From an uncultured Oscillospiraceae bacterium (GTDB lineage: Bacteria; Bacillota; Clostridia; Oscillospirales; Oscillospiraceae), in assembly GCA_934623575.1 (NCBI GenBank), contig CAKTVL010000004.1, positions 30,390-94,389 on the forward strand: a DNA stretch of 64,000 nucleotides, in the 5' to 3' direction. Both the position numbers and the translations under genes were made by a program. The notes under the pieces were generated by a model. The model was given only the letters and a program-made list of their open reading frames with translations, made no database searches and was not told the origin of the DNA. Shown here in pieces: positions 1 through 64,000 of this stretch (position 1 is its first letter; each line of letters begins with the position of its first letter).

Positions 1-1057
1 TCAGGTTGACCTCCTGCTCCTTTACTGCCTGAGCCTTCTCCAGAATGGCCTTGTTGATCTCCAGCTGGGTCATGGAGGCGTCCACCAGCTCTTGAATCTG
101 CTCCACCTTCCGCTGGAGTTTGGTCACGGTCTCGCTGTACGTTTTCTCCGGGTCGGAGAAGGAGGCCTTGGGCGTCATCAGCACCATGCTGATCTCCGTC
201 TTTGCCTCCGTGGCGGGCTGTCCCTCGGAACCCTCCGCTCCGGCGGTATACTGTCCGGTGATACGGATGCCCCACTGGTTATCCAGCAGGCCGCCCTTGA
301 TGTCGCCGCTGCGCGTCACCAGCACCACATAGACATCTACTTTCGTGTTTGCTTCGCCGATGGGCTTGTTCAGCAGCGCGAGGATATCCTTGGCGGCCTC
401 GTCATTCAGCGGCTTTTCCTGCGGCCACAGGATGAAAAACGGATTCTTCGCTTCGCTGCCGGGGGTCTCCGTGTCCTTCGGCGTGATGTTCTCCGGCGCG
501 GTGATCTTCGTCTCGTCGACGGCGGAGGAGGGGTCGTCCTTGATGGCCTTTTCCAGCTCGTCCTGCGCCTTTTTCAGCTCCGCCTGCAGCGTCTCCTTGT
601 TCTTGGCCTTCTGCAGCAGCGCCAGCTCGTTCTTCATGACCTCCAGGTTCTCCGCCTGCCGGTCATAGTCGATCTTGGCGCGCTCCACCGTGGCCTGTGT
701 CAGGGTGGAGTCGTAGCTCACCAGCGCCGTGCCCTTCTTTACGGTGTCGCCCTCCTTGACCCACACCTTCTTCACCGTCTGGCTCTGGGAGATGTAGATC
801 TTCTGCAATTTGTCCGTGGTCACCATGCCGCTGGTGTTGGAGGTGTCCCCCCAGTAGTTGGTCATGGCGAAGTCGTTGACGGCGTATACGTTCACGTCGC
901 CCCGCTGGGCGTTCCGGGCGATGGTCAGCCCGCCCCACACTGCGCCGCAGCCTGCGATGACGCAGGCAATGACGATCAGGGTCTTTTTCAGTTTTTTGCT
1001 CATGTGGGGCTTCTCCCCGGCGTGCAGCTTTTCCCGCAGCGTCAGCTTCTCACTCAT
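1..1057 (-). CDS. HlyD/MacA-type efflux adaptor, partial (C-terminus outside window)
   Basis: Reads from an ATG at 1057 to the window edge with no stop, so the C-terminus is missing. The N-terminus has a short charged segment, then one hydrophobic anchor (LIVIACVIAGC region, about residues 27-45). A lipoyl-like half-motif follows (VWVKEGDTVKKGTALVSYD), then a coiled-coil stretch rich in Lys, Glu and Gln, as in periplasmic adaptor subunits of MacAB-type exporters. Its start overlaps the upstream ATPase stop by 8 bp, so the two are translationally coupled. It probably bridges the ABC exporter to the cell exterior. The substrate is not readable from sequence. Confidence 0.8.
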   Translation of the reverse strand, partial: MSEKLTLREKLHAGEKPHMSKKLKKTLIVIACVIAGCGAVWGGLTIARNAQRGDVNVYAVNDFAMTNYWGDTSNTSGMVTTDKLQKIYISQSQTVKKVWVKEGDTVKKGTALVSYDSTLTQATVERAKIDYDRQAENLEVMKNELALLQKAKNKETLQAELKKAQDELEKAIKDDPSSAVDETKITAPENITPKDTETPGSEAKNPFFILWPQEKPLNDEAAKDILALLNKPIGEANTKVDVYVVLVTRSGDIKGGLLDNQWGIRITGQYTAGAEGSEGQPATEAKTEISMVLMTPKASFSDPEKTYSETVTKLQRKVEQIQELVDASMTQLEINKAILEKAQAVKEQEVNL

Positions 1058-1730
1058 AGTCGTCACCTCCCGACAGTACGCCGTCCCGTATGGTCATGAC
1101 CTTGGCGGCGTGGTTGGCGATGGACTTGTCGTGGGTGATCATAATGATGGTGGAGCCGCTGTCGTGCAGCTGCTGAAACAGCTCCATCACCGCCGCGCCG
1201 CTGGCGCTGTCCAGTGCGCCGGTGGGCTCGTCGGCCAGCAGCAGCTTCGGCTTGCCCACGATGGCCCGTGCGATGGCCACCCGCTGGCACTGTCCGCCGG
1301 ACAGCTGGTCCGGCCGGTGATCCACCCGGTCGGAAAGTCCCACTGTCTCCAGCGCGGCCCGGGCCCGTTCCAGCCGTTCCGCCTTCTTCACCCCGCCGTA
1401 CAGCAGGGGCAGCGCCACGTTCTCCACCGCCGTCAGCTTGGGCAGAAGGTTGAAGCTCTGGAACACGAAGCCCAGCTCCTTGTTCCGCACCTCCGCCAGC
1501 TGCTTGTTGTTGCAGGTGGTCACGTCCCGTCCGCCCAGCAGATAGCTGCCGCTGGTGGGCACGTCCAAACACCCGATCAGGTTCATCAGCGTGGTCTTGC
1601 CGCTGCCGGAGGGACCCATGATAGCCAGGTATTCCCCCTCCTCCACGTCAAGGTTCACGTTTTTCAGGATATGTGCCACGGACTTTCCCATGGGGTAGTC
1701 CTTGCATATATCGCGCATTTCCAAAATCAT
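1050..1730 (-). CDS. ABC exporter ATP-binding protein (MacB/LolD type)
   Basis: 226 residues, full length for a stand-alone exporter ATPase. Walker [10 protein letters not shown] lies at residues 39-47, the ABC signature LSGGQ at about 143, and Walker B LLLADEP followed by TGALD just after. The TGALD extension is typical of the MacB/LolD/FtsE group. It powers export with a permease that should lie beyond position 1. It lies 2 nt downstream of one adaptor gene and overlaps the next, so the three form one operon. Confidence 0.93.
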
Positions 1731-1732
1731 GC

Positions 1733-3091
1733 TCAGCCCTCCATCGGCGGTGTGATCACCGGCGCGGAGGCGTCCGCGCCGCCGGGCAGCACGGACACCG
1801 TGCTGTTGCTGACGGTGCCGCCCTCGTCGGTCACAACGCCGTCCTCGGCGGGCATATCGCCGCCGTCCATGCCGTCCATCGGCACGTTCTCGTCGATCTT
1901 GTCGCCGTCACCGCCCTCGGGATAGACCTCGCCGCCGCTGGCGCCGGGGTCAAAGGTGCCCTCGTCATAGGTCACGCAGGTCATTCCCGCCTTCAGGCTC
2001 TCGTCCGGGAAGGCGATGTAGTCGTCGGTGGCCAGCCCATCCGTCACCGGATAGGTGTCCGTCTCGGTGTTGTACTCGCCCAGCTTGATGCTGCGCTTTT
2101 CCAGCTTGCCCTTGCTGTTCTGGGCCCACACCCAGGGGCTGCCCTCGGCGTCGTTGATGTAATAGCTGGGCAGGTTGATCAGGCTTTCGTCCTGCTGGTC
2201 CTCCTGACCGTAGTCCGGCTCTATGTACACGTGCTGGCCCATCAGCAGCCCCTCGCCGTCGCCCTCCAGCGTCACATAGAAGGGGTACTTACTGGACATG
2301 GCCGTGTCGCTGTCGCCGTAGTCGCTGCGCGTCTGCTGGGCGTTGTTCCAGTCGATGGAGCTGATGCTGCCCTTCCACGTCTGGTCGCTGACCCGGGAAC
2401 GGATGACCACCGCCGTGCCCTCAGTCAGCACGCCGGCGTTGTTCTCATTCACATAGCCCTTGATGCGGAAGCCGCCGGTCTCCACGATGGCCATGAACGG
2501 CAGGGCGTTGCCGGAGCTGTCCGTACCGCCGTCCGGGTTCAGGGACTTGATCTCGCCGTCCACCGGCGCGGTCACCGAGCCGTTCTGGGTGTTGGCCTTC
2601 AGCTTCTCGATGTCCTTCTTCTTGGTGGCGATGTTGGCCTTCGTCTCCAGCACCTTCACGTTCTGCTCCCGCAGATCCAGGGCGTACTGCCGCTTGGTGG
2701 CGTCGTCATAGGTGCTGTCCATCAGCTTCTGTATCTTTTCCAGCTCCGCCTGCTGGTCCTCCAGCGTGGCGTTCAGCTGCTCCAGCTCCAGCTGGGCCAT
2801 CTCCAGGTCGGTGCGCACCTGCGTCAGGTCATAGGTGAACAGCACGTCGCCCTTCTTCACCGCGTCGCCCACCTTTACCTTGATGGTGTCCACGGTCATG
2901 GTGTCGCTCTTCTTGATGGTGGTCTCGCCCAGCGGGCTGACGATCCCCGCGAACCGGTCCGCCAGCCCCACGGAGCCGATGCCGCAGATCATGGACACGG
3001 ACTGGACGGACGCCTCGCCCTCCGCCGCGCCGCAGCCGGTCACGCAGCCCAGCAGCATCACCAGCGCCAGCACAAAAGCAGCTTTCTTCAT
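1733..3091 (-). CDS. Lipoprotein efflux adaptor (HlyD family)
   Basis: 452 residues starting with a lipoprotein signal peptide (lipobox-like LLGCVTGC near residues 14-20). A biotinyl-lipoyl-like half (IKVKVGDAVKKGDVLFTYD), a long alpha-helical hairpin with many Gln and Glu residues, and the second half (GSVTAPVDGEIKSL) give the layout of a membrane-fusion adaptor. The C-terminal tail is Gly/Asp/Pro-rich and probably disordered. It is the first gene of the operon with the ATPase and a second adaptor. Two different adaptors around one ATPase is a recurrent Clostridia arrangement. Substrate unknown. Confidence 0.85.
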   Translation of the reverse strand: MKKAAFVLALVMLLGCVTGCGAAEGEASVQSVSMICGIGSVGLADRFAGIVSPLGETTIKKSDTMTVDTIKVKVGDAVKKGDVLFTYDLTQVRTDLEMAQLELEQLNATLEDQQAELEKIQKLMDSTYDDATKRQYALDLREQNVKVLETKANIATKKKDIEKLKANTQNGSVTAPVDGEIKSLNPDGGTDSSGNALPFMAIVETGGFRIKGYVNENNAGVLTEGTAVVIRSRVSDQTWKGSISSIDWNNAQQTRSDYGDSDTAMSSKYPFYVTLEGDGEGLLMGQHVYIEPDYGQEDQQDESLINLPSYYINDAEGSPWVWAQNSKGKLEKRSIKLGEYNTETDTYPVTDGLATDDYIAFPDESLKAGMTCVTYDEGTFDPGASGGEVYPEGGDGDKIDENVPMDGMDGGDMPAEDGVVTDEGGTVSNSTVSVLPGGADASAPVITPPMEG

Positions 3092-3390
3092 GTCAGTTTC
3101 TCCTTTACTTCTCCCCGCGTCGCCGCGGTGTGTTTTCCTCTCGCGCAGTCTGCACGTTTTTTGGCCGATAGTAAGGCGCCGCCCCGCAGATAAAGCCGCG
3201 CCGCCCCGCAGGAATCCTCCGCCTCGCTTTCGCTGCGCCCTGCGGAACCTCCGCCCCCGTCCTCGTTTTTACGGTATATGGCCCCCGTACTCTCTATAGA
3301 CGGTTTTCCCGCCCCTTTCGTTCCGTCCCCCTCGTCCCTGTCATGGCGAGGGCGCAACGCGCCCGTGGCGATCCGTTCCCCCACCCCTTC

Positions 3391-3399
3391 ATCATACCA
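3391..3399 (-). promoter_or_regulatory. Extended -10 promoter candidate for the efflux operon
   Basis: On the minus strand the sequence reads TGGTATGAT, an extended -10 element. No good -35 lies at the normal distance. The palindrome at 3447-3459 is about 50 bp upstream and could be an operator. Confidence 0.35.
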
Positions 3400-3496
3400 T
3401 GTACCCCTCACTACGATTGTGAATAAACTGTGAACGACACCTTAAGACCTTACTAAGGTTCCGTATCAATTCGGCGTCAGAACCGCGCCCGAAATA

Positions 3497-3526
3497 TTGA
3501 CAGCCCCGCCCGCTTTGCCCTATTAT
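3497..3526 (+). promoter_or_regulatory. Sigma-A promoter for the mosaic gene
   Basis: TTGACA at 3497-3502 and TATTAT at 3521-3526 with an 18-bp spacer. The transcript would carry a leader of about 130 nt that includes a GC-rich hairpin at 3571-3598. Confidence 0.6.
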
Positions 3527-3664
3527 TAGAGAGAAAATGCCGTCCCCGCGTCCCCGCCCGGCACTGACGCGGAAAAACGCGCGTTCCGCGCGTTTTCCAT
3601 GTCGTTCTTGCTTGTTCTACGTTGTTGTCAACTGTTAAAATAACACGCCACAGGAGGTCGCTGT

Positions 3665-6600
3665 ATGAATAAGAAACGCATCCGGCAGATGGACCTGGCC
3701 CTTCGCCGCCGCCTGTCCGACCGTCCCGCCGACAGTCCCGCCGGGCAGGAGGACCTGCTCCGCACCCTGGAGACCGAGGACTATATGCAGCGCTTCGCCC
3801 CGCTTTTTGGCGGCGGCCGGCTCCGCTGCGCCGACGTGCTCTCCCTGTGCCGCCCGGAGCTGAACGCCTTGTGCCCCAACGCTTCCGGCGAGCCGGAGCA
3901 GGGCTGGCTGGCCTATACCTACGACTATGCCCGCCGCCTGCTCTACCCGGAAAAGACCGGCGACGACCCCTATGCCTCCGGCGCCCATTTCTTCCTCTCC
4001 GTCCTGCAGGTGCTCTTCGCCGCCGAGGCCGAGCTGCTGCCCCGCGACCCCGCCTGGACCTTCGATTTCCTCACCGACGAGGAGCTGGCGGACAGCCCCT
4101 CCGCCGCGTCCTATAGTCGCTTTTTACGCACCTGGAAGCGGGAATTTGTGTACGAAATGATGCGTTTAGGGCTGGAAATCACACCATATCGCACCCTTGA
4201 GCACATTGCCGGCGTCCACCATATCGCCGTCACCGCCGCCCGCGCCCTCCGCCGCAGCGGCACCGATGTGGACGTGGCGCTGGTCTCCGGCGCCGCCGCC
4301 GGCCACGACCTGGGCAAGTTCGGCTGCCGCCCCGGCGAGCGCGTGCCCTACCTGCACTATTACTACACCGACCAGTGGTTCCGCCGCCGGAAAATGACCG
4401 ACATCGGCCATGTGGCCGCCAACCACTCCGTGTGGGATCTGGAGCCGGACTACCTGTCCGTGGAGGCGCTGCTGCTGATCTACGCCGACTTCCGCGTCAA
4501 GCAGCTGCGGGGCGACCGGGGCCAGGAGATCACCCGCATCTCCACCCTGGACGAGGCGTTCCAGGTGATCCTGTCCAAGCTGGACGACGTGGACGGCGAG
4601 AAGAAAAAGCGCTACACCCGGGTCTATGCCCGGCTGCAGGACTTCGAGCAGTACATGATCAGCCGCGGCGTGGACGTCACCATGTCCGGCGGCGACACCG
4701 CGCCCCTGCCGGAGAAGCACACCGCCCTGATGACCGACGACGAGGCCCTGAAGGCGCTGACCCTGCGGTGCGTGGGCCACAATATCGAGCTGATGCGCCG
4801 TCTGACCGACCAGCGCAGCTTCGCCCGGCTGCTGGAGGAGGCCCGCGGCGAGACGGACTGGCGCCGCCTGCGGGCGTATCTGGCGGTGCTGGAGTCCTAC
4901 TCCCTCTATCTGCACATCCCCCAGAAGGTCCAGACGCTGACGTTCCTCTACGAGTTGCTGATGCACCGGGAGGGCGACATCCGCCGCCAGGCGGCGGCGC
5001 TGCTGGGCGAGATCATCGCCGGCTTCCACGCGGGCTACGCCAAGGAGCGCCCGGCGGACAGCCGCCCGGACGCCCGGGCCATCACCGACGTGGACCAGTG
5101 GAAGCTGTACCTGAGCAAGATCCTCTACCCCGACCACAAGCTGATGCCCCAGCACCGGCGGTGGATCGGCTATACCCTGAAGTTCGCCGTGGGCTCGCTG
5201 CTGAGCCACTGCCCCGGCCGGGAGGAGCGCTTCCTGGCCCCTGTGTTCGCCTATTACCGCAAGCCGGAGTCCCTGGACGACTACACCGCCTTCCAGCTGC
5301 TGGACACCGCCGCCGCGCTGCCCGACGAGGCGTACAGCGTCCGCCGCGCCCGGCAGATGGCCGACTTCGCCGCGGTGCTGTCCCGGCGGGAGGACCTGAC
5401 GCTGCGCATGGCTGCCGTGCTGCTGCTGGACAGGCTGTACCGCCTGTATCCCGATGGCGGGCGGGCGCTGGAGGCCGTGGCCGCCGTGGCCTGCGACGAC
5501 AGCGGCACTCTGCGCTATCTCCGGCAGGACGTGCTGTCCGAGGGCGAGCCGATCCTGCTGCCGGAGGAGGTGGTGTCCGAGATCTTCCTGGACAACCTGA
5601 AGACCGCCACCCCCTGGATCACCAAGCAGGCCAACCTGCGCCTGCTGACGGACTTTGCCCGCAGCGGGCAGAGCCCGGCCCTGCACATCGCCACCCATCT
5701 GTCCAACCTGATCAAGGTCAGCGACCGGGTCACCGTCCGCCACAGCGCGGGCAACGCTCTGCTGGTCCTGGCGCCCCGGCTCACCGCCGACCAGCGCAAC
5801 GAGGTGGCGGTGGAGCTGTGCCGCGGCCTGGAGCTGGGCCAGCAGGAGTTCACCAAGTACATCCCTGACTACCTGGGTCGGTTCGCCCTGTGGCTGCCCC
5901 CGGCGGAGCTGGACGAGATGCTGGACGACCTGCAGGTGAACCTCAGCTCCTCCGACAGCCGCATTTCTGCCTCGGTGCTGGACACCGTGGGCATCATCTA
6001 TGAGGAATACGACGCCTACCGCGCCCGCTTTCCGGAGACGGACCAGGCGTATCGCCGCCGCCGGGAGCGGCTGCTGGGCCTGCTGATGCGGGGTCTCAGC
6101 GGTATCGACGCCGCCACCCGGCAGGAGGCGCTGTTCGTGTTGGGCCGCCGGGTCTTCGGCTCCGGAGAGCTGGGCCGCCACGAAAAGCGCCGCGCCTTTA
6201 TGCTCACCCAGCGCAAGCTGCTGTCCGCCCAGGACGAGTTCCCCGGCGAGGGCCTGACCTTCTACTACCGGGCCGCCATGCTGGGCAAGCTCTACCGTTT
6301 CATCACCGAGGAGCGCCTGTTCCACAAGGGCTTTGACTTCGGCACGCCCCGGCCGGTGGCCTTTTTCCCCGGCACCTTCGACCCCTTCACACTGTCCCAC
6401 AAGGGCATCGTCAGGGCCATCCGGGACCAGGGCTTTGAGGTGCTGCTGGCCATCGACGAGTTCTCCTGGTCCAAAAAGACCCAGCCCTACCGGCTGCGGC
6501 GTCGCATCGCCGCCATGGCGGTGGCCGACGTGTTCCACGTCAGCATCTTCCCGGAGGACTTCCCGGTGAACATCGCCAATCCGGAGAACCTGCACGACCT

Positions 6601-8422
6601 GCGGGCGGCCTTCCCGGGCCGCAGCGTGTCCATCGTGGTGGGCAGCGACGTGGTGCTCCACGCCTCCTCCTACCAGAAGCCGCCCCAGCCGGATTCCGTC
6701 CACACCTTCGACCATGTGGTGTTCCGGCGCACCGAGCCGGACGCCGAGCCGGCGGACTACAGCTGCATCACCGGGCGGGTGCTGGAGCTGACCCTGCCGC
6801 CCCAGCTGGAGGAGATCAGCTCCACCCGCATCCGCGAGGCGGTGGACGCCAACCGCGACATCTCCAACCTCATCGACCCCACGGTGCAGGAGTTCATCTA
6901 CCGGCGGGGCCTGTATCTGCGGGAGCCCCAGGACAAGCCGGTGCTGCGGACGGAGGATCTCAGCTTCCTGCCCGCCTCCCCGGAGACGGCGGAGAAATTC
7001 CTGCGGACCATGCTGTCTGTGCCCACTGCCGCCGCCCTGCGGCAGCAGCTGGAGGAAAAGGGCGACGACATCATGGTCTGCCGCGGGGCGGACGGCGCCA
7101 TTCTGGGCGCGGCGTCCTACACCTGCCTAGACTCCACCCGGCTGTTCACCCGCCTGGGCGACCCGGCTCTGTCCGGCCTGGTGCGGCAGAACGCCGGGGG
7201 CCGCACGCTGCTCATCAGCGGCCTGTTCGTCCCCCGGGGCGAGCGGCAGAGCGACCTCTGCCAGCTGCTGATCACCGAGGTGCTGACCCTGGCCCTGAGC
7301 CGGGAGTTCACCTATGCTCTGTACCTGCCCCTGGAGGGCGCGGCCTCCGGCTACGGCCGCCAGCTGCTGACGCTGCAGGGCTTTATCCCCGCCGGGGACA
7401 GCACGGACGCCCTGGCGGTGGACATGCGCTGCCCCATCGTGCTCAGCCGCAACGTGGACACGGCGGTGAAGGCGCCCTTCAGCTCCGCGCCCCGTGTGCT
7501 GGGGGCCATTGCCGCCGCCCACCGGCGGCTGCAGGCGGCGCTGACCCGGCTGCAGCCGGGGTCCCTGGTGCTGAGCCTGTCCGCCGGGGTGATCTATCAC
7601 CGGCTGCTGCAGCGCATCACCGGGCGCAACGGCGTCCCGGCGGAGCCCACAGATCCCCGTGTGCTGGGGCCGGACATCTGCGTGCCCTACGGCAAGATCC
7701 TGCGCGGCGTGGCGGTGCCCAACACCGTCACCAAGACGCTGCGCACCGACAAGGTCTATGAGCCGGACCTCAGCGCCTATTCCATCGAGGCGTACCCGGA
7801 CTATTCGCCCCTGGCCGACCAGGTGCGCACCATCCACGCCTTCGCCCGCCCGGCCATCCTGGTGGACGACATGCTCCACGACGGCAAGCGCATCCGCCGG
7901 CTGGCCCCGCTGTTCGCCCAGACCAACACCCCGGTGGACCAGGTGCTGGTGGGCTATCTCACCGGCATGGGCCGGGACCTGATGGAGCAGCTGGGCTACA
8001 GCGTGGACGCCATCTACTATCTGCCCAACCTGCGGCTGCGGTTCGTGGAATCCACATTGTATCCCTTCATCGGCGGCGACACCGTCCGCCGCAGCGAGGC
8101 GCTGCCCGGCGGCTTGCAGCCGGCGGTGAACCGCATACTGCCCTACGCCGCGCCGGAGTACGCCGGTATGGACGACGAGACTGCCTGGGAGCTGAGTCTC
8201 TGCTGCCTGGAAAACGCCCGGGACATCCTGCTGGCGCTGGAGACGGAGTTTCGCGCCCTGTACGCCCGGAACCTGACCCTCAGCCGCCTGGGCGAGGCGG
8301 TGATCCTGCCTCTGTGCCCGGACAAGGGCGGCTGCATGACCTACGACCTGAGCCGCGCGGCCAGCACCTATCTGGAGGGCGACATCGAGCTGCTGAAGCG
8401 CATGCGCCCGGCCAAAAAGTAA
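3665..8422 (+). CDS. Mosaic HD / repeat / nucleotidyltransferase / phosphoribosyltransferase-like protein
   Basis: 1585 residues, start fixed by AGGAGG at 3652-3657. Domains seen in order: an HD phosphohydrolase-like core (VHHIAV at about 184, GHDLGKF at about 213); a long alpha-helical region (about 370-830) that looks like HEAT repeats; a cytidylyltransferase/NMNAT-type domain with FPGTFDPFTLSHKG at about 899 and ISSTRIREA at about 1051; a GNAT-like stretch (about 1085-1250, weak); and a phosphoribosyltransferase-type PRPP loop ILVDDMLHDGKRI at about 1396. The combination suggests nucleotide or NAD-related chemistry, but the reaction is not deducible. It heads an operon with a dehydrogenase-like and two redox genes. 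Domain boundaries are by eye. Confidence 0.8.
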   Translation: MNKKRIRQMDLALRRRLSDRPADSPAGQEDLLRTLETEDYMQRFAPLFGGGRLRCADVLSLCRPELNALCPNASGEPEQGWLAYTYDYARRLLYPEKTGDDPYASGAHFFLSVLQVLFAAEAELLPRDPAWTFDFLTDEELADSPSAASYSRFLRTWKREFVYEMMRLGLEITPYRTLEHIAGVHHIAVTAARALRRSGTDVDVALVSGAAAGHDLGKFGCRPGERVPYLHYYYTDQWFRRRKMTDIGHVAANHSVWDLEPDYLSVEALLLIYADFRVKQLRGDRGQEITRISTLDEAFQVILSKLDDVDGEKKKRYTRVYARLQDFEQYMISRGVDVTMSGGDTAPLPEKHTALMTDDEALKALTLRCVGHNIELMRRLTDQRSFARLLEEARGETDWRRLRAYLAVLESYSLYLHIPQKVQTLTFLYELLMHREGDIRRQAAALLGEIIAGFHAGYAKERPADSRPDARAITDVDQWKLYLSKILYPDHKLMPQHRRWIGYTLKFAVGSLLSHCPGREERFLAPVFAYYRKPESLDDYTAFQLLDTAAALPDEAYSVRRARQMADFAAVLSRREDLTLRMAAVLLLDRLYRLYPDGGRALEAVAAVACDDSGTLRYLRQDVLSEGEPILLPEEVVSEIFLDNLKTATPWITKQANLRLLTDFARSGQSPALHIATHLSNLIKVSDRVTVRHSAGNALLVLAPRLTADQRNEVAVELCRGLELGQQEFTKYIPDYLGRFALWLPPAELDEMLDDLQVNLSSSDSRISASVLDTVGIIYEEYDAYRARFPETDQAYRRRRERLLGLLMRGLSGIDAATRQEALFVLGRRVFGSGELGRHEKRRAFMLTQRKLLSAQDEFPGEGLTFYYRAAMLGKLYRFITEERLFHKGFDFGTPRPVAFFPGTFDPFTLSHKGIVRAIRDQGFEVLLAIDEFSWSKKTQPYRLRRRIAAMAVADVFHVSIFPEDFPVNIANPENLHDLRAAFPGRSVSIVVGSDVVLHASSYQKPPQPDSVHTFDHVVFRRTEPDAEPADYSCITGRVLELTLPPQLEEISSTRIREAVDANRDISNLIDPTVQEFIYRRGLYLREPQDKPVLRTEDLSFLPASPETAEKFLRTMLSVPTAAALRQQLEEKGDDIMVCRGADGAILGAASYTCLDSTRLFTRLGDPALSGLVRQNAGGRTLLISGLFVPRGERQSDLCQLLITEVLTLALSREFTYALYLPLEGAASGYGRQLLTLQGFIPAGDSTDALAVDMRCPIVLSRNVDTAVKAPFSSAPRVLGAIAAAHRRLQAALTRLQPGSLVLSLSAGVIYHRLLQRITGRNGVPAEPTDPRVLGPDICVPYGKILRGVAVPNTVTKTLRTDKVYEPDLSAYSIEAYPDYSPLADQVRTIHAFARPAILVDDMLHDGKRIRRLAPLFAQTNTPVDQVLVGYLTGMGRDLMEQLGYSVDAIYYLPNLRLRFVESTLYPFIGGDTVRRSEALPGGLQPAVNRILPYAAPEYAGMDDETAWELSLCCLENARDILLALETEFRALYARNLTLSRLGEAVILPLCPDKGGCMTYDLSRAASTYLEGDIELLKRMRPAKK

Positions 8423-8434
8423 GGAGGAGCCCTC

Positions 8435-9355
8435 ATGGATGCGATTTTTGACAAGAGCGCCCTGCCGCGCCTGCCGGAGAAGTGCCGGGTGACGCTGCTG
8501 GCCCTGGGCGACGTGGGCAGCACGCTGCTGATGGGCCTGCGGCTCATGGGCGGCGACGTGATCGGCTCCATCGGGATATGCGACGTGCGGCCCGGCGTGG
8601 CTGAGCGCTGGGAGCTCGAGCTGAACCAGATCCAGCCGCCGGACGGCGCGGCGCTGCCGCCGGTGGACATCATAGCGCCGGAGGCGCTGTTCGACGGCGA
8701 CGTGTTCCTGTTCTGCGCCTCCCGGATGGTGCCGGACACCTCTGTGACCAGCGGGGACGTGCGCATGGCGCAGTACGGCCTGAACCGGGAACTGGTGGGC
8801 AGCTACGCCCGCATGGCCCGGGAGAGGGGCTATCGGGGGCTGTTCTGCGTGGTCAGCGACCCGGTGGACCCCCTGTGCCGCTGGGCGCTGCGGGAGAGCG
8901 GCCTTGCGCCGGCCCAGGTGCGGGGCTTCGGCCTGGGCGTCATGCACGCCCGGGCGCTGTACTACGCCCGGAAGGACCCGCGCTTCGCCTCCTATCTCAC
9001 CGAGGGACGGGCCTTCGGCCCCCACGGCGAGGACCTGGTGCTGGCCAACTCCATCGCGCACTACGACGACGCGCTGTCCCGGGAGCTGACGGAGAAGGTG
9101 GCCCACGCCAATCTGGAGATGCGGGCGCTGGGGTACAAGCCCTATGTGGCCCCGGCGCTGAGCTCCGGGGCGCTGAGCCTGCTGGCGCTGCTGCGGGGAC
9201 AGTGGCACTACGCCTCCGTCTATGACGGGCGGGTGTTCATGGGCTGCCGCAATCGCCTGACGGCGGCGGGCATCGAGACGGAGCAGCTGACGCTGCCGCC
9301 CGCCCTGCAGGCGCGTCTGGACGAGACGAGAGCGAAGCTGGACGCCATCGAATAG
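8435..9355 (+). CDS. Lactate/malate dehydrogenase-family protein (divergent)
   Basis: 306 residues. The N-terminus is a Rossmann fold in which the glycine motif is altered (LLALGDVGSTLL), ending with an acidic residue typical of NAD binding (GICDV). SDPVDPLC corresponds to the NPVD motif of LDH/MDH, and GPHGEDL occupies the place of the catalytic-His GEHGD motif. Identity with true L-lactate dehydrogenases is clearly low, so the substrate should not be assumed. It starts 12 nt after the mosaic gene and has a GGAGG site. Confidence 0.75.
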   Translation: MDAIFDKSALPRLPEKCRVTLLALGDVGSTLLMGLRLMGGDVIGSIGICDVRPGVAERWELELNQIQPPDGAALPPVDIIAPEALFDGDVFLFCASRMVPDTSVTSGDVRMAQYGLNRELVGSYARMARERGYRGLFCVVSDPVDPLCRWALRESGLAPAQVRGFGLGVMHARALYYARKDPRFASYLTEGRAFGPHGEDLVLANSIAHYDDALSRELTEKVAHANLEMRALGYKPYVAPALSSGALSLLALLRGQWHYASVYDGRVFMGCRNRLTAAGIETEQLTLPPALQARLDETRAKLDAIE

Positions 9356-9360
9356 TGGTA

Positions 9361-9405
9361 AGAACGTAGAAGAACGCCGTGGAACGGCCGGAGAAGAGGG
9401 GAGAA
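9361..9405 (+). repeat. Phased RGAA spacer (copy D)
   Basis: Fills the gap between two genes of the operon. AGAA or GGAA begins at 9361, 9371, 9381, 9392 and 9402, that is every 10-11 nt, on the coding strand. It is almost free of T. It resembles four other spacers in this window. Confidence 0.5.
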
Positions 9406-9409
9406 CGCT

Positions 9410-10441
9410 ATGCTTACCGTACTGCTGCCTGAAAATGAACACAGCGGCGCCCTGCGGGGCCTGCTGGTGCCCCTGCTGCCGCCGGGCAGCGTCATCCGCG
9501 ACCCGGACGAGGGGCTGGACGGCCTGGAGGGCCGGCGGCTGCTGTTTGCCGTGGCCCTGGACGAGAGCGGCTGCAATATGGCCTACTACCGCATGCTCTC
9601 CCGCCTGCGGCGGGATGCGGCGCTGCTGGAGGGCTGCGTGGCCGGGTGCGTGGTCACCGGGGTGGGGGAGTTCTACACCAAGGACGTGGCCCGGGACATG
9701 GTCTTTGCCGCCAACCAGGCGGGCTGCGGCTTTCTGGGCCGCCCGCTGGTGGAGGCCACCGGCTCCCTGCGGAATTTCCGCACCCAGGCCCAGATCGGCG
9801 GCACCGACGAGGTCACGGCCTTCCACGCCGCCGTAAAAGAGCTGCTCTCCCGTCTGGCGGGCTGGGAAAAGCCCGCGCCCATCCGCCATTTGCTGGCGCT
9901 CCACGCCTCCCAGCGCGCCACGTCCAACACCCTGGCCCTGTGGGAGCTGGTGAAGGCCGGGCTGCCGGAGGACATCGACGTGGAGGAGATCTGCCTGCGC
10001 AACGGCACCATGGCCGACTGCAACGGGTGCAGCTACACCGCCTGCCTGCACTTCGGCGAGCAGGGCGGCTGCTTCTACGGCGGCCCCATGGTGGACGAGG
10101 TCTATCCCGCCGTCCGCCGGTGCGACGCGCTGGTGATGCTGTGCGCCAACTATAACGACGCCCTGGCGGCCAACCTGACGGCCTGCGTCAACCGCCTGAC
10201 GGCCCTGTTCCGCCAGACCCGGATGTACGACAAGCGGCTCTTCGGCCTGATCGTCTCTGGCTACTCCGGCGGCGACCTGCTGGCCCGGCAGCTGATCTCG
10301 GCGCTGAACATGAACAAGTCCTTCTATCTGCCGCCCCATTTCTCCCTGCTGGAGACCGCCAACGAGCGGGGCAGCCTGGTGAAGCTGCCGGGTATCGCGG
10401 AGCAGGCGGCGGCCTTTGCCCGCCACATGGCCCGGAGCTGA
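9410..10441 (+). CDS. FMN-dependent NADPH reductase / iron-sulfur flavoprotein-like
   Basis: 343 residues. The C-terminal half has the flavodoxin-like layout of NADPH-dependent FMN reductases: LLALHASQRATSNT as the phosphate loop, then a cysteine cluster DCNGCSYTACLHF...GGCFY where iron-sulfur flavoproteins bind a cluster, then LVMLCANYND. The N-terminal 170 residues are less familiar. A ferredoxin follows, so electron transfer between ferredoxin, flavin and the adjacent dehydrogenase-like protein is plausible. Substrate unknown. Confidence 0.75.
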   Translation: MLTVLLPENEHSGALRGLLVPLLPPGSVIRDPDEGLDGLEGRRLLFAVALDESGCNMAYYRMLSRLRRDAALLEGCVAGCVVTGVGEFYTKDVARDMVFAANQAGCGFLGRPLVEATGSLRNFRTQAQIGGTDEVTAFHAAVKELLSRLAGWEKPAPIRHLLALHASQRATSNTLALWELVKAGLPEDIDVEEICLRNGTMADCNGCSYTACLHFGEQGGCFYGGPMVDEVYPAVRRCDALVMLCANYNDALAANLTACVNRLTALFRQTRMYDKRLFGLIVSGYSGGDLLARQLISALNMNKSFYLPPHFSLLETANERGSLVKLPGIAEQAAAFARHMARS

Positions 10442-10510
10442 CGAAGGGGGAATAGCGCCGGGGAAAAGCGGGGAAAATACTTCCATCCTGACAGGAAGGA
10501 GGTGCTTTTC

Positions 10511-10702
10511 ATGCAGGCAATGGTGCTGGAAAAGGCGTGCATCCAGTGCGGGCTGTGCGCGTCGCTGTGCCCGGAGGTGTTCACGCTGGACGCCGGCGAG
10601 CCGGCCCGGGTGACGGCGGACCCCATCCCCGACGAGCAGAAGATCGGCGTGCAGGAGGCGGCGGACAGCTGCCCGGTGGCGGCCATCCAGGTCCGGGCGT
10701 GA
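10511..10702 (+). CDS. Single-cluster [4Fe-4S] ferredoxin
   Basis: 63 residues. CIQCGLC followed by LCPEVF near the N-terminus and DSCPVAAI near the C-terminus match the Thermotoga-type monocluster ferredoxin. The ATG at 10511 is chosen over an in-frame GTG at 10502 because AGGAAGGAGGT at 10493-10503 sits at the correct distance only for the former. It is last in the operon and the likely electron partner of the preceding flavoprotein. Confidence 0.9.
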
Positions 10703-10741
10703 AAAACCCGGCGGAAAAGGCTTTTTCAAGGAAAAAAGCAC

Positions 10742-10770
10742 TTTACAACGGGAAAATTATGTGGTAATAT
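10742..10770 (+). promoter_or_regulatory. Promoter of rpsO
   Basis: TTTACA at 10742-10747 and TAATAT at 10765-10770, spacer 17 bp. The leader (about 105 nt) starts with a perfect hairpin GTACGC-gctgt-GCGTAC (10777-10793). S15 often represses its own mRNA through leader structure, so this region is a candidate autoregulatory site (inference). Confidence 0.7.
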
Positions 10771-10880
10771 CACAAAGTACGCGCTGTGCGTACATGACCC
10801 CTGTCTTAGCGGCGCGGAGCGTTCCATCTCTCCCCCGACTCAGGCTGCGGGCGTATTTCAAGAAAGGTGGAAACACAACC

Positions 10881-11147
10881 ATGATGCTGAAAGACCAGAA
10901 GACCTCTATCATCGAGGCCAATCGCACCCACGAGACCGACACCGGCTCCCCCGAGGTCCAGGTGGCCATCCTCACCGAGCGTATCAACCAGCTGACCGCT
11001 CACCTGAAGGTCCATCCCCATGACTTCCACAGCCGCCGCGGTATGCAGATGATGATCGGTAAGCGCCGTCGTCTGCTGGACTATCTGGCCAAGAAGGACA
11101 TCGAGCGTTATCGTGCCCTGATCGCCAAGCTGGGTCTGCGTAAGTAA
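10881..11147 (+). CDS. rpsO: 30S ribosomal protein S15
   Basis: 88 residues, the usual length, with the conserved [16 protein letters not shown] and HDFHSRRG motifs and a basic C-terminus. It binds 16S rRNA in the central domain. Start is the ATG after AAAGGTGG. The gene is followed by pnp, the same order as in many bacteria. Confidence 0.98.
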
Positions 11148-11156
11148 GCTGAAACA

Positions 11157-11188
11157 GGGTGATGTGCCTGCGCGCATCACCCTTCTTT
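11157..11188 (+). terminator. Terminator or attenuator after rpsO
   Basis: GGGTGATG (11157-11164) pairs with CATCACCC (11175-11182), followed by TTCTTTC. The T-tract is weak, so partial readthrough into pnp is likely. Confidence 0.65.
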
Positions 11189-11217
11189 CACATTCTGCGC
11201 CGTGGACAAATTGACCC

Positions 11218-11273
11218 TTAGCAGTTGAAAATACGCCGAAGCCGCCGGGCCTCGGGGCATTTTCAAGTGCTAA
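11218..11273 (+). promoter_or_regulatory. Long stem-loop in the pnp leader
   Basis: TTAGCAGTTGAAAAT (11218-11232) pairs with ATTTTCAAGTGCTAA (11259-11273) with one G-G mismatch, capped by an inner GC hairpin. The position, directly before pnp, recalls the RNase III and PNPase-controlled leader hairpin of enterobacterial pnp. Function here is inferred. Confidence 0.6.
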
Positions 11274-11323
11274 CGGCGATGCGTCGCGGACAGAGTGACA
11301 TCTTATAAAAAAGGAGAAATGAC

Positions 11324-13474
11324 ATGTCAACGATCATCACCAAGCGCCAGTTCCCCCACTACCACAAGTACACCATGGACCTGGCCGGCCGTCCCCTGAC
11401 CCTGGAGGTGGGCAAGCTGGCCGAGCTGGCCAACGCCGCCGTCATGGTGGGCTATGGCGACACCCGCGTCCTCTGCTGCGTCACCGCAGCGCCCCGTCCC
11501 CGTGACGGCATCGACTTCTTCCCCCTGAGCGTGGACTTTGAGGAGAAGATGTACTCCGTGGGCCGCATCCCCGGCAGCTTCAACCGCCGCGAGGGCCGCC
11601 CCGGCGAGAAGGGCATCCTGACCTCCCGCGTCATCGACCGCCCCATCCGCCCCCTGTTCCCCTATGATTTCCGTAATGACGTGTCCGTGATGTGCACCGT
11701 CATGGCGCAGGATCACGACTGCTCCGCCGAGGTGGCCGCTCTGATCGGTACCTCCGCCGCGCTGGCCATCTCCGACATCCCCTGGAACGGCCCTGTGGCC
11801 GCGCTGAAGGTCGGCCTGGTGGACGGCAAGCTGGTATTCAACCCCGACAGCGAGCAGCGAAAGGTCAGCGATCTGGACGTCACCGTGGTCTCCACCGGCA
11901 AGAAGGTGGTCATGATCGAGGCCGGCGCCAACGAGGTGCCCAACGACGTGATGTTCGAGGCCATCCAGAAGGCCCACGAGGAGAACCAGAAGCAGATCGC
12001 CCTCATCAACCAGATGGTGGCCGAGATCGGCAAGCCCAAGTTCGACTATCCCCACGCCGACTTCAACTACGAGCTGTTCAATAAGATCACCGAGGACTTC
12101 ATGGACGAGGCCAAGGCCGCCATGGACACCGACGACAAGAACGTCCGCGAGCAGCGCTGGAACGCCATGATCGAAAAGTGGCACGAGAAGTATCTGGAAG
12201 AGTATCCCAACATGGATCAGTACCTGGAGGAGATCACCTACAAGTTCCAGAAGATGATCGTGAAGAAGTGGCTGCTGGAGGGTCATCGCGTGGATGGCCG
12301 TCAGAAGAACGAGATCCGTCCTCTGGACGCCGAGGTGGGCGTTCTGCCCCGCGTCCACGGCTCCGGCCTGTTCACCCGCGGCCAGACGCAGGTGCTGTCC
12401 GTCTGCACGCTGGACACCCTGTCCGCCAACCAGAAGCTGGACACCATCTGGGAGGAGACGGAGAAGCGCTACATGCACCACTACAACTTCCCCGGCTACT
12501 CCGTGGGCGAGGCAAAGCCCGCCCGCAGCCCCGGCCGCCGCGAGATCGGCCACGGTGCGCTGGCTGAGCGCGCCCTGCTGCCCGTCATTCCCCCGGTGGA
12601 GGAGTTCCCCTACGCCATCCGCGTGGTGAGCGAGGTGGTGTCCTCCAACGGCTCCACCTCCCAGGGCTCCATCTGCGGCAGCACCCTGGCGCTGATGGAC
12701 GCCGGTGTGCCCATCAAGGCCCCGGTGGCCGGCATCTCCTGCGGCCTGATCCAGGACGACGACGGCTCCTTCACCACCTTCATCGACATCCAGGGCGTGG
12801 AGGACTTCCACGGCGAGATGGACTTCAAGGTGGCCGGCACCAAGAAGGGCATCACCGCCATTCAGATGGACCTGAAGAACGACGGCCTGACCATGGAGAT
12901 CATCAAGAACGCGCTGGACATCACCTATGATGCCCGCTGCCAGATCCTGGACCAGGTGATGCTGCCCTGTATCGCCGAGCCGCGGCCTGAGGTCAGCAAG
13001 TACGCCCCCAAGATGATCACCATGCACATCGACCCGGACAAGATCCGCGACGTCATCGGCAAGGGCGGCAGCGTCATCCAGAAGATCGTGGCCGAGTCCG
13101 GCGCCAAGATCGACATCGACGACGACGGCACCATCCACATCGCCTCCCCCGACGCCGAGAGCTGCGAGAAGGCCAAGAAGTGCATCGACGACATCGTGTT
13201 CGTGCCCGAGGTGGGCCAGCTGTACTACGGCCGCGTGGTGCGCCTGATGACCTTCGGCGCCTTCGTGGAGCTGGCGCCCGGCAAGGACGGTCTGGTGCAT
13301 ATCTCCAAGCTGGCCGACAAGCGCATTGAGAAGGTGGAGGACGCCTGCAAGATCGGCGACATGATGTGGGTCAAGGTCACCGAGATCGACGAGAAGGGCC
13401 GCGTGAACTTGAGCCACAAGGACGCTATGAAGGAGATCGCCGCCAAGGAAGCCGCCGGCGAGCCCATCAAGTAA
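11324..13474 (+). CDS. pnp: Polyribonucleotide nucleotidyltransferase (PNPase)
   Basis: 716 residues, normal size. Two RNase PH-like halves are visible (RPGEKGILTSRVIDRPIRP in the first, ERALLPVIPP and GSTSQGSICGSTLALMDAG in the second). A KH domain follows with VIGKGGSVIQ at about residue 578, then an S1 RNA-binding domain from about 622. It degrades RNA 3' to 5' by phosphorolysis. AAGGAG at 11311-11316 sets the start. Confidence 0.98.
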   Translation: MSTIITKRQFPHYHKYTMDLAGRPLTLEVGKLAELANAAVMVGYGDTRVLCCVTAAPRPRDGIDFFPLSVDFEEKMYSVGRIPGSFNRREGRPGEKGILTSRVIDRPIRPLFPYDFRNDVSVMCTVMAQDHDCSAEVAALIGTSAALAISDIPWNGPVAALKVGLVDGKLVFNPDSEQRKVSDLDVTVVSTGKKVVMIEAGANEVPNDVMFEAIQKAHEENQKQIALINQMVAEIGKPKFDYPHADFNYELFNKITEDFMDEAKAAMDTDDKNVREQRWNAMIEKWHEKYLEEYPNMDQYLEEITYKFQKMIVKKWLLEGHRVDGRQKNEIRPLDAEVGVLPRVHGSGLFTRGQTQVLSVCTLDTLSANQKLDTIWEETEKRYMHHYNFPGYSVGEAKPARSPGRREIGHGALAERALLPVIPPVEEFPYAIRVVSEVVSSNGSTSQGSICGSTLALMDAGVPIKAPVAGISCGLIQDDDGSFTTFIDIQGVEDFHGEMDFKVAGTKKGITAIQMDLKNDGLTMEIIKNALDITYDARCQILDQVMLPCIAEPRPEVSKYAPKMITMHIDPDKIRDVIGKGGSVIQKIVAESGAKIDIDDDGTIHIASPDAESCEKAKKCIDDIVFVPEVGQLYYGRVVRLMTFGAFVELAPGKDGLVHISKLADKRIEKVEDACKIGDMMWVKVTEIDEKGRVNLSHKDAMKEIAAKEAAGEPIK

Positions 13475-13489
13475 AGAGAAACACCCTGA

Positions 13490-13518
13490 CAGGGCGGGCG
13501 CAGCGCCCGCCCTGTTTT
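13490..13518 (+). terminator. Terminator after pnp
   Basis: Perfect 11-bp stem CAGGGCGGGCG / CGCCCGCCCTG with a 3-nt loop, then TTTT. The ribosome site of the next gene begins 6 nt later, so it may act as an attenuator within a longer transcript. Confidence 0.8.
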
Positions 13519-13537
13519 GCAGAAAGGAGAAGGTCTC

Positions 13538-13957
13538 ATGGACTATCGCAGATTCGGAAACAGCGTATATATCCGCATGGACAGAGGCGAGGAGATCGTG
13601 GAACAGTTGCGGACAGTGTGCGAAAAAGAGAAGATCACGCTGGCGTCCGTCAGCGCCCTCGGCGCGGTGAATGATTTTACCGCCGGTGTGTTCCATACCG
13701 ACACGAAACAGTACGTCTCCCATCAGTTCACCGGCGCTTTCGAGATCGTGTCCCTGACAGGCAGCGTCACCACCATGGACGGAGCGTTTTATGCCCACCT
13801 GCATATGTCCGCCGGAGACGAGACCGGCCATGTGTGGGGCGGCCACCTGAACCGCGCCGTCGTCAGCGCCACCTGCGAAATGGTGGTGCAGGTGTCCGAC
13901 GGCACGGTGGAGCGCACCTTTGACCCGGACGTGGGGCTGAACCTGTTCCGGTTCTGA
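13538..13957 (+). CDS. PPC (DUF296) domain protein
   Basis: 139 residues. GNSVYIRMDRGEEIVEQL, SALGAVNDFTAGVF and HLHMSAGDE are typical of the plants-and-prokaryotes conserved (PPC/DUF296) fold, a small trimeric domain that in bacteria stands alone. No enzymatic role is established. Start at 13538 follows AAGGAG; an upstream in-frame codon at 13517 overlaps the terminator and is unlikely. Confidence 0.85.
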   Translation: MDYRRFGNSVYIRMDRGEEIVEQLRTVCEKEKITLASVSALGAVNDFTAGVFHTDTKQYVSHQFTGAFEIVSLTGSVTTMDGAFYAHLHMSAGDETGHVWGGHLNRAVVSATCEMVVQVSDGTVERTFDPDVGLNLFRF

Positions 13958-13970
13958 GGAGGTCCCGCCC

Positions 13971-15338
13971 ATGTCCGATACCATTGCCGCCATCGCCACC
14001 CCCGGCCAGCCCAGCGCCATCGGCATCCTGCGCCTGTCCGGGCCGGATACCTGCGCCGCGCTGGACGCGGTGTTCCGCGCCAAAAACGGCAGAAGCGCCG
14101 CCGGACAGACGCCCCGCCTTATGGTGCTGGGCGACCTGCTGGACGAGACCGGCCGGGTCATCGACAGCGTGCTGTGCGTCCGCTTTCCCGCGCCCCACAG
14201 CTACACCGGCGAGGACTGCGCCGAGCTGCACTGCCACGGCAGCCCCATCGTGCTGGACGCCGCGCTCCGCGCCCTGTTCGCCGCCGGGTGCCGCCAGGCG
14301 CTGCCCGGCGAGTTCACCAAGCGCGCCTTTCTTAACAGGCAGCTGGACCTGCTGCAGGCGGAGTCCGTGGCCGATCTCATCGACGCCGAGACGGCGGAGC
14401 AGGCCCACAACGCCGTCTGCCAGCTCTCCGGCGCATTGAGCCGCACCGTGGACCGTATCTACGACGGCCTTATGGACATGGCCGCCCGGTTCTACGCCGT
14501 GGTGGACTACCCCGACGAGGACATTGAGGACCTGCAGCGTGAGCAGATGCTGGACACCCTCCGCACCGCCCAGAACGACTTGGAAGCGCTGGTGGCCGGG
14601 TTCTCCCGGGGCCGCCTGCTGAAGCAGGGCGTGCCCACGGTGCTGCTGGGCAAGCCTAACGCCGGAAAATCCTCCCTGCTGAACGCCCTGTTGGGCTATG
14701 ATCGGGCCATCGTCACCGACATCGCCGGCACCACCCGGGACACCGTGGAGGAGAAGGTCACCGTGGGCGGCGTGCTGCTGCGGCTCATCGACACCGCCGG
14801 CATCCGCGCCGGCGGCGACGCCGTAGAGGCCCTGGGCGTGGAGCGCAGCCGCGCCGCGGCCCAGCGGGCGTCCCTGGCCATTCTGGTGCTGGACGGCTCT
14901 CAGCCCCTGACCGACGAGGACGAGGCCGCCATCGCCCTGGCCCAGGCCGTGCCCCACCTGATCGTGGCCGTCAACAAGAGCGACCTGCCCCGTGCGCTGG
15001 ACGTCGGCGCGCTGGCCGACCGCTTCGACAACGTGACCTCCGTCTCCGCCGCCACCGGCGCGGGGCTGGACACCCTCACCGCCGCCATCGCCGCCCAGTT
15101 CCCGTCGGGCGAGACTACCGGCGGCGCGCTGCTGACCAACGCCCGTCAGGCGGACGCCGCCAACCGCGCCCTCTCCGCCGTGGCCGAGGCCCGCGGCGCC
15201 CTGCGCATCGGCATGACCCCCGACGTGGTGCTCACCGACTGCGAGGCCGCTCTCTCCGCCCTGGGCGAGCTCAACGGCAGGCAGGTCAGGGACGATCTGG
15301 TGGACACCATTTTCTCCCGCTTCTGCGTGGGGAAATAG
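13971..15338 (+). CDS. mnmE: tRNA modification GTPase MnmE
   Basis: 455 residues. The N-terminal folate-binding domain starts with the DTIAAIATP motif, the G1 loop GKPNAGKSS lies at about residue 226, DIAGTTRDT is switch I/G2, DTAG is G3 and NKSD is G4. The C-terminus ends in FCVGK, carrying the cysteine needed for 5-carboxymethylaminomethyl modification of tRNA wobble uridine. The partner mnmG, often adjacent, is not in the window. Confidence 0.97.
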   Translation: MSDTIAAIATPGQPSAIGILRLSGPDTCAALDAVFRAKNGRSAAGQTPRLMVLGDLLDETGRVIDSVLCVRFPAPHSYTGEDCAELHCHGSPIVLDAALRALFAAGCRQALPGEFTKRAFLNRQLDLLQAESVADLIDAETAEQAHNAVCQLSGALSRTVDRIYDGLMDMAARFYAVVDYPDEDIEDLQREQMLDTLRTAQNDLEALVAGFSRGRLLKQGVPTVLLGKPNAGKSSLLNALLGYDRAIVTDIAGTTRDTVEEKVTVGGVLLRLIDTAGIRAGGDAVEALGVERSRAAAQRASLAILVLDGSQPLTDEDEAAIALAQAVPHLIVAVNKSDLPRALDVGALADRFDNVTSVSAATGAGLDTLTAAIAAQFPSGETTGGALLTNARQADAANRALSAVAEARGALRIGMTPDVVLTDCEAALSALGELNGRQVRDDLVDTIFSRFCVGK

Positions 15339-15391
15339 GCGATAGACGCCCGCATTTCTGCTAATATTCTGTATTATTTACAAATTACCTC

Positions 15392-15420
15392 TTTCCCCGG
15401 CGGCCATTCCGTGATATGAT
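15392..15420 (+). promoter_or_regulatory. Promoter of the degV-family gene
   Basis: Extended -10 TGATATGAT at 15412-15420; the -35 position holds only TTTCCC. The intergenic sequence just upstream is AT-rich. Confidence 0.5.
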
Positions 15421-15456
15421 AGCGAAGAAAAAAACGACCCAAGGAGGCTTTTATCC

Positions 15457-16329
15457 ATGCGTGAATATGTCATCATGACCGACAGCTGCTGCGACCTCAC
15501 CGACCACATGGCCAAGGAGCTGGAGCTGACCGTGGTCCCCCTGACCGTCCACATCGACGGCAAGGACTATCCCAACCTGCTGGACGGCAGCGCCATCAGC
15601 TTCGAGGACTTCTATTCCAAGATCCGCAGCGGCGTGCTGGCCACCACCTCCGCCGCCAACGTGGGCCAGTTCCAGGACGCCATGCGCCCCATCCTGGCCG
15701 CCGGCAAGGACATCGTCAGCATCAACTTCTCCAGCGCCCTCTCCACCACCTACCAGAGCGCCGCCATCGCCGCCCAGGACATGAAACAGGAGTTCCCCGA
15801 CGCCAATATCTACGTTATCGACTCCCTCTCCGCCTCCCTGGGCCAGGGACTGCTGCTCTATCTGGCCGTTCAGAAGAAGCGCCAGGGCCTCTCCGCCGAG
15901 GAGCTGGTCCAGTGGGTGGAGGACAACAAGCTCCACGTGGACCACTGGTTCACCGTGGACGACCTGAACTACCTGAAGATGGGCGGCCGTCTCAGCGCCG
16001 GCGCGGCCTTCTTCGGCTCCATGCTCTCCATCAAGCCCGTCATGCACACCTCCGACGAGGGCAAGCTGGTCCCCGTCGCCAAGGTCCGCGGCCGCAAGGC
16101 CAGCCTTAAGGCCCTCATCGACAAGATCGCCGAGCTGGGTATCGAGCCCAGCGAGCAGGTCATGTTCATCTGCCACGCCGACTGCGAGCTGGAGGCCCGC
16201 GCCGTTGCCGAGGAGATGAAGGCCCGCTACGGCGTCAAGGAGGTCTATATCAACTACATCGGGCCTGTGATCGGCAGCCACACGGGGCCGAATACCATGG
16301 GCATCTTCTTCTACGGCACCAAACGCTGA
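15457..16329 (+). CDS. DegV family protein (fatty-acid binding)
   Basis: 290 residues. Begins with VIMTDSCCDL, the DegV N-terminal motif, followed by TTSAANVGQF and NFSSALSTTYQS, the residues around the bound fatty-acid head group. The C-terminus ends with a HTGPNTMG-type motif. Members of this family (FakB in Staphylococcus) present fatty acids to the FakA kinase. No fakA is in the window. Confidence 0.93.
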   Translation: MREYVIMTDSCCDLTDHMAKELELTVVPLTVHIDGKDYPNLLDGSAISFEDFYSKIRSGVLATTSAANVGQFQDAMRPILAAGKDIVSINFSSALSTTYQSAAIAAQDMKQEFPDANIYVIDSLSASLGQGLLLYLAVQKKRQGLSAEELVQWVEDNKLHVDHWFTVDDLNYLKMGGRLSAGAAFFGSMLSIKPVMHTSDEGKLVPVAKVRGRKASLKALIDKIAELGIEPSEQVMFICHADCELEARAVAEEMKARYGVKEVYINYIGPVIGSHTGPNTMGIFFYGTKR

Positions 16330-16346
16330 CACGCGTCTCTTGCGCC

Positions 16347-16479
16347 CTGCCATCGTCAACCCGACTCGACGTACACAAAGTACGCCTTCGTCGGCTTGCC
16401 ATCGGCAGGACACAAGATACGGCCGCTGTCAGGCGAACTTGCACCGCGAAGTACGGCTGCGCCGCCGCGCCTTATCTTG
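16347..16479. repeat. Structured intergenic element, possible dispersed repeat
   Basis: Two back-to-back hairpins fill this gap. The first nests CCTGCC/GGCAGG, CCGAC/GTCGG and CGTAC-acaaa-GTACG. The second is closed by CAAGATA (16413-16419) and TATCTTG (16473-16479). No coding potential and no T-tract, so it is not a simple terminator. Confidence 0.45.
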
Positions 16480-16557
16480 ACGAAGGGTCTGCGGTGACAG
16501 GCCATGCGGCGCACCGGCGCAGGCCGATCGCATACATCAACTTAGGAGGTCACCCCT

Positions 16558-17511
16558 ATGGACTGGCTGGAACTGAAGATCGACACCTCCCACGCGGGGC
16601 TGGACGCCGTGACGGAGCTGCTGGAGCAGCAGGGCGTCACCGGCGTGATGATCGACGACGAGGCGGACTTCCAGAGCTTTCTGGAGAACAACCGCCAGTA
16701 CTGGGACTATGTGGACGACGACCTGCTGGCGCAGAAAAAGGGCGTCAGCCGCGTGACGTTCTATCTGGAGCGCAACGACGAGGCCTACGGCATCGTGGCC
16801 GCCGTGCGCATGGCCATGTCGGAGCTGAAAAAGGACCATCCGGAGTACGCACCCCTGCTGCTGACCATGGAGGATGTGGCCGACGAGGACTGGGAGAGCA
16901 ACTGGAAGCAGTTCTACAAGCCCATGGAGATCGGCAGCCGCCTGCTGGTGGTGCCGGAGTGGGAGGAGGCCGCCGACGCGGAGCGGGTGAAGCTGGTGCT
17001 GAACCCCGGACTGACCTTCGGCACCGGCAGCCACGCCACCACCCGGCTGTGCCTGCAGGCGCTGGATACCCACATCCACGGCGGCGAGCGGGTGCTGGAC
17101 CTGGGCTGCGGCAGCGGCATATTGTCCATCGCCGCCCTGCGGCTGGGCGCGGCGAGCGCCTTCGCCTGCGACATCGACGAGAAGTGCGTGGACGTGGCCT
17201 ATGAGAACGCCGCCCTCAACGGCATCGGAAGGGACCGCTACACCGTCCGCTGGGGCGATGTGCTCACCGACACCGCCCTGCGGCAGGAGATGGGCAGCGG
17301 CTACGACCTGGTGGTGGCCAACATCGTGGCCGACGTCATCAAGGGCCTCAGCCCCCACGTCCGCCCCTTCCTGAAGCCCGGCGGCCTGTTCCTCTGCTCC
17401 GGCATCATCGACGACCGGGCGCAGGAGGTGCTGCAAAAGCTGAAGGACGACGGCTGGGACGTCATCGAGCAGCGCAGCAGCGAGGGCTGGTTCAGCTATC
17501 TGTGCCGATAA
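16558..17511 (+). CDS. prmA: Ribosomal protein L11 methyltransferase
   Basis: 317 residues. N-terminal substrate-recognition domain (MDWLELKIDTSH, DWESNWKQFYKP), then the class I SAM fold with LDLGCGSGILSIAALRLGA at about residue 179 and the NIVADVI motif. It trimethylates ribosomal protein L11. AGGAGG precedes the ATG. Confidence 0.96.
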   Translation: MDWLELKIDTSHAGLDAVTELLEQQGVTGVMIDDEADFQSFLENNRQYWDYVDDDLLAQKKGVSRVTFYLERNDEAYGIVAAVRMAMSELKKDHPEYAPLLLTMEDVADEDWESNWKQFYKPMEIGSRLLVVPEWEEAADAERVKLVLNPGLTFGTGSHATTRLCLQALDTHIHGGERVLDLGCGSGILSIAALRLGAASAFACDIDEKCVDVAYENAALNGIGRDRYTVRWGDVLTDTALRQEMGSGYDLVVANIVADVIKGLSPHVRPFLKPGGLFLCSGIIDDRAQEVLQKLKDDGWDVIEQRSSEGWFSYLCR

Positions 17512-17521
17512 AGACCGATCG

Positions 17522-17551
17522 CGCTCCCCCGGCGACGCCGGGGGAGCGTTT
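17522..17551 (+). terminator. Terminator after prmA
   Basis: 12-bp perfect stem CGCTCCCCCGGC / GCCGGGGGAGCG with loop GAC, then TTTCTG. Confidence 0.75.
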
Positions 17552-17597
17552 CTGCGCCCATAATTCACGGAATGTACTTTTCTTTTCCGCGAAAAGT

Positions 17598-17606
17598 TGC
17601 TATACT
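17598..17606 (+). promoter_or_regulatory. Extended -10 promoter of the DUF4340 operon
   Basis: TGCTATACT; no good -35 hexamer is seen. The lipoprotein ATG lies 36 nt downstream. Confidence 0.5.
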
Positions 17607-17641
17607 GACCGTGTATAAACAAAAGCAAAGGAGAAACCGGT

Positions 17642-18556
17642 ATGAAACGAGCGATGCGCCTTTTGGCGCTGGCGCTGGGGCTGACACTGCTGCTGTCCGC
17701 CTGCGGCGATAAAAAGACCGTGGAGACGGCGGACGCCTCCACCCAGACCGCGCCCCCGGTGGAGGGCGTCACCGCCCTGACCCTGTGCGACGGCCAGGTG
17801 ACGCTGCGCTTCGCCAAGGATGAGAGCGGCGCGTGGACCTGGCAGGACGACCCGGACTTCCCCCTGGAGCAGACGGCGCTGGACGAGCTGCTGGCCCTGC
17901 CAGCGGTGCTGGACGGCGGCGAGGCCGTCCCCGACGTGCAGGAGCTGTCCGTCTATGGCCTGGCGGCGCCGGAGAAGTACATCACCGTCACCTCTGACGG
18001 CGCGGACGTGACCTATTACATCGGCGAGCAGGCCACCGACGGCCGCTGGTATGTGCTGACGCCCGACGGCCGGGTGCTGTACACCGCCGACGAGGACAAG
18101 GCCCTGCTGAGCCGCAGCGTCTACAGCATGGCGCAGCTGCCGCAGCTGCCGGCGATCACCGCCGACAAGCTGATCAGCGTGTCGCTGCTGCCGGCGGAGG
18201 GCACCGCCGTGACCTTCTACACCGATGCGGACGGCACCCGCCGCAGCGGCAGCCGGGACGTCACCGACGCCACCGCCGCCCTGGTGGACGAGATCGCCGC
18301 CCTGACCATCACCGCCTGCGTGGACTACGACCCGGCGGAGGGCGCGGCGGCGGTGTGCGGCCTGGAGACGCCGGAGGTGACCCTGGCGGTGAACTACACC
18401 TCCGACGGCGGCACCGACCACGCTCTGACGCTGGCGGTGGGCGGCTCCACCGGCGACGGCGGCCGCTATGTGACCATCGACAGCGGCGCCACCATCTACC
18501 GGATGGAGGAATCCGCCCTGGCCCAGGTGCTGACCCTGTCGGCCACGGGACTGTAA
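17642..18556 (+). CDS. DUF4340 lipoprotein
   Basis: 304 residues. Signal peptide with lipobox LLSAC at about residues 17-21, then a beta-rich domain with ELSVYGLAAPEKYITV and the GRWYVLTPDGRVLYT pattern of DUF4340. In other Clostridia, DUF4340 proteins often accompany gliding-type or uncharacterised ABC transporters; here the neighbours are a two-component system 19 nt downstream. It could be the sensed or controlled surface component, which is inference. Confidence 0.8.
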   Translation: MKRAMRLLALALGLTLLLSACGDKKTVETADASTQTAPPVEGVTALTLCDGQVTLRFAKDESGAWTWQDDPDFPLEQTALDELLALPAVLDGGEAVPDVQELSVYGLAAPEKYITVTSDGADVTYYIGEQATDGRWYVLTPDGRVLYTADEDKALLSRSVYSMAQLPQLPAITADKLISVSLLPAEGTAVTFYTDADGTRRSGSRDVTDATAALVDEIAALTITACVDYDPAEGAAAVCGLETPEVTLAVNYTSDGGTDHALTLAVGGSTGDGGRYVTIDSGATIYRMEESALAQVLTLSATGL

Positions 18557-18575
18557 ACGGAAAAGGAGGCGCGCC

Positions 18576-19259
18576 ATGCGCATTCTCATCGTAGAGGACG
18601 AAAAACGACTGGCCGGCATCCTGCAGGACCTGCTGCGCCGCCAGGGCTACACCGCCGACGTGTGCTATGACGGCGTCTCCGGCCTGGACAACGCCCGCAG
18701 CGACATTTACGACCTGCTGGTGCTGGACGCCATGCTCCCCGGCATGGACGGCTTTACCCTGCTGCGGGAGCTGCGCCGGGGCGGCAGCCGCCTGCCGGTG
18801 CTGATGCTCACCGCCCGCAGCGAGCTGACGGACCGCGTCCGCGGTCTGGACGCCGGGGCGGACTACTACCTCACCAAGCCCTTCGAGCCGGAGGAGCTGC
18901 TGGCCTGCATCCGCTCCCTGCTGCGCCGGGGCGGCGAGGACGTCTCCGCCGACCCGGAGGTCACCGCCTTCGGCGATTTGACGCTGCACATGGGCACCTT
19001 CCTGCTGGAGTGCGGCGGCCGCAGCGTGCGGCTCAGCCGCCGGGAGTACGACCTGATGGAGCTGCTGATGAAAAACGGCAGCCAGATCGTCTCCAAGGAG
19101 CAGCTGATCCTGAAGGTCTGGGGCTATGACTCCGCCGCCGAGGACAACAACGTGGAGGTCTACATCTCCTTCCTGCGGCGCAAGCTCACCCACCTGCAGT
19201 CCGCCGTGAGGATCAAGACCCTGCGCATGGTGGGCTACTGTCTGGAGGTGGGGGCATGA
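18576..19259 (+). CDS. OmpR-family response regulator
   Basis: 227 residues. Receiver domain with ILIVEDEKRLA, phosphoacceptor Asp in LLVLDAMLPGMDG at about residue 51, Lys in LTKPF; C-terminal winged helix with RREYDLMELL and GYDSAAEDNNVEVYISFLRRKL. Its stop overlaps the kinase start (ATGA), showing coupling. Confidence 0.95.
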   Translation: MRILIVEDEKRLAGILQDLLRRQGYTADVCYDGVSGLDNARSDIYDLLVLDAMLPGMDGFTLLRELRRGGSRLPVLMLTARSELTDRVRGLDAGADYYLTKPFEPEELLACIRSLLRRGGEDVSADPEVTAFGDLTLHMGTFLLECGGRSVRLSRREYDLMELLMKNGSQIVSKEQLILKVWGYDSAAEDNNVEVYISFLRRKLTHLQSAVRIKTLRMVGYCLEVGA

Positions 19260-20479
19260 TCCGGCATCTCCGCTGGAAGGTGGTGGCCACCAACATGCTG
19301 CTGATCTCGCTGGTGCTGCTGGCGGTGTTCGCCGCGGTGTACTTCATCTCCCGGGGCAACTACCGCAAAAACGTCCAGCAGCAGCTGTATCAGGCGCTGG
19401 AGCAGGGGGACTACGGCCTCAGCCAGCCCGGCGCGGACAGCATCCCCTGCTTCGTGGCCGAGGTCTACGGCAGCGGCACCGTCCGCGTCGCCGGCAACAG
19501 CTACTACGACCTCAGCGACGAGACCCGCATGGCCCGGATCGTCACCGCCGCCCTGGCGGAGCCGGAGGATCAGGGCACGCTGGACGAGTACCACCTGCGC
19601 TACCTGCGGCAGCGCGGCTATGTCAGCACCACCATCGCCTTCACGGACACCTATCTGGAATACACCTCTCTGCACACACTGCTGACTGCCTGCTCTCTGG
19701 TGGGCTGCGGCGCGCTGGTGGTGCTGTTCCTGTGCAGCTACCTGCTCTCCGGCGTGGTCACCAAGCCGGTGGGCGACGCCTGGGCCCAGCAGGAGCAGTT
19801 CCTGTCCGACGCCAGCCATGAGCTGAAAACGCCCCTGACGGTGATCCTGTCCTCCGCCCAGCTGCTGGAGCAGTCCGCCGCGCCGGAGCAGGCGCCCTAT
19901 GTGGACAACATCCAGGCCGAGGGCCGCCGCATGAAGGCCCTGGTGGAGGACATGCTCACCCTGTTCCGGGCGCAGAAGAGTGCCGGCACGCCGCCGGACA
20001 CGGCAGCGGACCTGTCGGAGACCGCGGTGACCGAGGCCCTGCGCTTCGAGCCGGTGGCCTTCGAGGCCGGGCACCTGCTGGACTACGACATCGCACCGTC
20101 CCTGCCCGTCCGAGGCGACGGCGCCCGGCTGGGCCAGGCCCTGGCGGTGCTGCTGGACAACGCCGTCAAATACGCCGCCCCCGGCACCGCTATCCACCTG
20201 GACGCCGTGCGCCAGGGCGGCCGCGCGGTGGTCGCCGTGGCCAACGAGGGCCCGGACATCCCACCGGACAAGCTGTCCCACATCTTCGACCGCTTCTACC
20301 GCGCCGACGACGCCCGCACGGACGGCAGCAGCTTTGGCCTGGGTCTGCCCATCGCCAAGGCCATCGTGGACGCCCATCGCGGCACGCTGCGCTGCACCAG
20401 CAGCGGCGGCATCACAACATTCAGTATCTCGCTGCCCCTGGCGGCGGGAAAACAGGAGAGAGGCACAGACCATGTTTGA
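19256..20479 (+). CDS. Sensor histidine kinase
   Basis: 407 residues. Two membrane segments (about 12-30 and 142-165) flank an extracellular domain of about 110 residues. The H-box DASHELKTPLTV (His at about 190), N-box LLDNAVKYA and G-box SSFGLGLPIAK are complete. No clear HAMP domain. It phosphorylates the regulator encoded just upstream. The next gene starts inside its last codons. Confidence 0.94.
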   Translation: MIRHLRWKVVATNMLLISLVLLAVFAAVYFISRGNYRKNVQQQLYQALEQGDYGLSQPGADSIPCFVAEVYGSGTVRVAGNSYYDLSDETRMARIVTAALAEPEDQGTLDEYHLRYLRQRGYVSTTIAFTDTYLEYTSLHTLLTACSLVGCGALVVLFLCSYLLSGVVTKPVGDAWAQQEQFLSDASHELKTPLTVILSSAQLLEQSAAPEQAPYVDNIQAEGRRMKALVEDMLTLFRAQKSAGTPPDTAADLSETAVTEALRFEPVAFEAGHLLDYDIAPSLPVRGDGARLGQALAVLLDNAVKYAAPGTAIHLDAVRQGGRAVVAVANEGPDIPPDKLSHIFDRFYRADDARTDGSSFGLGLPIAKAIVDAHRGTLRCTSSGGITTFSISLPLAAGKQERGTDHV

Positions 20480-22055
20480 TACCATCCTCCGGGGCGGCAC
20501 TGTCGTTGACGGCACGGGCCGCCCCGGCTTCACCGCGGACGTAGCCGTCACCGGCGGAAGGATCGCCGCCGTCGGCGACCTGCGGGGCGCGGACAGCGCC
20601 CGCGTTATCGACGCCGCCGGCAAGACCATCACCCCCGGCTTCATCGACATCCACCGCCACGCCGACGCGGCGCTGTTCCGCCCCGGCTTCGGTGCAGCGG
20701 AGCTGTGCCAGGGCCTGACTACCATCGTCAACGGCAACTGCGGCCTAAGCGCCGCCCCCTTCGGCCCCGCCCACGGCGACGCCATCCGGGACTATCTGCG
20801 CCCCATCACCGGCGCCCTGCCGCCGGAGCTGGTGACGGACACCCTGTCCGGCTACTTTGCGTCCCTGCCCGCCCTGCCGGTGCATGTGGGCATGCTCACC
20901 GGCGCCGGCGTCCTCCGGGCCGATGCCGCCGGCTACGAGCTGGAGCACCTGGAGGACCAGCACTACCGCGCCCTGCACCGCGCCCTGGAGCGCGCCCTGG
21001 CCGACGGCGCCCTGGGCGTCTCCCTGGGCCTGGGCTACGCCCCCGAGTGCTTCTACACCACCCGCGAGCTGATCCGCGCCCTGGCCCCTATAGCCGGGCA
21101 GGACATCCCCCTGACCGTCCACATGCGGCAGGAGGGCGGCGGCGTCTGCGACTCTATCGAGGAGATGCTGCTGGTGGCCCGCCAGCTGCGCGTCCCCCTG
21201 CACATCAGCCACCTGAAGGCCATGGGCCGTGACAACTGGGGCGTCAAGATCCCCCGGGCGCTGGCGCTGCTGCAGCAGGCCAGGGACGACGGGCTGGACG
21301 TGGGCTGCGACGTGTACCCCTACACCGCCGGCTCCACCCAGCTGCTGCACATCTTGCCCCCGGAGTTTCTGGAGGGCGGCATGGACGCCGTGGTCCGCCG
21401 CCTGGCGGACCCCCGCCAGCGGGAGACGCTGGCCCACCGCATCCAGGAGGGCGACGGCTTCGACGACATCGCCAAGCTGGCCGGCTGGGACGGCATCTTC
21501 CTCAGCAGCCTCCACTGCCCGGAGGACGAGCCGCTTCTGGGCAAGAGCATCGCCCAGGAGGCGGCCATAGAGCATAAATCCCCGCTGGACGCCTGCTGCG
21601 ACCTGCTGATCCGGGAGCACTGTCAAGTGACCATGATCGACTTCATGGCCGCGGAGGAGGACATCGCCGCTATCCTCCGCAGCCCTCTCAGCTGCCTGAT
21701 CTCCGACGCCACCTATCCCACTGAGGGCATGCCCCATCCCCGGGTCTACGGCAGCTGCACCCGGCTTTTGCAGCACTTTGTCCGGGAGCAGGGCGTGCTG
21801 ACGCTGGAGCAGGCCGTCCACAAGCTGACCCAGGCCCCGGCCCAGGCCCTGCGCCTTGCGGGCAAGGGCGTCGTGGCCGTGGGCGCGGACGCCGACCTGT
21901 GCGTCTTTGACCCCGCTGCCCTGACCGAGCGCGGCACCTATCAGGACCCCTGCCGGACGGCCCTGGGCATGTCCGCCGTGCTGGTATCCGGCGAATTGGC
22001 CGTGCTGGACGGCGCGCTCACCGGCGCCAAAAACGGCAGCATCATACGCAGATAA
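20472..22055 (+). CDS. N-acyl-D-amino-acid deacylase (D-aminoacylase), amidohydrolase family
   Basis: 527 residues from the ATG at 20472, which overlaps the kinase stop by 8 bp. ILRGGTVVDGTGRPGF opens the urease-like beta-sandwich; FIDIHRHADA carries the metal-binding HxH at about residue 60; NGNCGLSAAP and HISHLKAMG are typical D-aminoacylase motifs. It hydrolyses N-acyl-D-amino acids, possibly from peptidoglycan or diet. The link to the two-component system is unusual. Confidence 0.88.
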   Translation: MFDTILRGGTVVDGTGRPGFTADVAVTGGRIAAVGDLRGADSARVIDAAGKTITPGFIDIHRHADAALFRPGFGAAELCQGLTTIVNGNCGLSAAPFGPAHGDAIRDYLRPITGALPPELVTDTLSGYFASLPALPVHVGMLTGAGVLRADAAGYELEHLEDQHYRALHRALERALADGALGVSLGLGYAPECFYTTRELIRALAPIAGQDIPLTVHMRQEGGGVCDSIEEMLLVARQLRVPLHISHLKAMGRDNWGVKIPRALALLQQARDDGLDVGCDVYPYTAGSTQLLHILPPEFLEGGMDAVVRRLADPRQRETLAHRIQEGDGFDDIAKLAGWDGIFLSSLHCPEDEPLLGKSIAQEAAIEHKSPLDACCDLLIREHCQVTMIDFMAAEEDIAAILRSPLSCLISDATYPTEGMPHPRVYGSCTRLLQHFVREQGVLTLEQAVHKLTQAPAQALRLAGKGVVAVGADADLCVFDPAALTERGTYQDPCRTALGMSAVLVSGELAVLDGALTGAKNGSIIRR

Positions 22056-22086
22056 AAAAACGACCCCCGGCAGGGGGTCGTTTTTT
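22053..22086. terminator. Bidirectional terminator between deacylase and EamA genes
   Basis: CGACCCCC (22061-22068), loop GGCA, GGGGGTCG (22073-22080), flanked by A and T runs on either side. It serves the convergent genes. Confidence 0.9.
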
Positions 22087-23017
22087 ATTCTTTTTTCTCC
22101 GCCGACACGTTGGCGATGAACACGCACACCAGAATGATCACCACACCGGCCGCCTGCCACAGGCTGAAGTCCTCCTTCAGGAACAGCACCCCCGCCAGCA
22201 CCGACACCACCGTGGTCACGTTGGAGAACAGCGACGTCTCCGACACCGTCAGGTGGCTGTTGGCGAAGTTCAGCAGCCCATAGGCCACGCCGGAGGACAG
22301 CACGCCCAGATACAGCACCGCCAGCCAGAAGTCGCCGCTCTGCGCCGGGCCGGTGATTAGCTCGCTGCCCGGTCCGCCGCTCTGGAGCAGCGCCACCGGG
22401 ATGAACACCACCATGCCCACCACGAACATGATGTAGGTCATCTCGAAGGGGGTGAAGGCCTTGGCGGCGTCGTGGCTGATGCCGTAATACACCGTGTCGC
22501 TGAGCATGGTCAGCAGCAGAAACAGCAGTCCCAGCGCCGAGATCATCACTGCACCGCCCACGGAGATCAGCGCCACGCCGCCCACCGCGCCCAGGGCGCA
22601 CAGCACCTGCCGCCGGGTGACCCTTTCGTGCAGCACCAGCACGTCCATCAGGATGCAGCACACCGGCACCGCCGCGATGATGGTCCCCGCCACGGCGGAG
22701 GACGTGTACAGGATGCCGTAGTTCTCGAAGATGAAGTACGCCACCGGCTGCACGATGCCCAGCAGCAGCAGCTTGTGCACCGGCTTTCCCCGCAGGGAGA
22801 AGGCGAACCACTTCTGTCCCCGCAGCCTTCCGATCAGGGCGTTCAGGGCGATGACCAGCGTCATGGCCGCCACCGCCACCGTAAAGCGGAAGGCCAGCAG
22901 CACGCTGGGCGCCGCGATGTCCAGCGCCTTCCGGGAGAACATGAAGCTCATGCCGAAGATCACCGCGCTGGTCAGCGCCGCCAGCAGCGACAGGATGTGA
23001 AGCTTTTTCTGGTCCAT
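22085..23017 (-). CDS. EamA/DMT-family transporter
   Basis: 310 residues, ten predicted membrane helices in two EamA repeats (LAALTSAVIFGMSFMFSRKA near the start; LGVLSSGVAYGLLNFAN in the second). The ATG at 23017 is chosen because AGAGGT lies 7 nt before it; an in-frame ATG 33 nt upstream lacks a site. Likely exporter of a metabolite or amino acid; substrate not deducible. Confidence 0.88.
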   Translation of the reverse strand: MDQKKLHILSLLAALTSAVIFGMSFMFSRKALDIAAPSVLLAFRFTVAVAAMTLVIALNALIGRLRGQKWFAFSLRGKPVHKLLLLGIVQPVAYFIFENYGILYTSSAVAGTIIAAVPVCCILMDVLVLHERVTRRQVLCALGAVGGVALISVGGAVMISALGLLFLLLTMLSDTVYYGISHDAAKAFTPFEMTYIMFVVGMVVFIPVALLQSGGPGSELITGPAQSGDFWLAVLYLGVLSSGVAYGLLNFANSHLTVSETSLFSNVTTVVSVLAGVLFLKEDFSLWQAAGVVIILVCVFIANVSAEKKE

Positions 23018-23050
23018 AGGCAGTACCTCTTTACTGAATATAACGGCCAC

Positions 23051-23079
23051 ATCATACCATATCCCGCCCCGGAAGGCAA
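23051..23079 (-). promoter_or_regulatory. Promoter of the EamA gene
   Basis: On the minus strand TTGCCT (23074-23079), 17-bp spacer, TATGAT (23051-23056) with an upstream TGG giving an extended -10. Confidence 0.65.
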
Positions 23080-23081
23080 GG

Positions 23082-23105
23082 AAAAGCGCCGCCTTCCGGC
23101 GGCGC
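23082..23105 (-). terminator. Terminator of the 26-residue peptide transcript
   Basis: GCGCCGCC / GGCGGCGC stem with a 4-nt loop (23086-23105), followed on the minus strand by TTTTCC. It lies just upstream of the EamA promoter and insulates it. Confidence 0.65.
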
Positions 23106-23216
23106 CTGTCCCCGGCGGCGCGAAGGGGTCACTCGTGCCGCTGCAGTGCCAGATTTGTGAGGCAGGGAGAAAAGATGGCTACATTACGATCATAAATGGG
23201 GGAAACGCGGAGCCGT

Positions 23217-23297
23217 TTACCGGCTGGTCACCTTGGACGTCACCGCCACGATCACCAGCAGGATCGCCAGGCTGGCCAATACAAGATTCAATGCCAT
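23217..23297 (-). CDS. 26-residue hydrophobic membrane peptide
   Basis: Short gene with complete signals: AAAGGAGG before ATG at 23297, a strong promoter at 23328-23356 and a terminator at 23082-23105. The product is one membrane helix (NLVLASLAILLVIVAV) with a short basic tail TSKVTSR. No family recognised. Candidate roles are a small regulator of the EamA transporter next door, or a type I toxin-like peptide; no antisense RNA was identified. Confidence 0.6.
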   Translation of the reverse strand: MALNLVLASLAILLVIVAVTSKVTSR

Positions 23298-23327
23298 GTG
23301 CAGCGCCTCCTTTCGGTTGATATCTTT

Positions 23328-23356
23328 ACTATAGCACGCGCACTTTGGCTTGTAAA
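23328..23356 (-). promoter_or_regulatory. Promoter of the 26-residue peptide
   Basis: Minus strand TTTACA (23351-23356), 17-bp spacer, TATAGT (23328-23333) preceded by TGC, near consensus. Confidence 0.75.
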
Positions 23357-23390
23357 ACGCATGATTTTCATCAAGATGATGAAAAAAAGG

Positions 23391-23418
23391 TTGCGTCCGC
23401 CCCGCCGTGTGGTATACT
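23391..23418 (+). promoter_or_regulatory. Promoter of the LysR gene
   Basis: TTGCGT (23391-23396), 16-bp spacer, TATACT (23413-23418) with TGG giving an extended -10. Divergent from and 35 bp away from the peptide promoter. Confidence 0.65.
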
Positions 23419-23444
23419 GGACGGGAAGGGAAGGTGTGCCCGCC

Positions 23445-24365
23445 ATGAGCATCGGAAAGTATCAGATATTCCTGAAAACCGTAGAATTAGGCAGCTTTAC
23501 CGCCGCGGCCCGTGTGCTGAATTTCACCCAGTCCGGCGTCAGCCACGCCATCGGCTCGCTGGAGGAGGAGCTGGGCGTCACGCTGCTGGTGCGCAGCCAC
23601 GGCGGCGTCACCCCCACGGCGGACGGCCGGGCGCTGACGCCCTGCTTCCGGGAGCTGTGTGCCATGCAGCACCGGCTGGAGCAGCAGGCCGCGGACCTGC
23701 GGGGCCTGGACACCGGCCTCGTCCGGGTGGCCACCTTCACCAGCGTCTCGGAGAAGTGGCTCCCCGGCATCCTCAAGAGCTTTCAGGCGCAGTATCCCCG
23801 CATCGAGTTCGAGCTGCTGCCCTCCAACTTCAACAACGAGATCTCCGACTGGGTGCTCCACGGCCAGGCGGACTGCGGCTTTCTCTCCCTACCCACTCCG
23901 GCGGAGAAATACCTGGACTGCTGGCTGCTGCAGCGTGACCAGTGGAAGGTCATCCTGCCCTGCGACCACCCTATGGCCGGCCGCCAGCCCTTCCCGCCGG
24001 AGGCCCTGGAGCAGTATCCCCTCATCCTGCTGGACGAGGGCGACGACTACGAGATCCAGGCCATCTTCGACCACTACGGGGTGCATCCTCAGATCCAGTA
24101 CACCGTCCAGCAGGACCAGACCATTCTGGCCATGGTCTCTGGCGGCCTGGGCATCAGCATCATGGAGGAGCTGATGCTCTACCGCTGCGCCTATCCCCTG
24201 GCCGCCAGCACCCTGCCCAGGACCTTCCACCGGGACATCGGCATCTGCGTCAAGGACAAAAACGCCCTGTCCCACTCCACCCAGGTGTTCATCGACCATG
24301 TCCGCCGCTGGGTGCTGCAAAACTTCCCCGAGGGCTGGAACGCCCCGCGGCCCCACGAGCGCTGA
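23445..24365 (+). CDS. LysR-family transcriptional regulator
   Basis: 306 residues. N-terminal winged helix (YQIFLKTVELGSFTAAAR, FTQSGVSHAIGSLEEELG) and a periplasmic-binding-protein-like effector domain (LDTGLVRVATFTSVSEKWLP). The ATG at 23445 matches the usual LysR start; the open frame extends upstream into noncoding DNA. It is divergent from the membrane peptide and EamA genes, its probable targets. Confidence 0.92.
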   Translation: MSIGKYQIFLKTVELGSFTAAARVLNFTQSGVSHAIGSLEEELGVTLLVRSHGGVTPTADGRALTPCFRELCAMQHRLEQQAADLRGLDTGLVRVATFTSVSEKWLPGILKSFQAQYPRIEFELLPSNFNNEISDWVLHGQADCGFLSLPTPAEKYLDCWLLQRDQWKVILPCDHPMAGRQPFPPEALEQYPLILLDEGDDYEIQAIFDHYGVHPQIQYTVQQDQTILAMVSGGLGISIMEELMLYRCAYPLAASTLPRTFHRDIGICVKDKNALSHSTQVFIDHVRRWVLQNFPEGWNAPRPHER

Positions 24366-24396
24366 GCCGCGCTTTTCGCTGAAAGTAAAAAACGAA

Positions 24397-24540
24397 ACCA
24401 AACGCCGCCCTCCGCCGTCAGTATAGGCAGGAGCGGCGTTTGGCCGCTTCACGCGCGGCCCGCAGGCGCCAAAGGGGCATGCCTCGCCGCCGCGCCGCCT
24501 ATAAACCGGGCGCACTGCGCCCACGCGGCCTTTGGCCGCA
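24397..24540 (+). other. Hairpin-rich intergenic region
   Basis: Contains a terminator-like stem with arms AAACGCCGC and GCGGCGTTT, then GGGCGC-act-GCGCCC (24508-24522) and GCGGCC-ttt-GGCCGC (24525-24539) directly before the ribosome site of the next gene. No promoter hexamers are obvious. Confidence 0.45.
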
Positions 24541-24557
24541 CGAAAGGAGTACTTAGT

Positions 24558-25082
24558 ATGAAGAAATTTGTTGCTATGCTGCTGGCTCTGGTCATGGCGT
24601 TGTCTCTGATGGCCTGCGGCCAGAAGGAGGATAACATCGGCGGCGAGAAAAAGGACGACCAGACGCAGACCGACGGTCAAACCGTTGACCTGAAGGCCGC
24701 CTATGACGCCGCCATCGCCAAGGTCAACGAGGAGCTGGGCGACAACGCACCCGTGCTGCTGGAGGAGACGGCTGTGGAGATCCTGAACAGCTACTACCCC
24801 GGCCTGGAGAACGCCAAGCTGAAGCAGTCTGTATTCTTCATCTCACCCACCGCCACCTCCTGCGAGGTGTCCATGGTGGAGGCGGAAAGCGCCGCCGACG
24901 CTGAGATCGTCCGCCAGAGCTTCCAAGCCCGTGTGGACGCTATGGCCAGCGACACCACCTATCCCGAGGAGGCCGGCATGTGGAAGAACAATGCCACCGT
25001 TACCGTCAACGGCAACTATGTGGTGCTGGAGGTCCTGCCCGACGGCTGCACCGTTCCTGACGCTTTCTTGGCGAAATTCTGA
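24558..25082 (+). CDS. DUF4358 lipoprotein
   Basis: 174 residues. Signal peptide with lipobox LSLMAC, a charged linker (EKKDDQTQTDGQ), then a globular domain with VFFISPTATSCEVSMVE resembling DUF4358. Surface-anchored, function unknown. It precedes the ECF sigma gene by 73 nt and could be cotranscribed by readthrough. Confidence 0.78.
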   Translation: MKKFVAMLLALVMALSLMACGQKEDNIGGEKKDDQTQTDGQTVDLKAAYDAAIAKVNEELGDNAPVLLEETAVEILNSYYPGLENAKLKQSVFFISPTATSCEVSMVEAESAADAEIVRQSFQARVDAMASDTTYPEEAGMWKNNATVTVNGNYVVLEVLPDGCTVPDAFLAKF

Positions 25083-25097
25083 TGTTCTGACTGGAAA

Positions 25098-25149
25098 ATC
25101 CCCTTTCTGTGTGCTATGATGGTCTGACCGACAGACACAGAAAGGGGAT
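25098..25149 (+). promoter_or_regulatory. Inverted repeat enclosing the ECF sigma gene promoter
   Basis: Perfect 15-bp arms ATCCCCTTTCTGTGT (25098-25112) and ACACAGAAAGGGGAT (25135-25149). The 22-nt loop contains an extended -10 element TGCTATGAT whose TG is the end of the left arm. The right arm contains AAAGGGG, the ribosome site of the gene at 25156. Confidence 0.7.
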
Positions 25150-25155
25150 CGCCCT

Positions 25156-25710
25156 ATGGAGGACGTCCAGATCATCGACGGCTTTTTCCGCCGTGACCCG
25201 GCGGCCATCGAGGCCGTCCGGGAAAAATATGAAAAGCGCTGCTTCGCCGCCGCCCGGCACATCCTGCCGGACGAGCGGGACGCGGAGGAATGCGTCAGCG
25301 ACGTGTGGCTGCGGCTGTGGAACGCCATCCCGCCGGAGCGCCCCCGCTCGCTGGCGGCCTACGTCACCACCGTCACCCGGCGGCTGGCGCTGGATAAATG
25401 CGACTACAACCGCGCCGCCCAGCGGCGCAGCGACCTGACCGTGGCCTTCGAGGAGCTGGAGGGCTGCCTGCCCGCCGAGGACAGCGCCGTCCGCACCCTG
25501 GAAGAGCAGGAGTTCAGCCGCGTGCTCAACGCCTTCCTGCGCAAGCTGACCCGGCAGAGCCGCACTTATTTTATCCGCCGTTACTGGTACGGCGAGAGCA
25601 TCCGCGAGATCGCCGACGCCTGCGGCGCGGGCGAGGAGAAGGTCAAATCCTCCCTTTTCCGCGCCCGCCAGCGCCTGCGTACCGTGCTGGAAAAGGAGGG
25701 GATGCTGTGA
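25156..25710 (+). CDS. ECF-type RNA polymerase sigma factor
   Basis: 184 residues. Region 2 (AARHILPDERDAEECVSDVWLRLWNAIP) and region 4 (RYWYGESIREIADACGAGEEKVKSSLFRARQRL) are complete, with no region 3, so it is an ECF sigma. Its target promoters are not known. The stop overlaps the next gene (GTGA), which encodes the likely membrane anti-sigma factor. Confidence 0.93.
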   Translation: MEDVQIIDGFFRRDPAAIEAVREKYEKRCFAAARHILPDERDAEECVSDVWLRLWNAIPPERPRSLAAYVTTVTRRLALDKCDYNRAAQRRSDLTVAFEELEGCLPAEDSAVRTLEEQEFSRVLNAFLRKLTRQSRTYFIRRYWYGESIREIADACGAGEEKVKSSLFRARQRLRTVLEKEGML

Positions 25711-26666
25711 ATACCGATCGTATGAAGCGCTGGATGGACGCCATCGACGCCGAGCTGCTGGAGGAGGCCCAGCGCCCCCTGCCCCGCGGCGGCGCCGCCG
25801 TGCGCTGGGGCGCCCTGGCCGCCTGCCTCTGCGCGGCGGCCCTGGCCCTGGCCCTCTGGCAGCCCTGGAGCGCTGATCTCATCACCGGCGCGGGCGACAA
25901 CGCCATGGACAAGAGCTTTCCCGTCACTATGGCGCCTGTGCTGGACGCCGAGCCACTCTCTGCCTCTCTGGCCTTGCCGGAGGGCGCGTCCCTGACCTCT
26001 GACTACCAGTGGCGTCAGGACGGCGAGGGCGCCGTCACCGGCGTGTCCTGTACCGTCTTGCTGGACGGGTATGACTATGACTACGGCGCGGCCTATGCCA
26101 GCCAGCCCCTGCCCGCCCCGGACGGTACCCTCCCGGCGGACACCTGGCAGGTGAACGGCCTGACGCTGCTGGTCTATGACGACGGTGCCGTGGGCTGGTA
26201 CGACACGTCCGCCGGTATCCAGTGGTACTGCGCGGCCTGGGACGGCGGAGAGCCGCTGGTCACTGCCTTTACCCTGATGGACGCACAGTATTACACCGTT
26301 CCCACCGCCCCGGAAGGTGCGGACGTGCTGGGCTATGACCTCTTTGACCTGAACGGTGAGACCATCACCGAAGTCTCCTTTACCCTGAACAGCGTTACCT
26401 GGCACTACCGCATGGCCCCCACCGACGACGTCTCGGATACCATCCCCGACATCTCGGCGTTCTCCGGCGGCGCGCAGACGGCAGAGGGCCAGCTTCGCTG
26501 GTGTCCCACGTCCCTCCGCTGGGACGAGGGCGGCGCCGGCTGCATCATCTGGCGGGACATCGCCCCCGGCCTGGTCTACAGCCTGTCGGCCGACAGCGCC
26601 GCGTCGGAGAAGACACTGGCGGATATGGCCGCCCTGGTGTTCAAGCCTGCCCAGGAGGAGTCCTGA
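25707..26666 (+). CDS. Membrane protein, probable anti-sigma factor
   Basis: 319 residues from GTG 25707, which overlaps the sigma stop and follows AAAAGGAGGGG. A cytoplasmic segment (MKRWMDAIDAELLEEAQRP), one membrane helix (about 31-50, LAACLCAAALALALW) and a 260-residue extracellular beta-rich domain. No anti-sigma family domain is obvious; the role is inferred from coupling and topology. Confidence 0.7.
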   Translation: MNTDRMKRWMDAIDAELLEEAQRPLPRGGAAVRWGALAACLCAAALALALWQPWSADLITGAGDNAMDKSFPVTMAPVLDAEPLSASLALPEGASLTSDYQWRQDGEGAVTGVSCTVLLDGYDYDYGAAYASQPLPAPDGTLPADTWQVNGLTLLVYDDGAVGWYDTSAGIQWYCAAWDGGEPLVTAFTLMDAQYYTVPTAPEGADVLGYDLFDLNGETITEVSFTLNSVTWHYRMAPTDDVSDTIPDISAFSGGAQTAEGQLRWCPTSLRWDEGGAGCIIWRDIAPGLVYSLSADSAASEKTLADMAALVFKPAQEES

Positions 26667-26670
26667 ATAA

Positions 26671-26708
26671 GACGCAAAAAGCACCCCGAAAGGGGTGCTT
26701 TTTGCGTC
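26671..26708. terminator. Bidirectional terminator
   Basis: 17-bp perfect stem GACGCAAAAAGCACCCC / GGGGTGCTTTTTGCGTC with loop GAAA; works for the sigma operon and for the convergent minus-strand operon, whose last stop codon overlaps it. Confidence 0.92.
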
Positions 26709-26796
26709 ACTCGTCGTATTTCCGACAGTACAGCAGGTTGCGGGGCGGCGTCATTTTCGCCCCGCACAGGGGGCAGGAACGTCTGCGTTCTTCCAT
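26707..26796 (-). CDS. 29-residue zinc-ribbon-like peptide
   Basis: ATG at 26796 to TGA at 26707-26709. The peptide contains CPLCGAKM and a later YCRKYDE, a CxxC plus single Cys pattern like half a zinc ribbon. No clear ribosome site before the ATG; an in-frame TTG overlapping the ybjQ-like stop (TTGA) could instead give coupled translation. It ends the operon just before the terminator. Low-size open frame, so confidence is limited. Confidence 0.4.
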   Translation of the reverse strand: MEERRRSCPLCGAKMTPPRNLLYCRKYDE

Positions 26797-26816
26797 GGCG
26801 GTTCTGTCGGAACTTA

Positions 26817-27137
26817 TCAATCCAGTCTGACGGCGGTGCCGCTGGCGGTGACCATCAGCATGCCGTTGTCAGAGCCAAGCACCTCATAGTCCACATCCAC
26901 GGCCACCACAGCGTCCGCGTTCAGTTGGAGGGCGCGCTGCTCCAGTTCATAAAGCGCCTGCTCCCGCGCGTTGATCAGCTCGCTTTCGTAGGTGCCGGAG
27001 CGCCCGCCGAAGAAGTTGCTGAAGCTGGCGGCGATGTCCTTGACCACGTTAACGCCGGCAATGACCTCGCCAAATACGATCCCCTTATACTCCGTGATGC
27101 GGCGACCCTCTACGGTGGGGGTGGTGGTAATGATCAT
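26817..27137 (-). CDS. YbjQ/UPF0145 family protein
   Basis: 106 residues. [17 protein letters not shown] at the start, [21 protein letters not shown] and [19 protein letters not shown] segments are typical of this small oligomeric family (heavy-metal-binding fold). Function unproven. GAGAGGAGGGATC precedes the ATG. Part of the SPFH/NfeD operon. Confidence 0.92.
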
Positions 27138-27151
27138 AGCGATCCCTCCTC

Positions 27152-27352
27152 TCAGAACTCCGGTGCGTCCGGCGTTTTTCGGTACAGCAGCGGCTTGCCC
27201 TCCGCGTCCACCAGCAGCGTCAGCCCGCCGGAATTGCCCACGGCGTGGTAGAGATACTGCACGCCGGTCTCGGTGTCCACCAGCACCTCGCTGCTGCTGA
27301 TGAAGCCGCTGTCCTCCATGACCTTGATAAAACGCTGCTCCTTCTTTGCCAT
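27152..27352 (-). CDS. DUF6440-like small protein
   Basis: 66 residues, ERRFIK-like start ([16 protein letters not shown]), [13 protein letters not shown] and [15 protein letters not shown]. This beta-strand pattern matches short DUF6440 proteins found in Clostridia. It is 4 nt after the SPFH gene and 14 nt before the YbjQ gene. Confidence 0.75.
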
Positions 27353-27356
27353 AGGC

Positions 27357-28271
27357 TTACTCCGCGGCGGGGGCGTCGTTTTCCACCAGCATCTTCGCGC
27401 TGGCGGCCAGACCGGCCAGGCCCTGGATCTCGCTGGGGATGATCAGCTTGGTGGCCTTGCCGTCCGCCACCTTCTCCAGCGCCTCCAGCGCCTTCAGCTT
27501 GATGACCTGGTCGTTGGGGGCGTTCTCGTTCAGCAGCCGCATGGAGTCGGCCATGGCCTGCTGCACCTTCAGGATGGACGCCGCCTCGGCCTCGGCGGCC
27601 ATGATCTTGGCCTGCTTGGCCGCGTCGGCCCGCAGCAGGGTGGACTGCTTCTCGCCCTCGGCGATCAGCACCTTGCTGGCCTTTTCGCCCTCGGCCTGCA
27701 GGATGGACTCGCGCCGCTCGCGCTCGGCCTTCATCTGCTTTTCCATGGCGTTCTGGATCTCCCGCGGCGGCAGGATGTTCTTCAGCTCCACCCGGTTGAC
27801 CTTGATGCCCCACGGGTCGGTGGCCTCGTCCAGAATGGAGCGCATCTTGGCGTTGATGGTGTCGCGGCTGGTCAGGGACTGGTCCAGCTCCAGCTCGCCG
27901 ATAATGTTCCGCAGGGTGGTGGCCGTCAGGTTCTCGATGGCGCTCATGGGGTACTCCACGCCGTAGGTGTACAGCTTGGGGTCGGTGATCTGGAAATAGA
28001 TCACCGTGTCGATCTGCATGGTCACGTTGTCCTTGGTGATCACCGGCTGGGGGTCGAAGTCAGCCACCTGCTCCTTCAGGCTGACCTTCTTCACCACCCG
28101 CTCGATGAACGGCAGCTTGAAGTGCATGCCCACGCCCCACACACTGTGGAACGCGCCCAGGCGCTCCACCACATAGGCCTTGGACTGCTGCACGATCTGG
28201 ATGCAGCTGACGATGACCGCCAGGATCAGGACGACTAAAATGATGATGGCGATGGTTCCGGTTGTCGGCAT
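27357..28271 (-). CDS. SPFH-domain (stomatin/slipin) membrane protein
   Basis: 304 residues from the ATG at 28271, preceded by AAGGAGGAATC. One N-terminal membrane helix (IAIIILVVLILAVIVSCI), then the SPFH/band 7 domain (SKAYVVERLGAFHSVWGVGMHFKLPFIE split over residues about 28-55, DNVTMQIDTVIYFQITDP) and a coiled coil rich in Ala, Glu and Lys. It forms membrane microdomain scaffolds and is typically paired with NfeD, present here two genes upstream. Confidence 0.94.
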   Translation of the reverse strand: MPTTGTIAIIILVVLILAVIVSCIQIVQQSKAYVVERLGAFHSVWGVGMHFKLPFIERVVKKVSLKEQVADFDPQPVITKDNVTMQIDTVIYFQITDPKLYTYGVEYPMSAIENLTATTLRNIIGELELDQSLTSRDTINAKMRSILDEATDPWGIKVNRVELKNILPPREIQNAMEKQMKAERERRESILQAEGEKASKVLIAEGEKQSTLLRADAAKQAKIMAAEAEAASILKVQQAMADSMRLLNENAPNDQVIKLKALEALEKVADGKATKLIIPSEIQGLAGLAASAKMLVENDAPAAE

Positions 28272-28353
28272 AATGATTCCTCCTTGATTCTCCTGAAATA
28301 TAACGTTATTTTGGTTTCTTTCGAATTTTTCGCGGTCGGGCCCCACGCCGCAG

Positions 28354-28430
28354 GGCGCGCACGCGCCGTTCTGCGCCGTTCTCAGCGTTTTCTCATGCTT
28401 TCTTGCCCTTTCCATGTTGCTGTCAACAAC
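28354..28430 (-). repeat. Phased RGAA element with head and hairpin (copy A)
   Basis: On the minus strand: head GTTGACAGCAACATGGAA (28410-28427), then AGAA motifs whose complements start at 28400, 28390, 28379 and 28369, then a GC hairpin GGCGCG-tg-CGCGCC (28354-28367). It lies in the leader of the SPFH gene. Confidence 0.5.
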
Positions 28431-28440
28431 GATTTTGGGG

Positions 28441-28542
28441 TCATTCCGCGTCTCCGGAGCTCTTGTGCTTGTAAATGCGGTATAGAATGCACCCCACCGT
28501 CGCCAGCAGTATGACGGCTAATCCGATCAGAATAAACGGCAT
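28441..28542 (-). CDS. 33-residue single-helix membrane peptide
   Basis: ATG at 28542 preceded by AAGGAG (overlapping the NfeD stop), TGA at 28441-28443. One helix (PFILIGLAVILLATVGCILY) with a basic tail RIYKHKSSG. It sits between the NfeD and SPFH genes and is probably a small partner of that complex. No family recognised. Confidence 0.6.
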   Translation of the reverse strand: MPFILIGLAVILLATVGCILYRIYKHKSSGDAE

Positions 28543-28546
28543 GACA

Positions 28547-29365
28547 TTACTCCTTCTGTACGATGAGCTTCACGCCCTCCATCCGCAGGATACGCACGGC
28601 GGCGTCCGGCTCAATGACCGTCCCGTCGGCGCTGCGCGCCGTCCAGGTCTTACCGTCTATATAGACGGCGCCGGAGGGCAAAGCGTTGTCAATGCGTTCT
28701 GTCACGCGGCCTGTGGCGTTCAGCACCCGGTCGGCGTTGGTGGGCTTGATGTCCTTTTTCAGCAGCTTTGCCACCAGCGGCCGGGTGATGGCCAGCGCCG
28801 CGATGGACACCGCGAAGAACAGCGCCACCTGCAGCCATATCGGCCCGCCGCACACCGCGGCGATCAGCCCGGCGATGCCGCCCAGCACGAACCAGATGGA
28901 CGTCAGCCCGGCGGTGGCCGCCTCCACCACGCCGAAGATGATGATGGCGGCGATCCATATCGTTGTTGCCATATCTGCGCCTCCTCCTCTCAGGATCAGT
29001 CCGATAATGCCCGCCAGCGCGCCGATGCCCACCAGCACCGCGCCGGCCAGCCACTTGTTTTTCGGGGAGAGATTGGTCAGAAAGGCACCCACGGCGCTGC
29101 CCAGCGTGGCCTTGGGCAGCGGCGGCTCCGCCGTGGCCGCCGGCGCTGCCGGGGCGGGGGAGACCGGCGCCTCGTCGGCGAACAGGTCGGCGATGGACAC
29201 CTGGTAGCGGTTGCAGATATAGAGTATCTTCTCCATCTCCGGGTAGCCCCGGCCGCTCTCCCATTTGCTCACCGCCTGGCGGGAGACCTGCAGCTGTTCG
29301 GCAAACTGCTCCTGCGTCAGACTGTGGCTGCGGCGCACTGCCGCCAGCCGATCACCGAATGCCAT
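28547..29365 (-). CDS. XRE helix-turn-helix and NfeD in one open frame
   Basis: 272 codons from ATG 29365. Residues 1-60 are an XRE-type helix-turn-helix (LTQEQFAEQLQVSRQAVSKWESG); a Pro/Ala linker and one membrane helix follow; from residue 132 a complete NfeD protein follows (MATTIWIAAIIIFGVVEA, then the C-terminal OB-fold with LPSGAVYIDGKTWTARS). The internal ATG at 28972 has a strong GGAGGAGG site, so two products, a fusion and a 141-residue NfeD, may be made. NfeD partners SPFH proteins. Confidence 0.8.
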   Translation of the reverse strand: MAFGDRLAAVRRSHSLTQEQFAEQLQVSRQAVSKWESGRGYPEMEKILYICNRYQVSIADLFADEAPVSPAPAAPAATAEPPLPKATLGSAVGAFLTNLSPKNKWLAGAVLVGIGALAGIIGLILRGGGADMATTIWIAAIIIFGVVEAATAGLTSIWFVLGGIAGLIAAVCGGPIWLQVALFFAVSIAALAITRPLVAKLLKKDIKPTNADRVLNATGRVTERIDNALPSGAVYIDGKTWTARSADGTVIEPDAAVRILRMEGVKLIVQKE

Positions 29366-29394
29366 ACACGCCCTCCTTTGCTCTCTGTGCTGCC

Positions 29395-29423
29395 AGTATA
29401 GCGGTTTCCCGGGGAAATGTCTA
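29395..29423 (-). promoter_or_regulatory. Promoter with operator-like palindrome, XRE-NfeD operon
   Basis: Minus strand TAGACA (29418-29423), 17-bp spacer, TATACT (29395-29400). The spacer contains the 13-bp palindrome TTTCCCGGGGAAA (29405-29417), a natural place for autorepression by the XRE protein. Confidence 0.6.
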
Positions 29424-29530
29424 TCAGCTTTGTGTTGCGCCGGAGAAAAATTTGTGTGCCGGCGGCGCAACCTGAGGTTTACGTCTCTATTATACCGGAG
29501 GCAGGGGCGAAAAGCCACAGGAAATTTAGG

Positions 29531-29559
29531 TTGCGCCGGGCCGTATTTTTCGGTATACT
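29531..29559 (+). promoter_or_regulatory. Promoter of the THUMP methyltransferase gene
   Basis: TTGCGC (29531-29536), 17-bp spacer, TATACT (29554-29559). The -35 lies in AGGTTGCGCC (29528-29537), which is an inverted copy of GGCGCAACCT at 29464-29473. Confidence 0.55.
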
Positions 29560-29590
29560 CTTTGGTACTGTAAGTGACGAGGTGTTTGCC

Positions 29591-30706
29591 ATGATAACAT
29601 ACGAGATCCCCTGCCTGCTGGGGCTGGAAAAGCTGGTGGCCGATGAGATAAAGCGGCTGGGCCTGGCCGACGTGCGGGCGGAGAACGGCCGCGTGCTGTG
29701 CAGCGGCAGCTGGAGCGACTGCGCCCGGCTGAACATCAACCTGCGCTGCGGCGCCCGGGTCATCGCCCTGCTGGGGCAGTTCGAGGCCCGCAGCTTCGAG
29801 GAGCTGTTCCAGGGCGTTCGGGCCATCCCGTGGGAGGAGTATATCCCCCGGGACGGCGCGTTCCCGGTGAAGGGGTACTCCATCTCCTCCCAGCTGCACG
29901 CGGTGCCCGCCTGCCAGAGCATCATCAAAAAGGCTATGGTGGAGCGGCTGAAGGCCCACTATGGGCTGGAGCAGTTCCCGGAGACGGGGACCAAGTATCA
30001 GGTGCGCTTTTCCATCTTCAAGGATCAGGTGTCCATCGGCCTGGACGCCAGCGGCGAGGGGCTGTACAAGCGGGGCTACCGCGCCGTGGGCGTGGAGGCG
30101 CCCCTGCGGGAGACACTGGCGGCGGCGCTGGTGACGCTGAGCCGCTACCGGGGCCGGGACCCCTTCTGCGACCCCTTCTGCGGCAGCGGCACCATCCCCA
30201 TCGAGGCGGCGCTGATCGCCAAAAACCGCGCCCCCGGTCTGGACCGCCGGTTCGACGCCCAGCGGTGGGCGTTCCTGCCGGTGCAGTGCTGGCTGGACGC
30301 GGCGGACGAGGCGCAGGACAAGGAGTTCCGCGGCCAGTACGATATATGGGGCGGGGACATTGACCCTAAGGCGGTGGCCATCGCCCAGGACAACGCCCGC
30401 AAGGCCGGCGTGGACGACTGCGTCCGCTTTCAGGTGGCCGACGCCGGTAAATTCCACCGGGACAGCCCCTACGGCCAGCTGGTCACCAACCCGCCCTACG
30501 GCGAGCGGCTGCTGGAGCGGCAGGAGGCGGAGGCGCTGTACCGCGCCTTCGGCAAGGCGTGGCGCACGCTGCCCGAGGGCTGGCGCACGCTGGTGCTCAG
30601 CAGCCACACGGAGTTTGAGCGCTGCTTTGGGAGGACCGCCGACAAGAAGCGGAAGCTGTACAACGGCATGATCAAGTGCGACGTGTTCTTCTACGGCAAC
30701 GTGTAG
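29591..30706 (+). CDS. THUMP-domain class I SAM RNA methyltransferase (RlmL/YpsC type)
   Basis: 371 residues from ATG 29591. N-terminal ferredoxin-like and THUMP domain (YEIPCLLGLEKLVADEIKR), then the methyltransferase with DPFCGSGTIPIEAALIA and the NPPYGERL catalytic motif of N2-guanine methylation. Probably modifies 23S rRNA (m2G2445 position by family). Monocistronic by context. Confidence 0.92.
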   Translation: MITYEIPCLLGLEKLVADEIKRLGLADVRAENGRVLCSGSWSDCARLNINLRCGARVIALLGQFEARSFEELFQGVRAIPWEEYIPRDGAFPVKGYSISSQLHAVPACQSIIKKAMVERLKAHYGLEQFPETGTKYQVRFSIFKDQVSIGLDASGEGLYKRGYRAVGVEAPLRETLAAALVTLSRYRGRDPFCDPFCGSGTIPIEAALIAKNRAPGLDRRFDAQRWAFLPVQCWLDAADEAQDKEFRGQYDIWGGDIDPKAVAIAQDNARKAGVDDCVRFQVADAGKFHRDSPYGQLVTNPPYGERLLERQEAEALYRAFGKAWRTLPEGWRTLVLSSHTEFERCFGRTADKKRKLYNGMIKCDVFFYGNV

Positions 30707-30810
30707 GGCGGGGCGGGGAGAGACGGCGGGAAGAGTTGAGCATCCCTTAATAAATGCCCGATATATGCGTTTATTTTCATTTTGTTCATTTTCTTTGGAA
30801 AAATGCTGAT

Positions 30811-30830
30811 AGAATAGAATGTACTATTCT
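30811..30830. promoter_or_regulatory. Small inverted repeat before the lipid kinase gene
   Basis: AGAATA (30811-30816) and TATTCT (30825-30830) in an AT-rich stretch, about 30 nt before the start codon. A -10-like TAGAAT overlaps it; no convincing -35 is seen. Confidence 0.35.
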
Positions 30831-30856
30831 GCTGGTATTTGAGGAGGAGAGCCTCG

Positions 30857-31783
30857 ATGAAGCATATTTTTATCATCAACCCCACGGCGGGCAAGACCGA
30901 CAGCCGCCAGCGCATCTACGACATGGCGGAGGCGCTGCGGCAGCAGCACGGGCTGGATGTGCAGTGCATCCTGACCAAGAAGCAGGGCCACGCCACCGAG
31001 CTGGCGCAGAAGCTGTGCGAGACCGGCGAGGAACTGCGGTTCTACGCCTGCGGCGGCGACGGCACCGTCAACGAGGTGGCCAACGGCATCATCGGCTACG
31101 ACAACGCGGCCATGACCGTGATCCCCGTGGGCACCGGCAACGACTTCCTGAAGAACTTCGGCGACGACATGGAGAAATTCAAGGAGGCCGAGAACCTGTG
31201 GGACGGCCCGCAGTTCCCTATGGACGCCATCAACGTCAACGGCCGGGTGGCGCTGACCATCGCCTGCAGCGGCATCGACGCCCGGGTGGCCGCCGACGTA
31301 CATAAGTACAGCGAGAGCCCGCTGCTGGACGGCAAGGGCAGCTATATCTATTCCCTGGCGGTGAACTTTCTGTTCAAGGGCATCGGCCGCCACTGGACGG
31401 TGACGCTGGACGACGTGGCCACGGAGGGGGACTGGTCCCTGGTGGCGGTGTGCAACGGCCGGTACTACGGCGGCGGCTTCATGCCGGTGGCCGAGGCCCG
31501 GATGGACGACGGCGTACTGAACACGCTGGTGGTCAAGGCCGTCAACCGCCGGGAATTCCTGCGGTTCGTGGGACCGTATTCCAAGGGCGGCTACGCCCAG
31601 TTCCCCCGGTATGCCCACTGCTCCTGTCCCAAGGTCATCCGCATCCAGTCCGACAAGGCGGACATCGTCACCTGTCTGGACGGCGAGTGCGTTACCAACA
31701 GCGACGTGACCATCCGGATGCACGACAAGAAGCTGAATTTCTTCGGCCCGGAGGGCTGCTCCTGCAACCGGACGGCCCGGTGA
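30857..31783 (+). CDS. Diacylglycerol/lipid kinase family protein (YegS/DgkB type)
   Basis: 308 residues from ATG 30857 after GAGGAGGAGA. HIFIINPTAGK, the GGDGTVNEV nucleotide-binding motif at about residue 60 and VGTGNDF are diagnostic of the DAGK catalytic domain. Phosphorylates diacylglycerol or a related lipid at the membrane. Confidence 0.94.
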   Translation: MKHIFIINPTAGKTDSRQRIYDMAEALRQQHGLDVQCILTKKQGHATELAQKLCETGEELRFYACGGDGTVNEVANGIIGYDNAAMTVIPVGTGNDFLKNFGDDMEKFKEAENLWDGPQFPMDAINVNGRVALTIACSGIDARVAADVHKYSESPLLDGKGSYIYSLAVNFLFKGIGRHWTVTLDDVATEGDWSLVAVCNGRYYGGGFMPVAEARMDDGVLNTLVVKAVNRREFLRFVGPYSKGGYAQFPRYAHCSCPKVIRIQSDKADIVTCLDGECVTNSDVTIRMHDKKLNFFGPEGCSCNRTAR

Positions 31784-31837
31784 GACAGACGGCATTGAAC
31801 AATTTGTGAATTTTTCAAAATTTCCCTGTTTTCCCCC

Positions 31838-31868
31838 TTGCAAATCCCGTATAGTGTGGTATTATAAT
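31838..31868 (+). promoter_or_regulatory. Promoter of groES-groEL
   Basis: TTGCAA (31838-31843), 19-bp spacer, TATAAT (31863-31868), directly followed by the CIRCE operator. Confidence 0.7.
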
Positions 31869-31905
31869 CAGCGTTAGCACTCAAAGAACATGAGTGCTAA
31901 CGCTG
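31869..31905 (+). promoter_or_regulatory. CIRCE operator (HrcA binding site)
   Basis: TTAGCACTC-N9-GAGTGCTAA at 31874-31900, exact consensus. The arms extend five more paired bases each side (CAGCG/CGCTG). HrcA represses chaperonin synthesis here; hrcA itself is not in the window. Confidence 0.97.
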
Positions 31906-31926
31906 AAATGTTTTATCAAAAAATAG

Positions 31927-33900
<1,974 letters not shown>

Positions 33901-33916
33901 GAGAACGGAACAGGCA

Positions 33917-33951
33917 CAGGGGATGTGGCGTGAGCCACATCCCCTGGTTTT
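33917..33951 (+). terminator. Terminator after groEL
   Basis: 13-bp stem CAGGGGATGTGGC / GCCACATCCCCTG with loop GTGA, then GTTTTTC. Confidence 0.9.
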
Positions 33952-33983
33952 TCGGTTTTTCTTGCGGTTTTGCAAAAAAGCTG

Positions 33984-34013
33984 TTGACAAAAGCGGGGCG
34001 AATATGGTATAGT
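33984..34013 (+). promoter_or_regulatory. Promoter of the tRNA cluster
   Basis: TTGACA (33984-33989), 18-bp spacer, TATAGT (34008-34013) with TGG extension. Confidence 0.8.
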
Positions 34014-34038
34014 AACTCGTGCCTGTCGAGGACGACAT

Positions 34039-34115
34039 GGCGGCGTAGCTCAGTTGGCTAGAGCATGCGGTTCATACCCGCAGTGTCACCGGTTCAAATC
34101 CAGTCGCCGCTACCA
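34039..34115 (+). tRNA. tRNA-Met (CAT), elongator type
   Basis: 77 nt with encoded CCA. Acceptor stem GGCGGCG pairs with CGCCGCT (terminal G-U), anticodon stem TGCGG/CCGCA with loop TTCATAC. It lacks initiator features (C1 mismatch, GGG/CCC anticodon stem). The T-stem ACCGG/CCAGT has one C-A mismatch. An Ile2 (lysidine) identity is less likely but cannot be excluded by eye. Confidence 0.92.
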
Positions 34116-34168
34116 GAACCGGAGAGATGCGAGAGCATCTCTCCGGTAACCCTCGACACAACAAACAC

Positions 34169-34243
34169 GGCCCGTTGGTCAAGTGGTTAAGACACGGCCC
34201 TTTCACGGCTGTAACATGGGTTCGAGTCCCGTACGGGTCACCA
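34169..34243 (+). tRNA. tRNA-Glu (TTC)
   Basis: 75 nt with encoded CCA. Acceptor GGCCCGT pairs with ACGGGTC, anticodon loop CTTTCAC reads GAA/GAG. Confidence 0.95.
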
Positions 34244-34274
34244 CTTCGGCAATCCGTCTCGGGCTGCCGAATAT

Positions 34275-34351
34275 GGAGGCTTAGCTCAGCTGGTTAGAGC
34301 GCCTGCTTCACACGCAGGAGGTCACTGGTTCGAGTCCAGCAGTCTCCACCA
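34275..34351 (+). tRNA. tRNA-Val (CAC)
   Basis: 77 nt with encoded CCA. Acceptor GGAGGCT pairs with AGTCTCC, anticodon loop TTCACAC reads GTG. Last tRNA of the cluster; a recombinase remnant lies 180 nt downstream. Confidence 0.95.
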
Positions 34352-34388
34352 AAAAGCGCCTGATCTCGTAAGAGATCAGGCGCTTTTT
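34352..34388 (+). terminator. Terminator of the tRNA operon
   Basis: 16-bp stem AAAAGCGCCTGATCTC / GAGATCAGGCGCTTTT with loop GTAA, then T. Confidence 0.92.
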
Positions 34389-34435
34389 CCGCTTATGTCT
34401 TCAAATAGTGACGCGGTATTTTGGCGTTTTTCGCA

Positions 34436-34456
34436 TGACCCAAACCGTGACCCAAA
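34436..34456. repeat. Short direct repeats near the recombinase remnant
   Basis: TGACCCAAA at 34436-34444 and again at 34448-34456, 12 nt apart. They could be arm-type binding sites of the former recombinase. Confidence 0.35.
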
Positions 34457-34478
34457 AGCCGAGAGATCAGGAAAGCAC

Positions 34479-34525
34479 CGGAGAGGGGCGGATGGCATCA
34501 TCCGTCTCTCTCCGACTGTTTTTTT
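34479..34525 (+). terminator. Hairpin with T-tract next to the recombinase stop
   Basis: CGGAGAG..CGGATG-gcat-CATCCG..CTCTCCG, with an unpaired 3-nt bulge on each side, then ACTG and seven T. Confidence 0.6.
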
Positions 34526-34530
34526 GTGGG

Positions 34531-34876
34531 CTACATGGCCTGGCTGATGACGCTGCCGATGGTATCGGCGGCGGAACGCTTCATCCCCTCCGTGGCGTGG
34601 GTGTAGGTGCTGAGGGTAAAGCCCGCGTCGTAGTGTCCCAGGGCACCGGACAGCGTCTTGACGTCCACGCCGTACTTGAGGGACAGCGTGGCGAAGGTGT
34701 GTCTGAGGTCGTGAAAGCGTATGTGCTCTGCGCCGATGGCCTTCAGGATCTTGTCATGGGTGTGGCGGAAGGAATCCGGGTCGAACATGGTACCGGTTTT
34801 GGGCGACACAAACAGGTAAGGACTGTGGGGGTGCTTTGCGTGCTCCTCCACCAGCAGCTCCACCGCCCGCTGCGGG
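34531..34876 (-). pseudogene. Tyrosine recombinase (integrase), C-terminal remnant
   Basis: About 115 codons of the catalytic domain: IPQRAVELLVEEHAKH, then IRFHDLRHTFATLSLKYG (second catalytic Arg and His), LGHYDAGFTLSTYTH with the nucleophile Tyr. The N-terminal arm-binding and core domains and the first catalytic Arg are absent. The open frame continues to 34962, but that part is antisense to the pepD remnant, so the gene is broken at about 34876. Typical debris of a phage or ICE inserted near a tRNA. Confidence 0.8.
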
Positions 34877-35059
34877 ATGCACGCCGGTGTCGAGGGCGGT
34901 GTTCTCGAGGCCAAGGCGCGCCAGCGCGGCCGTAAGCTCGACATGATCAATCTGGGCTGCATGACCTACGATGTCCACACGCCCAATGAGCGGCTGGAAA
35001 TATCCTCCGTAGGGCCGCTGTATGAGATCCTCCGCGAGATACTGAAAAACGTGCAGTAA
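34877..35059 (+). pseudogene. Aminoacyl-histidine dipeptidase (PepD), C-terminal remnant
   Basis: 60 codons: HAGVEGGVLEAK, a short linker, LDMINLGCMTYDVHTPNER and LEISSVGPLYEIL match the very end of PepD-type M20 peptidases (HAGLECG and DIHTP motifs). The first roughly 430 residues are missing and replaced by the reversed integrase fragment. No promoter or ribosome site. A deletion has joined two unrelated genes here. Confidence 0.72.
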
Positions 35060-35111
35060 GAGCTGCGTGCCTGCGGGTACGGGCAGAGAAAGCCGTAAAG
35101 CCTGAGCTGGA

Positions 35112-35156
35112 CAAAAGGAAAGCCTCCGGCTTCATAAGCCGGAGGCTTTCCTTTTG
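35112..35156. terminator. Bidirectional terminator
   Basis: 21-bp perfect stem beginning CAAAAGGAAAGCC and ending in GGCTTTCCTTTTG, 3-nt loop. Serves the pepD remnant and the minus-strand sirtuin gene. Confidence 0.92.
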
Positions 35157-35167
35157 CCGCTGTCACG

Positions 35168-36034
35168 TCAGCTCCCGCGCAGAACGGCTCCAATGTCCCC
35201 ATCCACGCAGATGGCCTGCTTTTCGAGCGCCCGGGGGCAGTCCGCCTGCCCCTGGTTGATGCAGGCGTAGACCGCTTTGGGATTCTGCGCCGTCATGCGC
35301 CAGAAGGGGTACTTGATGATCACCGGGGTGTTGTACCCCACGCCCAGCTCCAGAAAGAGGATGCGCTGCCCCGCCCGGGTACGGAGGAAGTCGGCGTACC
35401 GCTCCGCGGCCGCGTGCCAGCCCTCGTCCTCCACGAACGTATCGTCGCACCGCAGATTCATGGCCATGGGCCTGCCGCAGTGGGGGCAGCGGGGCACAAG
35501 CTCGCTGGGGATACGCATATCCTCCTGCCGCTCCACCATCTGCCGGACGAGCTCTTCGTTGTCGAAGGTCTCCTGACAGCACGGCTCGCTGCACTGCCAC
35601 AGGCCGTAGTCCCCCTGGGTGTAGAACAGCCGCTTCTTGTCAAAGCCCGCCCGCTGGAACTGGTGATCCACATTGGTGGTGATGACGAAGTAGTCCTTCC
35701 CCCGCACCAGCTTCAAAAGGTCGTTATACACCGGCTTCGGCGCGTCCTGATAGCGGTTGATGAGGATATTGCGGCTCCAGTACGCCCAGCGCTCCTCCTC
35801 AGAGGGAAACGGGTAGAACCCGCCGGTATACATGTCGTGGAAGCCGTATTTCCTCTCAAAATCGGAGAAATACTGCTCGAACCGCTCCCCGCTGTAGGTG
35901 AGCCCCGCTGCGGTGGACAGTCCCGCTCCCGCGCCGATGACCACGGCGTCGGCGCCCTCCAGCGCCGCCCGCAGCCGCTCACGCTGCGCCGAGAAGCCGC
36001 TGGTAGATGGCTTTGTCTGTGTCCTTGAAAACAT
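35168..36034 (-). CDS. Macrodomain-linked (class M) sirtuin
   Basis: 288 residues. GAGAGLSTAAGLTYSG is the NAD-binding loop; TTNVDHQF replaces the usual TQNID motif; YTQGDYG has Gln where classical sirtuins have the catalytic His; CSEPCC and CPHC form the zinc site. These are features of SirTM enzymes, which ADP-ribosylate proteins rather than deacetylate them. The start overlaps the macrodomain gene by 56 bp (AAGAAGG site). Neighbour macrodomain should reverse the mark. Confidence 0.88.
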   Translation of the reverse strand: MFSRTQTKPSTSGFSAQRERLRAALEGADAVVIGAGAGLSTAAGLTYSGERFEQYFSDFERKYGFHDMYTGGFYPFPSEEERWAYWSRNILINRYQDAPKPVYNDLLKLVRGKDYFVITTNVDHQFQRAGFDKKRLFYTQGDYGLWQCSEPCCQETFDNEELVRQMVERQEDMRIPSELVPRCPHCGRPMAMNLRCDDTFVEDEGWHAAAERYADFLRTRAGQRILFLELGVGYNTPVIIKYPFWRMTAQNPKAVYACINQGQADCPRALEKQAICVDGDIGAVLRGS

Positions 36035-36758
36035 TGAAAATGACCTTCTTTACGCTGGTGTCCTTGGCCAGGAACTCTCTGACCGTCCGGACGGCGATCT
36101 CTGCCGCCTGTTCGTTGGGGAAGTGGAACTCCCCGGTGGAGATGCAGCAGAACGCCACGCTCTCCAGACCCTTCTCCGCCGCCAGCTCCAGACAGGAGCG
36201 GTAGCAGGACGCCAGCAGCGCCTGGTCGCGCCTCGTGACGCTGCCGGTGATGATGGGCCCCACGGTGTGCAGGATGTACCTGCACGGCAGATCGAACGCC
36301 GGGGTGAGCTTGGCCTGCCCGGTGGGCTCGGGATGGCCCTGCCGCTCCATCATCTCCGCGCAGTACCGCCGCAGCTCCACCCCCGCGTAGGTGTGGATGG
36401 CGTTGTCGATGCAGCGGTGGTTGGGGATGTAGCAGCCGGTCATGCCGCTGTTGGCGGCGTTGACGATGGCGTCGCATTTCAGCGTGGTGATGTCCCCCTG
36501 CCACAGGTACAGCCCCGGCTGCACCGGCGTCAGCTCGTCCACGTCGGTGACGCCCTTTTCCGCCGTCTCGCCCCGCAGATAGTCGTCCTGCACCCGCAGA
36601 AAGTCCGCGCCGGTCTCCTGCGGCGCCCGGATGTTCATCAGGCCCCGCAGCAGCTGCCGCTGCTGCGCCGCATCCTGCGGCACGTCCAGCTGCCGGTACT
36701 CCGGCCGCTCCTTCAGCAGCGACTGGATGAGAAACAGCCTCTTTTCGCTCTGGTTCAT
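35979..36758 (-). CDS. Macrodomain ADP-ribosylhydrolase, SirTM-associated
   Basis: 259 residues, start after AAAAGGGGG. An N-terminal helical part is followed by the macrodomain: LWQGDITTLKCDAIVNAANS at about residues 85-105, a Cys/His motif GCYIPNHRCIDNAIH seen in zinc-containing macrodomains, and HTVGPII. Predicted to remove ADP-ribose added by the linked sirtuin. The usual lipoylated carrier (GcvH-L) and lipoate ligase of such operons are absent here. Confidence 0.9.
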   Translation of the reverse strand: MNQSEKRLFLIQSLLKERPEYRQLDVPQDAAQQRQLLRGLMNIRAPQETGADFLRVQDDYLRGETAEKGVTDVDELTPVQPGLYLWQGDITTLKCDAIVNAANSGMTGCYIPNHRCIDNAIHTYAGVELRRYCAEMMERQGHPEPTGQAKLTPAFDLPCRYILHTVGPIITGSVTRRDQALLASCYRSCLELAAEKGLESVAFCCISTGEFHFPNEQAAEIAVRTVREFLAKDTSVKKVIFNVFKDTDKAIYQRLLGAA

Positions 36759-36824
36759 GGTGGGCCCCCTTTTGCGGCGATGTGGCGCGGCCCCGCACAG
36801 GCGGAGCCGCGCTGTGGTGTTTTC

Positions 36825-37220
36825 TCAGAACTGATAGGGAGGGTTGCCGGAGAAGTCGGCGATGACGCCATGGGCATCGGCCAGATAGAACACCTCAAAG
36901 ATGGGGTTGGTGGCCTCGCCGTACTGCCCCTTCACGATGGGGTTCTGGATGCACATCTCCTTGGCGGCCATGCTGCTCTCGAACACCGCCCTGCCGTGCA
37001 GGCGGATCCAGGCGTACTCCGGGCTGGACACGGAAATTTCGATCTCCGGATTGGCCTGCATGTCCTTATAGACGTCCTTGGTGCTGTTGGTGCAGAACCA
37101 CAGCTTGCCGTCCAGTTCGCCGGCGAACATGAAGGGGCGGCACTTGGCCTTGCCGTCCCGGCCCACAGTGGCCAGATACTGCACGGGATTGGCATTCAGA
37201 AACTCAACGACCTTTTTCAT
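36825..37220 (-). CDS. Pyridoxamine 5'-phosphate oxidase-family flavin-binding protein
   Basis: 131 residues from ATG 37220 after GGAGG. MKKVVEFLNANPVQYLATV, KCRPFMFAGELDGKLWFCT and a split-barrel pattern bind FMN in this family; members include NimA-like reductases. Substrate unknown. Divergent from an HxlR regulator, its likely controller. Confidence 0.88.
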   Translation of the reverse strand: MKKVVEFLNANPVQYLATVGRDGKAKCRPFMFAGELDGKLWFCTNSTKDVYKDMQANPEIEISVSSPEYAWIRLHGRAVFESSMAAKEMCIQNPIVKGQYGEATNPIFEVFYLADAHGVIADFSGNPPYQF

Positions 37221-37282
37221 GATATGTACCTCCAAAATGATGTTTGCTTTTTGAAAGGTTGCGTTTCCCTTTCGTTGGCATT

Positions 37283-37329
37283 ATAATAGCACCGTAGCTC
37301 CCGGCCGTAAAGTAAGCACAATATTGTGC
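37283..37329 (-). promoter_or_regulatory. Promoter and operator of the flavin-binding protein gene
   Basis: Minus strand TTTACG (37306-37311), 17-bp spacer, TATTAT (37283-37288). The perfect 14-bp palindrome GCACAATATTGTGC (37316-37329) lies just upstream of the -35 and is a candidate HxlR site. Confidence 0.6.
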
Positions 37330-37402
37330 CGTAGTTACCAAAAGGAAACCATTGCGTATTTAAAAGGCTTTCCCCTTAAAATTCATTTTGGAGGATGGAG
37401 AT

Positions 37403-37738
37403 ATGAGCGAGACCAGAACCGGGGCGGAGCTCCCCGCCTGCCCGGTGGAGACCACCCTGACCCTCATCAGCGATAAGTGGAAGGTGCTGATCCTGCGGGA
37501 CCTGATGCCCGGCACCAAGCGCTTCGGCGAGCTGAAGAAGTCCATCGGCAGCGTCAGTCAGAAGGTCCTGACCGCCCAGCTGCGCCAGATGGAGGACAGC
37601 GGCCTGCTCACCCGCACGGTCTACCCCGAGGTGCCGCCCCGGGTGGAGTATACCCTGACGGACCTGGGCCGCAGTCTCAAGCCCATCTTGGACGCCATGT
37701 GGACCTGGGGCGAAACATACAAGCAGAGCCAGGCCTGA
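37403..37738 (+). CDS. HxlR-family transcriptional regulator
   Basis: 111 residues from ATG 37403 (GGAGG at 37390). Starts with CPVETTLTLISDKWKVLILRDL, the single conserved Cys followed by the winged helix (KRFGELKKSIGSVSQKVLTAQ, EYTLTDLG). Redox or aldehyde sensing via the Cys is known for some members. Divergent from the flavin-binding protein gene. Confidence 0.93.
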   Translation: MSETRTGAELPACPVETTLTLISDKWKVLILRDLMPGTKRFGELKKSIGSVSQKVLTAQLRQMEDSGLLTRTVYPEVPPRVEYTLTDLGRSLKPILDAMWTWGETYKQSQA

Positions 37739-37754
37739 GACGCGCGATTTTGTA

Positions 37755-37783
37755 TTGACTTGCGGGCAGGGAAGCGCTATCAT
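37755..37783 (+). promoter_or_regulatory. Promoter upstream of the SAM methyltransferase gene
   Basis: TTGACT (37755-37760), 17-bp spacer, TATCAT (37778-37783). It gives a leader of about 165 nt. Confidence 0.65.
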
Positions 37784-37853
37784 GTGGTTGAAATCGAAAC
37801 CGACAGACCGCAGTTGGCTGCACCGAATGCGAACAGCCTGCACAGACAGAAAG

Positions 37854-37873
37854 GCCGCAGCCCTGCGGCTTTT
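37854..37873 (+). terminator. Possible attenuator in the methyltransferase leader
   Basis: GCCGCAG-cc-CTGCGGC followed by TTTT. A second CCGCAG at 37808-37813 could pair with the same right arm, offering an alternative fold. Confidence 0.45.
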
Positions 37874-37885
37874 CAAAAGGGCATA

Positions 37886-37936
37886 GGTTAGCCTGATCTA
37901 ACCGCCCACTGCGCACATCGGTTAGAGAAAACTAAC
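37886..37936 (+). promoter_or_regulatory. Two tandem GGTTAG-N6-CTAAC operator-like sites
   Basis: GGTTAG-N6-CTAACC at 37886-37903 and GGTTAG-N6-CTAAC at 37920-37936, 34 bp centre to centre, between the attenuator and the methyltransferase start. Confidence 0.5.
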
Positions 37937-37957
37937 AAATAGCAAGAGGACACACGA

Positions 37958-38572
37958 ATGGAAACGGACAGAAACTTCTGGGACAAAAACGCGGGGCGGT
38001 ACGACCGCTTCATGCGCAAGGATGCGGCGGCCTACGCACAGCTGTATCGGCTGCTGCGCCCGGTGGTGCAGCACAAGACGGTGCTGGAGCTGGCCACCGG
38101 CACGGGCCTGATCGCCAAAAACATCGTCAACAGCGCCGACCTCATCGAGGCCACGGACATCTCCGCGGAGATGATCGCCGAGGCCCGGCGAAATGAGCGC
38201 TCCGCCAAGCTGCACTTCTCCGTGCAGGACATGTTCCATCTGCCCTATGCCGACGGCAGCTTCGACGTGGTCATCGTCTCCAACGCCCTGCACATCGTGC
38301 CGGAGCCGGAGAAGGCGCTGGCTGAGATCCGCCGCGTCCTGAAAAATGACGGCGTGCTGGCCGCGCCCACCTTCACCCATGCGGATAACGCTTTCTTCGG
38401 GAAAGTCAAAGCCTTTTTCATGCGTCTGGCGGGCTTCCCCCTGCACAGCAAGTGGACCAGCTCCGAATACCTGGCGTTCCTCCGGCAAAACGGCTGGACG
38501 GTGCGCAAAAGCGCCCTGCTGAAGGCCTCCTTCCCGCTGACCTACGTCGAGTGCGTGAAAGCGGAGCGATGA
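37958..38572 (+). CDS. Class I SAM-dependent methyltransferase
   Basis: 204 residues. WDKNAGRYDRFM, then VLELATGTGLIAKNI (SAM motif I), ATDISAEMIAEAR and MFHLPYADGSFDVVI. Resembles small-molecule methyltransferases of the UbiE/Methyltransf_11 group. Substrate unknown. Control by the tandem operator sites suggests an inducible function. Confidence 0.88.
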   Translation: METDRNFWDKNAGRYDRFMRKDAAAYAQLYRLLRPVVQHKTVLELATGTGLIAKNIVNSADLIEATDISAEMIAEARRNERSAKLHFSVQDMFHLPYADGSFDVVIVSNALHIVPEPEKALAEIRRVLKNDGVLAAPTFTHADNAFFGKVKAFFMRLAGFPLHSKWTSSEYLAFLRQNGWTVRKSALLKASFPLTYVECVKAER

Positions 38573-38605
38573 GAGATACCGAATACCACGGTAGGGAGGA
38601 AAGCG

Positions 38606-38722
38606 ATGAAGGTCTATTCCTTTGGGGACGTCAATGCCCCCTCCGATGCAATATACAGGGCTGAGGCTTACGCCTCAGCCCTGATAAAGTCCTATAGCCG
38701 CCCGCTCATCAGAAGCAGGTGA
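38606..38722 (+). pseudogene. N-terminal remnant, alpha/beta-hydrolase-like (uncertain)
   Basis: 38 codons after a good GGGAGGAAAG site. MKVYSFGDVNAP resembles the first strand of small alpha/beta hydrolases, but the frame then runs through a terminator hairpin (38656-38683) and ends inside the neighbouring gene. Probably the stub of a deleted gene. Confidence 0.35.
38656..38683. terminator. Hairpin between convergent genes
   Basis: 12-bp stem CAGGGCTGAGGC / GCCTCAGCCCTG, loop TTAC. T-tracts are poor on both sides. Confidence 0.55.
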
Positions 38723-39485
38723 ACGCGCCGTCGATGCAGAAGTCCGCGCCCGTGGTGAAGGGGCTGGCGTCTCCGGCCAGATACACGGCGATGGCCTGCA
38801 GCTCCTCCGGCTTTCCCAGCCGGTGCAGCGGCGCCATGGCGTTCCACTGCTGGATCAGCGGGATCAGTGTGGGGGAGTTCAGCGTCAGGTCGGTGCCGAT
38901 ATAGCCGGGGCTGATGCTGTTGACGCGGACGCCCCGGGTGGCCCATTCCACCGCCAGCGACTTGGTCAGCTGTATCACGCCCGCCTTCGACGCGTTGTAC
39001 GAGCACTGGGGCTGCGGCACATTCACGATGTGCGCCGACATGGAGGCCGTGTTGATGATGGACCCCTTCCCCTGCCGCAGCATCTGCCGCCCGGCGGCGG
39101 TATTGGTCAGGAACATGCTGTTGAGGTTGACGTCGATGACCTTCTTCCACACCTCGTAGGTCATCTCCTCCGCTGGCACATTGATGCAGATGCCCGCGTT
39201 GCAGAAGGCTGCGTCCAGCCGCCCGAATTTGGCCAGGAACGTGTCCATCATGGCCTCCACGGACTCCGGAGAGGTCACGTCCGTCTGAATGGCGATGACC
39301 TCGCGGCCCGTGTCCGCGGCGATCCGGTGTGCCGTCTCCTCGGCGGTGGCTATATCCAGGTCCACGATGGCCACATCGGCCCCGGCCTCCGCCACGGCGA
39401 TGGCGTAGTTCATGCCGATGCCCCGGGCGCCGCCGGTGACGAAGATCTTCTTCCCGTCCAGCCGCATTTTTTCCATAATACCCAT
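38709..39485 (-). CDS. SDR-family sugar/polyol dehydrogenase
   Basis: 258 residues from ATG 39485 after AAAGGAG. TGGARGIG is the NAD(P) loop, CNAGI, YNASKAG the catalytic Tyr-Lys, and ISPGYIGTDLT the C-terminal part. Similar SDRs oxidise sugar alcohols or keto-sugars. Last gene of the sugar island in transcription order. Confidence 0.88.
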   Translation of the reverse strand: MGIMEKMRLDGKKIFVTGGARGIGMNYAIAVAEAGADVAIVDLDIATAEETAHRIAADTGREVIAIQTDVTSPESVEAMMDTFLAKFGRLDAAFCNAGICINVPAEEMTYEVWKKVIDVNLNSMFLTNTAAGRQMLRQGKGSIINTASMSAHIVNVPQPQCSYNASKAGVIQLTKSLAVEWATRGVRVNSISPGYIGTDLTLNSPTLIPLIQQWNAMAPLHRLGKPEELQAIAVYLAGDASPFTTGADFCIDGAFTCF

Positions 39486-39531
39486 GCGTGTATCTCCTTT
39501 CCGAAAAGCCCTTGGGATACCGCAGCCGCCC

Positions 39532-41127
39532 TTACGGCCGCTGCGCCGCCAGCGCCTCCGCCGGCAATATTTCCTGATACCAGTCCAGATACCGGCGGTA
39601 GCCCTGGCATTCCTCCGGCGTGGCCATAATGTCCTCGCCGTCCGCCCCGGCAAAAACCCGCCGGTCCAGATAGTCCTCCAGCGTCTCGCCCTCCTGCCGC
39701 CACAGGCAGTAGCCCGCCAGCAGCGCCATGCCGTAGGGCCCGCCCTCACCGGCGGTCTCCATCACAGTGATGGGCGCGCCCATGGCCGCGGACAGATACC
39801 GCTGGGCCACGCCCGGCGTCTTGAACAGTCCGCCGTGGCCGGTGAGCCGCCGGATACGGACGTTTTCCTCCGTCAGTATGTGCATGCCCATGGTCAACGC
39901 GGCGAATATGGAGAAGATCTGCGAGCGCATGAAGTTGGCCAGCGTCAGCGCGCTCTCCGACCGGCGCAGCACCATGGGCCGCCCGGAGGTCTGGCCCGCC
40001 ACCGGCTCGCCCGACAGATAGTTGTAGACCAGCACGCCGTCACAGTCCGGCGCGCCCTTCAGGCTCTCCTCAAACAGCAGCCGGAACAGCTCCGCCCGGG
40101 AGACCTCCGCGCCGCTTTTGGCGGCAAGCTCCGCCATCAGGCCCATCCACGCGTCCAGGTCGGACGTGCCGTTGTTGCAGTGGACCATGGCCACCGCGTG
40201 CCCGGAGGGCGTGGAGACGATGTCGATGTCCTTATACAGGCGGCGCAGCGGCCGCTCCAGCACCACCATGGAGAAGATGGACGTTCCGGCGGACACATTT
40301 CCGGTGCATACCGCCACCGAGTCGGTGGCCACCATGCCGGTGCCGGCGTCGCCCTCCGGCGGCGCCATGGGCACGCCGGGCGCCAGACGTCCGCTGGGAT
40401 CCAGCAGCCGCGCGCCCTCCTCCGTCAGCGTACCGGCGCAGGCGCCTGCCGTCAGCACCTCCGGAAGCAGCTGGCGAACGCACCAGGCGAAGCCGTAGGG
40501 CTCCACCAGCCGGTCGAACTGCTCCAGCATCCGCTGATCGAAGTCGCGGGTGTCGGGATCGATGGGGAACATGCCGGAGGCGTCGCCCACGCCCATGGCA
40601 AACCGCCCGGTCAGCCGGAAATGGATATACCCGGCCAGCGTGGTGATGTGCGCCACGCGGGAGACGTGCCCCTGCTTCTCCAGCACCGCCTGATACAGCT
40701 GCGCGATGGACCAGCGCAGGGGGATGTTGAACTGAAACAGCGCGGTCAGCTCCTCCGCCGCCTCCACCGTGTTGGTGTTGCGCCAGGTCAGGAACGGCGC
40801 CAGCTGGCGGCCGCCCTCATCCAGTGCCAGATAGCCGTGCATCATGCCGGATATGCCGATGCTCCCGATCTTTTCCAGATGCGTGCCGTACTCCCGGCAC
40901 ACCGCCTGATCCAGGTCGCGGAAGCTCTCCTGCACGCCGGCGATGGCGTCCTCCAGCGTATAGGTCCACAGCCCGTGGTCCAGCGTGTTCTCCCACTGAT
41001 AGGCGCCGCTGGCCAGCACGGTGTGGTCCGGCCCGATCAGCACGGACTTGATGCGGGTGGAGCCCAGCTCTATGCCCAGGGCCGTCTGGCCGGTGCGTAT
41101 CCAGCGCACTCTCTCATTGTGCTCCAT
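39532..41127 (-). CDS. FGGY-family carbohydrate kinase
   Basis: 531 residues from ATG 41127 (GGAGG 6 nt before). LGIELGSTRIKSVLIG is the N-terminal phosphate loop; GISGMMHGYLALDE and GHGGLFKTPGVAQRYLSAAMG are FGGY signatures. Close in layout to xylulokinase and related ketose kinases; phosphorylates the ketose made by the adjacent dehydrogenase. Exact sugar not readable. Confidence 0.9.
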   Translation of the reverse strand: MEHNERVRWIRTGQTALGIELGSTRIKSVLIGPDHTVLASGAYQWENTLDHGLWTYTLEDAIAGVQESFRDLDQAVCREYGTHLEKIGSIGISGMMHGYLALDEGGRQLAPFLTWRNTNTVEAAEELTALFQFNIPLRWSIAQLYQAVLEKQGHVSRVAHITTLAGYIHFRLTGRFAMGVGDASGMFPIDPDTRDFDQRMLEQFDRLVEPYGFAWCVRQLLPEVLTAGACAGTLTEEGARLLDPSGRLAPGVPMAPPEGDAGTGMVATDSVAVCTGNVSAGTSIFSMVVLERPLRRLYKDIDIVSTPSGHAVAMVHCNNGTSDLDAWMGLMAELAAKSGAEVSRAELFRLLFEESLKGAPDCDGVLVYNYLSGEPVAGQTSGRPMVLRRSESALTLANFMRSQIFSIFAALTMGMHILTEENVRIRRLTGHGGLFKTPGVAQRYLSAAMGAPITVMETAGEGGPYGMALLAGYCLWRQEGETLEDYLDRRVFAGADGEDIMATPEECQGYRRYLDWYQEILPAEALAAQRP

Positions 41128-41140
41128 GTGCATCCTCCGC

Positions 41141-42220
41141 TCAGAATACAAACGCGATCTTGAAGTGGCCGTATTTGCCGGTGGCATAGTCGAACGCCTT
41201 CTCCCAGTCCTCCAGCGCGAAGGTCTGGGTGATCATGCCGTCGGTTTTCAGCGTGCCGTCGTGGATATGCTCGATAACAAAGGGGAAGCAGTAGGGGGAC
41301 AGATGGGAGCCCAGCACATCCAGCTCCTTGCCGTCGCCGATCACGGACCAGTCCAGCGTGGTGGGCGCGCCGAACACGGAGAACTCCACGAACCGGCCCA
41401 GCTTGCGGATCATGTTCATGCCCTGGGTCACGGAGGAGGGGTGTCCGGTGGCCTCGATGTAGATGTCGCAGCCGTAGCCGTCCGTCAGCTCCATGATCTT
41501 GGCCACCACGTCCACCTTGGAGGGGTTCCAGACCAGATCAGCGCCGAACTCCTTGGCCTTTTCCAGCCGCGCGTCCATCATGTCCAGCACGATGAGCTTG
41601 GCCGGGTTCTTCATCCGGGCATAGGTCACCATGCCCAGACCCAGCGTACCGGCGCCGGAGATGACCACCACGTCCTCGTTGGTGATCTGCGCCCGGTCCA
41701 CGCAGTGCTTGGAGCAGGCGTAGGGCTCCACCAGTAGCGCCTTCTCCAGCGGCATGTCCTCCGGCACCCGGTGCAGCACCGCGGTCTTGGGATAGCGGAC
41801 GTACTCCGCCATGCCGCCGTTGTTGGTGGACTGGAAGCCGAAGGTGGCGTGAGGCTGGCACATCCAGTAGCGCCCGCTCTTGCAGAAGCGGCACTCGCCG
41901 CAGGGGACGATCTGGTCCGCCGTGATGCGCTCGCCGATCTTGTACTCCTTCACGTTCTCGCCCACGGCCACGATGCGGCCCAGGAACTCATGTCCGGGGA
42001 TAAACGGCGGCTTGACCCAGGAGGGCTCCGTCTCGTTGCCCCAGAAGCGCTCTGCACCGTGCATGCACTTCAGGTCGCCTGCGCAGATGCCGCAGCCCTC
42101 GGTCTTGATCAGAATGTCGTCCGGCCCGCACTCGGGAACGGGATAGGCAGCCTCCAGCTTATACTCATGCTTGCCGTATGCGACCAGCGCCTTCATCGTC
42201 TTGGGAATCATATTTTTCAT
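41141..42220 (-). CDS. Zinc-dependent medium-chain dehydrogenase, erythritol/threitol-dehydrogenase-like
   Basis: 359 residues. CGICAGDLKCMHG, GHEFLG, and the structural zinc cluster CGECRFCKSGRYWMC; Rossmann motif GAGTLGLGM. The wording around IVPCGECRFC and HGAERFWG recalls the erythritol/L-threitol dehydrogenase group (EltD). Oxidises a polyol to a ketose for the kinase encoded 13 nt downstream. Confidence 0.85.
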   Translation of the reverse strand: MKNMIPKTMKALVAYGKHEYKLEAAYPVPECGPDDILIKTEGCGICAGDLKCMHGAERFWGNETEPSWVKPPFIPGHEFLGRIVAVGENVKEYKIGERITADQIVPCGECRFCKSGRYWMCQPHATFGFQSTNNGGMAEYVRYPKTAVLHRVPEDMPLEKALLVEPYACSKHCVDRAQITNEDVVVISGAGTLGLGMVTYARMKNPAKLIVLDMMDARLEKAKEFGADLVWNPSKVDVVAKIMELTDGYGCDIYIEATGHPSSVTQGMNMIRKLGRFVEFSVFGAPTTLDWSVIGDGKELDVLGSHLSPYCFPFVIEHIHDGTLKTDGMITQTFALEDWEKAFDYATGKYGHFKIAFVF

Positions 42221-42248
42221 AGCAAATTTCTTCCTATCTTGTCTTATA

Positions 42249-43211
42249 TTATTTGCTGCTCTTTGAACCGAGATTGCTCATGGCTACCGCCAGCAGGAAT
42301 ACGATACCCTTAATGATCCACTGCCAGTACTCCAGCACGTTCAGCATCACCAGGCCATTTGACAGAATGCCAATTATGAGGGATCCAACGAACACATGCA
42401 GCACAGATCCCTTACCGCCCTGCAGGGACACGCCGCCCAAAACCACAGCAGTCAGCACGTCCATCGCAAAATCAGCGCCGGTAGAAGGCTGGCCTGTGCC
42501 CAAACGAGCTGCCATCAGGATGCCCGCAATACCTGCGGTCAAAGCGGACGCCACAAAAGCACCGATAACAACAGCGCGCGTGCGAATACCAGACAAACGG
42601 GCAGCTTCCTTGTTGCCGCCAACGGCGTATATCCTCCTGCCAAAATAGGTCTTATTCAGGAACAGGAAGCCCAACAGGAAAATGATCAGCATCACCACAA
42701 CAGGCACGGGCACCACGCTAAACAGGAAACCCTGTCCCAGGAATTTGTATCCGTCAGGAAGGCCCGGAACGGATGCGCCCCCGGTCATCAGGTATGTACA
42801 GCCCTTTATGATGGTTTGCATGGCCAGCGTGGCGATCAGGGAAGGGATGCGAAACACAGCCGTCAGTGTACCGGTCACAAGACCGAATACGCAGCTGATG
42901 GCTATTGCGATAAGAAATGTGGGAAGCATGGGCATCCCCGCCTTGGTCATCAATGTTGCGCAAAGGCAGCCGGTAAAGGCAAGTATAGAGCCGACAGATA
43001 TATCGATCTCTCCTACCAGCAGCACAAGGGTCATTCCTACAGCGGCAATACCGGTAAAGGATACCTGCCGCGCCACCAAAAACAAATTATTTACCGTCAG
43101 AAAATTATCCTTTGCCAACGCGAATACAATGATCTCGATGATCAGTATCGCGAGGATACCCACCTTTTCATAGATAGATATGAACTTACGATTAGATAGT
43201 GTTTTGTTCAT
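42249..43211 (-). CDS. Sugar ABC transporter permease (RbsC type)
   Basis: 320 residues from ATG 43211 (AAAGGAG). Eight to ten membrane helices; GIAAVGMTLVLLVGEIDISVGSI and AAVGGNKEAARLSGI-like motif (YAVGGNKEAARLSG) are typical of the ribose/xylose permease family. Membrane channel for the binding protein and ATPase encoded upstream in the same operon. Confidence 0.93.
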   Translation of the reverse strand: MNKTLSNRKFISIYEKVGILAILIIEIIVFALAKDNFLTVNNLFLVARQVSFTGIAAVGMTLVLLVGEIDISVGSILAFTGCLCATLMTKAGMPMLPTFLIAIAISCVFGLVTGTLTAVFRIPSLIATLAMQTIIKGCTYLMTGGASVPGLPDGYKFLGQGFLFSVVPVPVVVMLIIFLLGFLFLNKTYFGRRIYAVGGNKEAARLSGIRTRAVVIGAFVASALTAGIAGILMAARLGTGQPSTGADFAMDVLTAVVLGGVSLQGGKGSVLHVFVGSLIIGILSNGLVMLNVLEYWQWIIKGIVFLLAVAMSNLGSKSSK

Positions 43212-43221
43212 GTGCACTCCT

Positions 43222-44730
43222 TTATTGGGCCAATGCATAGCCAGAGGCCAGTGTCAGGATCTTATCCTGTGTAGCTTCCTGATACAGCATCTGTCCCTGC
43301 AGCTTCCCCTCATGCATTACCAGAATTCGGTCACTCAAGTTGAGTATCTCAGACATTTCAGAGGAAATAACAATGATGCTCTTCCCCGCTTTTTTCAAAT
43401 CAAACAGGAAGTCATATATCTCCCGCTTAGCGCCGACATCGATGCCGCGGGTAGGTTCGTCAAACAGATATATTTCCGAGTCTGTACTGATCCACTTGGC
43501 CAGAACGATTTTCTGCTGATTGCCGCCCGACAGCGAAAATACTTCGTTGCTCAGCGAACTGGCCTTTACGTTCAGCAGCTTCGTCTTCTCTTCCAGCAGG
43601 GTTTTCTCTGCCTGTCTCCGCACGAAACCCATTCGAGACAGCGCCTTGATGACAATAATGGAAATATTCGTGCTGATCGGCAATATGCCCATCAGTCCCT
43701 GCCGCTTCCGATCCTCCGGGATCAATGCAATGGAATTGCGGATAGCATCCCTCGGTGTTTTGATAGAAACCTTCTTGTCGTGGATATAAATATCTCCGCT
43801 GCTTGGGCGATCAGCGCCGAAAATGGCCCGCACTGTCTCTGTACGGCCTGCACCAACCAGTCCGGCGATACCCAGTATCTCGCCCTTCTTCAGTTCAAAG
43901 GAAACATCCTGCGCCCGCTGATTACACAGGTGCTCCACGCGCAGAATGGTCTCCGCATGCGCATAATCAAAATCTGCTGCGCGAGGCGGGAACTCCTGAG
44001 ACAGCTCGCGGCCGATCATCAGGTGTATCAATTCTTTGCTGTCTGTATCTGCCACAGCCATCGTTTTGATAAGATGTCCGTCGCGCAGCACGGTCAGCCG
44101 GTCACAAAGCCGGAAGACCTCCTCCAAGCGATGCGAAATATAGATTATCACGATACTATTGCTCCGGAGTTTTTCGAGTACGCGGAACAAAATGTCAACT
44201 TCGTTGTTTGTCAGCGGCGCGGTCGGCTCATCCAAAATCAGGATCCGACTGTTCTCCAGCAGCGCTTTCCCAATTTCCACCAACTGGCAATATGCCACTG
44301 ACAGATCCTTGATCTTTGCGGTGCAGTCCATTTTGATCCCCATATCCTGAAAGATCTCCTGACTGCGGCGGATCATCTCTTTTGTATCCACGAATCCGCC
44401 CTTATGTAGTTCCTTCCCTACGAACATGTTTTCGTAGACTGTCATTTCCGGTATCAGGTTAAATTCCTGATATACCATGCCCACACCGGCTTCCTTGGCT
44501 GCAATGGGGTTATACTTGGAAACGGGCGTTCCGTCAATGCGGATCTCACCCTCTGTGGGAGCAATGGCGCCGGCGATCATCTTACAAAGCGTAGACTTTC
44601 CTGCGCCGTTCTCCCCTAAAAGAGCATGTATCTCGCCATTGCAGAAATCGATGTCCACATGATCCAAGACCATCACGCTGCCATAGACCTTGGTGAGCTG
44701 CCTTATGGATAGTATGGCTTCATTCTTCAT
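43222..44730 (-). CDS. Sugar ABC transporter ATP-binding protein (RbsA type)
   Basis: 502 residues from ATG 44730, the usual RbsA size; two ABC domains. First Walker A GENGAGKST, signature LSVAYCQ (degenerate, as usual in the first half), second half with signature LSGGNQQKIVLAKW and DEPTRGIDVG. The open frame extends further upstream, but those codons lack a good site. Confidence 0.94.
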   Translation of the reverse strand: MKNEAILSIRQLTKVYGSVMVLDHVDIDFCNGEIHALLGENGAGKSTLCKMIAGAIAPTEGEIRIDGTPVSKYNPIAAKEAGVGMVYQEFNLIPEMTVYENMFVGKELHKGGFVDTKEMIRRSQEIFQDMGIKMDCTAKIKDLSVAYCQLVEIGKALLENSRILILDEPTAPLTNNEVDILFRVLEKLRSNSIVIIYISHRLEEVFRLCDRLTVLRDGHLIKTMAVADTDSKELIHLMIGRELSQEFPPRAADFDYAHAETILRVEHLCNQRAQDVSFELKKGEILGIAGLVGAGRTETVRAIFGADRPSSGDIYIHDKKVSIKTPRDAIRNSIALIPEDRKRQGLMGILPISTNISIIVIKALSRMGFVRRQAEKTLLEEKTKLLNVKASSLSNEVFSLSGGNQQKIVLAKWISTDSEIYLFDEPTRGIDVGAKREIYDFLFDLKKAGKSIIVISSEMSEILNLSDRILVMHEGKLQGQMLYQEATQDKILTLASGYALAQ

Positions 44731-44778
44731 AGTCGTACCTGCATTCATCAGCATTCTGTGTGATAGCCGCGATAGCGG

Positions 44779-44818
44779 AGATGGTATGCCCGACAACACC
44801 GCTGCGGGCATACCATCT
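44779..44818 (-). repeat. Intercistronic hairpin between binding protein and ATPase genes
   Basis: 13-bp perfect inverted repeat AGATGGTATGCCC / GGGCATACCATCT, no T-tract. Typical of mRNA-stabilising structures that raise binding-protein output over the rest of the transporter. Confidence 0.6.
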
Positions 44819-44865
44819 ATGAGAGCTTTTATGTCCTGTGCACACAGGCCATATGCGGTCAACGC

Positions 44866-45927
44866 TTACTTATTCATGTTGTTTACGAAATCGATCAGCT
44901 CATCGCTGATGACGTACTGAGGCTCACGGGATCTGTATTCATCCACGTTGGCGCGGGTCACAGCCATGGTGGTGATGGGGAACGGATCTTCATACTCCAT
45001 GCCCAGCACGATCTTGACCATGTTCTCTACCCAGTAGAAGCCGATTTCGGAAACGTAACGGTCATTGGCTACCGTGCAGCGATACACGGTGTCCTGCTGC
45101 ACATAATCCAGAACGGTATCCGTACCGTCGCAGGAACCCAGGAACATGGTGCTGGTATCCAGACCGGACTGCACGATGGCCTCGTAGGCGCCGATGCCCA
45201 TCTCGTCATTGTAAACAAGGACGATATCGATATCCGGATTCGCCTGCAGAGCGGACTCCACCACGGACATGGCATCCTCAGAGCTGGTGGCTTCCACGGT
45301 GATCCACTGGATGTTCTCTTCACCCAGCAGCGTGTTTGCCGCGTCAGTCCAGCCCTTGCAGCGAGCCACGGCTGCCTCTTCCAGAGAGGTCGTCACATTC
45401 AGGATCTTGGCCTTGCCGTCCAGCTTTTCATTGGCCCAATCGGCCGCCGCTTCGCCCAGGCTATAGCCCCACACATATTCGTCATAGCCAAAATAAGTGG
45501 TCGCACCCACGCTGGTGTCATAGGGATAAATGCCGACGGGGATGCCCTGCGCCATGGCGGTCTTCAGGGTGTCTTTCATGGTCTCCACGGAAATGCACTG
45601 ACAGAGAATGCCGTCCACGCCCTGTGTGATGTAGTTCTCGACGTTGGTGACCTGCTTTTCAGGCTCCATATTACCGCCATCGGTAATGATGATGTTGCAG
45701 TTCGTCTGCTTAATAAATTCATTGTATCCCTTGACCAGGTTCGCCATGAACTCATGCTGCAGGGACATAACGGAAGCGCCAATAGTGATGTCAGACAGAT
45801 CGATCACCAAATCGGTCTGCGTATCGTTGTTGCTGTTGCTGTCATCCGTACCGGCCTTGGAGCCGCAGCCCGCAAAGCAACCGGCGACCATAACAAGCGC
45901 CAGCAGCAGTGCCACATACTTTTTCAT
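44866..45927 (-). CDS. Sugar-binding lipoprotein of ABC transporter (RbsB type)
   Basis: 353 residues from ATG 45927. Lipobox VAGCFAGC; periplasmic-binding-protein type 1 fold with TIGASVMSLQHEF, GVDGILCQCIS, and EATSSEDAMSVVESAL. Binds a sugar or polyol outside the cell and delivers it to the RbsA/RbsC-type proteins. Confidence 0.93.
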   Translation of the reverse strand: MKKYVALLLALVMVAGCFAGCGSKAGTDDSNSNNDTQTDLVIDLSDITIGASVMSLQHEFMANLVKGYNEFIKQTNCNIIITDGGNMEPEKQVTNVENYITQGVDGILCQCISVETMKDTLKTAMAQGIPVGIYPYDTSVGATTYFGYDEYVWGYSLGEAAADWANEKLDGKAKILNVTTSLEEAAVARCKGWTDAANTLLGEENIQWITVEATSSEDAMSVVESALQANPDIDIVLVYNDEMGIGAYEAIVQSGLDTSTMFLGSCDGTDTVLDYVQQDTVYRCTVANDRYVSEIGFYWVENMVKIVLGMEYEDPFPITTMAVTRANVDEYRSREPQYVISDELIDFVNNMNK

Positions 45928-45996
45928 TTGTTTTCCTCTTTTCTGTTTATTTGTCAACGCATACGCGTCAATCACGGATAAAGCGGTGCAGAAGCA

Positions 45997-46812
45997 TCAG
46001 TCATAGAAGCCCTCATGGGATTTGCGCAGCGTGCGGAACTGCTCGATGTCGTGGCCGTAAAGGATTTTGGAGCCGGTACGACGGGCATAGTCCAGAATAT
46101 ATTTAGCCGTACGCTTATAACCAAGAGAATCATAAAGAATACCCGGCACCTTGATCTCGGGCTCCACGTTTTCCTTGCAGTAGATGGCATCCGCCACGAT
46201 CAGGACACTGCCGGTATTCGGCAGATCCACCCTCATGCCCACCATGCCAAAAGAGTGTCCGGAACCGAAGTTCAGCAGCGTAACGCCTTTTGCTAACTCA
46301 TATTCCTTTACGTCGTTAGGCAGCAAGTGCCAGTTCAGTTTCGCGTCAATAAACCGCTGGATATCTACAGGAACATGTACATCCATGTCGCGGCCGGTAA
46401 CATATCCCTTAAGGGTATAGAGGAATTCCTCCTCATTCACAAATACTTCCGCATTTTTGAACTGGTAGAGATTGCCGGCGTGATCCACATGCAGATGGGA
46501 GATCACCACATACTTAATATCATCCGGAGACACACCCAGCTGCGCCAGCCGATTCAGAAGCTTCTGCTCCTCCGTGGCAAAATAGGGAGACTGCTCAGGA
46601 ATGAACGCAGGCCAGTTTTCCTTCCAGTCCGGGTCGCAGCCCGTGTCAAACAGGATGTATCCATCTTCGTGTTCGATCAGGTATGCCTGAATAGGGATAT
46701 CGATCCACTCGTTCGTGGGATTCCGGTTAGAGGCAACAGCGGAATTGGCGCCAGCAATGAAAAAGGACTTGTCCAGTGTTTCCCAGCCATTGTCCAGAAT
46801 ATACAGTTTCAA
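45997..46812 (-). CDS. Metallo-beta-lactamase-fold hydrolase, lactonase-like
   Basis: 271 residues from a TTG start at 46812 (GGGAG upstream; no ATG fits). HLHVDHAGN is the dinuclear-metal motif, GSGHSFGMVG and ADAIYCKEN complete the site, and the C-terminal GHD carries the last ligand. The family contains N-acyl-homoserine-lactone lactonases, but here, first in a sugar operon, hydrolysis of a sugar lactone is more likely. Confidence 0.83.
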   Translation of the reverse strand: MKLYILDNGWETLDKSFFIAGANSAVASNRNPTNEWIDIPIQAYLIEHEDGYILFDTGCDPDWKENWPAFIPEQSPYFATEEQKLLNRLAQLGVSPDDIKYVVISHLHVDHAGNLYQFKNAEVFVNEEEFLYTLKGYVTGRDMDVHVPVDIQRFIDAKLNWHLLPNDVKEYELAKGVTLLNFGSGHSFGMVGMRVDLPNTGSVLIVADAIYCKENVEPEIKVPGILYDSLGYKRTAKYILDYARRTGSKILYGHDIEQFRTLRKSHEGFYD

Positions 46813-46850
46813 AGAACATCCGCTCCCTTCTTGTTTGTATTTTAATCTCG

Positions 46851-46872
46851 TTTTTGTAATTAGATTAACAAA
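46851..46872. promoter_or_regulatory. Operator-like inverted repeat before the lactonase gene
   Basis: TTTTGT-N10-ACAAAA just downstream of the start of transcription of the minus-strand operon; candidate site for the divergent ROK regulator. Confidence 0.4.
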
Positions 46873-46887
46873 ACGGGATTTGCTTTC

Positions 46888-46915
46888 ATTATAAGTAAAA
46901 AACAAAAAATGTCAA
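46888..46915 (-). promoter_or_regulatory. Promoter of the sugar operon
   Basis: Minus strand TTGACA (46910-46915), 16-bp spacer, TATAAT (46888-46893): two perfect consensus hexamers, indicating a strong promoter that needs repression. Confidence 0.85.
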
Positions 46916-46991
46916 GTGGTCTTTGTATTTTCATCAGATTGCAGCATTTCCCCCTTCTTTTTTATGCAATATTACAGTTCAAAAACGCTGC

Positions 46992-47019
46992 TTGATTCCT
47001 GTTAGAATTGTGTTATAAT
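46992..47019 (+). promoter_or_regulatory. Promoter of the ROK gene
   Basis: TTGATT (46992-46997), 16-bp spacer, TATAAT (47014-47019). Confidence 0.7.
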
Positions 47020-47034
47020 AATCACATACTTTCT

Positions 47035-47058
47035 GTTTTATAAAACGGCTTTATAAAG
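47035..47058 (+). promoter_or_regulatory. Twin palindromes in the ROK leader
   Basis: GTTTTATAAAAC (47035-47046) and CTTTATAAAG (47049-47058), 13 bp centre to centre, downstream of the ROK promoter; likely autoregulatory operator. Confidence 0.5.
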
Positions 47059-47071
47059 TGAGGGGACGGAA

Positions 47072-48199
47072 ATGAAAGCGAAGAAAACCGCCAATATGGA
47101 GGTTCAGAAGCGAAACCACACCAGCGTATTTCAGGCCCTGCGGGAAAATGAAGGGTTGACAAAACAAGAGATCGTGAATATGCTGCAGCTTTGCTTGCCC
47201 ACGGTCACACAAAATATCAACACGCTATGCGCACAGGGGCTGGTAGCCGAATGCGGCACAGTCGGCAACACCGGCGGCCGCCGGGCTAAGCGCTTCGGTA
47301 TCGTAAGAGACTTCCGCATCGCCATCGGCGTGGACATCACGCGCAACCATGTGGCCATCGTGGCGGTGGACCTGCGGGGCTCCGTTTTCTACAAGGAGCG
47401 CGTGCGGAAAAAATTTGAGCGCACCGACGCCTACTACCGCTACCTGGGCGACATGGTGCAGCACTGCATCGCCCAGCTCCAGTGCCCCGAGGACCGCATC
47501 CTGGGCGTGGGCATCGGCGTTCCCGGCCTGGTCACCGCCGACAACCAGACCGTCTTTTACGGCGAGATCCTCCAGTTCACCGGCGAGACCTGCGCCAACA
47601 TGTCCCGGTATATCCCCTATCCCACCGCGCTGCTCAACGACGCCAACGCCGCCGGCTTTGCCGAGACCTGGATCAACAGGGACATCAAGACCGCCTTTTA
47701 CCTGATGCTGTCCAATAACATCGGCGGCGCCGTGATCATCGACGGCGCGCCCTACTCCGGCTACCACCACCACAGCGGCGAGGTGGGCCACCTCTGCATC
47801 GAGCGCAACGGCCGCCAGTGCTACTGCGGCCAGCGGGGCTGCGTGGACCGCTACCTGGCCGCCACCGAGCTGTCCGACCTGACCGACGGCCGCATCGCCG
47901 ACTTCTTCGCCCTGCTGGAGAAAAAGGACCCCCGCGCCCTGTCCTGCTGGGACACCTATCTGGACGACCTGGCCCTGACCAACCACAACGTCCACATGCT
48001 GTTCGACTGCCCCATCATCCTGGGCGGCTATGTGGGCGAGTTCATCGCCCCCTATATGGACGAGATCCGCCGCCGCACCGCGGCGCTGGACCCCTTCGAG
48101 TCCACGGTGGACTACCTCCACGCCTGCCACTACCGCACGGAGGCCATCGCCGCCGGCAGCGCCCTCCACTTCATCGTAAAATTCCTGGAGACCGTCTGA
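47072..48199 (+). CDS. ROK-family transcriptional regulator (NagC/XylR type)
   Basis: 375 residues. N-terminal winged helix (LTKQEIVNMLQLCLPTVTQN) and a ROK sugar-kinase-like domain with the zinc motif CYCGQRGC in GHLCIERNGRQCYCGQRG. Divergent from the sugar operon and its probable repressor. The first 200-300 bp are AT-richer than the rest of the gene, which resembles the host composition. Confidence 0.92.
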   Translation: MKAKKTANMEVQKRNHTSVFQALRENEGLTKQEIVNMLQLCLPTVTQNINTLCAQGLVAECGTVGNTGGRRAKRFGIVRDFRIAIGVDITRNHVAIVAVDLRGSVFYKERVRKKFERTDAYYRYLGDMVQHCIAQLQCPEDRILGVGIGVPGLVTADNQTVFYGEILQFTGETCANMSRYIPYPTALLNDANAAGFAETWINRDIKTAFYLMLSNNIGGAVIIDGAPYSGYHHHSGEVGHLCIERNGRQCYCGQRGCVDRYLAATELSDLTDGRIADFFALLEKKDPRALSCWDTYLDDLALTNHNVHMLFDCPIILGGYVGEFIAPYMDEIRRRTAALDPFESTVDYLHACHYRTEAIAAGSALHFIVKFLETV

Positions 48200-48216
48200 C
48201 CCCGAAAAAACAGCCG

Positions 48217-48248
48217 CGCCGCCGCGGACCCCGCGGCGGCGTTTTTCT
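48217..48248 (+). terminator. Terminator after the ROK gene
   Basis: 11-bp stem CGCCGCCGCGG / CCGCGGCGGCG, loop ACC, then TTTTTCTT. Confidence 0.9.
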
Positions 48249-48273
48249 TATCCTCCGTCCTCACGCCCCGCGG

Positions 48274-48302
48274 TTGCCAAACCGCCGCCGGGCTGGTAGT
48301 AT
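48274..48302 (+). promoter_or_regulatory. Promoter of the second ECF sigma operon
   Basis: TTGCCA (48274-48279), 17-bp spacer, TAGTAT (48297-48302) with a TGG extension. Confidence 0.5.
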
Positions 48303-48380
48303 AGATCTGGAACCATCGAAAAATTCCCCTGTCACAGCTCCCCTGTTCATCCGTTATATTGGCAAAGGGCGGTGAGACGC

Positions 48381-48872
48381 GTGGACAACGACATCTTTGA
48401 CCAGCTGTACCGGCGGCACTATGCCGCTGCGCTGCTGTATGCCCAGTGCCTGTGCCGCAGCCGCCACCTGGCGGAGGACATGGTGCAGGAGGCCTTCTGC
48501 CGCGCGTGGCTGTCGCTGCCCGACGAGGTGGTCAGCTTCCGCGGCTGGCTGTTCCGCGTGCTGCGCAACCTCATCATCGACCATCTGCGCCGCTGCCAAC
48601 ACCTCTCGGACGACCCGCCGCCGGAGCAAACGGACGGCAGCACGCCGGAGAGCCTTCTGCTGCGGCAGGAGGACGCCGCGGCCCTGTACCGCGCCATGGC
48701 GCAGCTGCCGCCGGCGGACCGCGAACTGCTGACGCTGCACTGCTTCGCCCATCTGTCCGCGCCGGAGCTGGCGGCGGTGCTGCACACCACACCATCGGCC
48801 ATACGCCAGCGGCTGCACCGGGCACGGACGCGGCTGCGGCAGAAAATGGAGGAGGACGGCTATGAATTTTGA
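48381..48872 (+). CDS. ECF-type RNA polymerase sigma factor (second)
   Basis: 163 residues from GTG 48381; a GTG at 48372 is the alternative. Region 2 (RRHYAAALLYAQCLCRSRHLAEDMVQ split, then EAFCRAWLSL) and region 4 (LPPADRELLTLHCFAHLSAP, TTPSAIRQRLHRARTRLRQ) are present. Overlaps the anti-sigma gene by 11 bp. Unrelated in detail to the sigma factor at 25.2 kb. Confidence 0.9.
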   Translation: MDNDIFDQLYRRHYAAALLYAQCLCRSRHLAEDMVQEAFCRAWLSLPDEVVSFRGWLFRVLRNLIIDHLRRCQHLSDDPPPEQTDGSTPESLLLRQEDAAALYRAMAQLPPADRELLTLHCFAHLSAPELAAVLHTTPSAIRQRLHRARTRLRQKMEEDGYEF

Positions 48873-50001
48873 GACGGCATTCGCCCGCTATCAGGCGGGC
48901 ACCGCCAGCGCCGAGGAGACGGCGCTGGTGGAGCAGGAGCTGGAAAAATACCGGCTCATCGAGGACTATATGGCCGCGCAGGCGCTGCCGCCGCTGCCGG
49001 AGGACACGGCGGCTCAAACGGAGACGGCCGCGATCAAGCGCCGCCTGGGCCGCCGCACCCGCCGCACGGTGCTGATGGCGGTGGCGGCGACGCTGGCGGT
49101 GCTGGCGCTGTTGCACTTCGTGCTCTCGCCGCTGGTGAACCGCGGCGTATACGGCCAGCGCGTGGAGCGCGCGGCGGGCTATCAGCCCTTCGACGCCGCC
49201 ATGACGGCCGTGACCGGGCTGTATATGCCCCTGGGCAGCTACACCGGCAGCACCCTGACCCACTCCGGCTTTATGACCGACACCCTCCACCTGCAATTCT
49301 GGGACCTGACCGGCGAGACGCGCTTCGGCATACGCACCGGCGTGACACTGCGGCTGGGCATGCTGGGAGAGCTGGACGCCGCCGATCTGCTCCCGCTCCA
49401 CTATGCCGTCGTCGGCTACTTCACCTCCGCTTTCGATGCGGACGGCACCGAGCTCGAGCCCTCCGACGGCAGCCTGCTGGCCCTGAAGGAGATGAGCGAC
49501 CAGCTGACCGTCACCGCCGCCGTGCGCTTCCGGGAAAACATCACCGCGGAAGAGCTGTCCGCGCTGATGTCCCGCCACCCGGAGCTGACATTCCTGTCCG
49601 GCAAGGTGGAAAACCAGGGCGCCTACCTCCCCCAGTCGCTGTTCTGCTCCCTGACCGACGCCGGCATTGACTTCGGCGACGCGCTGGAGCAGGAGTACCC
49701 TCTTCTGCAGCTGCACCCGGACGGCGGACGGCAGCCCACCGGCGCGGAGATACAGCAGCACTTCGAGAGCATGGTGCGCCTTCTGCTGGACCACCCCCGG
49801 CTCGTCGCAGCGGACAGCATGATGGGCAACGACGCCGGCAACTACCGCCGCCTGCTGCAGGATGTCCAGGCCAACGGCCTGCTCTTCGGCGGCGTGTGGG
49901 TACAGGGCACGCCCTCCCAGCTGCTCTCGCTGATGGACGAGGACTGCACCCGCTCCATCAGCAGCTACAGCGCCCGGCTCCGCCTGTCCGTCTCCGAATG
50001 A
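48862..50001 (+). CDS. Membrane anti-sigma factor (Sigma_reg_N/C type)
   Basis: 379 residues. A short cytoplasmic N-terminus (MNFETAFARYQAGTASAEE), one helix (about 69-88, TVLMAVAATLAVLALLHFVL) and a long extracellular domain with repeats like VRFRENITAEELSALMSR, resembling the sigma-regulator N/C pair found with ECF factors in Firmicutes. Predicted to hold the sigma factor inactive at the membrane until a surface signal. Confidence 0.78.
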   Translation: MNFETAFARYQAGTASAEETALVEQELEKYRLIEDYMAAQALPPLPEDTAAQTETAAIKRRLGRRTRRTVLMAVAATLAVLALLHFVLSPLVNRGVYGQRVERAAGYQPFDAAMTAVTGLYMPLGSYTGSTLTHSGFMTDTLHLQFWDLTGETRFGIRTGVTLRLGMLGELDAADLLPLHYAVVGYFTSAFDADGTELEPSDGSLLALKEMSDQLTVTAAVRFRENITAEELSALMSRHPELTFLSGKVENQGAYLPQSLFCSLTDAGIDFGDALEQEYPLLQLHPDGGRQPTGAEIQQHFESMVRLLLDHPRLVAADSMMGNDAGNYRRLLQDVQANGLLFGGVWVQGTPSQLLSLMDEDCTRSISSYSARLRLSVSE

Positions 50002-50007
50002 ATAACA

Positions 50008-50046
50008 GCATCCCCCGGGCTTGATAGCCCGGGGGATGCCTTTTTT
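50008..50046. terminator. Bidirectional terminator
   Basis: 14-bp stem GCATCCCCCGGGCT / AGCCCGGGGGATGC, loop TGAT, followed by CTTTTTT. Confidence 0.9.
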
Positions 50047-50136
50047 ACTGCCGCTTCTCCGGCGGCGTCATGCCGTCAGGCATGGCGGGGCGTTCGCCCC
50101 GGTCTGCGGGAAAGTCCCCGCCGCCCTTGCCGCCGA
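50045..50136 (-). pseudogene. C-terminal tail of a deleted minus-strand gene (uncertain)
   Basis: About 30 codons ending in a TAA at 50045-50047, Gly/Pro-rich (GGKGGGDF, PAMPDGMTPPEKRQ at the end). Such tails are seen on extracellular proteins such as CotH-type kinases. It meets the response regulator fragment at about 50137-50150, implying a deletion. Confidence 0.35.
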
Positions 50137-50382
50137 ATGGCCCGCCGCCTGCGTCTCAGCGGCCGGGAGCTCCAGGTCATGGAGCTGTTCCTGCGCGCGC
50201 CCCGCCAGGTGTTCTCCGCCGAGCGCATCCTGGAGCTGGTCTGGGGCTGGGACAACGACGCCGAGATCAACGTGGTCTGGGTCAATATCTCCAACCTGCG
50301 GAAAAAGCTGAAGTCCATCGGCTCCCGCATGACGCTGCGGGCCAACCGCGGCCTGGGCTATGTACTGGAGGAGGAAGCATGA
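50137..50382 (+). pseudogene. Response regulator remnant: DNA-binding domain only
   Basis: 81 codons encode the complete winged helix of an OmpR-type regulator (LRLSGRELQVMELFLRAP, then NISNLRKKL and ANRGLGYVLEEEA) but the receiver domain is absent and there is no ribosome site before the ATG. Its stop still overlaps the kinase start (ATGA), as in an intact pair. Confidence 0.8.
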
Positions 50383-51143
50383 TCAACAAGCTGCGCAGCC
50401 GCTTCATCCGCATCGCCACGCTGTCCGTGGCGGCGGTGCTGCTGCTGGTGGTGCTGCTGAGCCGCCGGGCCATCGACCCCGTGGTCCGCGGCGCGGAGCA
50501 GCAGAAGCAGTTCATCACCGACGCCGGCCACGAGCTCAAGACCCCCATCACCGTCATCGCCACCAGCCTGAAGGTCCTGGAGATGGAGGTAGGCCCCCAG
50601 AAGTGGATCGACAAGGCCCGCGCCCAGACGGAAAAGCTCCGCGCACTGGTGGACTCCCTGGTGACCCTCTCCCGCATGGACGAGGAGCGCTCGCCCCTGC
50701 GCATGGAGCCCTTCCCCGTCAGCGACGCCGTGGCGGAAACGGCCGAGTCCTTCCGCCAGGTGGCGCAGGACGGCGGCCGCGCGCTGGAGCTGTCCATAGC
50801 GCCGGACCTCACCTACACCGGCGACCAGTGCGCCGTGCGGCAGCTGACCTCCATCCTGCTGGACAACGCCGTCAAGTACGCCGCGCCGGGCGCTCCCGTC
50901 TCTCTGTCGCTGGAAAAAAGCCACGGCGGCGTGACCCTGCGCGTCTCCAACGCCTGCGAAAACGCCGAGGACATCGACACCGCCCGGCTGTTCGACCGCT
51001 TCTACCGGGCCGGCCCGTCCCGCACCTCCGGCGGCTTCGGCATCGGCCTGTCCATCGCCCGCGGCATCGTCCAGGGCCACCACGGCGCCATCTCCGTCGC
51101 CGCGGAAAACGGCGTCATCACCTTCACCGCCCAGCTGAAATAG
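50379..51143 (+). CDS. Histidine kinase lacking a sensor domain
   Basis: 254 residues, short for this family. One membrane helix (LSVAAVLLLVVLL) leads directly into AGHELKTPITVIATSLK (H-box), LLDNAVKYAAPG (N-box) and GFGIGLSIARGI (G-box). The usual extracellular sensor between two helices is missing, apparently an in-frame deletion. With its partner reduced to a DNA-binding domain, the system probably no longer signals normally. Confidence 0.8.
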   Translation: MINKLRSRFIRIATLSVAAVLLLVVLLSRRAIDPVVRGAEQQKQFITDAGHELKTPITVIATSLKVLEMEVGPQKWIDKARAQTEKLRALVDSLVTLSRMDEERSPLRMEPFPVSDAVAETAESFRQVAQDGGRALELSIAPDLTYTGDQCAVRQLTSILLDNAVKYAAPGAPVSLSLEKSHGGVTLRVSNACENAEDIDTARLFDRFYRAGPSRTSGGFGIGLSIARGIVQGHHGAISVAAENGVITFTAQLK

Positions 51144-51159
51144 CGCAAAAGCAAAGAAC

Positions 51160-51200
51160 GACCGGCATCCCATGTGCAGGCATGGGACGCCGGTCCTTTT
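51160..51200. terminator. Terminator between the kinase and the bile-salt-hydrolase-like gene
   Basis: 15-bp stem GACCGGCATCCCATG / CATGGGACGCCGGTC with one A-C mismatch, then CTTTTT. Confidence 0.88.
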
Positions 51201-51209
51201 TCGTTTTCT

Positions 51210-52184
51210 TCAATTCTGGCAGTGTACCCGCCACGCCGTGTCCAGCGGATACCCGCTGAGCGCCGCGCCGTCCAGGTCACAGCGGTGCATGTCCACCGCG
51301 CACAGCTGGGCGGCGTCATAGGTGGTGTAGTAATACACGCCGGTGTCGGCGTTGCAGCAGGAGGTATACAGCGTCAGCTCGCAGCTGCCGTCCTCCAGCA
51401 CACAGCAGCCCCGCTGCTGGGCCGCCGCGCCCAGAATGTGCAGGAACTGGCTGACGCTCTGGGCCTCGCCGTCGCCGGACACGCTGTTCAGCCGTGTAAA
51501 GGCCGCCCGCACGAACCGGGAGCGGGAGGACAGGTCGCCGGGCAGGCCCATGGCCCCCATGCCCCGGCTGTAGGCCGTCAGCGGCAGCTCCGGGGAAAAC
51601 CGGTTCTCCGGCGGCCGGGCCGACAGCTGGGCATAATCGTTCAGGGCGAACAGCTGCACGGGGAAGGGCGGCTCGTTGGCCAGCACCCCGGCGGGGTCGT
51701 CGTACACATGCAGCCCCTCCGCCGTCTGCTCCACCACCAGGCACTGCTCCCGGTCCGCCAGCAGCCAGTGCAGCTTGGCCGGGGCCATGCCGGGCAAAAA
51801 GGCGTCGTCGGTGATGTGCGCCTCCTCCAGCGCCGCCCGGGCCTCCGCCGCGGTGGCGCAGCGCCCCAGCAGCCAGGGGATCAGCTCAAACTGCGCCAAA
51901 TTCGCCTTCCCCGCCGCGCAGGGGCCGTATACGGCGCTGCGCACGAAGTTCAGCCCCGCGATGCACAGCCCCTTTTCGTTGACGGCGTCGTAGTACAGGG
52001 GGAACCCCTGCTGCACCGACGCCATGCCGATCATGGCGTAGTGCGCCTCCAGCTCCGGCAGATGGCGCATGGGGATGGGAAAGCGCCGGGGCGTGACGAC
52101 CACCTGCTCGCCGAAGCCCCTCTCATAGTCCAGATTCCGTCCGAAATAAAAACACCTGGTCCGGTATGTGGCCGCTGTACACAT
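51210..52184 (-). CDS. Choloylglycine hydrolase family (bile salt hydrolase-like)
   Basis: 324 residues. The N-terminal nucleophile Cys2 (MCTA), Arg16 and Asp19 (FGRNLDYE) align exactly with bile salt hydrolases; AGLNFVR, LANEPPFPVQLFALNDY and SSRSRFVRAAF supply the remaining catalytic Asn and Arg residues. Ntn-hydrolase that cleaves amide bonds of conjugated bile acids or penicillin V; substrate needs testing. AAAAGGAGGG precedes the ATG. Confidence 0.9.
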   Translation of the reverse strand: MCTAATYRTRCFYFGRNLDYERGFGEQVVVTPRRFPIPMRHLPELEAHYAMIGMASVQQGFPLYYDAVNEKGLCIAGLNFVRSAVYGPCAAGKANLAQFELIPWLLGRCATAAEARAALEEAHITDDAFLPGMAPAKLHWLLADREQCLVVEQTAEGLHVYDDPAGVLANEPPFPVQLFALNDYAQLSARPPENRFSPELPLTAYSRGMGAMGLPGDLSSRSRFVRAAFTRLNSVSGDGEAQSVSQFLHILGAAAQQRGCCVLEDGSCELTLYTSCCNADTGVYYYTTYDAAQLCAVDMHRCDLDGAALSGYPLDTAWRVHCQN

Positions 52185-52198
52185 GGCAGGCCCTCCTT

Positions 52199-52273
52199 TT
52201 CTTCACGTTCTCGTGTTTTCTTGCGCGTTTCTCGCGCTTTCTTATGCGTTTCTCGCTCTTTCCTGTGCATTCT
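52199..52273 (-). repeat. Phased AGAA spacer (copy B)
   Basis: Between LysR and the hydrolase gene. On the plus strand TTCT begins at 52199, 52208, 52218, 52229, 52239, 52250 and 52270 (TTTC near 52260), that is AGAA every 10-11 nt on the transcribed minus strand. Two of the units form near-identical 21-nt tandem copies. Confidence 0.55.
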
Positions 52274-53139
52274 TATTCGCTGTCCGCCGGCGCGTCGGGG
52301 TATTGCCGCTTCAGGAACGATAGGAAATACCGGGCGGCGCTGTTGGCCGGGGGCGGCGTTTTCACCGCCGCGCCCAGACTGCGGGACAGCGCCTCCCGCA
52401 GCGGCAGCACCTGCACCTGCCCCTCGTAGCCCGCCAGGGAAAAGGCCGACAGCACGCTGACGCCCAGCCCCGCAGCCACCATGGACAGTATGGCCGCATC
52501 ATCCGAGGCGGTGACCTCCAGCCGGGGCGAATCCGGCGGCAGCAGCCGCGCCACATACTGCTCCGGGCAGGACAAAAACGTCTCCTGCAGCAGCCGCTCC
52601 AGAGGGATGGTGTCCTCCTCCCAGGGGAAATCCGGCGGCACCACCGCCACCAGCGGCGCGTCGATCAGCGGCGTCCAGTAAAAGCCATTGGCGCAGGAGC
52701 GCTCCACCAGCGCCAGCTGCACCCGGTCCTCCTCCAGCGCGCCGGCCAGCTCATAGCCGCCCACCAGCACGTCGATCTTGATCTCCGGGTGGAGCTTGCG
52801 GAACTTGTGCAGCAGCACCGGCAGCCTGGCCCGGGCCAGGCTGGCGAAGCAGCCGATACGCAGGGTGCGGCTGTGGCTCTCGCCCAGGGCGGCGGCCGCC
52901 TGCCGCAGCGCGTCGCCGGCGCCCAGATAGGTGCGGATATAGGGCAGCAGCTGCTCCCCCTCCTCCGACAGCCGGACGCCGTGGCTGCTGCGCACCAGCA
53001 GGGTGCAGCCCAGCTCCGCCTCCAGTTTGTTGACCAGGTGTGTCATGGCGGACTGGGTATAGCCCAGCTGCGCCGCCGCTTTTCCGAAGCTGCCCAGCTG
53101 CACCGCCGTCAGCAGTGCCCGCAGCTTTTTGTCATCCAT
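52273..53139 (-). CDS. LysR-family transcriptional regulator (second)
   Basis: 288 residues. MDDKKLRALLTAVQLGSFGK, GYTQSAMTHLVNKLEAELG (recognition helix) and an effector-binding domain with LRIGCFASLARARLP. It is in the same direction as, and 88 nt before, the bile-salt-hydrolase-like gene, and divergent from brnQ. Confidence 0.92.
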   Translation of the reverse strand: MDDKKLRALLTAVQLGSFGKAAAQLGYTQSAMTHLVNKLEAELGCTLLVRSSHGVRLSEEGEQLLPYIRTYLGAGDALRQAAAALGESHSRTLRIGCFASLARARLPVLLHKFRKLHPEIKIDVLVGGYELAGALEEDRVQLALVERSCANGFYWTPLIDAPLVAVVPPDFPWEEDTIPLERLLQETFLSCPEQYVARLLPPDSPRLEVTASDDAAILSMVAAGLGVSVLSAFSLAGYEGQVQVLPLREALSRSLGAAVKTPPPANSAARYFLSFLKRQYPDAPADSE

Positions 53140-53436
53140 AGGGGCCTCGCTTTCTGTACAAAATGGATAAAATAATCGCTGTGATTTCTCAATATATCAC
53201 AAACGCCATTGGCTTTCAATCTCCTGTTTGTAAACTTTTTGACAATGCTGCCGTCGCCGCTGTTAAGAAATTTGTACGTCATTAGTTTTATTCATGCCGC
53301 GTTCGATAATCGTCATTTCCGAAAAGTCGAAATAAATGGTACCCTATATATAGCAAGCCGCGGCGCGCTCCCGCGCGGAACGGCGGCAGCGCTTCGCACA
53401 CGGCGAGGCGGGAACAAGAGAGGAATGAAAAGCAAA
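53140..53436. other. Divergent regulatory region LysR/brnQ
   Basis: 297 bp, AT-rich. Contains AT-rich promoter-like sequence around 53160-53200 and TATATA at 53347-53352. TCATTTCCGAAAAGT resembles a weak CodY box (10 of 15 positions). No coding sequence is convincing, although the brnQ frame stays open through it. Confidence 0.45.
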
Positions 53437-54765
53437 ATGAGAGGAAACGAGAAGAGAAGGACCACCATCGACGTGGTCGTGGTGGGGTTCGCGCTGTTCT
53501 CCATGTTTTTTGGCGCGGGCAATGTGATATTCCCGCCGTTTTTGGGCATGGAATCCGGCAGCAGCTGGCTGGAGGGCTTCGCCGCGTACTTCATCGCGGA
53601 CATCGGCTTGGCCATGATGTGCATGTTCGCCCTGCTGCGCGTGGGCAGCAGCGAGCAGGTGCTGCAGCGGGTGGGCAAGGTGCCCTCCGAGATCCTGATG
53701 TGCGCCATCATTCTGTGCATCGGCCCCATGGTGGCCATCCCCCGCACCAGCGCCAGCACCTATGAAATGGCCATCGCCCCCAATCTCTCCGGCGTGTCGC
53801 CGATCCTGTTCTCCGTGGTGTTTTTCGCGGTGATCCTGGCCCTGTGCATCAAGGAGTCCGCCGTGGTGGACATCGTGGGCAAGGTGCTGACGCCCCTGCT
53901 GCTGGTGGGCCTGTTCGCCATCATCATCAAGGGCGTGGTGACGCCGCTGGGCGCCGTTACCGCCCCGCCGCAGATCGACAACGTGGCCGTGACGGGCATC
54001 AAGGCCGGCTACCAGACCATGGACGCGCTGGCGGCGCTGCCCTTCGGTATCATCATCCTGCAGAGCGTGACCAGCAAGGGCTATGCCCGGGGCAAAAGCC
54101 AGTTCCGCGTGGTCGGCGGCGCGGCGCTGCTGGCGGGCGTGCTGCTGCTGGCGGTGTATATGGGCCTGGCCTATCTGGGGGCCACGGTGTCCGCCCAGTA
54201 CGACAGCAGCATCGGCCGTGCGGCGCTGATCATGGCCATTGTGGAGTCCCTGATGGGCAAGGCGGGCATGGTGCTCTTCGGCGTGGTGGTGGGCCTGGCC
54301 TGCGTGACCACCGCCGTGGCGCTGACCAGCTCCGCGGCCGCGTACTTCGCCGAGCTGTGCCGCGGCAAGGTGGATTATAAGGTATTTGTGGTGCTGATCT
54401 GCGTGTTCAGCGCCGTGGTATCCAACCTGGGGCTGGACCGCATCGTGGCGGTGGCCGCGCCGGTGCTGGATATAGTATACCCGCCGGCGCTGGTGCTTAT
54501 CTGCATCTCGCTGGTGATCCCCAAGGTGCATGACTTCGTCAGCCGCGGCGCCGCAGCCGGCGCGCTGCTGACCAGTGTGCTGTGCACGCTGCACACCTAC
54601 GGCGTGTCCATCCCGCTGGTGGAGGCGCTGCCGCTGTATGACCTGGGCCTCAGCTGGTTGCTGCCTGCGGCGGTGTTCGGCCTAGCGGCGCAGCTGCTGA
54701 CGCTGCTGCCCGGCGTCCGCAGGGCGGAGGATCGGTCCGCCCGCCGGGCGGACGGCAGAAGCTGA
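53437..54765 (+). CDS. brnQ: Branched-chain amino acid carrier (BrnQ/LIVCS family)
   Basis: 442 residues from ATG 53437 (AGAGG 13 nt before; ATG 53425 is the alternative). Twelve membrane helices; VVVVGFALFSMFFGAGNVIFP is split over residues about 13-33, and the family motif is clear. Cation-coupled import of leucine, isoleucine and valine. Divergent LysR could regulate it. Confidence 0.92.
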   Translation: MRGNEKRRTTIDVVVVGFALFSMFFGAGNVIFPPFLGMESGSSWLEGFAAYFIADIGLAMMCMFALLRVGSSEQVLQRVGKVPSEILMCAIILCIGPMVAIPRTSASTYEMAIAPNLSGVSPILFSVVFFAVILALCIKESAVVDIVGKVLTPLLLVGLFAIIIKGVVTPLGAVTAPPQIDNVAVTGIKAGYQTMDALAALPFGIIILQSVTSKGYARGKSQFRVVGGAALLAGVLLLAVYMGLAYLGATVSAQYDSSIGRAALIMAIVESLMGKAGMVLFGVVVGLACVTTAVALTSSAAAYFAELCRGKVDYKVFVVLICVFSAVVSNLGLDRIVAVAAPVLDIVYPPALVLICISLVIPKVHDFVSRGAAAGALLTSVLCTLHTYGVSIPLVEALPLYDLGLSWLLPAAVFGLAAQLLTLLPGVRRAEDRSARRADGRS

Positions 54766-54781
54766 TATTCGCTTTCTTCCG

Positions 54782-54810
54782 GGGCGGGGCCGCGGCCCCG
54801 CCCTTTCTCT
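54782..54810 (+). terminator. Terminator after brnQ
   Basis: 10-bp stem GGGCGGGGCC / GGCCCCGCCC, loop GC, then TTTCTCTC. Confidence 0.75.
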
Positions 54811-54943
54811 CCCTTTGGTGACGATTTGACACATTTTGGTGCAATTTAGTGCATTTTGGCGATTCTTCTGCGATCAGGTATCATTTTGTCCCGATCTATC
54901 CCCGTTTAGCACCGCTTTTTCCGCTGGTTTGCGGCGGCGGGGC

Positions 54944-54973
54944 TTGACAGAGACGGGGCTTTTGCCGTACAAT
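54944..54973 (+). promoter_or_regulatory. Promoter of the TM1266-ABC operon
   Basis: TTGACA (54944-54949), 18-bp spacer, TACAAT (54968-54973). Confidence 0.75.
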
Positions 54974-55123
54974 ACCCATGCTGCTGACGTCGAAAGTGCG
55001 CTTGAGACGGAAGATGCGTACCATAGTTTTTGCGCCCGCTCAGCGGGCGCTGCGGTCGTGTCGCGGTGGCGGTGCGGCTTTTTTATTTTGCCGCGAAACC
55101 GTTGAAAACAGGAGGTTTTTTGC

Positions 55124-55387
55124 ATGGAGACACGGGTGGCGCTGATCGGCATCATCGTGGAGGACGAGTCGTCGGTGGCGGCGCTGAACGAGCTGCTGCA
55201 CGGCTATGGGCAGTATATCATCGGGCGGATGGGCGTGCCCTATCGGAAGCGGGGCGTGAACATCATTTCAGTGGTGCTGGACGCGCCGCAGGACGCCATC
55301 TCCGCCCTCAGCGGAAAGATCGGACGGCTGCACGGCGTCAGCGCCAAGACGCAGTATTCCAACGTTATCACACGGGCGGAGGCATGA
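55124..55387 (+). CDS. TM1266-family protein (iron-only hydrogenase system regulator-like)
   Basis: 87 residues after AGGAGG. RVALIGIIVEDESSVAALNE, GRMGVPYRKRGVNIISVVLD and the ACT-like alternation of strands and helices match the TM1266 family, commonly annotated as a putative regulator of iron-only hydrogenase systems. No hydrogenase gene is in the window; here it precedes an ABC importer. Confidence 0.85.
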   Translation: METRVALIGIIVEDESSVAALNELLHGYGQYIIGRMGVPYRKRGVNIISVVLDAPQDAISALSGKIGRLHGVSAKTQYSNVITRAEA

Positions 55388-55399
55388 ATCGTATTCAAA

Positions 55400-55500
55400 T
55401 CGGCGCAGAAATCGTGCATAAAGATGCAGAACAAGAAGCGGACAACAACATAGAACAACGCAGAAAGGCATAGAAAAGCCGCAGAACGGGCCAAAAGGCC
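55400..55500 (+). repeat. Phased AGAA element with head and hairpin (copy C)
   Basis: Head GACAACAACATAGAA (55441-55455), AGAA at 55452, 55462, 55472 and 55483, and GGCC-aaaa-GGCC hairpin (55489-55500). It fills most of the gap between the TM1266 and binding-protein genes. Confidence 0.5.
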
Positions 55501-55540
55501 GTGCGCGGCGGAAAATTATACACTGGAAAGGAACAGAAGC

Positions 55541-56548
55541 ATGAAAAAGATCATTTCCCTGCTGCTGGCCATGGTGCTGGCAGTGTCGCTGGCGGCCTGC
55601 GGGCAGAAAACGGCGGCGGACGACACGACGGAAAACGACACCCCGGCGGAGCGGGTGACCATACGGCTGGGCGGGCTGAAGGGCCCCACCTCCATGGGCA
55701 TGGTGAAGCTGCTGGACGATGCGGAGAACGGCGGAGGGCAGAACGACTACACCTTCACCATGGCGGCCAGCGCCAATGAGCTGACGCCGCAGCTGGTGCA
55801 GGGCGAGCTGGACGTGCTGGCGGTGCCGGCCAACGTGGCGGCCATCCTGTACAACCAGACGGAGGGCGGCGTGGTGACGCTGGCCGCCGGGACGCTGGGC
55901 GTGCTGTACATCGTGGAAAAGGGCGGCGAGACGGTGACGGACATCACATCCCTGAACGGAAAGACCATCTACGCCACCGGCAAGGGCGCCACGCCGGAGT
56001 ACGCGCTGACATACCTGCTGGCCCAGCACGGGCTGACCCTGGGCGAGGACGTGCAGGTGGAGTGGAAGAGCGAGCCCACGGAGATCGTGGCGCAGATGGC
56101 CCAGGAGGACAGCGCCGTGGCCATGCTGCCCCAGCCCTTCGTCACCGTGGCCATGGGCCAGGTGGAGGGCCTGCGGGTGGCGCTGGACCTGAACGCGGCG
56201 TGGGACGCGCTGGACAACGGCAGCCGGCTCATCACGTCGGTGCTGGTGGCCCGGAAGGAATTCGCCGATGCGCACCCGGCGGCGCTGGCGGCGTTTTTGG
56301 AGGATTACAGTGCCAGCACGGACTACGCCAACAGCGACCCGGGGGGCGCGGCGGTGCTGGTGGAGAAGTACGGCATCGTCAAGGCGGCGGTGGCGGAAAA
56401 GGCGCTGCCCCAGTGCAACCTGGTGTGCATCACAGGGATGGACATGAAGGTGGCGGTCAGCGGCTATTTGCAGACGCTGTATGACCTGAAGCCGGAGGCC
56501 GTGGGCGGCACTATGCCCGCCGACGCATTCTATTGGATGGGCGCATGA
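55541..56548 (+). CDS. ABC transporter substrate-binding lipoprotein (SsuA/THI5-like)
   Basis: 335 residues. Signal peptide with lipobox SLAAC; GGLKGPTSMGMVKLL, ELDVLAVPANVAAILYN and LNGKTIYATGKGATPEYAL are typical of NMT1/THI5-like binding proteins for thiamine precursors, sulfonates and similar small anions. Exact ligand unknown. First of three transporter genes. Confidence 0.9.
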   Translation: MKKIISLLLAMVLAVSLAACGQKTAADDTTENDTPAERVTIRLGGLKGPTSMGMVKLLDDAENGGGQNDYTFTMAASANELTPQLVQGELDVLAVPANVAAILYNQTEGGVVTLAAGTLGVLYIVEKGGETVTDITSLNGKTIYATGKGATPEYALTYLLAQHGLTLGEDVQVEWKSEPTEIVAQMAQEDSAVAMLPQPFVTVAMGQVEGLRVALDLNAAWDALDNGSRLITSVLVARKEFADAHPAALAAFLEDYSASTDYANSDPGGAAVLVEKYGIVKAAVAEKALPQCNLVCITGMDMKVAVSGYLQTLYDLKPEAVGGTMPADAFYWMGA

Positions 56549-57321
56549 GCGCACCGGCAGACGGAAAAGGAAAGACCTGGCAGCGCGTGGGCGCGTCGGT
56601 GCTGGCGCTGGCGGTGTGGCAGGGGGTGTCCTGGGCGGTAGGCTCAGCGCTGCTGCTGCCCTCGCCGGTGCGGGTGCTGGGACGGCTGGCGGCGCTGGCG
56701 GTCACGGCGGGATTCTGGCGGGCCATCCTGTTCAGCTCCTGCCGCATCGCCGGGGGCTTCGCCCTGGCGCTGGTGCTGGCGGCGGCGCTGGCGCTGGCGG
56801 CGGGACGCTGGCCGGTGGTGGACGTGCTGCTGCGGCCCTATGTGCTGGCCATCAAGGCGGTGCCGGTGGCGTCGTTCATCATCCTGACGCTGATCTGGAT
56901 GAAGGCGGCGGCGCTGCCGCTGTTCATCTCATTTCTGATGGTATTCCCCCTGCTGTACACCAACATACTGGCGGGGCTGCGCAGCGCGGACGCGGCGCTG
57001 CTGGAGATGGCCCGGGTGTTCCGGGTGCCCTGGCGGCGGCAGCTGCGGGGGATCTATCTGCCGGCGGTGGAGCCGTTTCTGCTGGCGGGCTGCGCCACAG
57101 CGCTGGGCATGAGCTGGAAGGCCGGGGTGGCGGCGGAGGTCATCGGCGTGGTGGCCGGGTCGCTGGGCGAGCGGCTGTACGACGCCAAGATCTATTTGCA
57201 GACCGCCGACCTTCTGGCCTGGACCGTGGTGATCGTGGCGCTGAGCGCCGCCTTTGAGCAGGCGGTACTGGCGGTGCTGCGGCGGGGGCTGCGGCGGCTG
57301 GAGAGGAGGTGCGGTGCGTGA
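56545..57321 (+). CDS. ABC transporter permease (SsuC/ThiX type)
   Basis: 258 residues from the ATG overlapping the binding-protein stop (ATGA). Six helices; the EAA loop MARVFRVPWRRQLRGIYLPA contacts the ATPase. Works with the binding protein and ATPase on either side. Confidence 0.9.
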   Translation: MSAPADGKGKTWQRVGASVLALAVWQGVSWAVGSALLLPSPVRVLGRLAALAVTAGFWRAILFSSCRIAGGFALALVLAAALALAAGRWPVVDVLLRPYVLAIKAVPVASFIILTLIWMKAAALPLFISFLMVFPLLYTNILAGLRSADAALLEMARVFRVPWRRQLRGIYLPAVEPFLLAGCATALGMSWKAGVAAEVIGVVAGSLGERLYDAKIYLQTADLLAWTVVIVALSAAFEQAVLAVLRRGLRRLERRCGA

Positions 57322-57881
57322 GAGCGGAGCACCTGTACAAGCGCTTCGGTGAAAAGGCGGTGCTGGAGGACGTGAGCCTGACGGTGCCGGAGGGGGCGGT
57401 GGTGTGCCTGATGGCGCCCTCCGGCCGGGGCAAGACCACGCTGCTGCGGTGCATCGCCGGATTGGAGATGCCGGAGGGCGGCACGGTGACGGAGGTGCCG
57501 GAGCGCATCGGGTATGTGTTCCAGGAGGACCGGCTGTGCCCGCAGCTGGACGCCGCGGAGAACGTGCGTCTGGTGACCGGGCGGGCCATGGCGGCGGAGG
57601 AGATCGCCGCGCACTTGACGGAGCTGGGGCTGGGCGGCTGCCTGGGCCAGCCGACAGAGGAGCTGTCCGGCGGACAGCGGCGGCGGGTGGCCATCGCCCG
57701 GGCGGTGTGCTGCCGGCCGGGGCTGCTGCTGCTGGACGAGCCGTTCAAGGGATTGGACGACGAGAGCCGCCGGCAGGCGGCGGCGTACATCCTGCGGCAC
57801 CGGAACGGCGCGGCGGTGCTGTGCGTCACCCATGACCGGGAGGACGCGGCGGCGCTGGGCGCGGAGATCGTGGAGATGTGA
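57318..57881 (+). CDS. ABC transporter ATP-binding protein (SsuB/ThiZ type)
   Basis: 187 residues from GTG 57318 (GAGAGGAGG 9 nt before), shorter than usual. Walker A APSGRGKTT, signature LSGGQRRRVAIARA, Walker B LLLLDEPFKGLDD and switch His in CVTHD. Starts within the permease stop. Confidence 0.9.
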   Translation: MRAEHLYKRFGEKAVLEDVSLTVPEGAVVCLMAPSGRGKTTLLRCIAGLEMPEGGTVTEVPERIGYVFQEDRLCPQLDAAENVRLVTGRAMAAEEIAAHLTELGLGGCLGQPTEELSGGQRRRVAIARAVCCRPGLLLLDEPFKGLDDESRRQAAAYILRHRNGAAVLCVTHDREDAAALGAEIVEM

Positions 57882-57911
57882 AAAAAGCACCCCCGAGGGG
57901 GTGCTTTTTTT
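57881..57911 (+). terminator. Terminator of the importer operon
   Basis: AAAAAAGCACCCCC / GGGGGTGCTTTTTT around GA, then T. Confidence 0.92.
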
Positions 57912-57945
57912 GCCTGTGGGCGCGGAGCCGTCTCTTTTTTGTGGG

Positions 57946-59202
57946 TCAGCGGGTCTGGCCGGTGCCGAGGACGACGTATTTGTAGGTGGACAGCTCGTCC
58001 AGGCCCATGGGGCCCCGGGCGTGGAGCTTCTGGGTGGAGATGCCCATCTCACAGCCCAGGCCGAACTCGCCGCCGTCGGTGAAGCGGGTGGAGGCGTTGA
58101 CGTAGACAGCGGCACTGTCGGTGCCGTTGACGAAAAGCTCCGCGTGGGCGGGGTCTTCGGTGACGATGGCCTCGCTGTGGCCGGTGGAGTGGGCCAGGAT
58201 GTGGGAGACGGCCTCCTCGGTGCTGTCCACCACCTTCACGGCCAGGATGTAATCCAGGAACTCGGTGTCGAAGTCCTTTTCGCCCGCCGGAGTGCCGGGG
58301 ATGAGGGCGGCGGCGCGGTCGTCCAGGCGCAGCTCCACCGGGATCTTGCCGGCGACGGCGCGGTCGTCCACCAGGCGCTTGCGCAGCCGGGGCAGGAAGG
58401 ACGGGGCCACGGCGCTGTGGACCAGTAGGACCTCCTCGGCGTTGCAGACGGAGGGGCGGCTGGCCTTGGCGTTTTCCACGATGGCAAGGGCCTTGTCCAG
58501 GTCGGCGTCCTCGTCCACGTAGACGTGGCAGATGCCGGTGCCGGTCTCGATGCAGGGGACGGTGGCGCCGGAGACGCAGGCGCGGATCAGCCCGGCGCCG
58601 CCCCGGGGGATCAGCAGGTCCACCAGGCCCTTGGCGGTCATGATGTCGGAAGCGGACTGGTGGGTGGTGTCGTCCACGATGTTGAGGATGTCGGGGTCGC
58701 CGCCGGCGGCGGAGATGCCGGACTTCAGGGCGGAGACGATGGCGCAGGCGGTGCGGTGGGCCTCCTTGCCGCTGCGGAGGACGCAGACGTTGCCGGACTT
58801 CAGGGCCAGGGCCGCGGCGTCGGAGGTGACGTTGGGGCGGCTCTCGTAGATGATGGAGACAAGGCCCAAGGGGACCTGCACCTTGCGGATGACCAGGCCG
58901 TTGGGGCGGCGGACCTCGCTGAGGACGCGGCCGGTGTGGTCCGGCAGGGCGGCGATGGCGCGGACGCCGTCGGCCATGGCGGAAAGGCGGGCGTGATCCA
59001 GGTGCAGGCGGTCCAGCATGACGTCGGAGATATGGCCGCGGGCGGCGGCCATGTCGGCGTCGTTGGCGGAGAGGATGGCGCCCTCGGCGGAGAGAAGGTG
59101 ATCGGCCATGGAGAGGAGCAGGCGGTTTTTGCCGCTCTCGTCCAGGGCGGAGAGGCTGTGCCGGGCGGCGCGGGTGGTTTTCAGGATGTCGATGGTAGTC
59201 AT
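57946..59202 (-). CDS. proA: Glutamate-5-semialdehyde dehydrogenase
   Basis: 418 residues, normal length. [35 protein letters not shown], and the catalytic-Cys region [11 protein letters not shown]. Second step of proline synthesis. 3 nt after proB. Confidence 0.97.
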
Positions 59203-59205
59203 GGC

Positions 59206-59988
59206 TTACTTCTCCTTTGCCAGAAATCGGGTGCCCACGGACTTGCCGGCGACGATGTCGTAGAGCAGGGCGGGCTTGGCGCCGTTGGCGATGACCATCT
59301 CACAGCCGGCGGCGGTGACGATGCAGGCGGCCTTCAGCTTGGTGGCCATGCCGCCGGTGCCCAGGGCGCTGCCGCTGCCGCCGCCCAGGGCCATGATCTC
59401 CTCGTCCACGGAGGGGACCACGGGGATGAGGCGGGCGGAGGGATCGCGGTGGGGGTCGCCGTCGTAGAGACCGTCGATGTCGCTGAGCAGGATCAGCAGA
59501 TCGGCGTTGACCGCCGCCGCCACGATGGCGGAGAGGGTGTCGTTCTCGCCGATGGTGTTCTCCACGCCCACCTCGTCGGTGGCCACGGTGTCGTTTTCGT
59601 TGATGACGGGCAGGGCGCCCAGCTCCAGCAGGCGGAAGATGGTGTTGCGCATGTTGCGGCTGCGCTGGTCGCTGTGGACATCCTCGCCGGTGAGCAGCAC
59701 CTGGGCCACGGTGTGGTTATATTCGTTGAAGAGCTTGTCGTAGGTGTACATCAGCTCGCACTGGCCCACGGCGGCGGCCGCCTGCTTGGTGGGCATGTCC
59801 TTAGGTCGCCCGGGGAGGTTCAGCTTGCCGACGCCCATGCCGATGGCGCCGGAGGAGACGAGAATGATCTGGTGGCCGGCGTTTTTCAGGTCGCTGAGGA
59901 CCTTGCAGAGCTGCTCCATCCGCTGGATGTTCAGACGCCCGGTGGCGTGGGCCAGGGTGGAGGTGCCGACTTTGACGGTGATGCGCAT
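59206..59988 (-). CDS. proB: Glutamate 5-kinase (no PUA domain)
   Basis: 260 residues. RITVKVGTSTLAHATG, LVSSGAIGMGVGKL, VINENDTVATDE, and the nucleotide loop GTGGMATKLKAA. The C-terminal PUA domain found in the longer form is absent, as in many Firmicutes. First step of proline synthesis; proC is not in the window. Confidence 0.97.
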   Translation of the reverse strand: MRITVKVGTSTLAHATGRLNIQRMEQLCKVLSDLKNAGHQIILVSSGAIGMGVGKLNLPGRPKDMPTKQAAAAVGQCELMYTYDKLFNEYNHTVAQVLLTGEDVHSDQRSRNMRNTIFRLLELGALPVINENDTVATDEVGVENTIGENDTLSAIVAAAVNADLLILLSDIDGLYDGDPHRDPSARLIPVVPSVDEEIMALGGGSGSALGTGGMATKLKAACIVTAAGCEMVIANGAKPALLYDIVAGKSVGTRFLAKEK

Positions 59989-60049
59989 GGTGAGACCTCC
60001 TTCGGGAAAGGTGGCGCCGCGCAGGGGCGGCGCGGGATAGATACAGGCT

Positions 60050-60078
60050 ATTATACTACGAAACGGCGGGGATGGAAA
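60050..60078 (-). promoter_or_regulatory. Promoter of proB-proA
   Basis: Minus strand TTTCCA (60073-60078), 17-bp spacer, TATAAT (60050-60055). Leader about 55 nt with a GC-rich hairpin (GGCGCCGCGC region). Confidence 0.65.
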
Positions 60079-60090
60079 GAAAAAATTTGC

Positions 60091-60119
60091 TTGACAGGCG
60101 CTAAGACGTATGGTAGCAT
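60091..60119 (+). promoter_or_regulatory. Promoter of the GntR-ABC operon
   Basis: TTGACA (60091-60096), 17-bp spacer, TAGCAT (60114-60119) with a TGG extension. Divergent from the proB promoter, -35 regions 13 bp apart. Confidence 0.75.
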
Positions 60120-60170
60120 AACTGTACTAACACGCATGATACACTTGCGACAGAAGGGAGCGTGGGGCGC

Positions 60171-60533
60171 ATGATCGCGCTGGACTATCGGGACAGCCGT
60201 CCGCTGTACCAGCAGGTGAAGGACAGCCTGCGGCGGATGATGCTGACGGGGCTGCTGGCGCCGGAGGAGAAGCTGCCGTCGGTGCGGAGCCTGGCCACGC
60301 AGCTGGCCATCAACCCCAACACCATACAGCGGGCGTATGCCGAGCTGGAGACGGAGGGGTATATCTACTCCGTGGCCGGGAGGGGAAGCTTTGTCTCCGC
60401 CGGGGACGGAGAGCACGCCCGGCGCATAGGAGAGCTGACGGCGCAGATCGCGCCGGCGCTGGAGGAGCTGCGGAGTCTGGGCTACACCGGGGCGCAGCTG
60501 ATGGCACTGTGGGAAGGAGGAGAGAGCAGATGA
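60171..60533 (+). CDS. GntR-family regulator (YtrA type)
   Basis: 120 residues from ATG 60171. DSRPLYQQVKDSLRRMMLTG, LPSVRSLATQLAINPNTIQRAY and EGYIYSVAGRGSFV form the winged helix; the short tail is typical of YtrA regulators that control the ABC genes behind them. Stop overlaps the ATPase start. Confidence 0.93.
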   Translation: MIALDYRDSRPLYQQVKDSLRRMMLTGLLAPEEKLPSVRSLATQLAINPNTIQRAYAELETEGYIYSVAGRGSFVSAGDGEHARRIGELTAQIAPALEELRSLGYTGAQLMALWEGGESR

Positions 60534-61429
60534 TCCAGGTGAAAAACGTCGTCAAGCGCTTTGAGGGTTTCCGGGCGCTGGACGACCTGACCATGACGGT
60601 GCCCAAGGGTGCGGTGTATGGACTGGTGGGCCCCAACGGCGCGGGCAAGTCCACCATCATCCGCCATCTGGCGGGCATCTACCGGCAGGACAGCGGCGAG
60701 GTGCTGGTGGACGGACAGCCGGTGTATGAGAACAACGAGGTGAAGCGCCGGATGGCCGTCATCGGCGACGACTGGTACTACTTCCCCCAGGCGGGGATAC
60801 GGGAGATGGCGAAATTCTACGCCGGGATGTATCCCCAGTTCAGCTGGGAACGGTATGAGAAGCTGAAGGCGGTATTCCCGCTGGACGAGAAGCTGATGCT
60901 GCGGCGGATGTCCAAGGGCATGCAGAAGCAAGCGGCCTTCTGGCTGACGGTGTGCTGCATGCCGGAGTATCTGATCCTGGACGAGCCGGTGGACGGCCTG
61001 GACCCGGTGATGCGGCGGCAGGTGTGGTCGCTGCTGCTGGGGGATGTGGCCGAGCGGGGCACCACGGTGCTGGTGTCCAGCCACAACCTGCGGGAGCTGG
61101 AGGACGTGTGCGACCACGTGGGCATCCTGAACCACGGCAAGGTGCTGCTGGAGCGGAGCCTAAGCGACCTGCAGGACAACACGGTGAAATTGCAGGTGGC
61201 CTATCAGGGCGTGACCGAGCCGCCGCTGCCGGCGGAGCTGAACATCCTGCACCGCAGCCATGTGGGGCGGGTATATACCTACATCGTGCGGGGGAACAGT
61301 CAGGACATCCTGCGCCGGATGCAGATCACCGAGCCGGTGCTGCTGGAATCCATTCCGCTGACGCTGGAGGAGATATTCATTTACGAGCTGGGAGGTGTGG
61401 ACTATGCCGCAAAAGACATCCTTCTGTAA
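60530..61429 (+). CDS. ABC transporter ATP-binding protein (YtrB type)
   Basis: 299 residues from ATG 60530 (ATGA overlap). Walker A GPNGAGKST, degenerate signature MSKGMQKQAAF, Walker B LILDEPVDGLD, switch His in VSSHN. The MSKGM signature is common in this regulator-linked export family. Acts with the permease downstream. Confidence 0.93.
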   Translation: MIQVKNVVKRFEGFRALDDLTMTVPKGAVYGLVGPNGAGKSTIIRHLAGIYRQDSGEVLVDGQPVYENNEVKRRMAVIGDDWYYFPQAGIREMAKFYAGMYPQFSWERYEKLKAVFPLDEKLMLRRMSKGMQKQAAFWLTVCCMPEYLILDEPVDGLDPVMRRQVWSLLLGDVAERGTTVLVSSHNLRELEDVCDHVGILNHGKVLLERSLSDLQDNTVKLQVAYQGVTEPPLPAELNILHRSHVGRVYTYIVRGNSQDILRRMQITEPVLLESIPLTLEEIFIYELGGVDYAAKDILL

Positions 61430-63278
61430 AGCCGCGCTGCTGCGCAGCGACGCGAAGCGCTACTGGCCGCTGCTGTTCCTGTACACGGCGGTGTGGGTCA
61501 TGATATTGCCCTTACAGCTGCTGAAGGTCAGCCGCTGGGAGACCGGCGCCGTGCTGGTACGCGCCGCGCTGCACAACACCATACACGACACGCTGTACGC
61601 CTCTATCATTATGGGGCTGCTCTTCGGCTGTTTGACGGCCATGGCGGTGTGGTCGTATCTGATGACGCCCCGCACCATCGGGCTGATGCACGCCCTGCCG
61701 GTGAACCGGACGCAGCAGTTTTTCAGCCACGCCATTTCCGGCTTCGGGATGCTGACGGCGGGGAACGTGCTGGTGTTCCTGTTGAGCGTGGGGAGCTGCG
61801 CCGCCCGGGGCTATGTGGACTGGGCCATGCTGGGGGCGTGGCTGCTGCTGACAGAGCTGATGGGGCTGTTCTTCTTCGCGCTTGCCAGCCTGTGCGCCAT
61901 GGCCACCGGGTGGCTGCTGGCCATCCCGGTGCTGTACGGCGCGGCCAACGTGCTGGCCTATCTGCTGCACATCGTGGTGCAGGCCATGGCGGAGGTCTTT
62001 TACTACGGCTATACCGCCACCGAGCCGGCGGCCGGGGTGGTGTGGCTGACGCCGGTGGGGAAGCTGTGGCTGTCCGTCAACGCCGGAGGAGAGCAATGGA
62101 TCGACCAGTACGGCGCGGTGCAGGATGGGTACTTCGCGGCGATGGACGGCTACCGCTGGGAGACGCTGAACGCCTCGGCCTATACCACCTGCTTTATCTA
62201 CGCCGCGGCGGCGCTCGTGCTGCTGGCGCTGGTGTGGTGGCTGTACCAGAAGCGGTCCAGCGAGATGGCCGGGGACGCCATGGCCTTCCGGTGGCTGCGG
62301 CCCGTGGCCCGGTGGACCATCGGCCTGTGCGGCGGCTGGGGACTGGGACTGTTCCTGCACTATGTGGTGCTGTCCGGCGCGAGCAGCAATCTGGTGCAGC
62401 TTTTAATGAGCCAGATCATCATGGGCGTGGTGTGCTTCTTCGGGGCGCAGATGCTCTTGCAGAAGAGGTTCCGCATTTTCAACAAGCGCTGGTGGATAGA
62501 GACGGCGGCCATGCTGGCGGTGCTGGCGGCGGTGACGGTGGGCGTGAAGGCGGACATCACCGGCTATCAGCACCGGATACCGGCGGCGGAGGACGTGACC
62601 AGCGTGCGGGTGATGTGCAGCGCCATAGACATGGACACCGAGGATCCGGCGCTGACGGAGACCGTGATCGCCCTGCACCGGGCCATTCTGGAGCAGTACG
62701 ACCGTGAGGGTGCGCCGGGGAGCTTCTATCCTACCCCTACCTCGTCGGAGGATACCTCCGGGGAGGAGACGGTACAGCACCGGTATGTGCGGATGACGTA
62801 CACGCTGAAAAACGGCACGAAGCTGGCGCGGGAGTATCTGGTGCGGATGCAGCGCGGGACGGAGACGTACACACTGCTGACGGAGCTGGCCAACACGCGG
62901 GGCAGCCTGCTGGCGATCGTAGGACTGGACTATCTGGAGCGGTGGGGCGGCGTGGACGCCATCACCGGCGGCTATGTGCTGCGGTATGAGGACGGCGCGG
63001 AGCTGACGCTGAGTGGCCAGCAGGCCAAGGCGCTGGCGGAGAGTCTCTACGCGGACATCGACAGCGGCGCGCTGACGGTGGACATACTGGACACGGACAA
63101 GGTGTTCGGCACCGGCGGCAGCCGGTACGGCGTGACGCTGTATCTGTATGTGGACGGCGTCAGCCGGGACTTCGGGCTGGATATGCCGCTGAGCTGCACG
63201 CGGATGTGGGAGTACGTGGAAGGGCTGGAGCTTAACGATGGCACCGAGGCGGTGATGGATACGGAGGTGGTGTCATGA
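61404..63278 (+). CDS. ABC transporter permease with large C-terminal domain
   Basis: 624 residues from ATG 61404 after GGGAGGTG. N-terminal half has about eight helices (SYLMTPRTIGLMHALPVNR between the first two pairs); the C-terminal 200 residues are extracellular with DVTSVRVMCSAIDMDT and repeats of charged strands. Resembles Clostridia ABC-2-type permeases with DUF6449-like tails. Substrate unknown. Confidence 0.8.
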   Translation: MPQKTSFCKAALLRSDAKRYWPLLFLYTAVWVMILPLQLLKVSRWETGAVLVRAALHNTIHDTLYASIIMGLLFGCLTAMAVWSYLMTPRTIGLMHALPVNRTQQFFSHAISGFGMLTAGNVLVFLLSVGSCAARGYVDWAMLGAWLLLTELMGLFFFALASLCAMATGWLLAIPVLYGAANVLAYLLHIVVQAMAEVFYYGYTATEPAAGVVWLTPVGKLWLSVNAGGEQWIDQYGAVQDGYFAAMDGYRWETLNASAYTTCFIYAAAALVLLALVWWLYQKRSSEMAGDAMAFRWLRPVARWTIGLCGGWGLGLFLHYVVLSGASSNLVQLLMSQIIMGVVCFFGAQMLLQKRFRIFNKRWWIETAAMLAVLAAVTVGVKADITGYQHRIPAAEDVTSVRVMCSAIDMDTEDPALTETVIALHRAILEQYDREGAPGSFYPTPTSSEDTSGEETVQHRYVRMTYTLKNGTKLAREYLVRMQRGTETYTLLTELANTRGSLLAIVGLDYLERWGGVDAITGGYVLRYEDGAELTLSGQQAKALAESLYADIDSGALTVDILDTDKVFGTGGSRYGVTLYLYVDGVSRDFGLDMPLSCTRMWEYVEGLELNDGTEAVMDTEVVS

Positions 63279-63856
63279 GGAGACTGCTCACGGGACTGCT
63301 GGCGGCAGTGCTGGCGGTGAGCCTGTGCGCCTGCGGCAGCAACTACTACACCGAGGACGCCGTGGAGGAAAACCGTGTGCAGTTCTACCTGCGCCATGAC
63401 GGCAGAGAGGCGTTTGCCTCCGCCCTCCTGTGGGACGGCAGCGGCGAGAGTGTGGACTATGTCATCCCCGACACGGTGAAGGGCGCGGCGGTCACCGCCA
63501 TCGGCGGCCTGACCGGTCAGATGAAGAAGTCGCCCGTCAGCGGATTGTATGTGGTCATGCCGGAGACGTACCGGGGCGCGGAGCGGGCGCAGTACACCAC
63601 CCCGGCGAATCCGGAGGAGGTGACGCTGACGGTGAACATCCATATCGGGCGCAATGTCAGCAGCATCCGGACGGACGGCGGACTTCCGCAGGAGACCGGC
63701 TACTTCGGCAGCGGCGCCAACGCCGTCAGCTACCTGATCCGGCAGGTGTGGGTGGTGACCTGCGACGAGTACAATGAGACCTACTATGCCGAGGGCGGAA
63801 GGCTCTATCAGCGCGGGGACGGCGCACTGGTGGAGCTGCCCTACGGCGGCAATTAA
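63275..63856 (+). CDS. Lipoprotein of unknown function
   Basis: 193 residues. Start overlaps the permease stop (ATGA). Lipobox LCACG after a short signal peptide, then a compact domain. No family recognised; cotranscription suggests a surface partner of the ABC transporter. Confidence 0.75.
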   Translation: MRRLLTGLLAAVLAVSLCACGSNYYTEDAVEENRVQFYLRHDGREAFASALLWDGSGESVDYVIPDTVKGAAVTAIGGLTGQMKKSPVSGLYVVMPETYRGAERAQYTTPANPEEVTLTVNIHIGRNVSSIRTDGGLPQETGYFGSGANAVSYLIRQVWVVTCDEYNETYYAEGGRLYQRGDGALVELPYGGN

Positions 63857-63864
63857 CGCATCAT

Positions 63865-63904
63865 AAGCGGAACGGCGCAGGCATCTGCCTGCGCCGTTCC
63901 GCTT
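63865..63904. terminator. Terminator-like 19-bp palindrome
   Basis: Arms AAGCGGAACGGCGCAGGCA and TGCCTGCGCCGTTCCGCTT with a 2-nt loop; T-tract is short. Between convergent genes. Confidence 0.8.
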
Positions 63905-63921
63905 GTTGGGAGGAGAATTGG

Positions 63922-64000
63922 TCACTCGTTGGTGTAGTTGTCGAAATAGCCCTGGATGTAGATGATGGGGGTGCCCTTGTCGCCGCTGCCGCTGGTCAGG
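63922..64000 (-). CDS. C-terminal fragment of an unidentified gene (window edge)
   Basis: 25 codons before a TGA at 63922-63924, ending GTPIIYIQGYFDNYTNE. Start lies beyond the window. Too short to name. Confidence 0.6.
   Translation of the reverse strand, partial: LTSGSGDKGTPIIYIQGYFDNYTNE

Follow-up and report, generated by a model that had tools for sequence, protein, structure and literature searches.

RGAA arrays with a helical-turn period in five untranslated gaps of an Oscillospiraceae genome segment

The window analysed here, a 64-kb stretch of DNA from an uncultured Oscillospiraceae bacterium, carries five arrays in which the motif RGAA recurs on one strand every 10-11 nt. These arrays are real and non-random, and each of them sits in an untranslated gap. 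Among the genomes searched, they are restricted to a single lineage.

Results

Five RGAA arrays spaced by one helical turn

Both strands of the window were scanned for RGAA chains without preset positions, with an allowed spacing of 9-12 nt. Exactly five chains of at least four units were found (S1 to S5; Table 1), together with a sixth, shorter chain of three units at 25054-25080. This unbiased scan recovered all five arrays at the positions and on the strands given by the original prediction, including the eight units of S4 and the placement of all units of an array on one strand. The first steps were 10-10-11 in each of the five arrays, an agreement whose chance is about 0.005 when the step frequencies are simply multiplied.

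The spacing was evaluated in a set of 38 gaps (5,941 nt in total; length filter 30-600 nt; gene calls made for this analysis). Five chains of at least four RGAA units at 10-11 nt were present in these gaps, compared with a mean of 0.002 and a maximum of 1 in order-1 Markov shuffles (n = 500), which bears out the claim of a non-random helical spacing. No such chain was found in the 38 gaps at any other pair of adjacent spacings from 5-6 to 24-25 nt. Lowering the threshold to three units at 10-11 nt again gave five chains (shuffles: mean 0.094, maximum 2). When each array was shuffled within its own composition, flanks included, the observed length was reached in 0/4,000 shuffles for each of S1 to S4 and in 3/4,000 for S5. 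A chance origin is ruled out by the gap shuffles together with the own-composition shuffles; the 10- and 11-nt steps, which shift the reading frame, speak against a coding origin.

Table 1. Positions of the arrays and of their heads and predicted hairpins in the window.
Feature	Position	Strand	Description
S1 array	3584..3618	-	four RGAA units, steps 10,10,11
S2 array	9361..9405	+	five RGAA units, steps 10,10,11,10
S3 array	28369..28413	-	five RGAA units, steps 10,10,11,10
S4 array	52199..52273	-	eight RGAA units, steps 10,10,11,10,11,10,9
S5 array	55452..55486	+	four RGAA units, steps 10,10,11
S1 head	3615..3629	-	GACAACAACGTAGAA; sequence comparison
S3 head	28410..28424	-	GACAGCAACATGGAA; sequence comparison
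S5 head	55441..55455	+	GACAACAACATAGAA; sequence comparison
S1 terminal hairpin	3574..3596	-	perfect 10-bp stem, last GAA in loop, T runs on either strand
S2 hairpin	9376..9388	+	GCCG-TGGAA-CGGC; fold prediction
S4 mini-hairpins (three)	52204..52256	-	52246-52256, 52223-52237 and 52204-52215; AGAA in loops
S5 terminal hairpins	55478..55509	+	CCG-CAGAA-CGG (55479-55489), or in the MFE fold a larger GC stem around GGCC-AAAA-GGCC

Anatomy of the arrays

The five arrays comprise 26 units, 21 with AGAA and five with GGAA. RGAA is followed mostly by C or A, then mostly by G or A, and then by a mostly G/C stretch; the invariance of RGAA itself is partly built into the array search, which looked for RGAA chains. 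S4 is a 21-nt tandem repeat of two RGAA half-units (TRF period 21, score 75).

As predicted, S1, S3 and S5 have a common 15-nt head located 5' of the first unit, with identities of 12/15 for S1-S3, 12/15 for S1-S5 and 11/15 for S3-S5 (letter shuffles, p ≤ 0.0001). The equivalent stretch of S4, which is the end of the LysR gene, is identical to the S3 head at 8/15 positions (p = 0.014) and to that of S5 at 9/15 (p = 0.0095). The spacers of S1 and S5 are identical at 16 of 25 positions (p = 0.0007), and none of the other nine array pairs showed significant spacer similarity (p = 0.09-0.59); pooled over all five arrays, the spacers are more similar than their shuffles (p = 0.0016). Given the shared head and the S1-S5 spacer match, at least S1, S3 and S5 look related by descent.

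The terminal GC hairpin that had been proposed for S1, S3 and S5 is predicted in all three. In S4, the loops of three mini-hairpins lie exactly 21 nt apart and are separated by AAGAAA linkers. Since the stems differ in length (3, 5 and 4 pairs), it is not they that set the spacing. With RGAA fixed and the spacers shuffled, the summed GAA-loop stems amounted to 36, compared with 7.0 +/- 4.8 in the shuffles (0/1,000). The excess was maintained without S1 (26 compared with 5.8; 0/1,000) and was weak without S1 and S4 (14 compared with 4.3; p = 0.02). Relative to dinucleotide shuffles, the folding energy was low for S1 (z = -2.76), S4 (z = -2.68) and S5 (z = -3.38), and not low for S2 (z = 0.09) and S3 (z = -0.44). 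The folding energy total of S2, S3 and S5 was not unusual relative to spacer shuffles (p = 0.155).

Genomic setting

Within the leader of the plus-strand gene at 3665, S1 follows a promoter match (TTGACA-18-TATTAT, 3497-3526). Since S1 is on the minus strand, its RGAA runs antisense to the transcript predicted for this gene. S2 fills most of a 54-nt gap separating the genes at 8435 and 9410, while S3 is flanked by a 33-codon ORF (28441-28542, minus strand) and an SPFH/Band-7 gene (27357-28271, minus strand). S4 lies between the stop of a LysR-type gene (52273-53139, minus strand) and the ribosome-binding site of a gene of the choloylglycine hydrolase family (51210-52184, minus strand). S5 lies between the 55124 ORF and an ABC-transporter substrate-binding protein gene at 55541. 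S2 and S4 span the distance from a stop codon to the next start region, and S3 and S5 are found in co-directional gaps. The predicted sense strand carries RGAA in four of the five arrays, S1 being the exception, which agrees with the claim that four copies lie in the sense strand of a gene leader or operon gap. The neighbours of S1 and S2 include a 1,585-residue protein with a cytidylyltransferase-like domain and an FMN reductase family protein, respectively. Overall, the genes flanking S1 to S5 have no common function.

Three further features were seen close to the arrays. A 29-codon ORF (55384-55473), whose start lies in an ATGA overlap with the end of the 55124 ORF, extends into S5; it could encode a small translated protein. 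The next gap after the gene downstream of S2 contains a weak partial array (10442-10510) with CGGGGAAAAG about twice. At 3336-3382, a GC-rich, REP-like segment of 40-50 nt is present which recurs in congeners (eight listed places each in G371 and G416).

Distribution among relatives

Relatives were obtained from one protein search, which gave 80 loci, many of them titled Oscillospiraceae; the genus of the best locus comprises 32 genomes. The closest of these 32 congeners, as judged by a methyltransferase (91%), is G402, whose longest DNA matches near the arrays have 83-88% identity. G417 is equally close near S4 and S5 (83-84%).

The clearest case of a missing array is S4, where the gap measures 88 nt in the window and 16 nt and 14 nt in G402 and G417, respectively (manual alignment count). 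The S2 gap measures 54 nt in the window and 14 nt in G402, and the array is also missing from G127 and G413. In G416 the S2 array is missing and a different insertion is present; this insertion (L225, about 1340-1500) contains TTTTGTCATTCCGACC and GCAATGACAGG. S5 is missing from the orthologous gaps of G402, G417, G413 and G416, and S3 from those of G402, G416 and G001. S1 was compared with G402, in which the leader is unrelated sequence. Because several relatives are without S2 to S5, gain of these arrays in the lineage of the window would be a simpler history than loss in all others.

Pattern searches extended this comparison. The 80 related loci (1.25 Mb) contained no chain of four RGAA units at 10-11 nt. 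The expectation that the head motif would recur in related species was not borne out: when head plus array was searched with up to 3 mismatches in the 32 congeners, 16 of them gave a match but no true copy was detected, all 16 matches being one conserved non-array sequence. A five-unit pattern that fits S2, S3 and S4 occurs three times in the window; across 394 genomes of the order it was seen in a single genome, once, and its control also matched one time, elsewhere.

The shorter 10-10-11 pattern is more widespread, with matches in 50 of 400 family genomes. Among 30 of these family matches inspected with their flanks, a few resemble gap arrays with other units (L106, L113). Allowing up to one mismatch, 29 of the 32 genomes of the genus gave 79 matches, compared with 23 for the backward control (manual tally), so that the pattern is about three times as frequent as its control beyond the window as well. 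Six of these matches were exact, and none lay in G402. None of 30 genus loci inspected equals the window arrays in length and in GC-rich spacers, although L149 and L164 do look like arrays.

A viral origin was considered and rejected. The head-plus-array pattern had no match in viral_contigs; the five-unit pattern matched 93 viral stretches, and none of the 80 loci inspected by eye resembles the window arrays.

Background periodicity and other arrays

The spacing of intergenic AA pairs has a peak at 10-11 nt in both the window and G402, and in the window this periodicity remains, less strong, when the arrays are masked. For Oscillospiraceae at large, the 311 strictly non-coding segments analysed (49 kb, from 80 loci) showed no bias towards a 10-11 nt period, and within the genus the bias is mixed, other periods being present too.

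Congeners carry sporadic gap arrays with a period of 10-11 nt and with other cores. In G402, the array of L232 (1276-1516) has (C/G/A)GAC in 17 of 21 slots at exactly 10 nt over 200 nt, with unfilled slots every 40 nt and a terminator-like hairpin after the array. Two other loci of G402 contain an 11-nt gap array with the core TGATACATTTA (L226, 7837-8136) and a gap array of 10-11 nt period with another core that reaches near a start codon (L227, 11903-12052). In G127, GGAY cores at about 11 nt and long palindromes occupy a gap of 491 nt (L252, 16738-17228), and in G371 a CGGTG-core gap array of 10-11 nt period reaches near a start codon (L271, 8858-8966). Those congener arrays that were folded were not unusually stable, one terminator excepted. 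L164 (G422) and L113 (G057) have similar phased GAAAAC arrays with TTGACAAGG downstream, perhaps an orthologous curved promoter region. Short-period degenerate arrays thus also exist outside the window, which stands out in having a single core repeated in five gaps.

The window also contains a phased T-tract array of 10-nt period with TTTTGGTGCA-like units (54815-54870), located upstream of a TTGACA-18-TACAAT match. Its modelled curvature is above that of every background 50-mer compared, and by flank distance it is missing in G402.

Discussion

Our tentative reading is that the five arrays belong to a dispersed repeat that is young, specific to this lineage and inserted in untranslated gaps; each array would be a degenerate tandem repeat whose unit, about 21 nt long, combines two RGAA half-units. 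Such an array may have been kept as a multi-site docking array, with RGAA staying constant and evenly spaced while the spacers drifted. The level of action would be the mRNA, in which RGAA would be displayed in small hairpin loops and purine-rich linkers 5' of ribosome-binding sites. There, RGAA would be bound by the translation machinery or by a multivalent RNA-binding protein, and this binding would control how the gene downstream is expressed. That a dispersed repeat has been kept as a docking array acting in mRNA is possible, and still short of probable. The arrays are probably constrained; what we infer is their common descent, that RGAA is under selection, that the arrays act at the RNA level, and both ligand and effect, and our confidence in any mechanism is low.

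The RNA level is favoured because of the sense orientation of four of the five arrays and their closeness to start regions, the DNA level because of the strict spacing and the orientation of S1, and docking in mRNA appears slightly more likely than docking in DNA. Several observations count against the RNA reading: a constant spacing of 10-11 nt suits duplex DNA better than flexible RNA, S1 is antisense to its predicted transcript, and the folding energy of S2 and S3 is not low. The unrelated flanking genes and the congener arrays of similar period with other cores count against the explanation as a whole. Among known RNA-level systems, the core recognised by CsrA/RsmA is GGA, and docking arrays of the RsmZ type present this motif in loops and linkers. 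The arrays described here likewise place a short purine motif in hairpin loops and linkers above chance, albeit weakly without S1 and S4; they differ in the core, as GGAA makes up only 5 of the 26 units and AGAA the other 21.

Docking on the DNA itself is a possible alternative, though an unlikely one on balance. A cooperative protein that binds head to tail, as OmpR/PhoB-type regulators and ParR do, would contact one RGAA per turn along one face of the helix. Direct repeats of 10-11 bp are typical of the OmpR/PhoB-type and ParR families, and OmpR/PhoB-type operators and ParR-parC arrays consist of tandem direct repeats suited to cooperative binding. As in these systems, several short head-to-tail direct repeats of about one turn each (10-11 bp) are found here. 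The mean spacing of about 10.3 nt is near that of B-DNA and constant whatever the stem length, one strand holds all units of an array, and a mixed orientation to transcription, as in S1, would be tolerated. However, neither the scanned region around S4 nor the S5 gap yielded a promoter match, an unusual situation for operator sites, and S2 and S4 reach the start region of the next gene; for S3, a weak promoter match (9/12) is located downstream, between the array and the downstream gene. DNA docking also leaves the hairpin excess unexplained and has to accommodate unrelated flanking genes: unlike the known operators, the arrays lie in gaps beside start regions and have no common regulon.

A further explanation, which we consider doubtful, is that the arrays are repeat filler, generated by slippage or template switching in operon gaps. 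The near-helical period would then follow from the mechanism, and the arrays would persist as harmless, unstructured purine-rich spacers with no sequence-specific reader. This is consistent with the intergenic 10-11 nt arrays of congeners, whose cores differ (CGAC in L232, GGAY in L252, CGGTG in L271, TGATACATTTA in L226), and with the variation in gap length and inserted content among these genomes, exemplified by G416 at the S2 gap. It is at odds with the repetition of the RGAA core in five separate gaps and with the head common to S1, S3 and S5. Moreover, S4 has all eight GAA intact (8/8) and differing spacers, which would be unlikely under even decay, an argument weakened in that RGAA chains were the search target. 

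As to the dispersed repeat of our main reading, REP and MITE-like elements are dispersed intergenic repeats, and related copies at several gaps, missing in the relatives compared, are likewise found here. In contrast to such elements, the copies share mainly core and spacing, beyond the heads of S1, S3 and S5 and the S1-S5 similarity. Neither terminal inverted repeats nor a target-site duplication were visible by eye at the boundaries of S4 and S2.

Phased A-tract curvature, by which the arrays would be intrinsically bent DNA, is very unlikely. The period of one turn described for prokaryotic A-tracts (PMC3940949, PMC3431218, PMC3372288, PMC4132750 and PMC7537859) is also found here, and AA pairs peak at this distance as a background in the gaps of the window and G402. 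In a wedge model restricted to AA/TT, S1 to S5 ranked at the 86th-100th percentile, marginally above shuffles (p = 0.006-0.054). In a full dinucleotide wedge model, by contrast, they ranked at the 75th-98th percentile and did not exceed composition-matched shuffles (p = 0.13-0.42), whereas the T-tract array near 54.8 kb did (0/500). RGAA units hold just 2-4 consecutive A, and the arrays differ from A-tract periodicity in their four-letter core, in the single strand used per array, and in being discrete and missing in the relatives compared.

Antisense Rho loading, in which the other strand would offer TTCY with evenly spaced C every 10-11 nt and stop antisense transcripts, is the least probable explanation and hardly credible: S4, at 75 nt, comes close to the 78 nt over which, according to PMC6407284, a Rho predictor requires C>G and C every 11-13 nt, but the spacing here is 10-11 nt, S4 alone is long enough, and that strand forms hairpins as well.

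The original prediction had also held that no element of this layout is described, and our searches agree. The whole window gave three tRNAs only in Rfam at the gathering threshold, and the S4 region gave no match at E up to 1. In the accessible parts of the open-access literature searched, RGAA arrays at one helical turn are not described. The spaced motif pairs of Tong et al. 2017 (PMC5217627) resemble the arrays in combining short motifs at a fixed distance with variable spacers, often in gaps; none of the eight pairs in Table 7 of that paper is an RGAA or one-helical-turn array. Short repeats at the helical turn are already known, and the arrays are a variant of phased short direct-repeat arrays in gaps. 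That they represent a new multivalent nucleic-acid element, with RGAA every 10-11 nt in mini-hairpin loops and linkers, which a putative multimeric protein reads and which has recently spread among operon gaps within a single lineage, is distinctly unlikely; such an element would possibly provide coordinated control of unrelated genes.

If the arrays are functional, several unrelated genes of one lineage have recently come to lie beside one and the same phased docking site, which would be a route to wiring a regulon that can be traced between sister species. If they are mere repeats, they show that operon gaps can gather insertions whose period matches the helical turn. The clean presence or absence of the arrays among close relatives makes their function directly testable.
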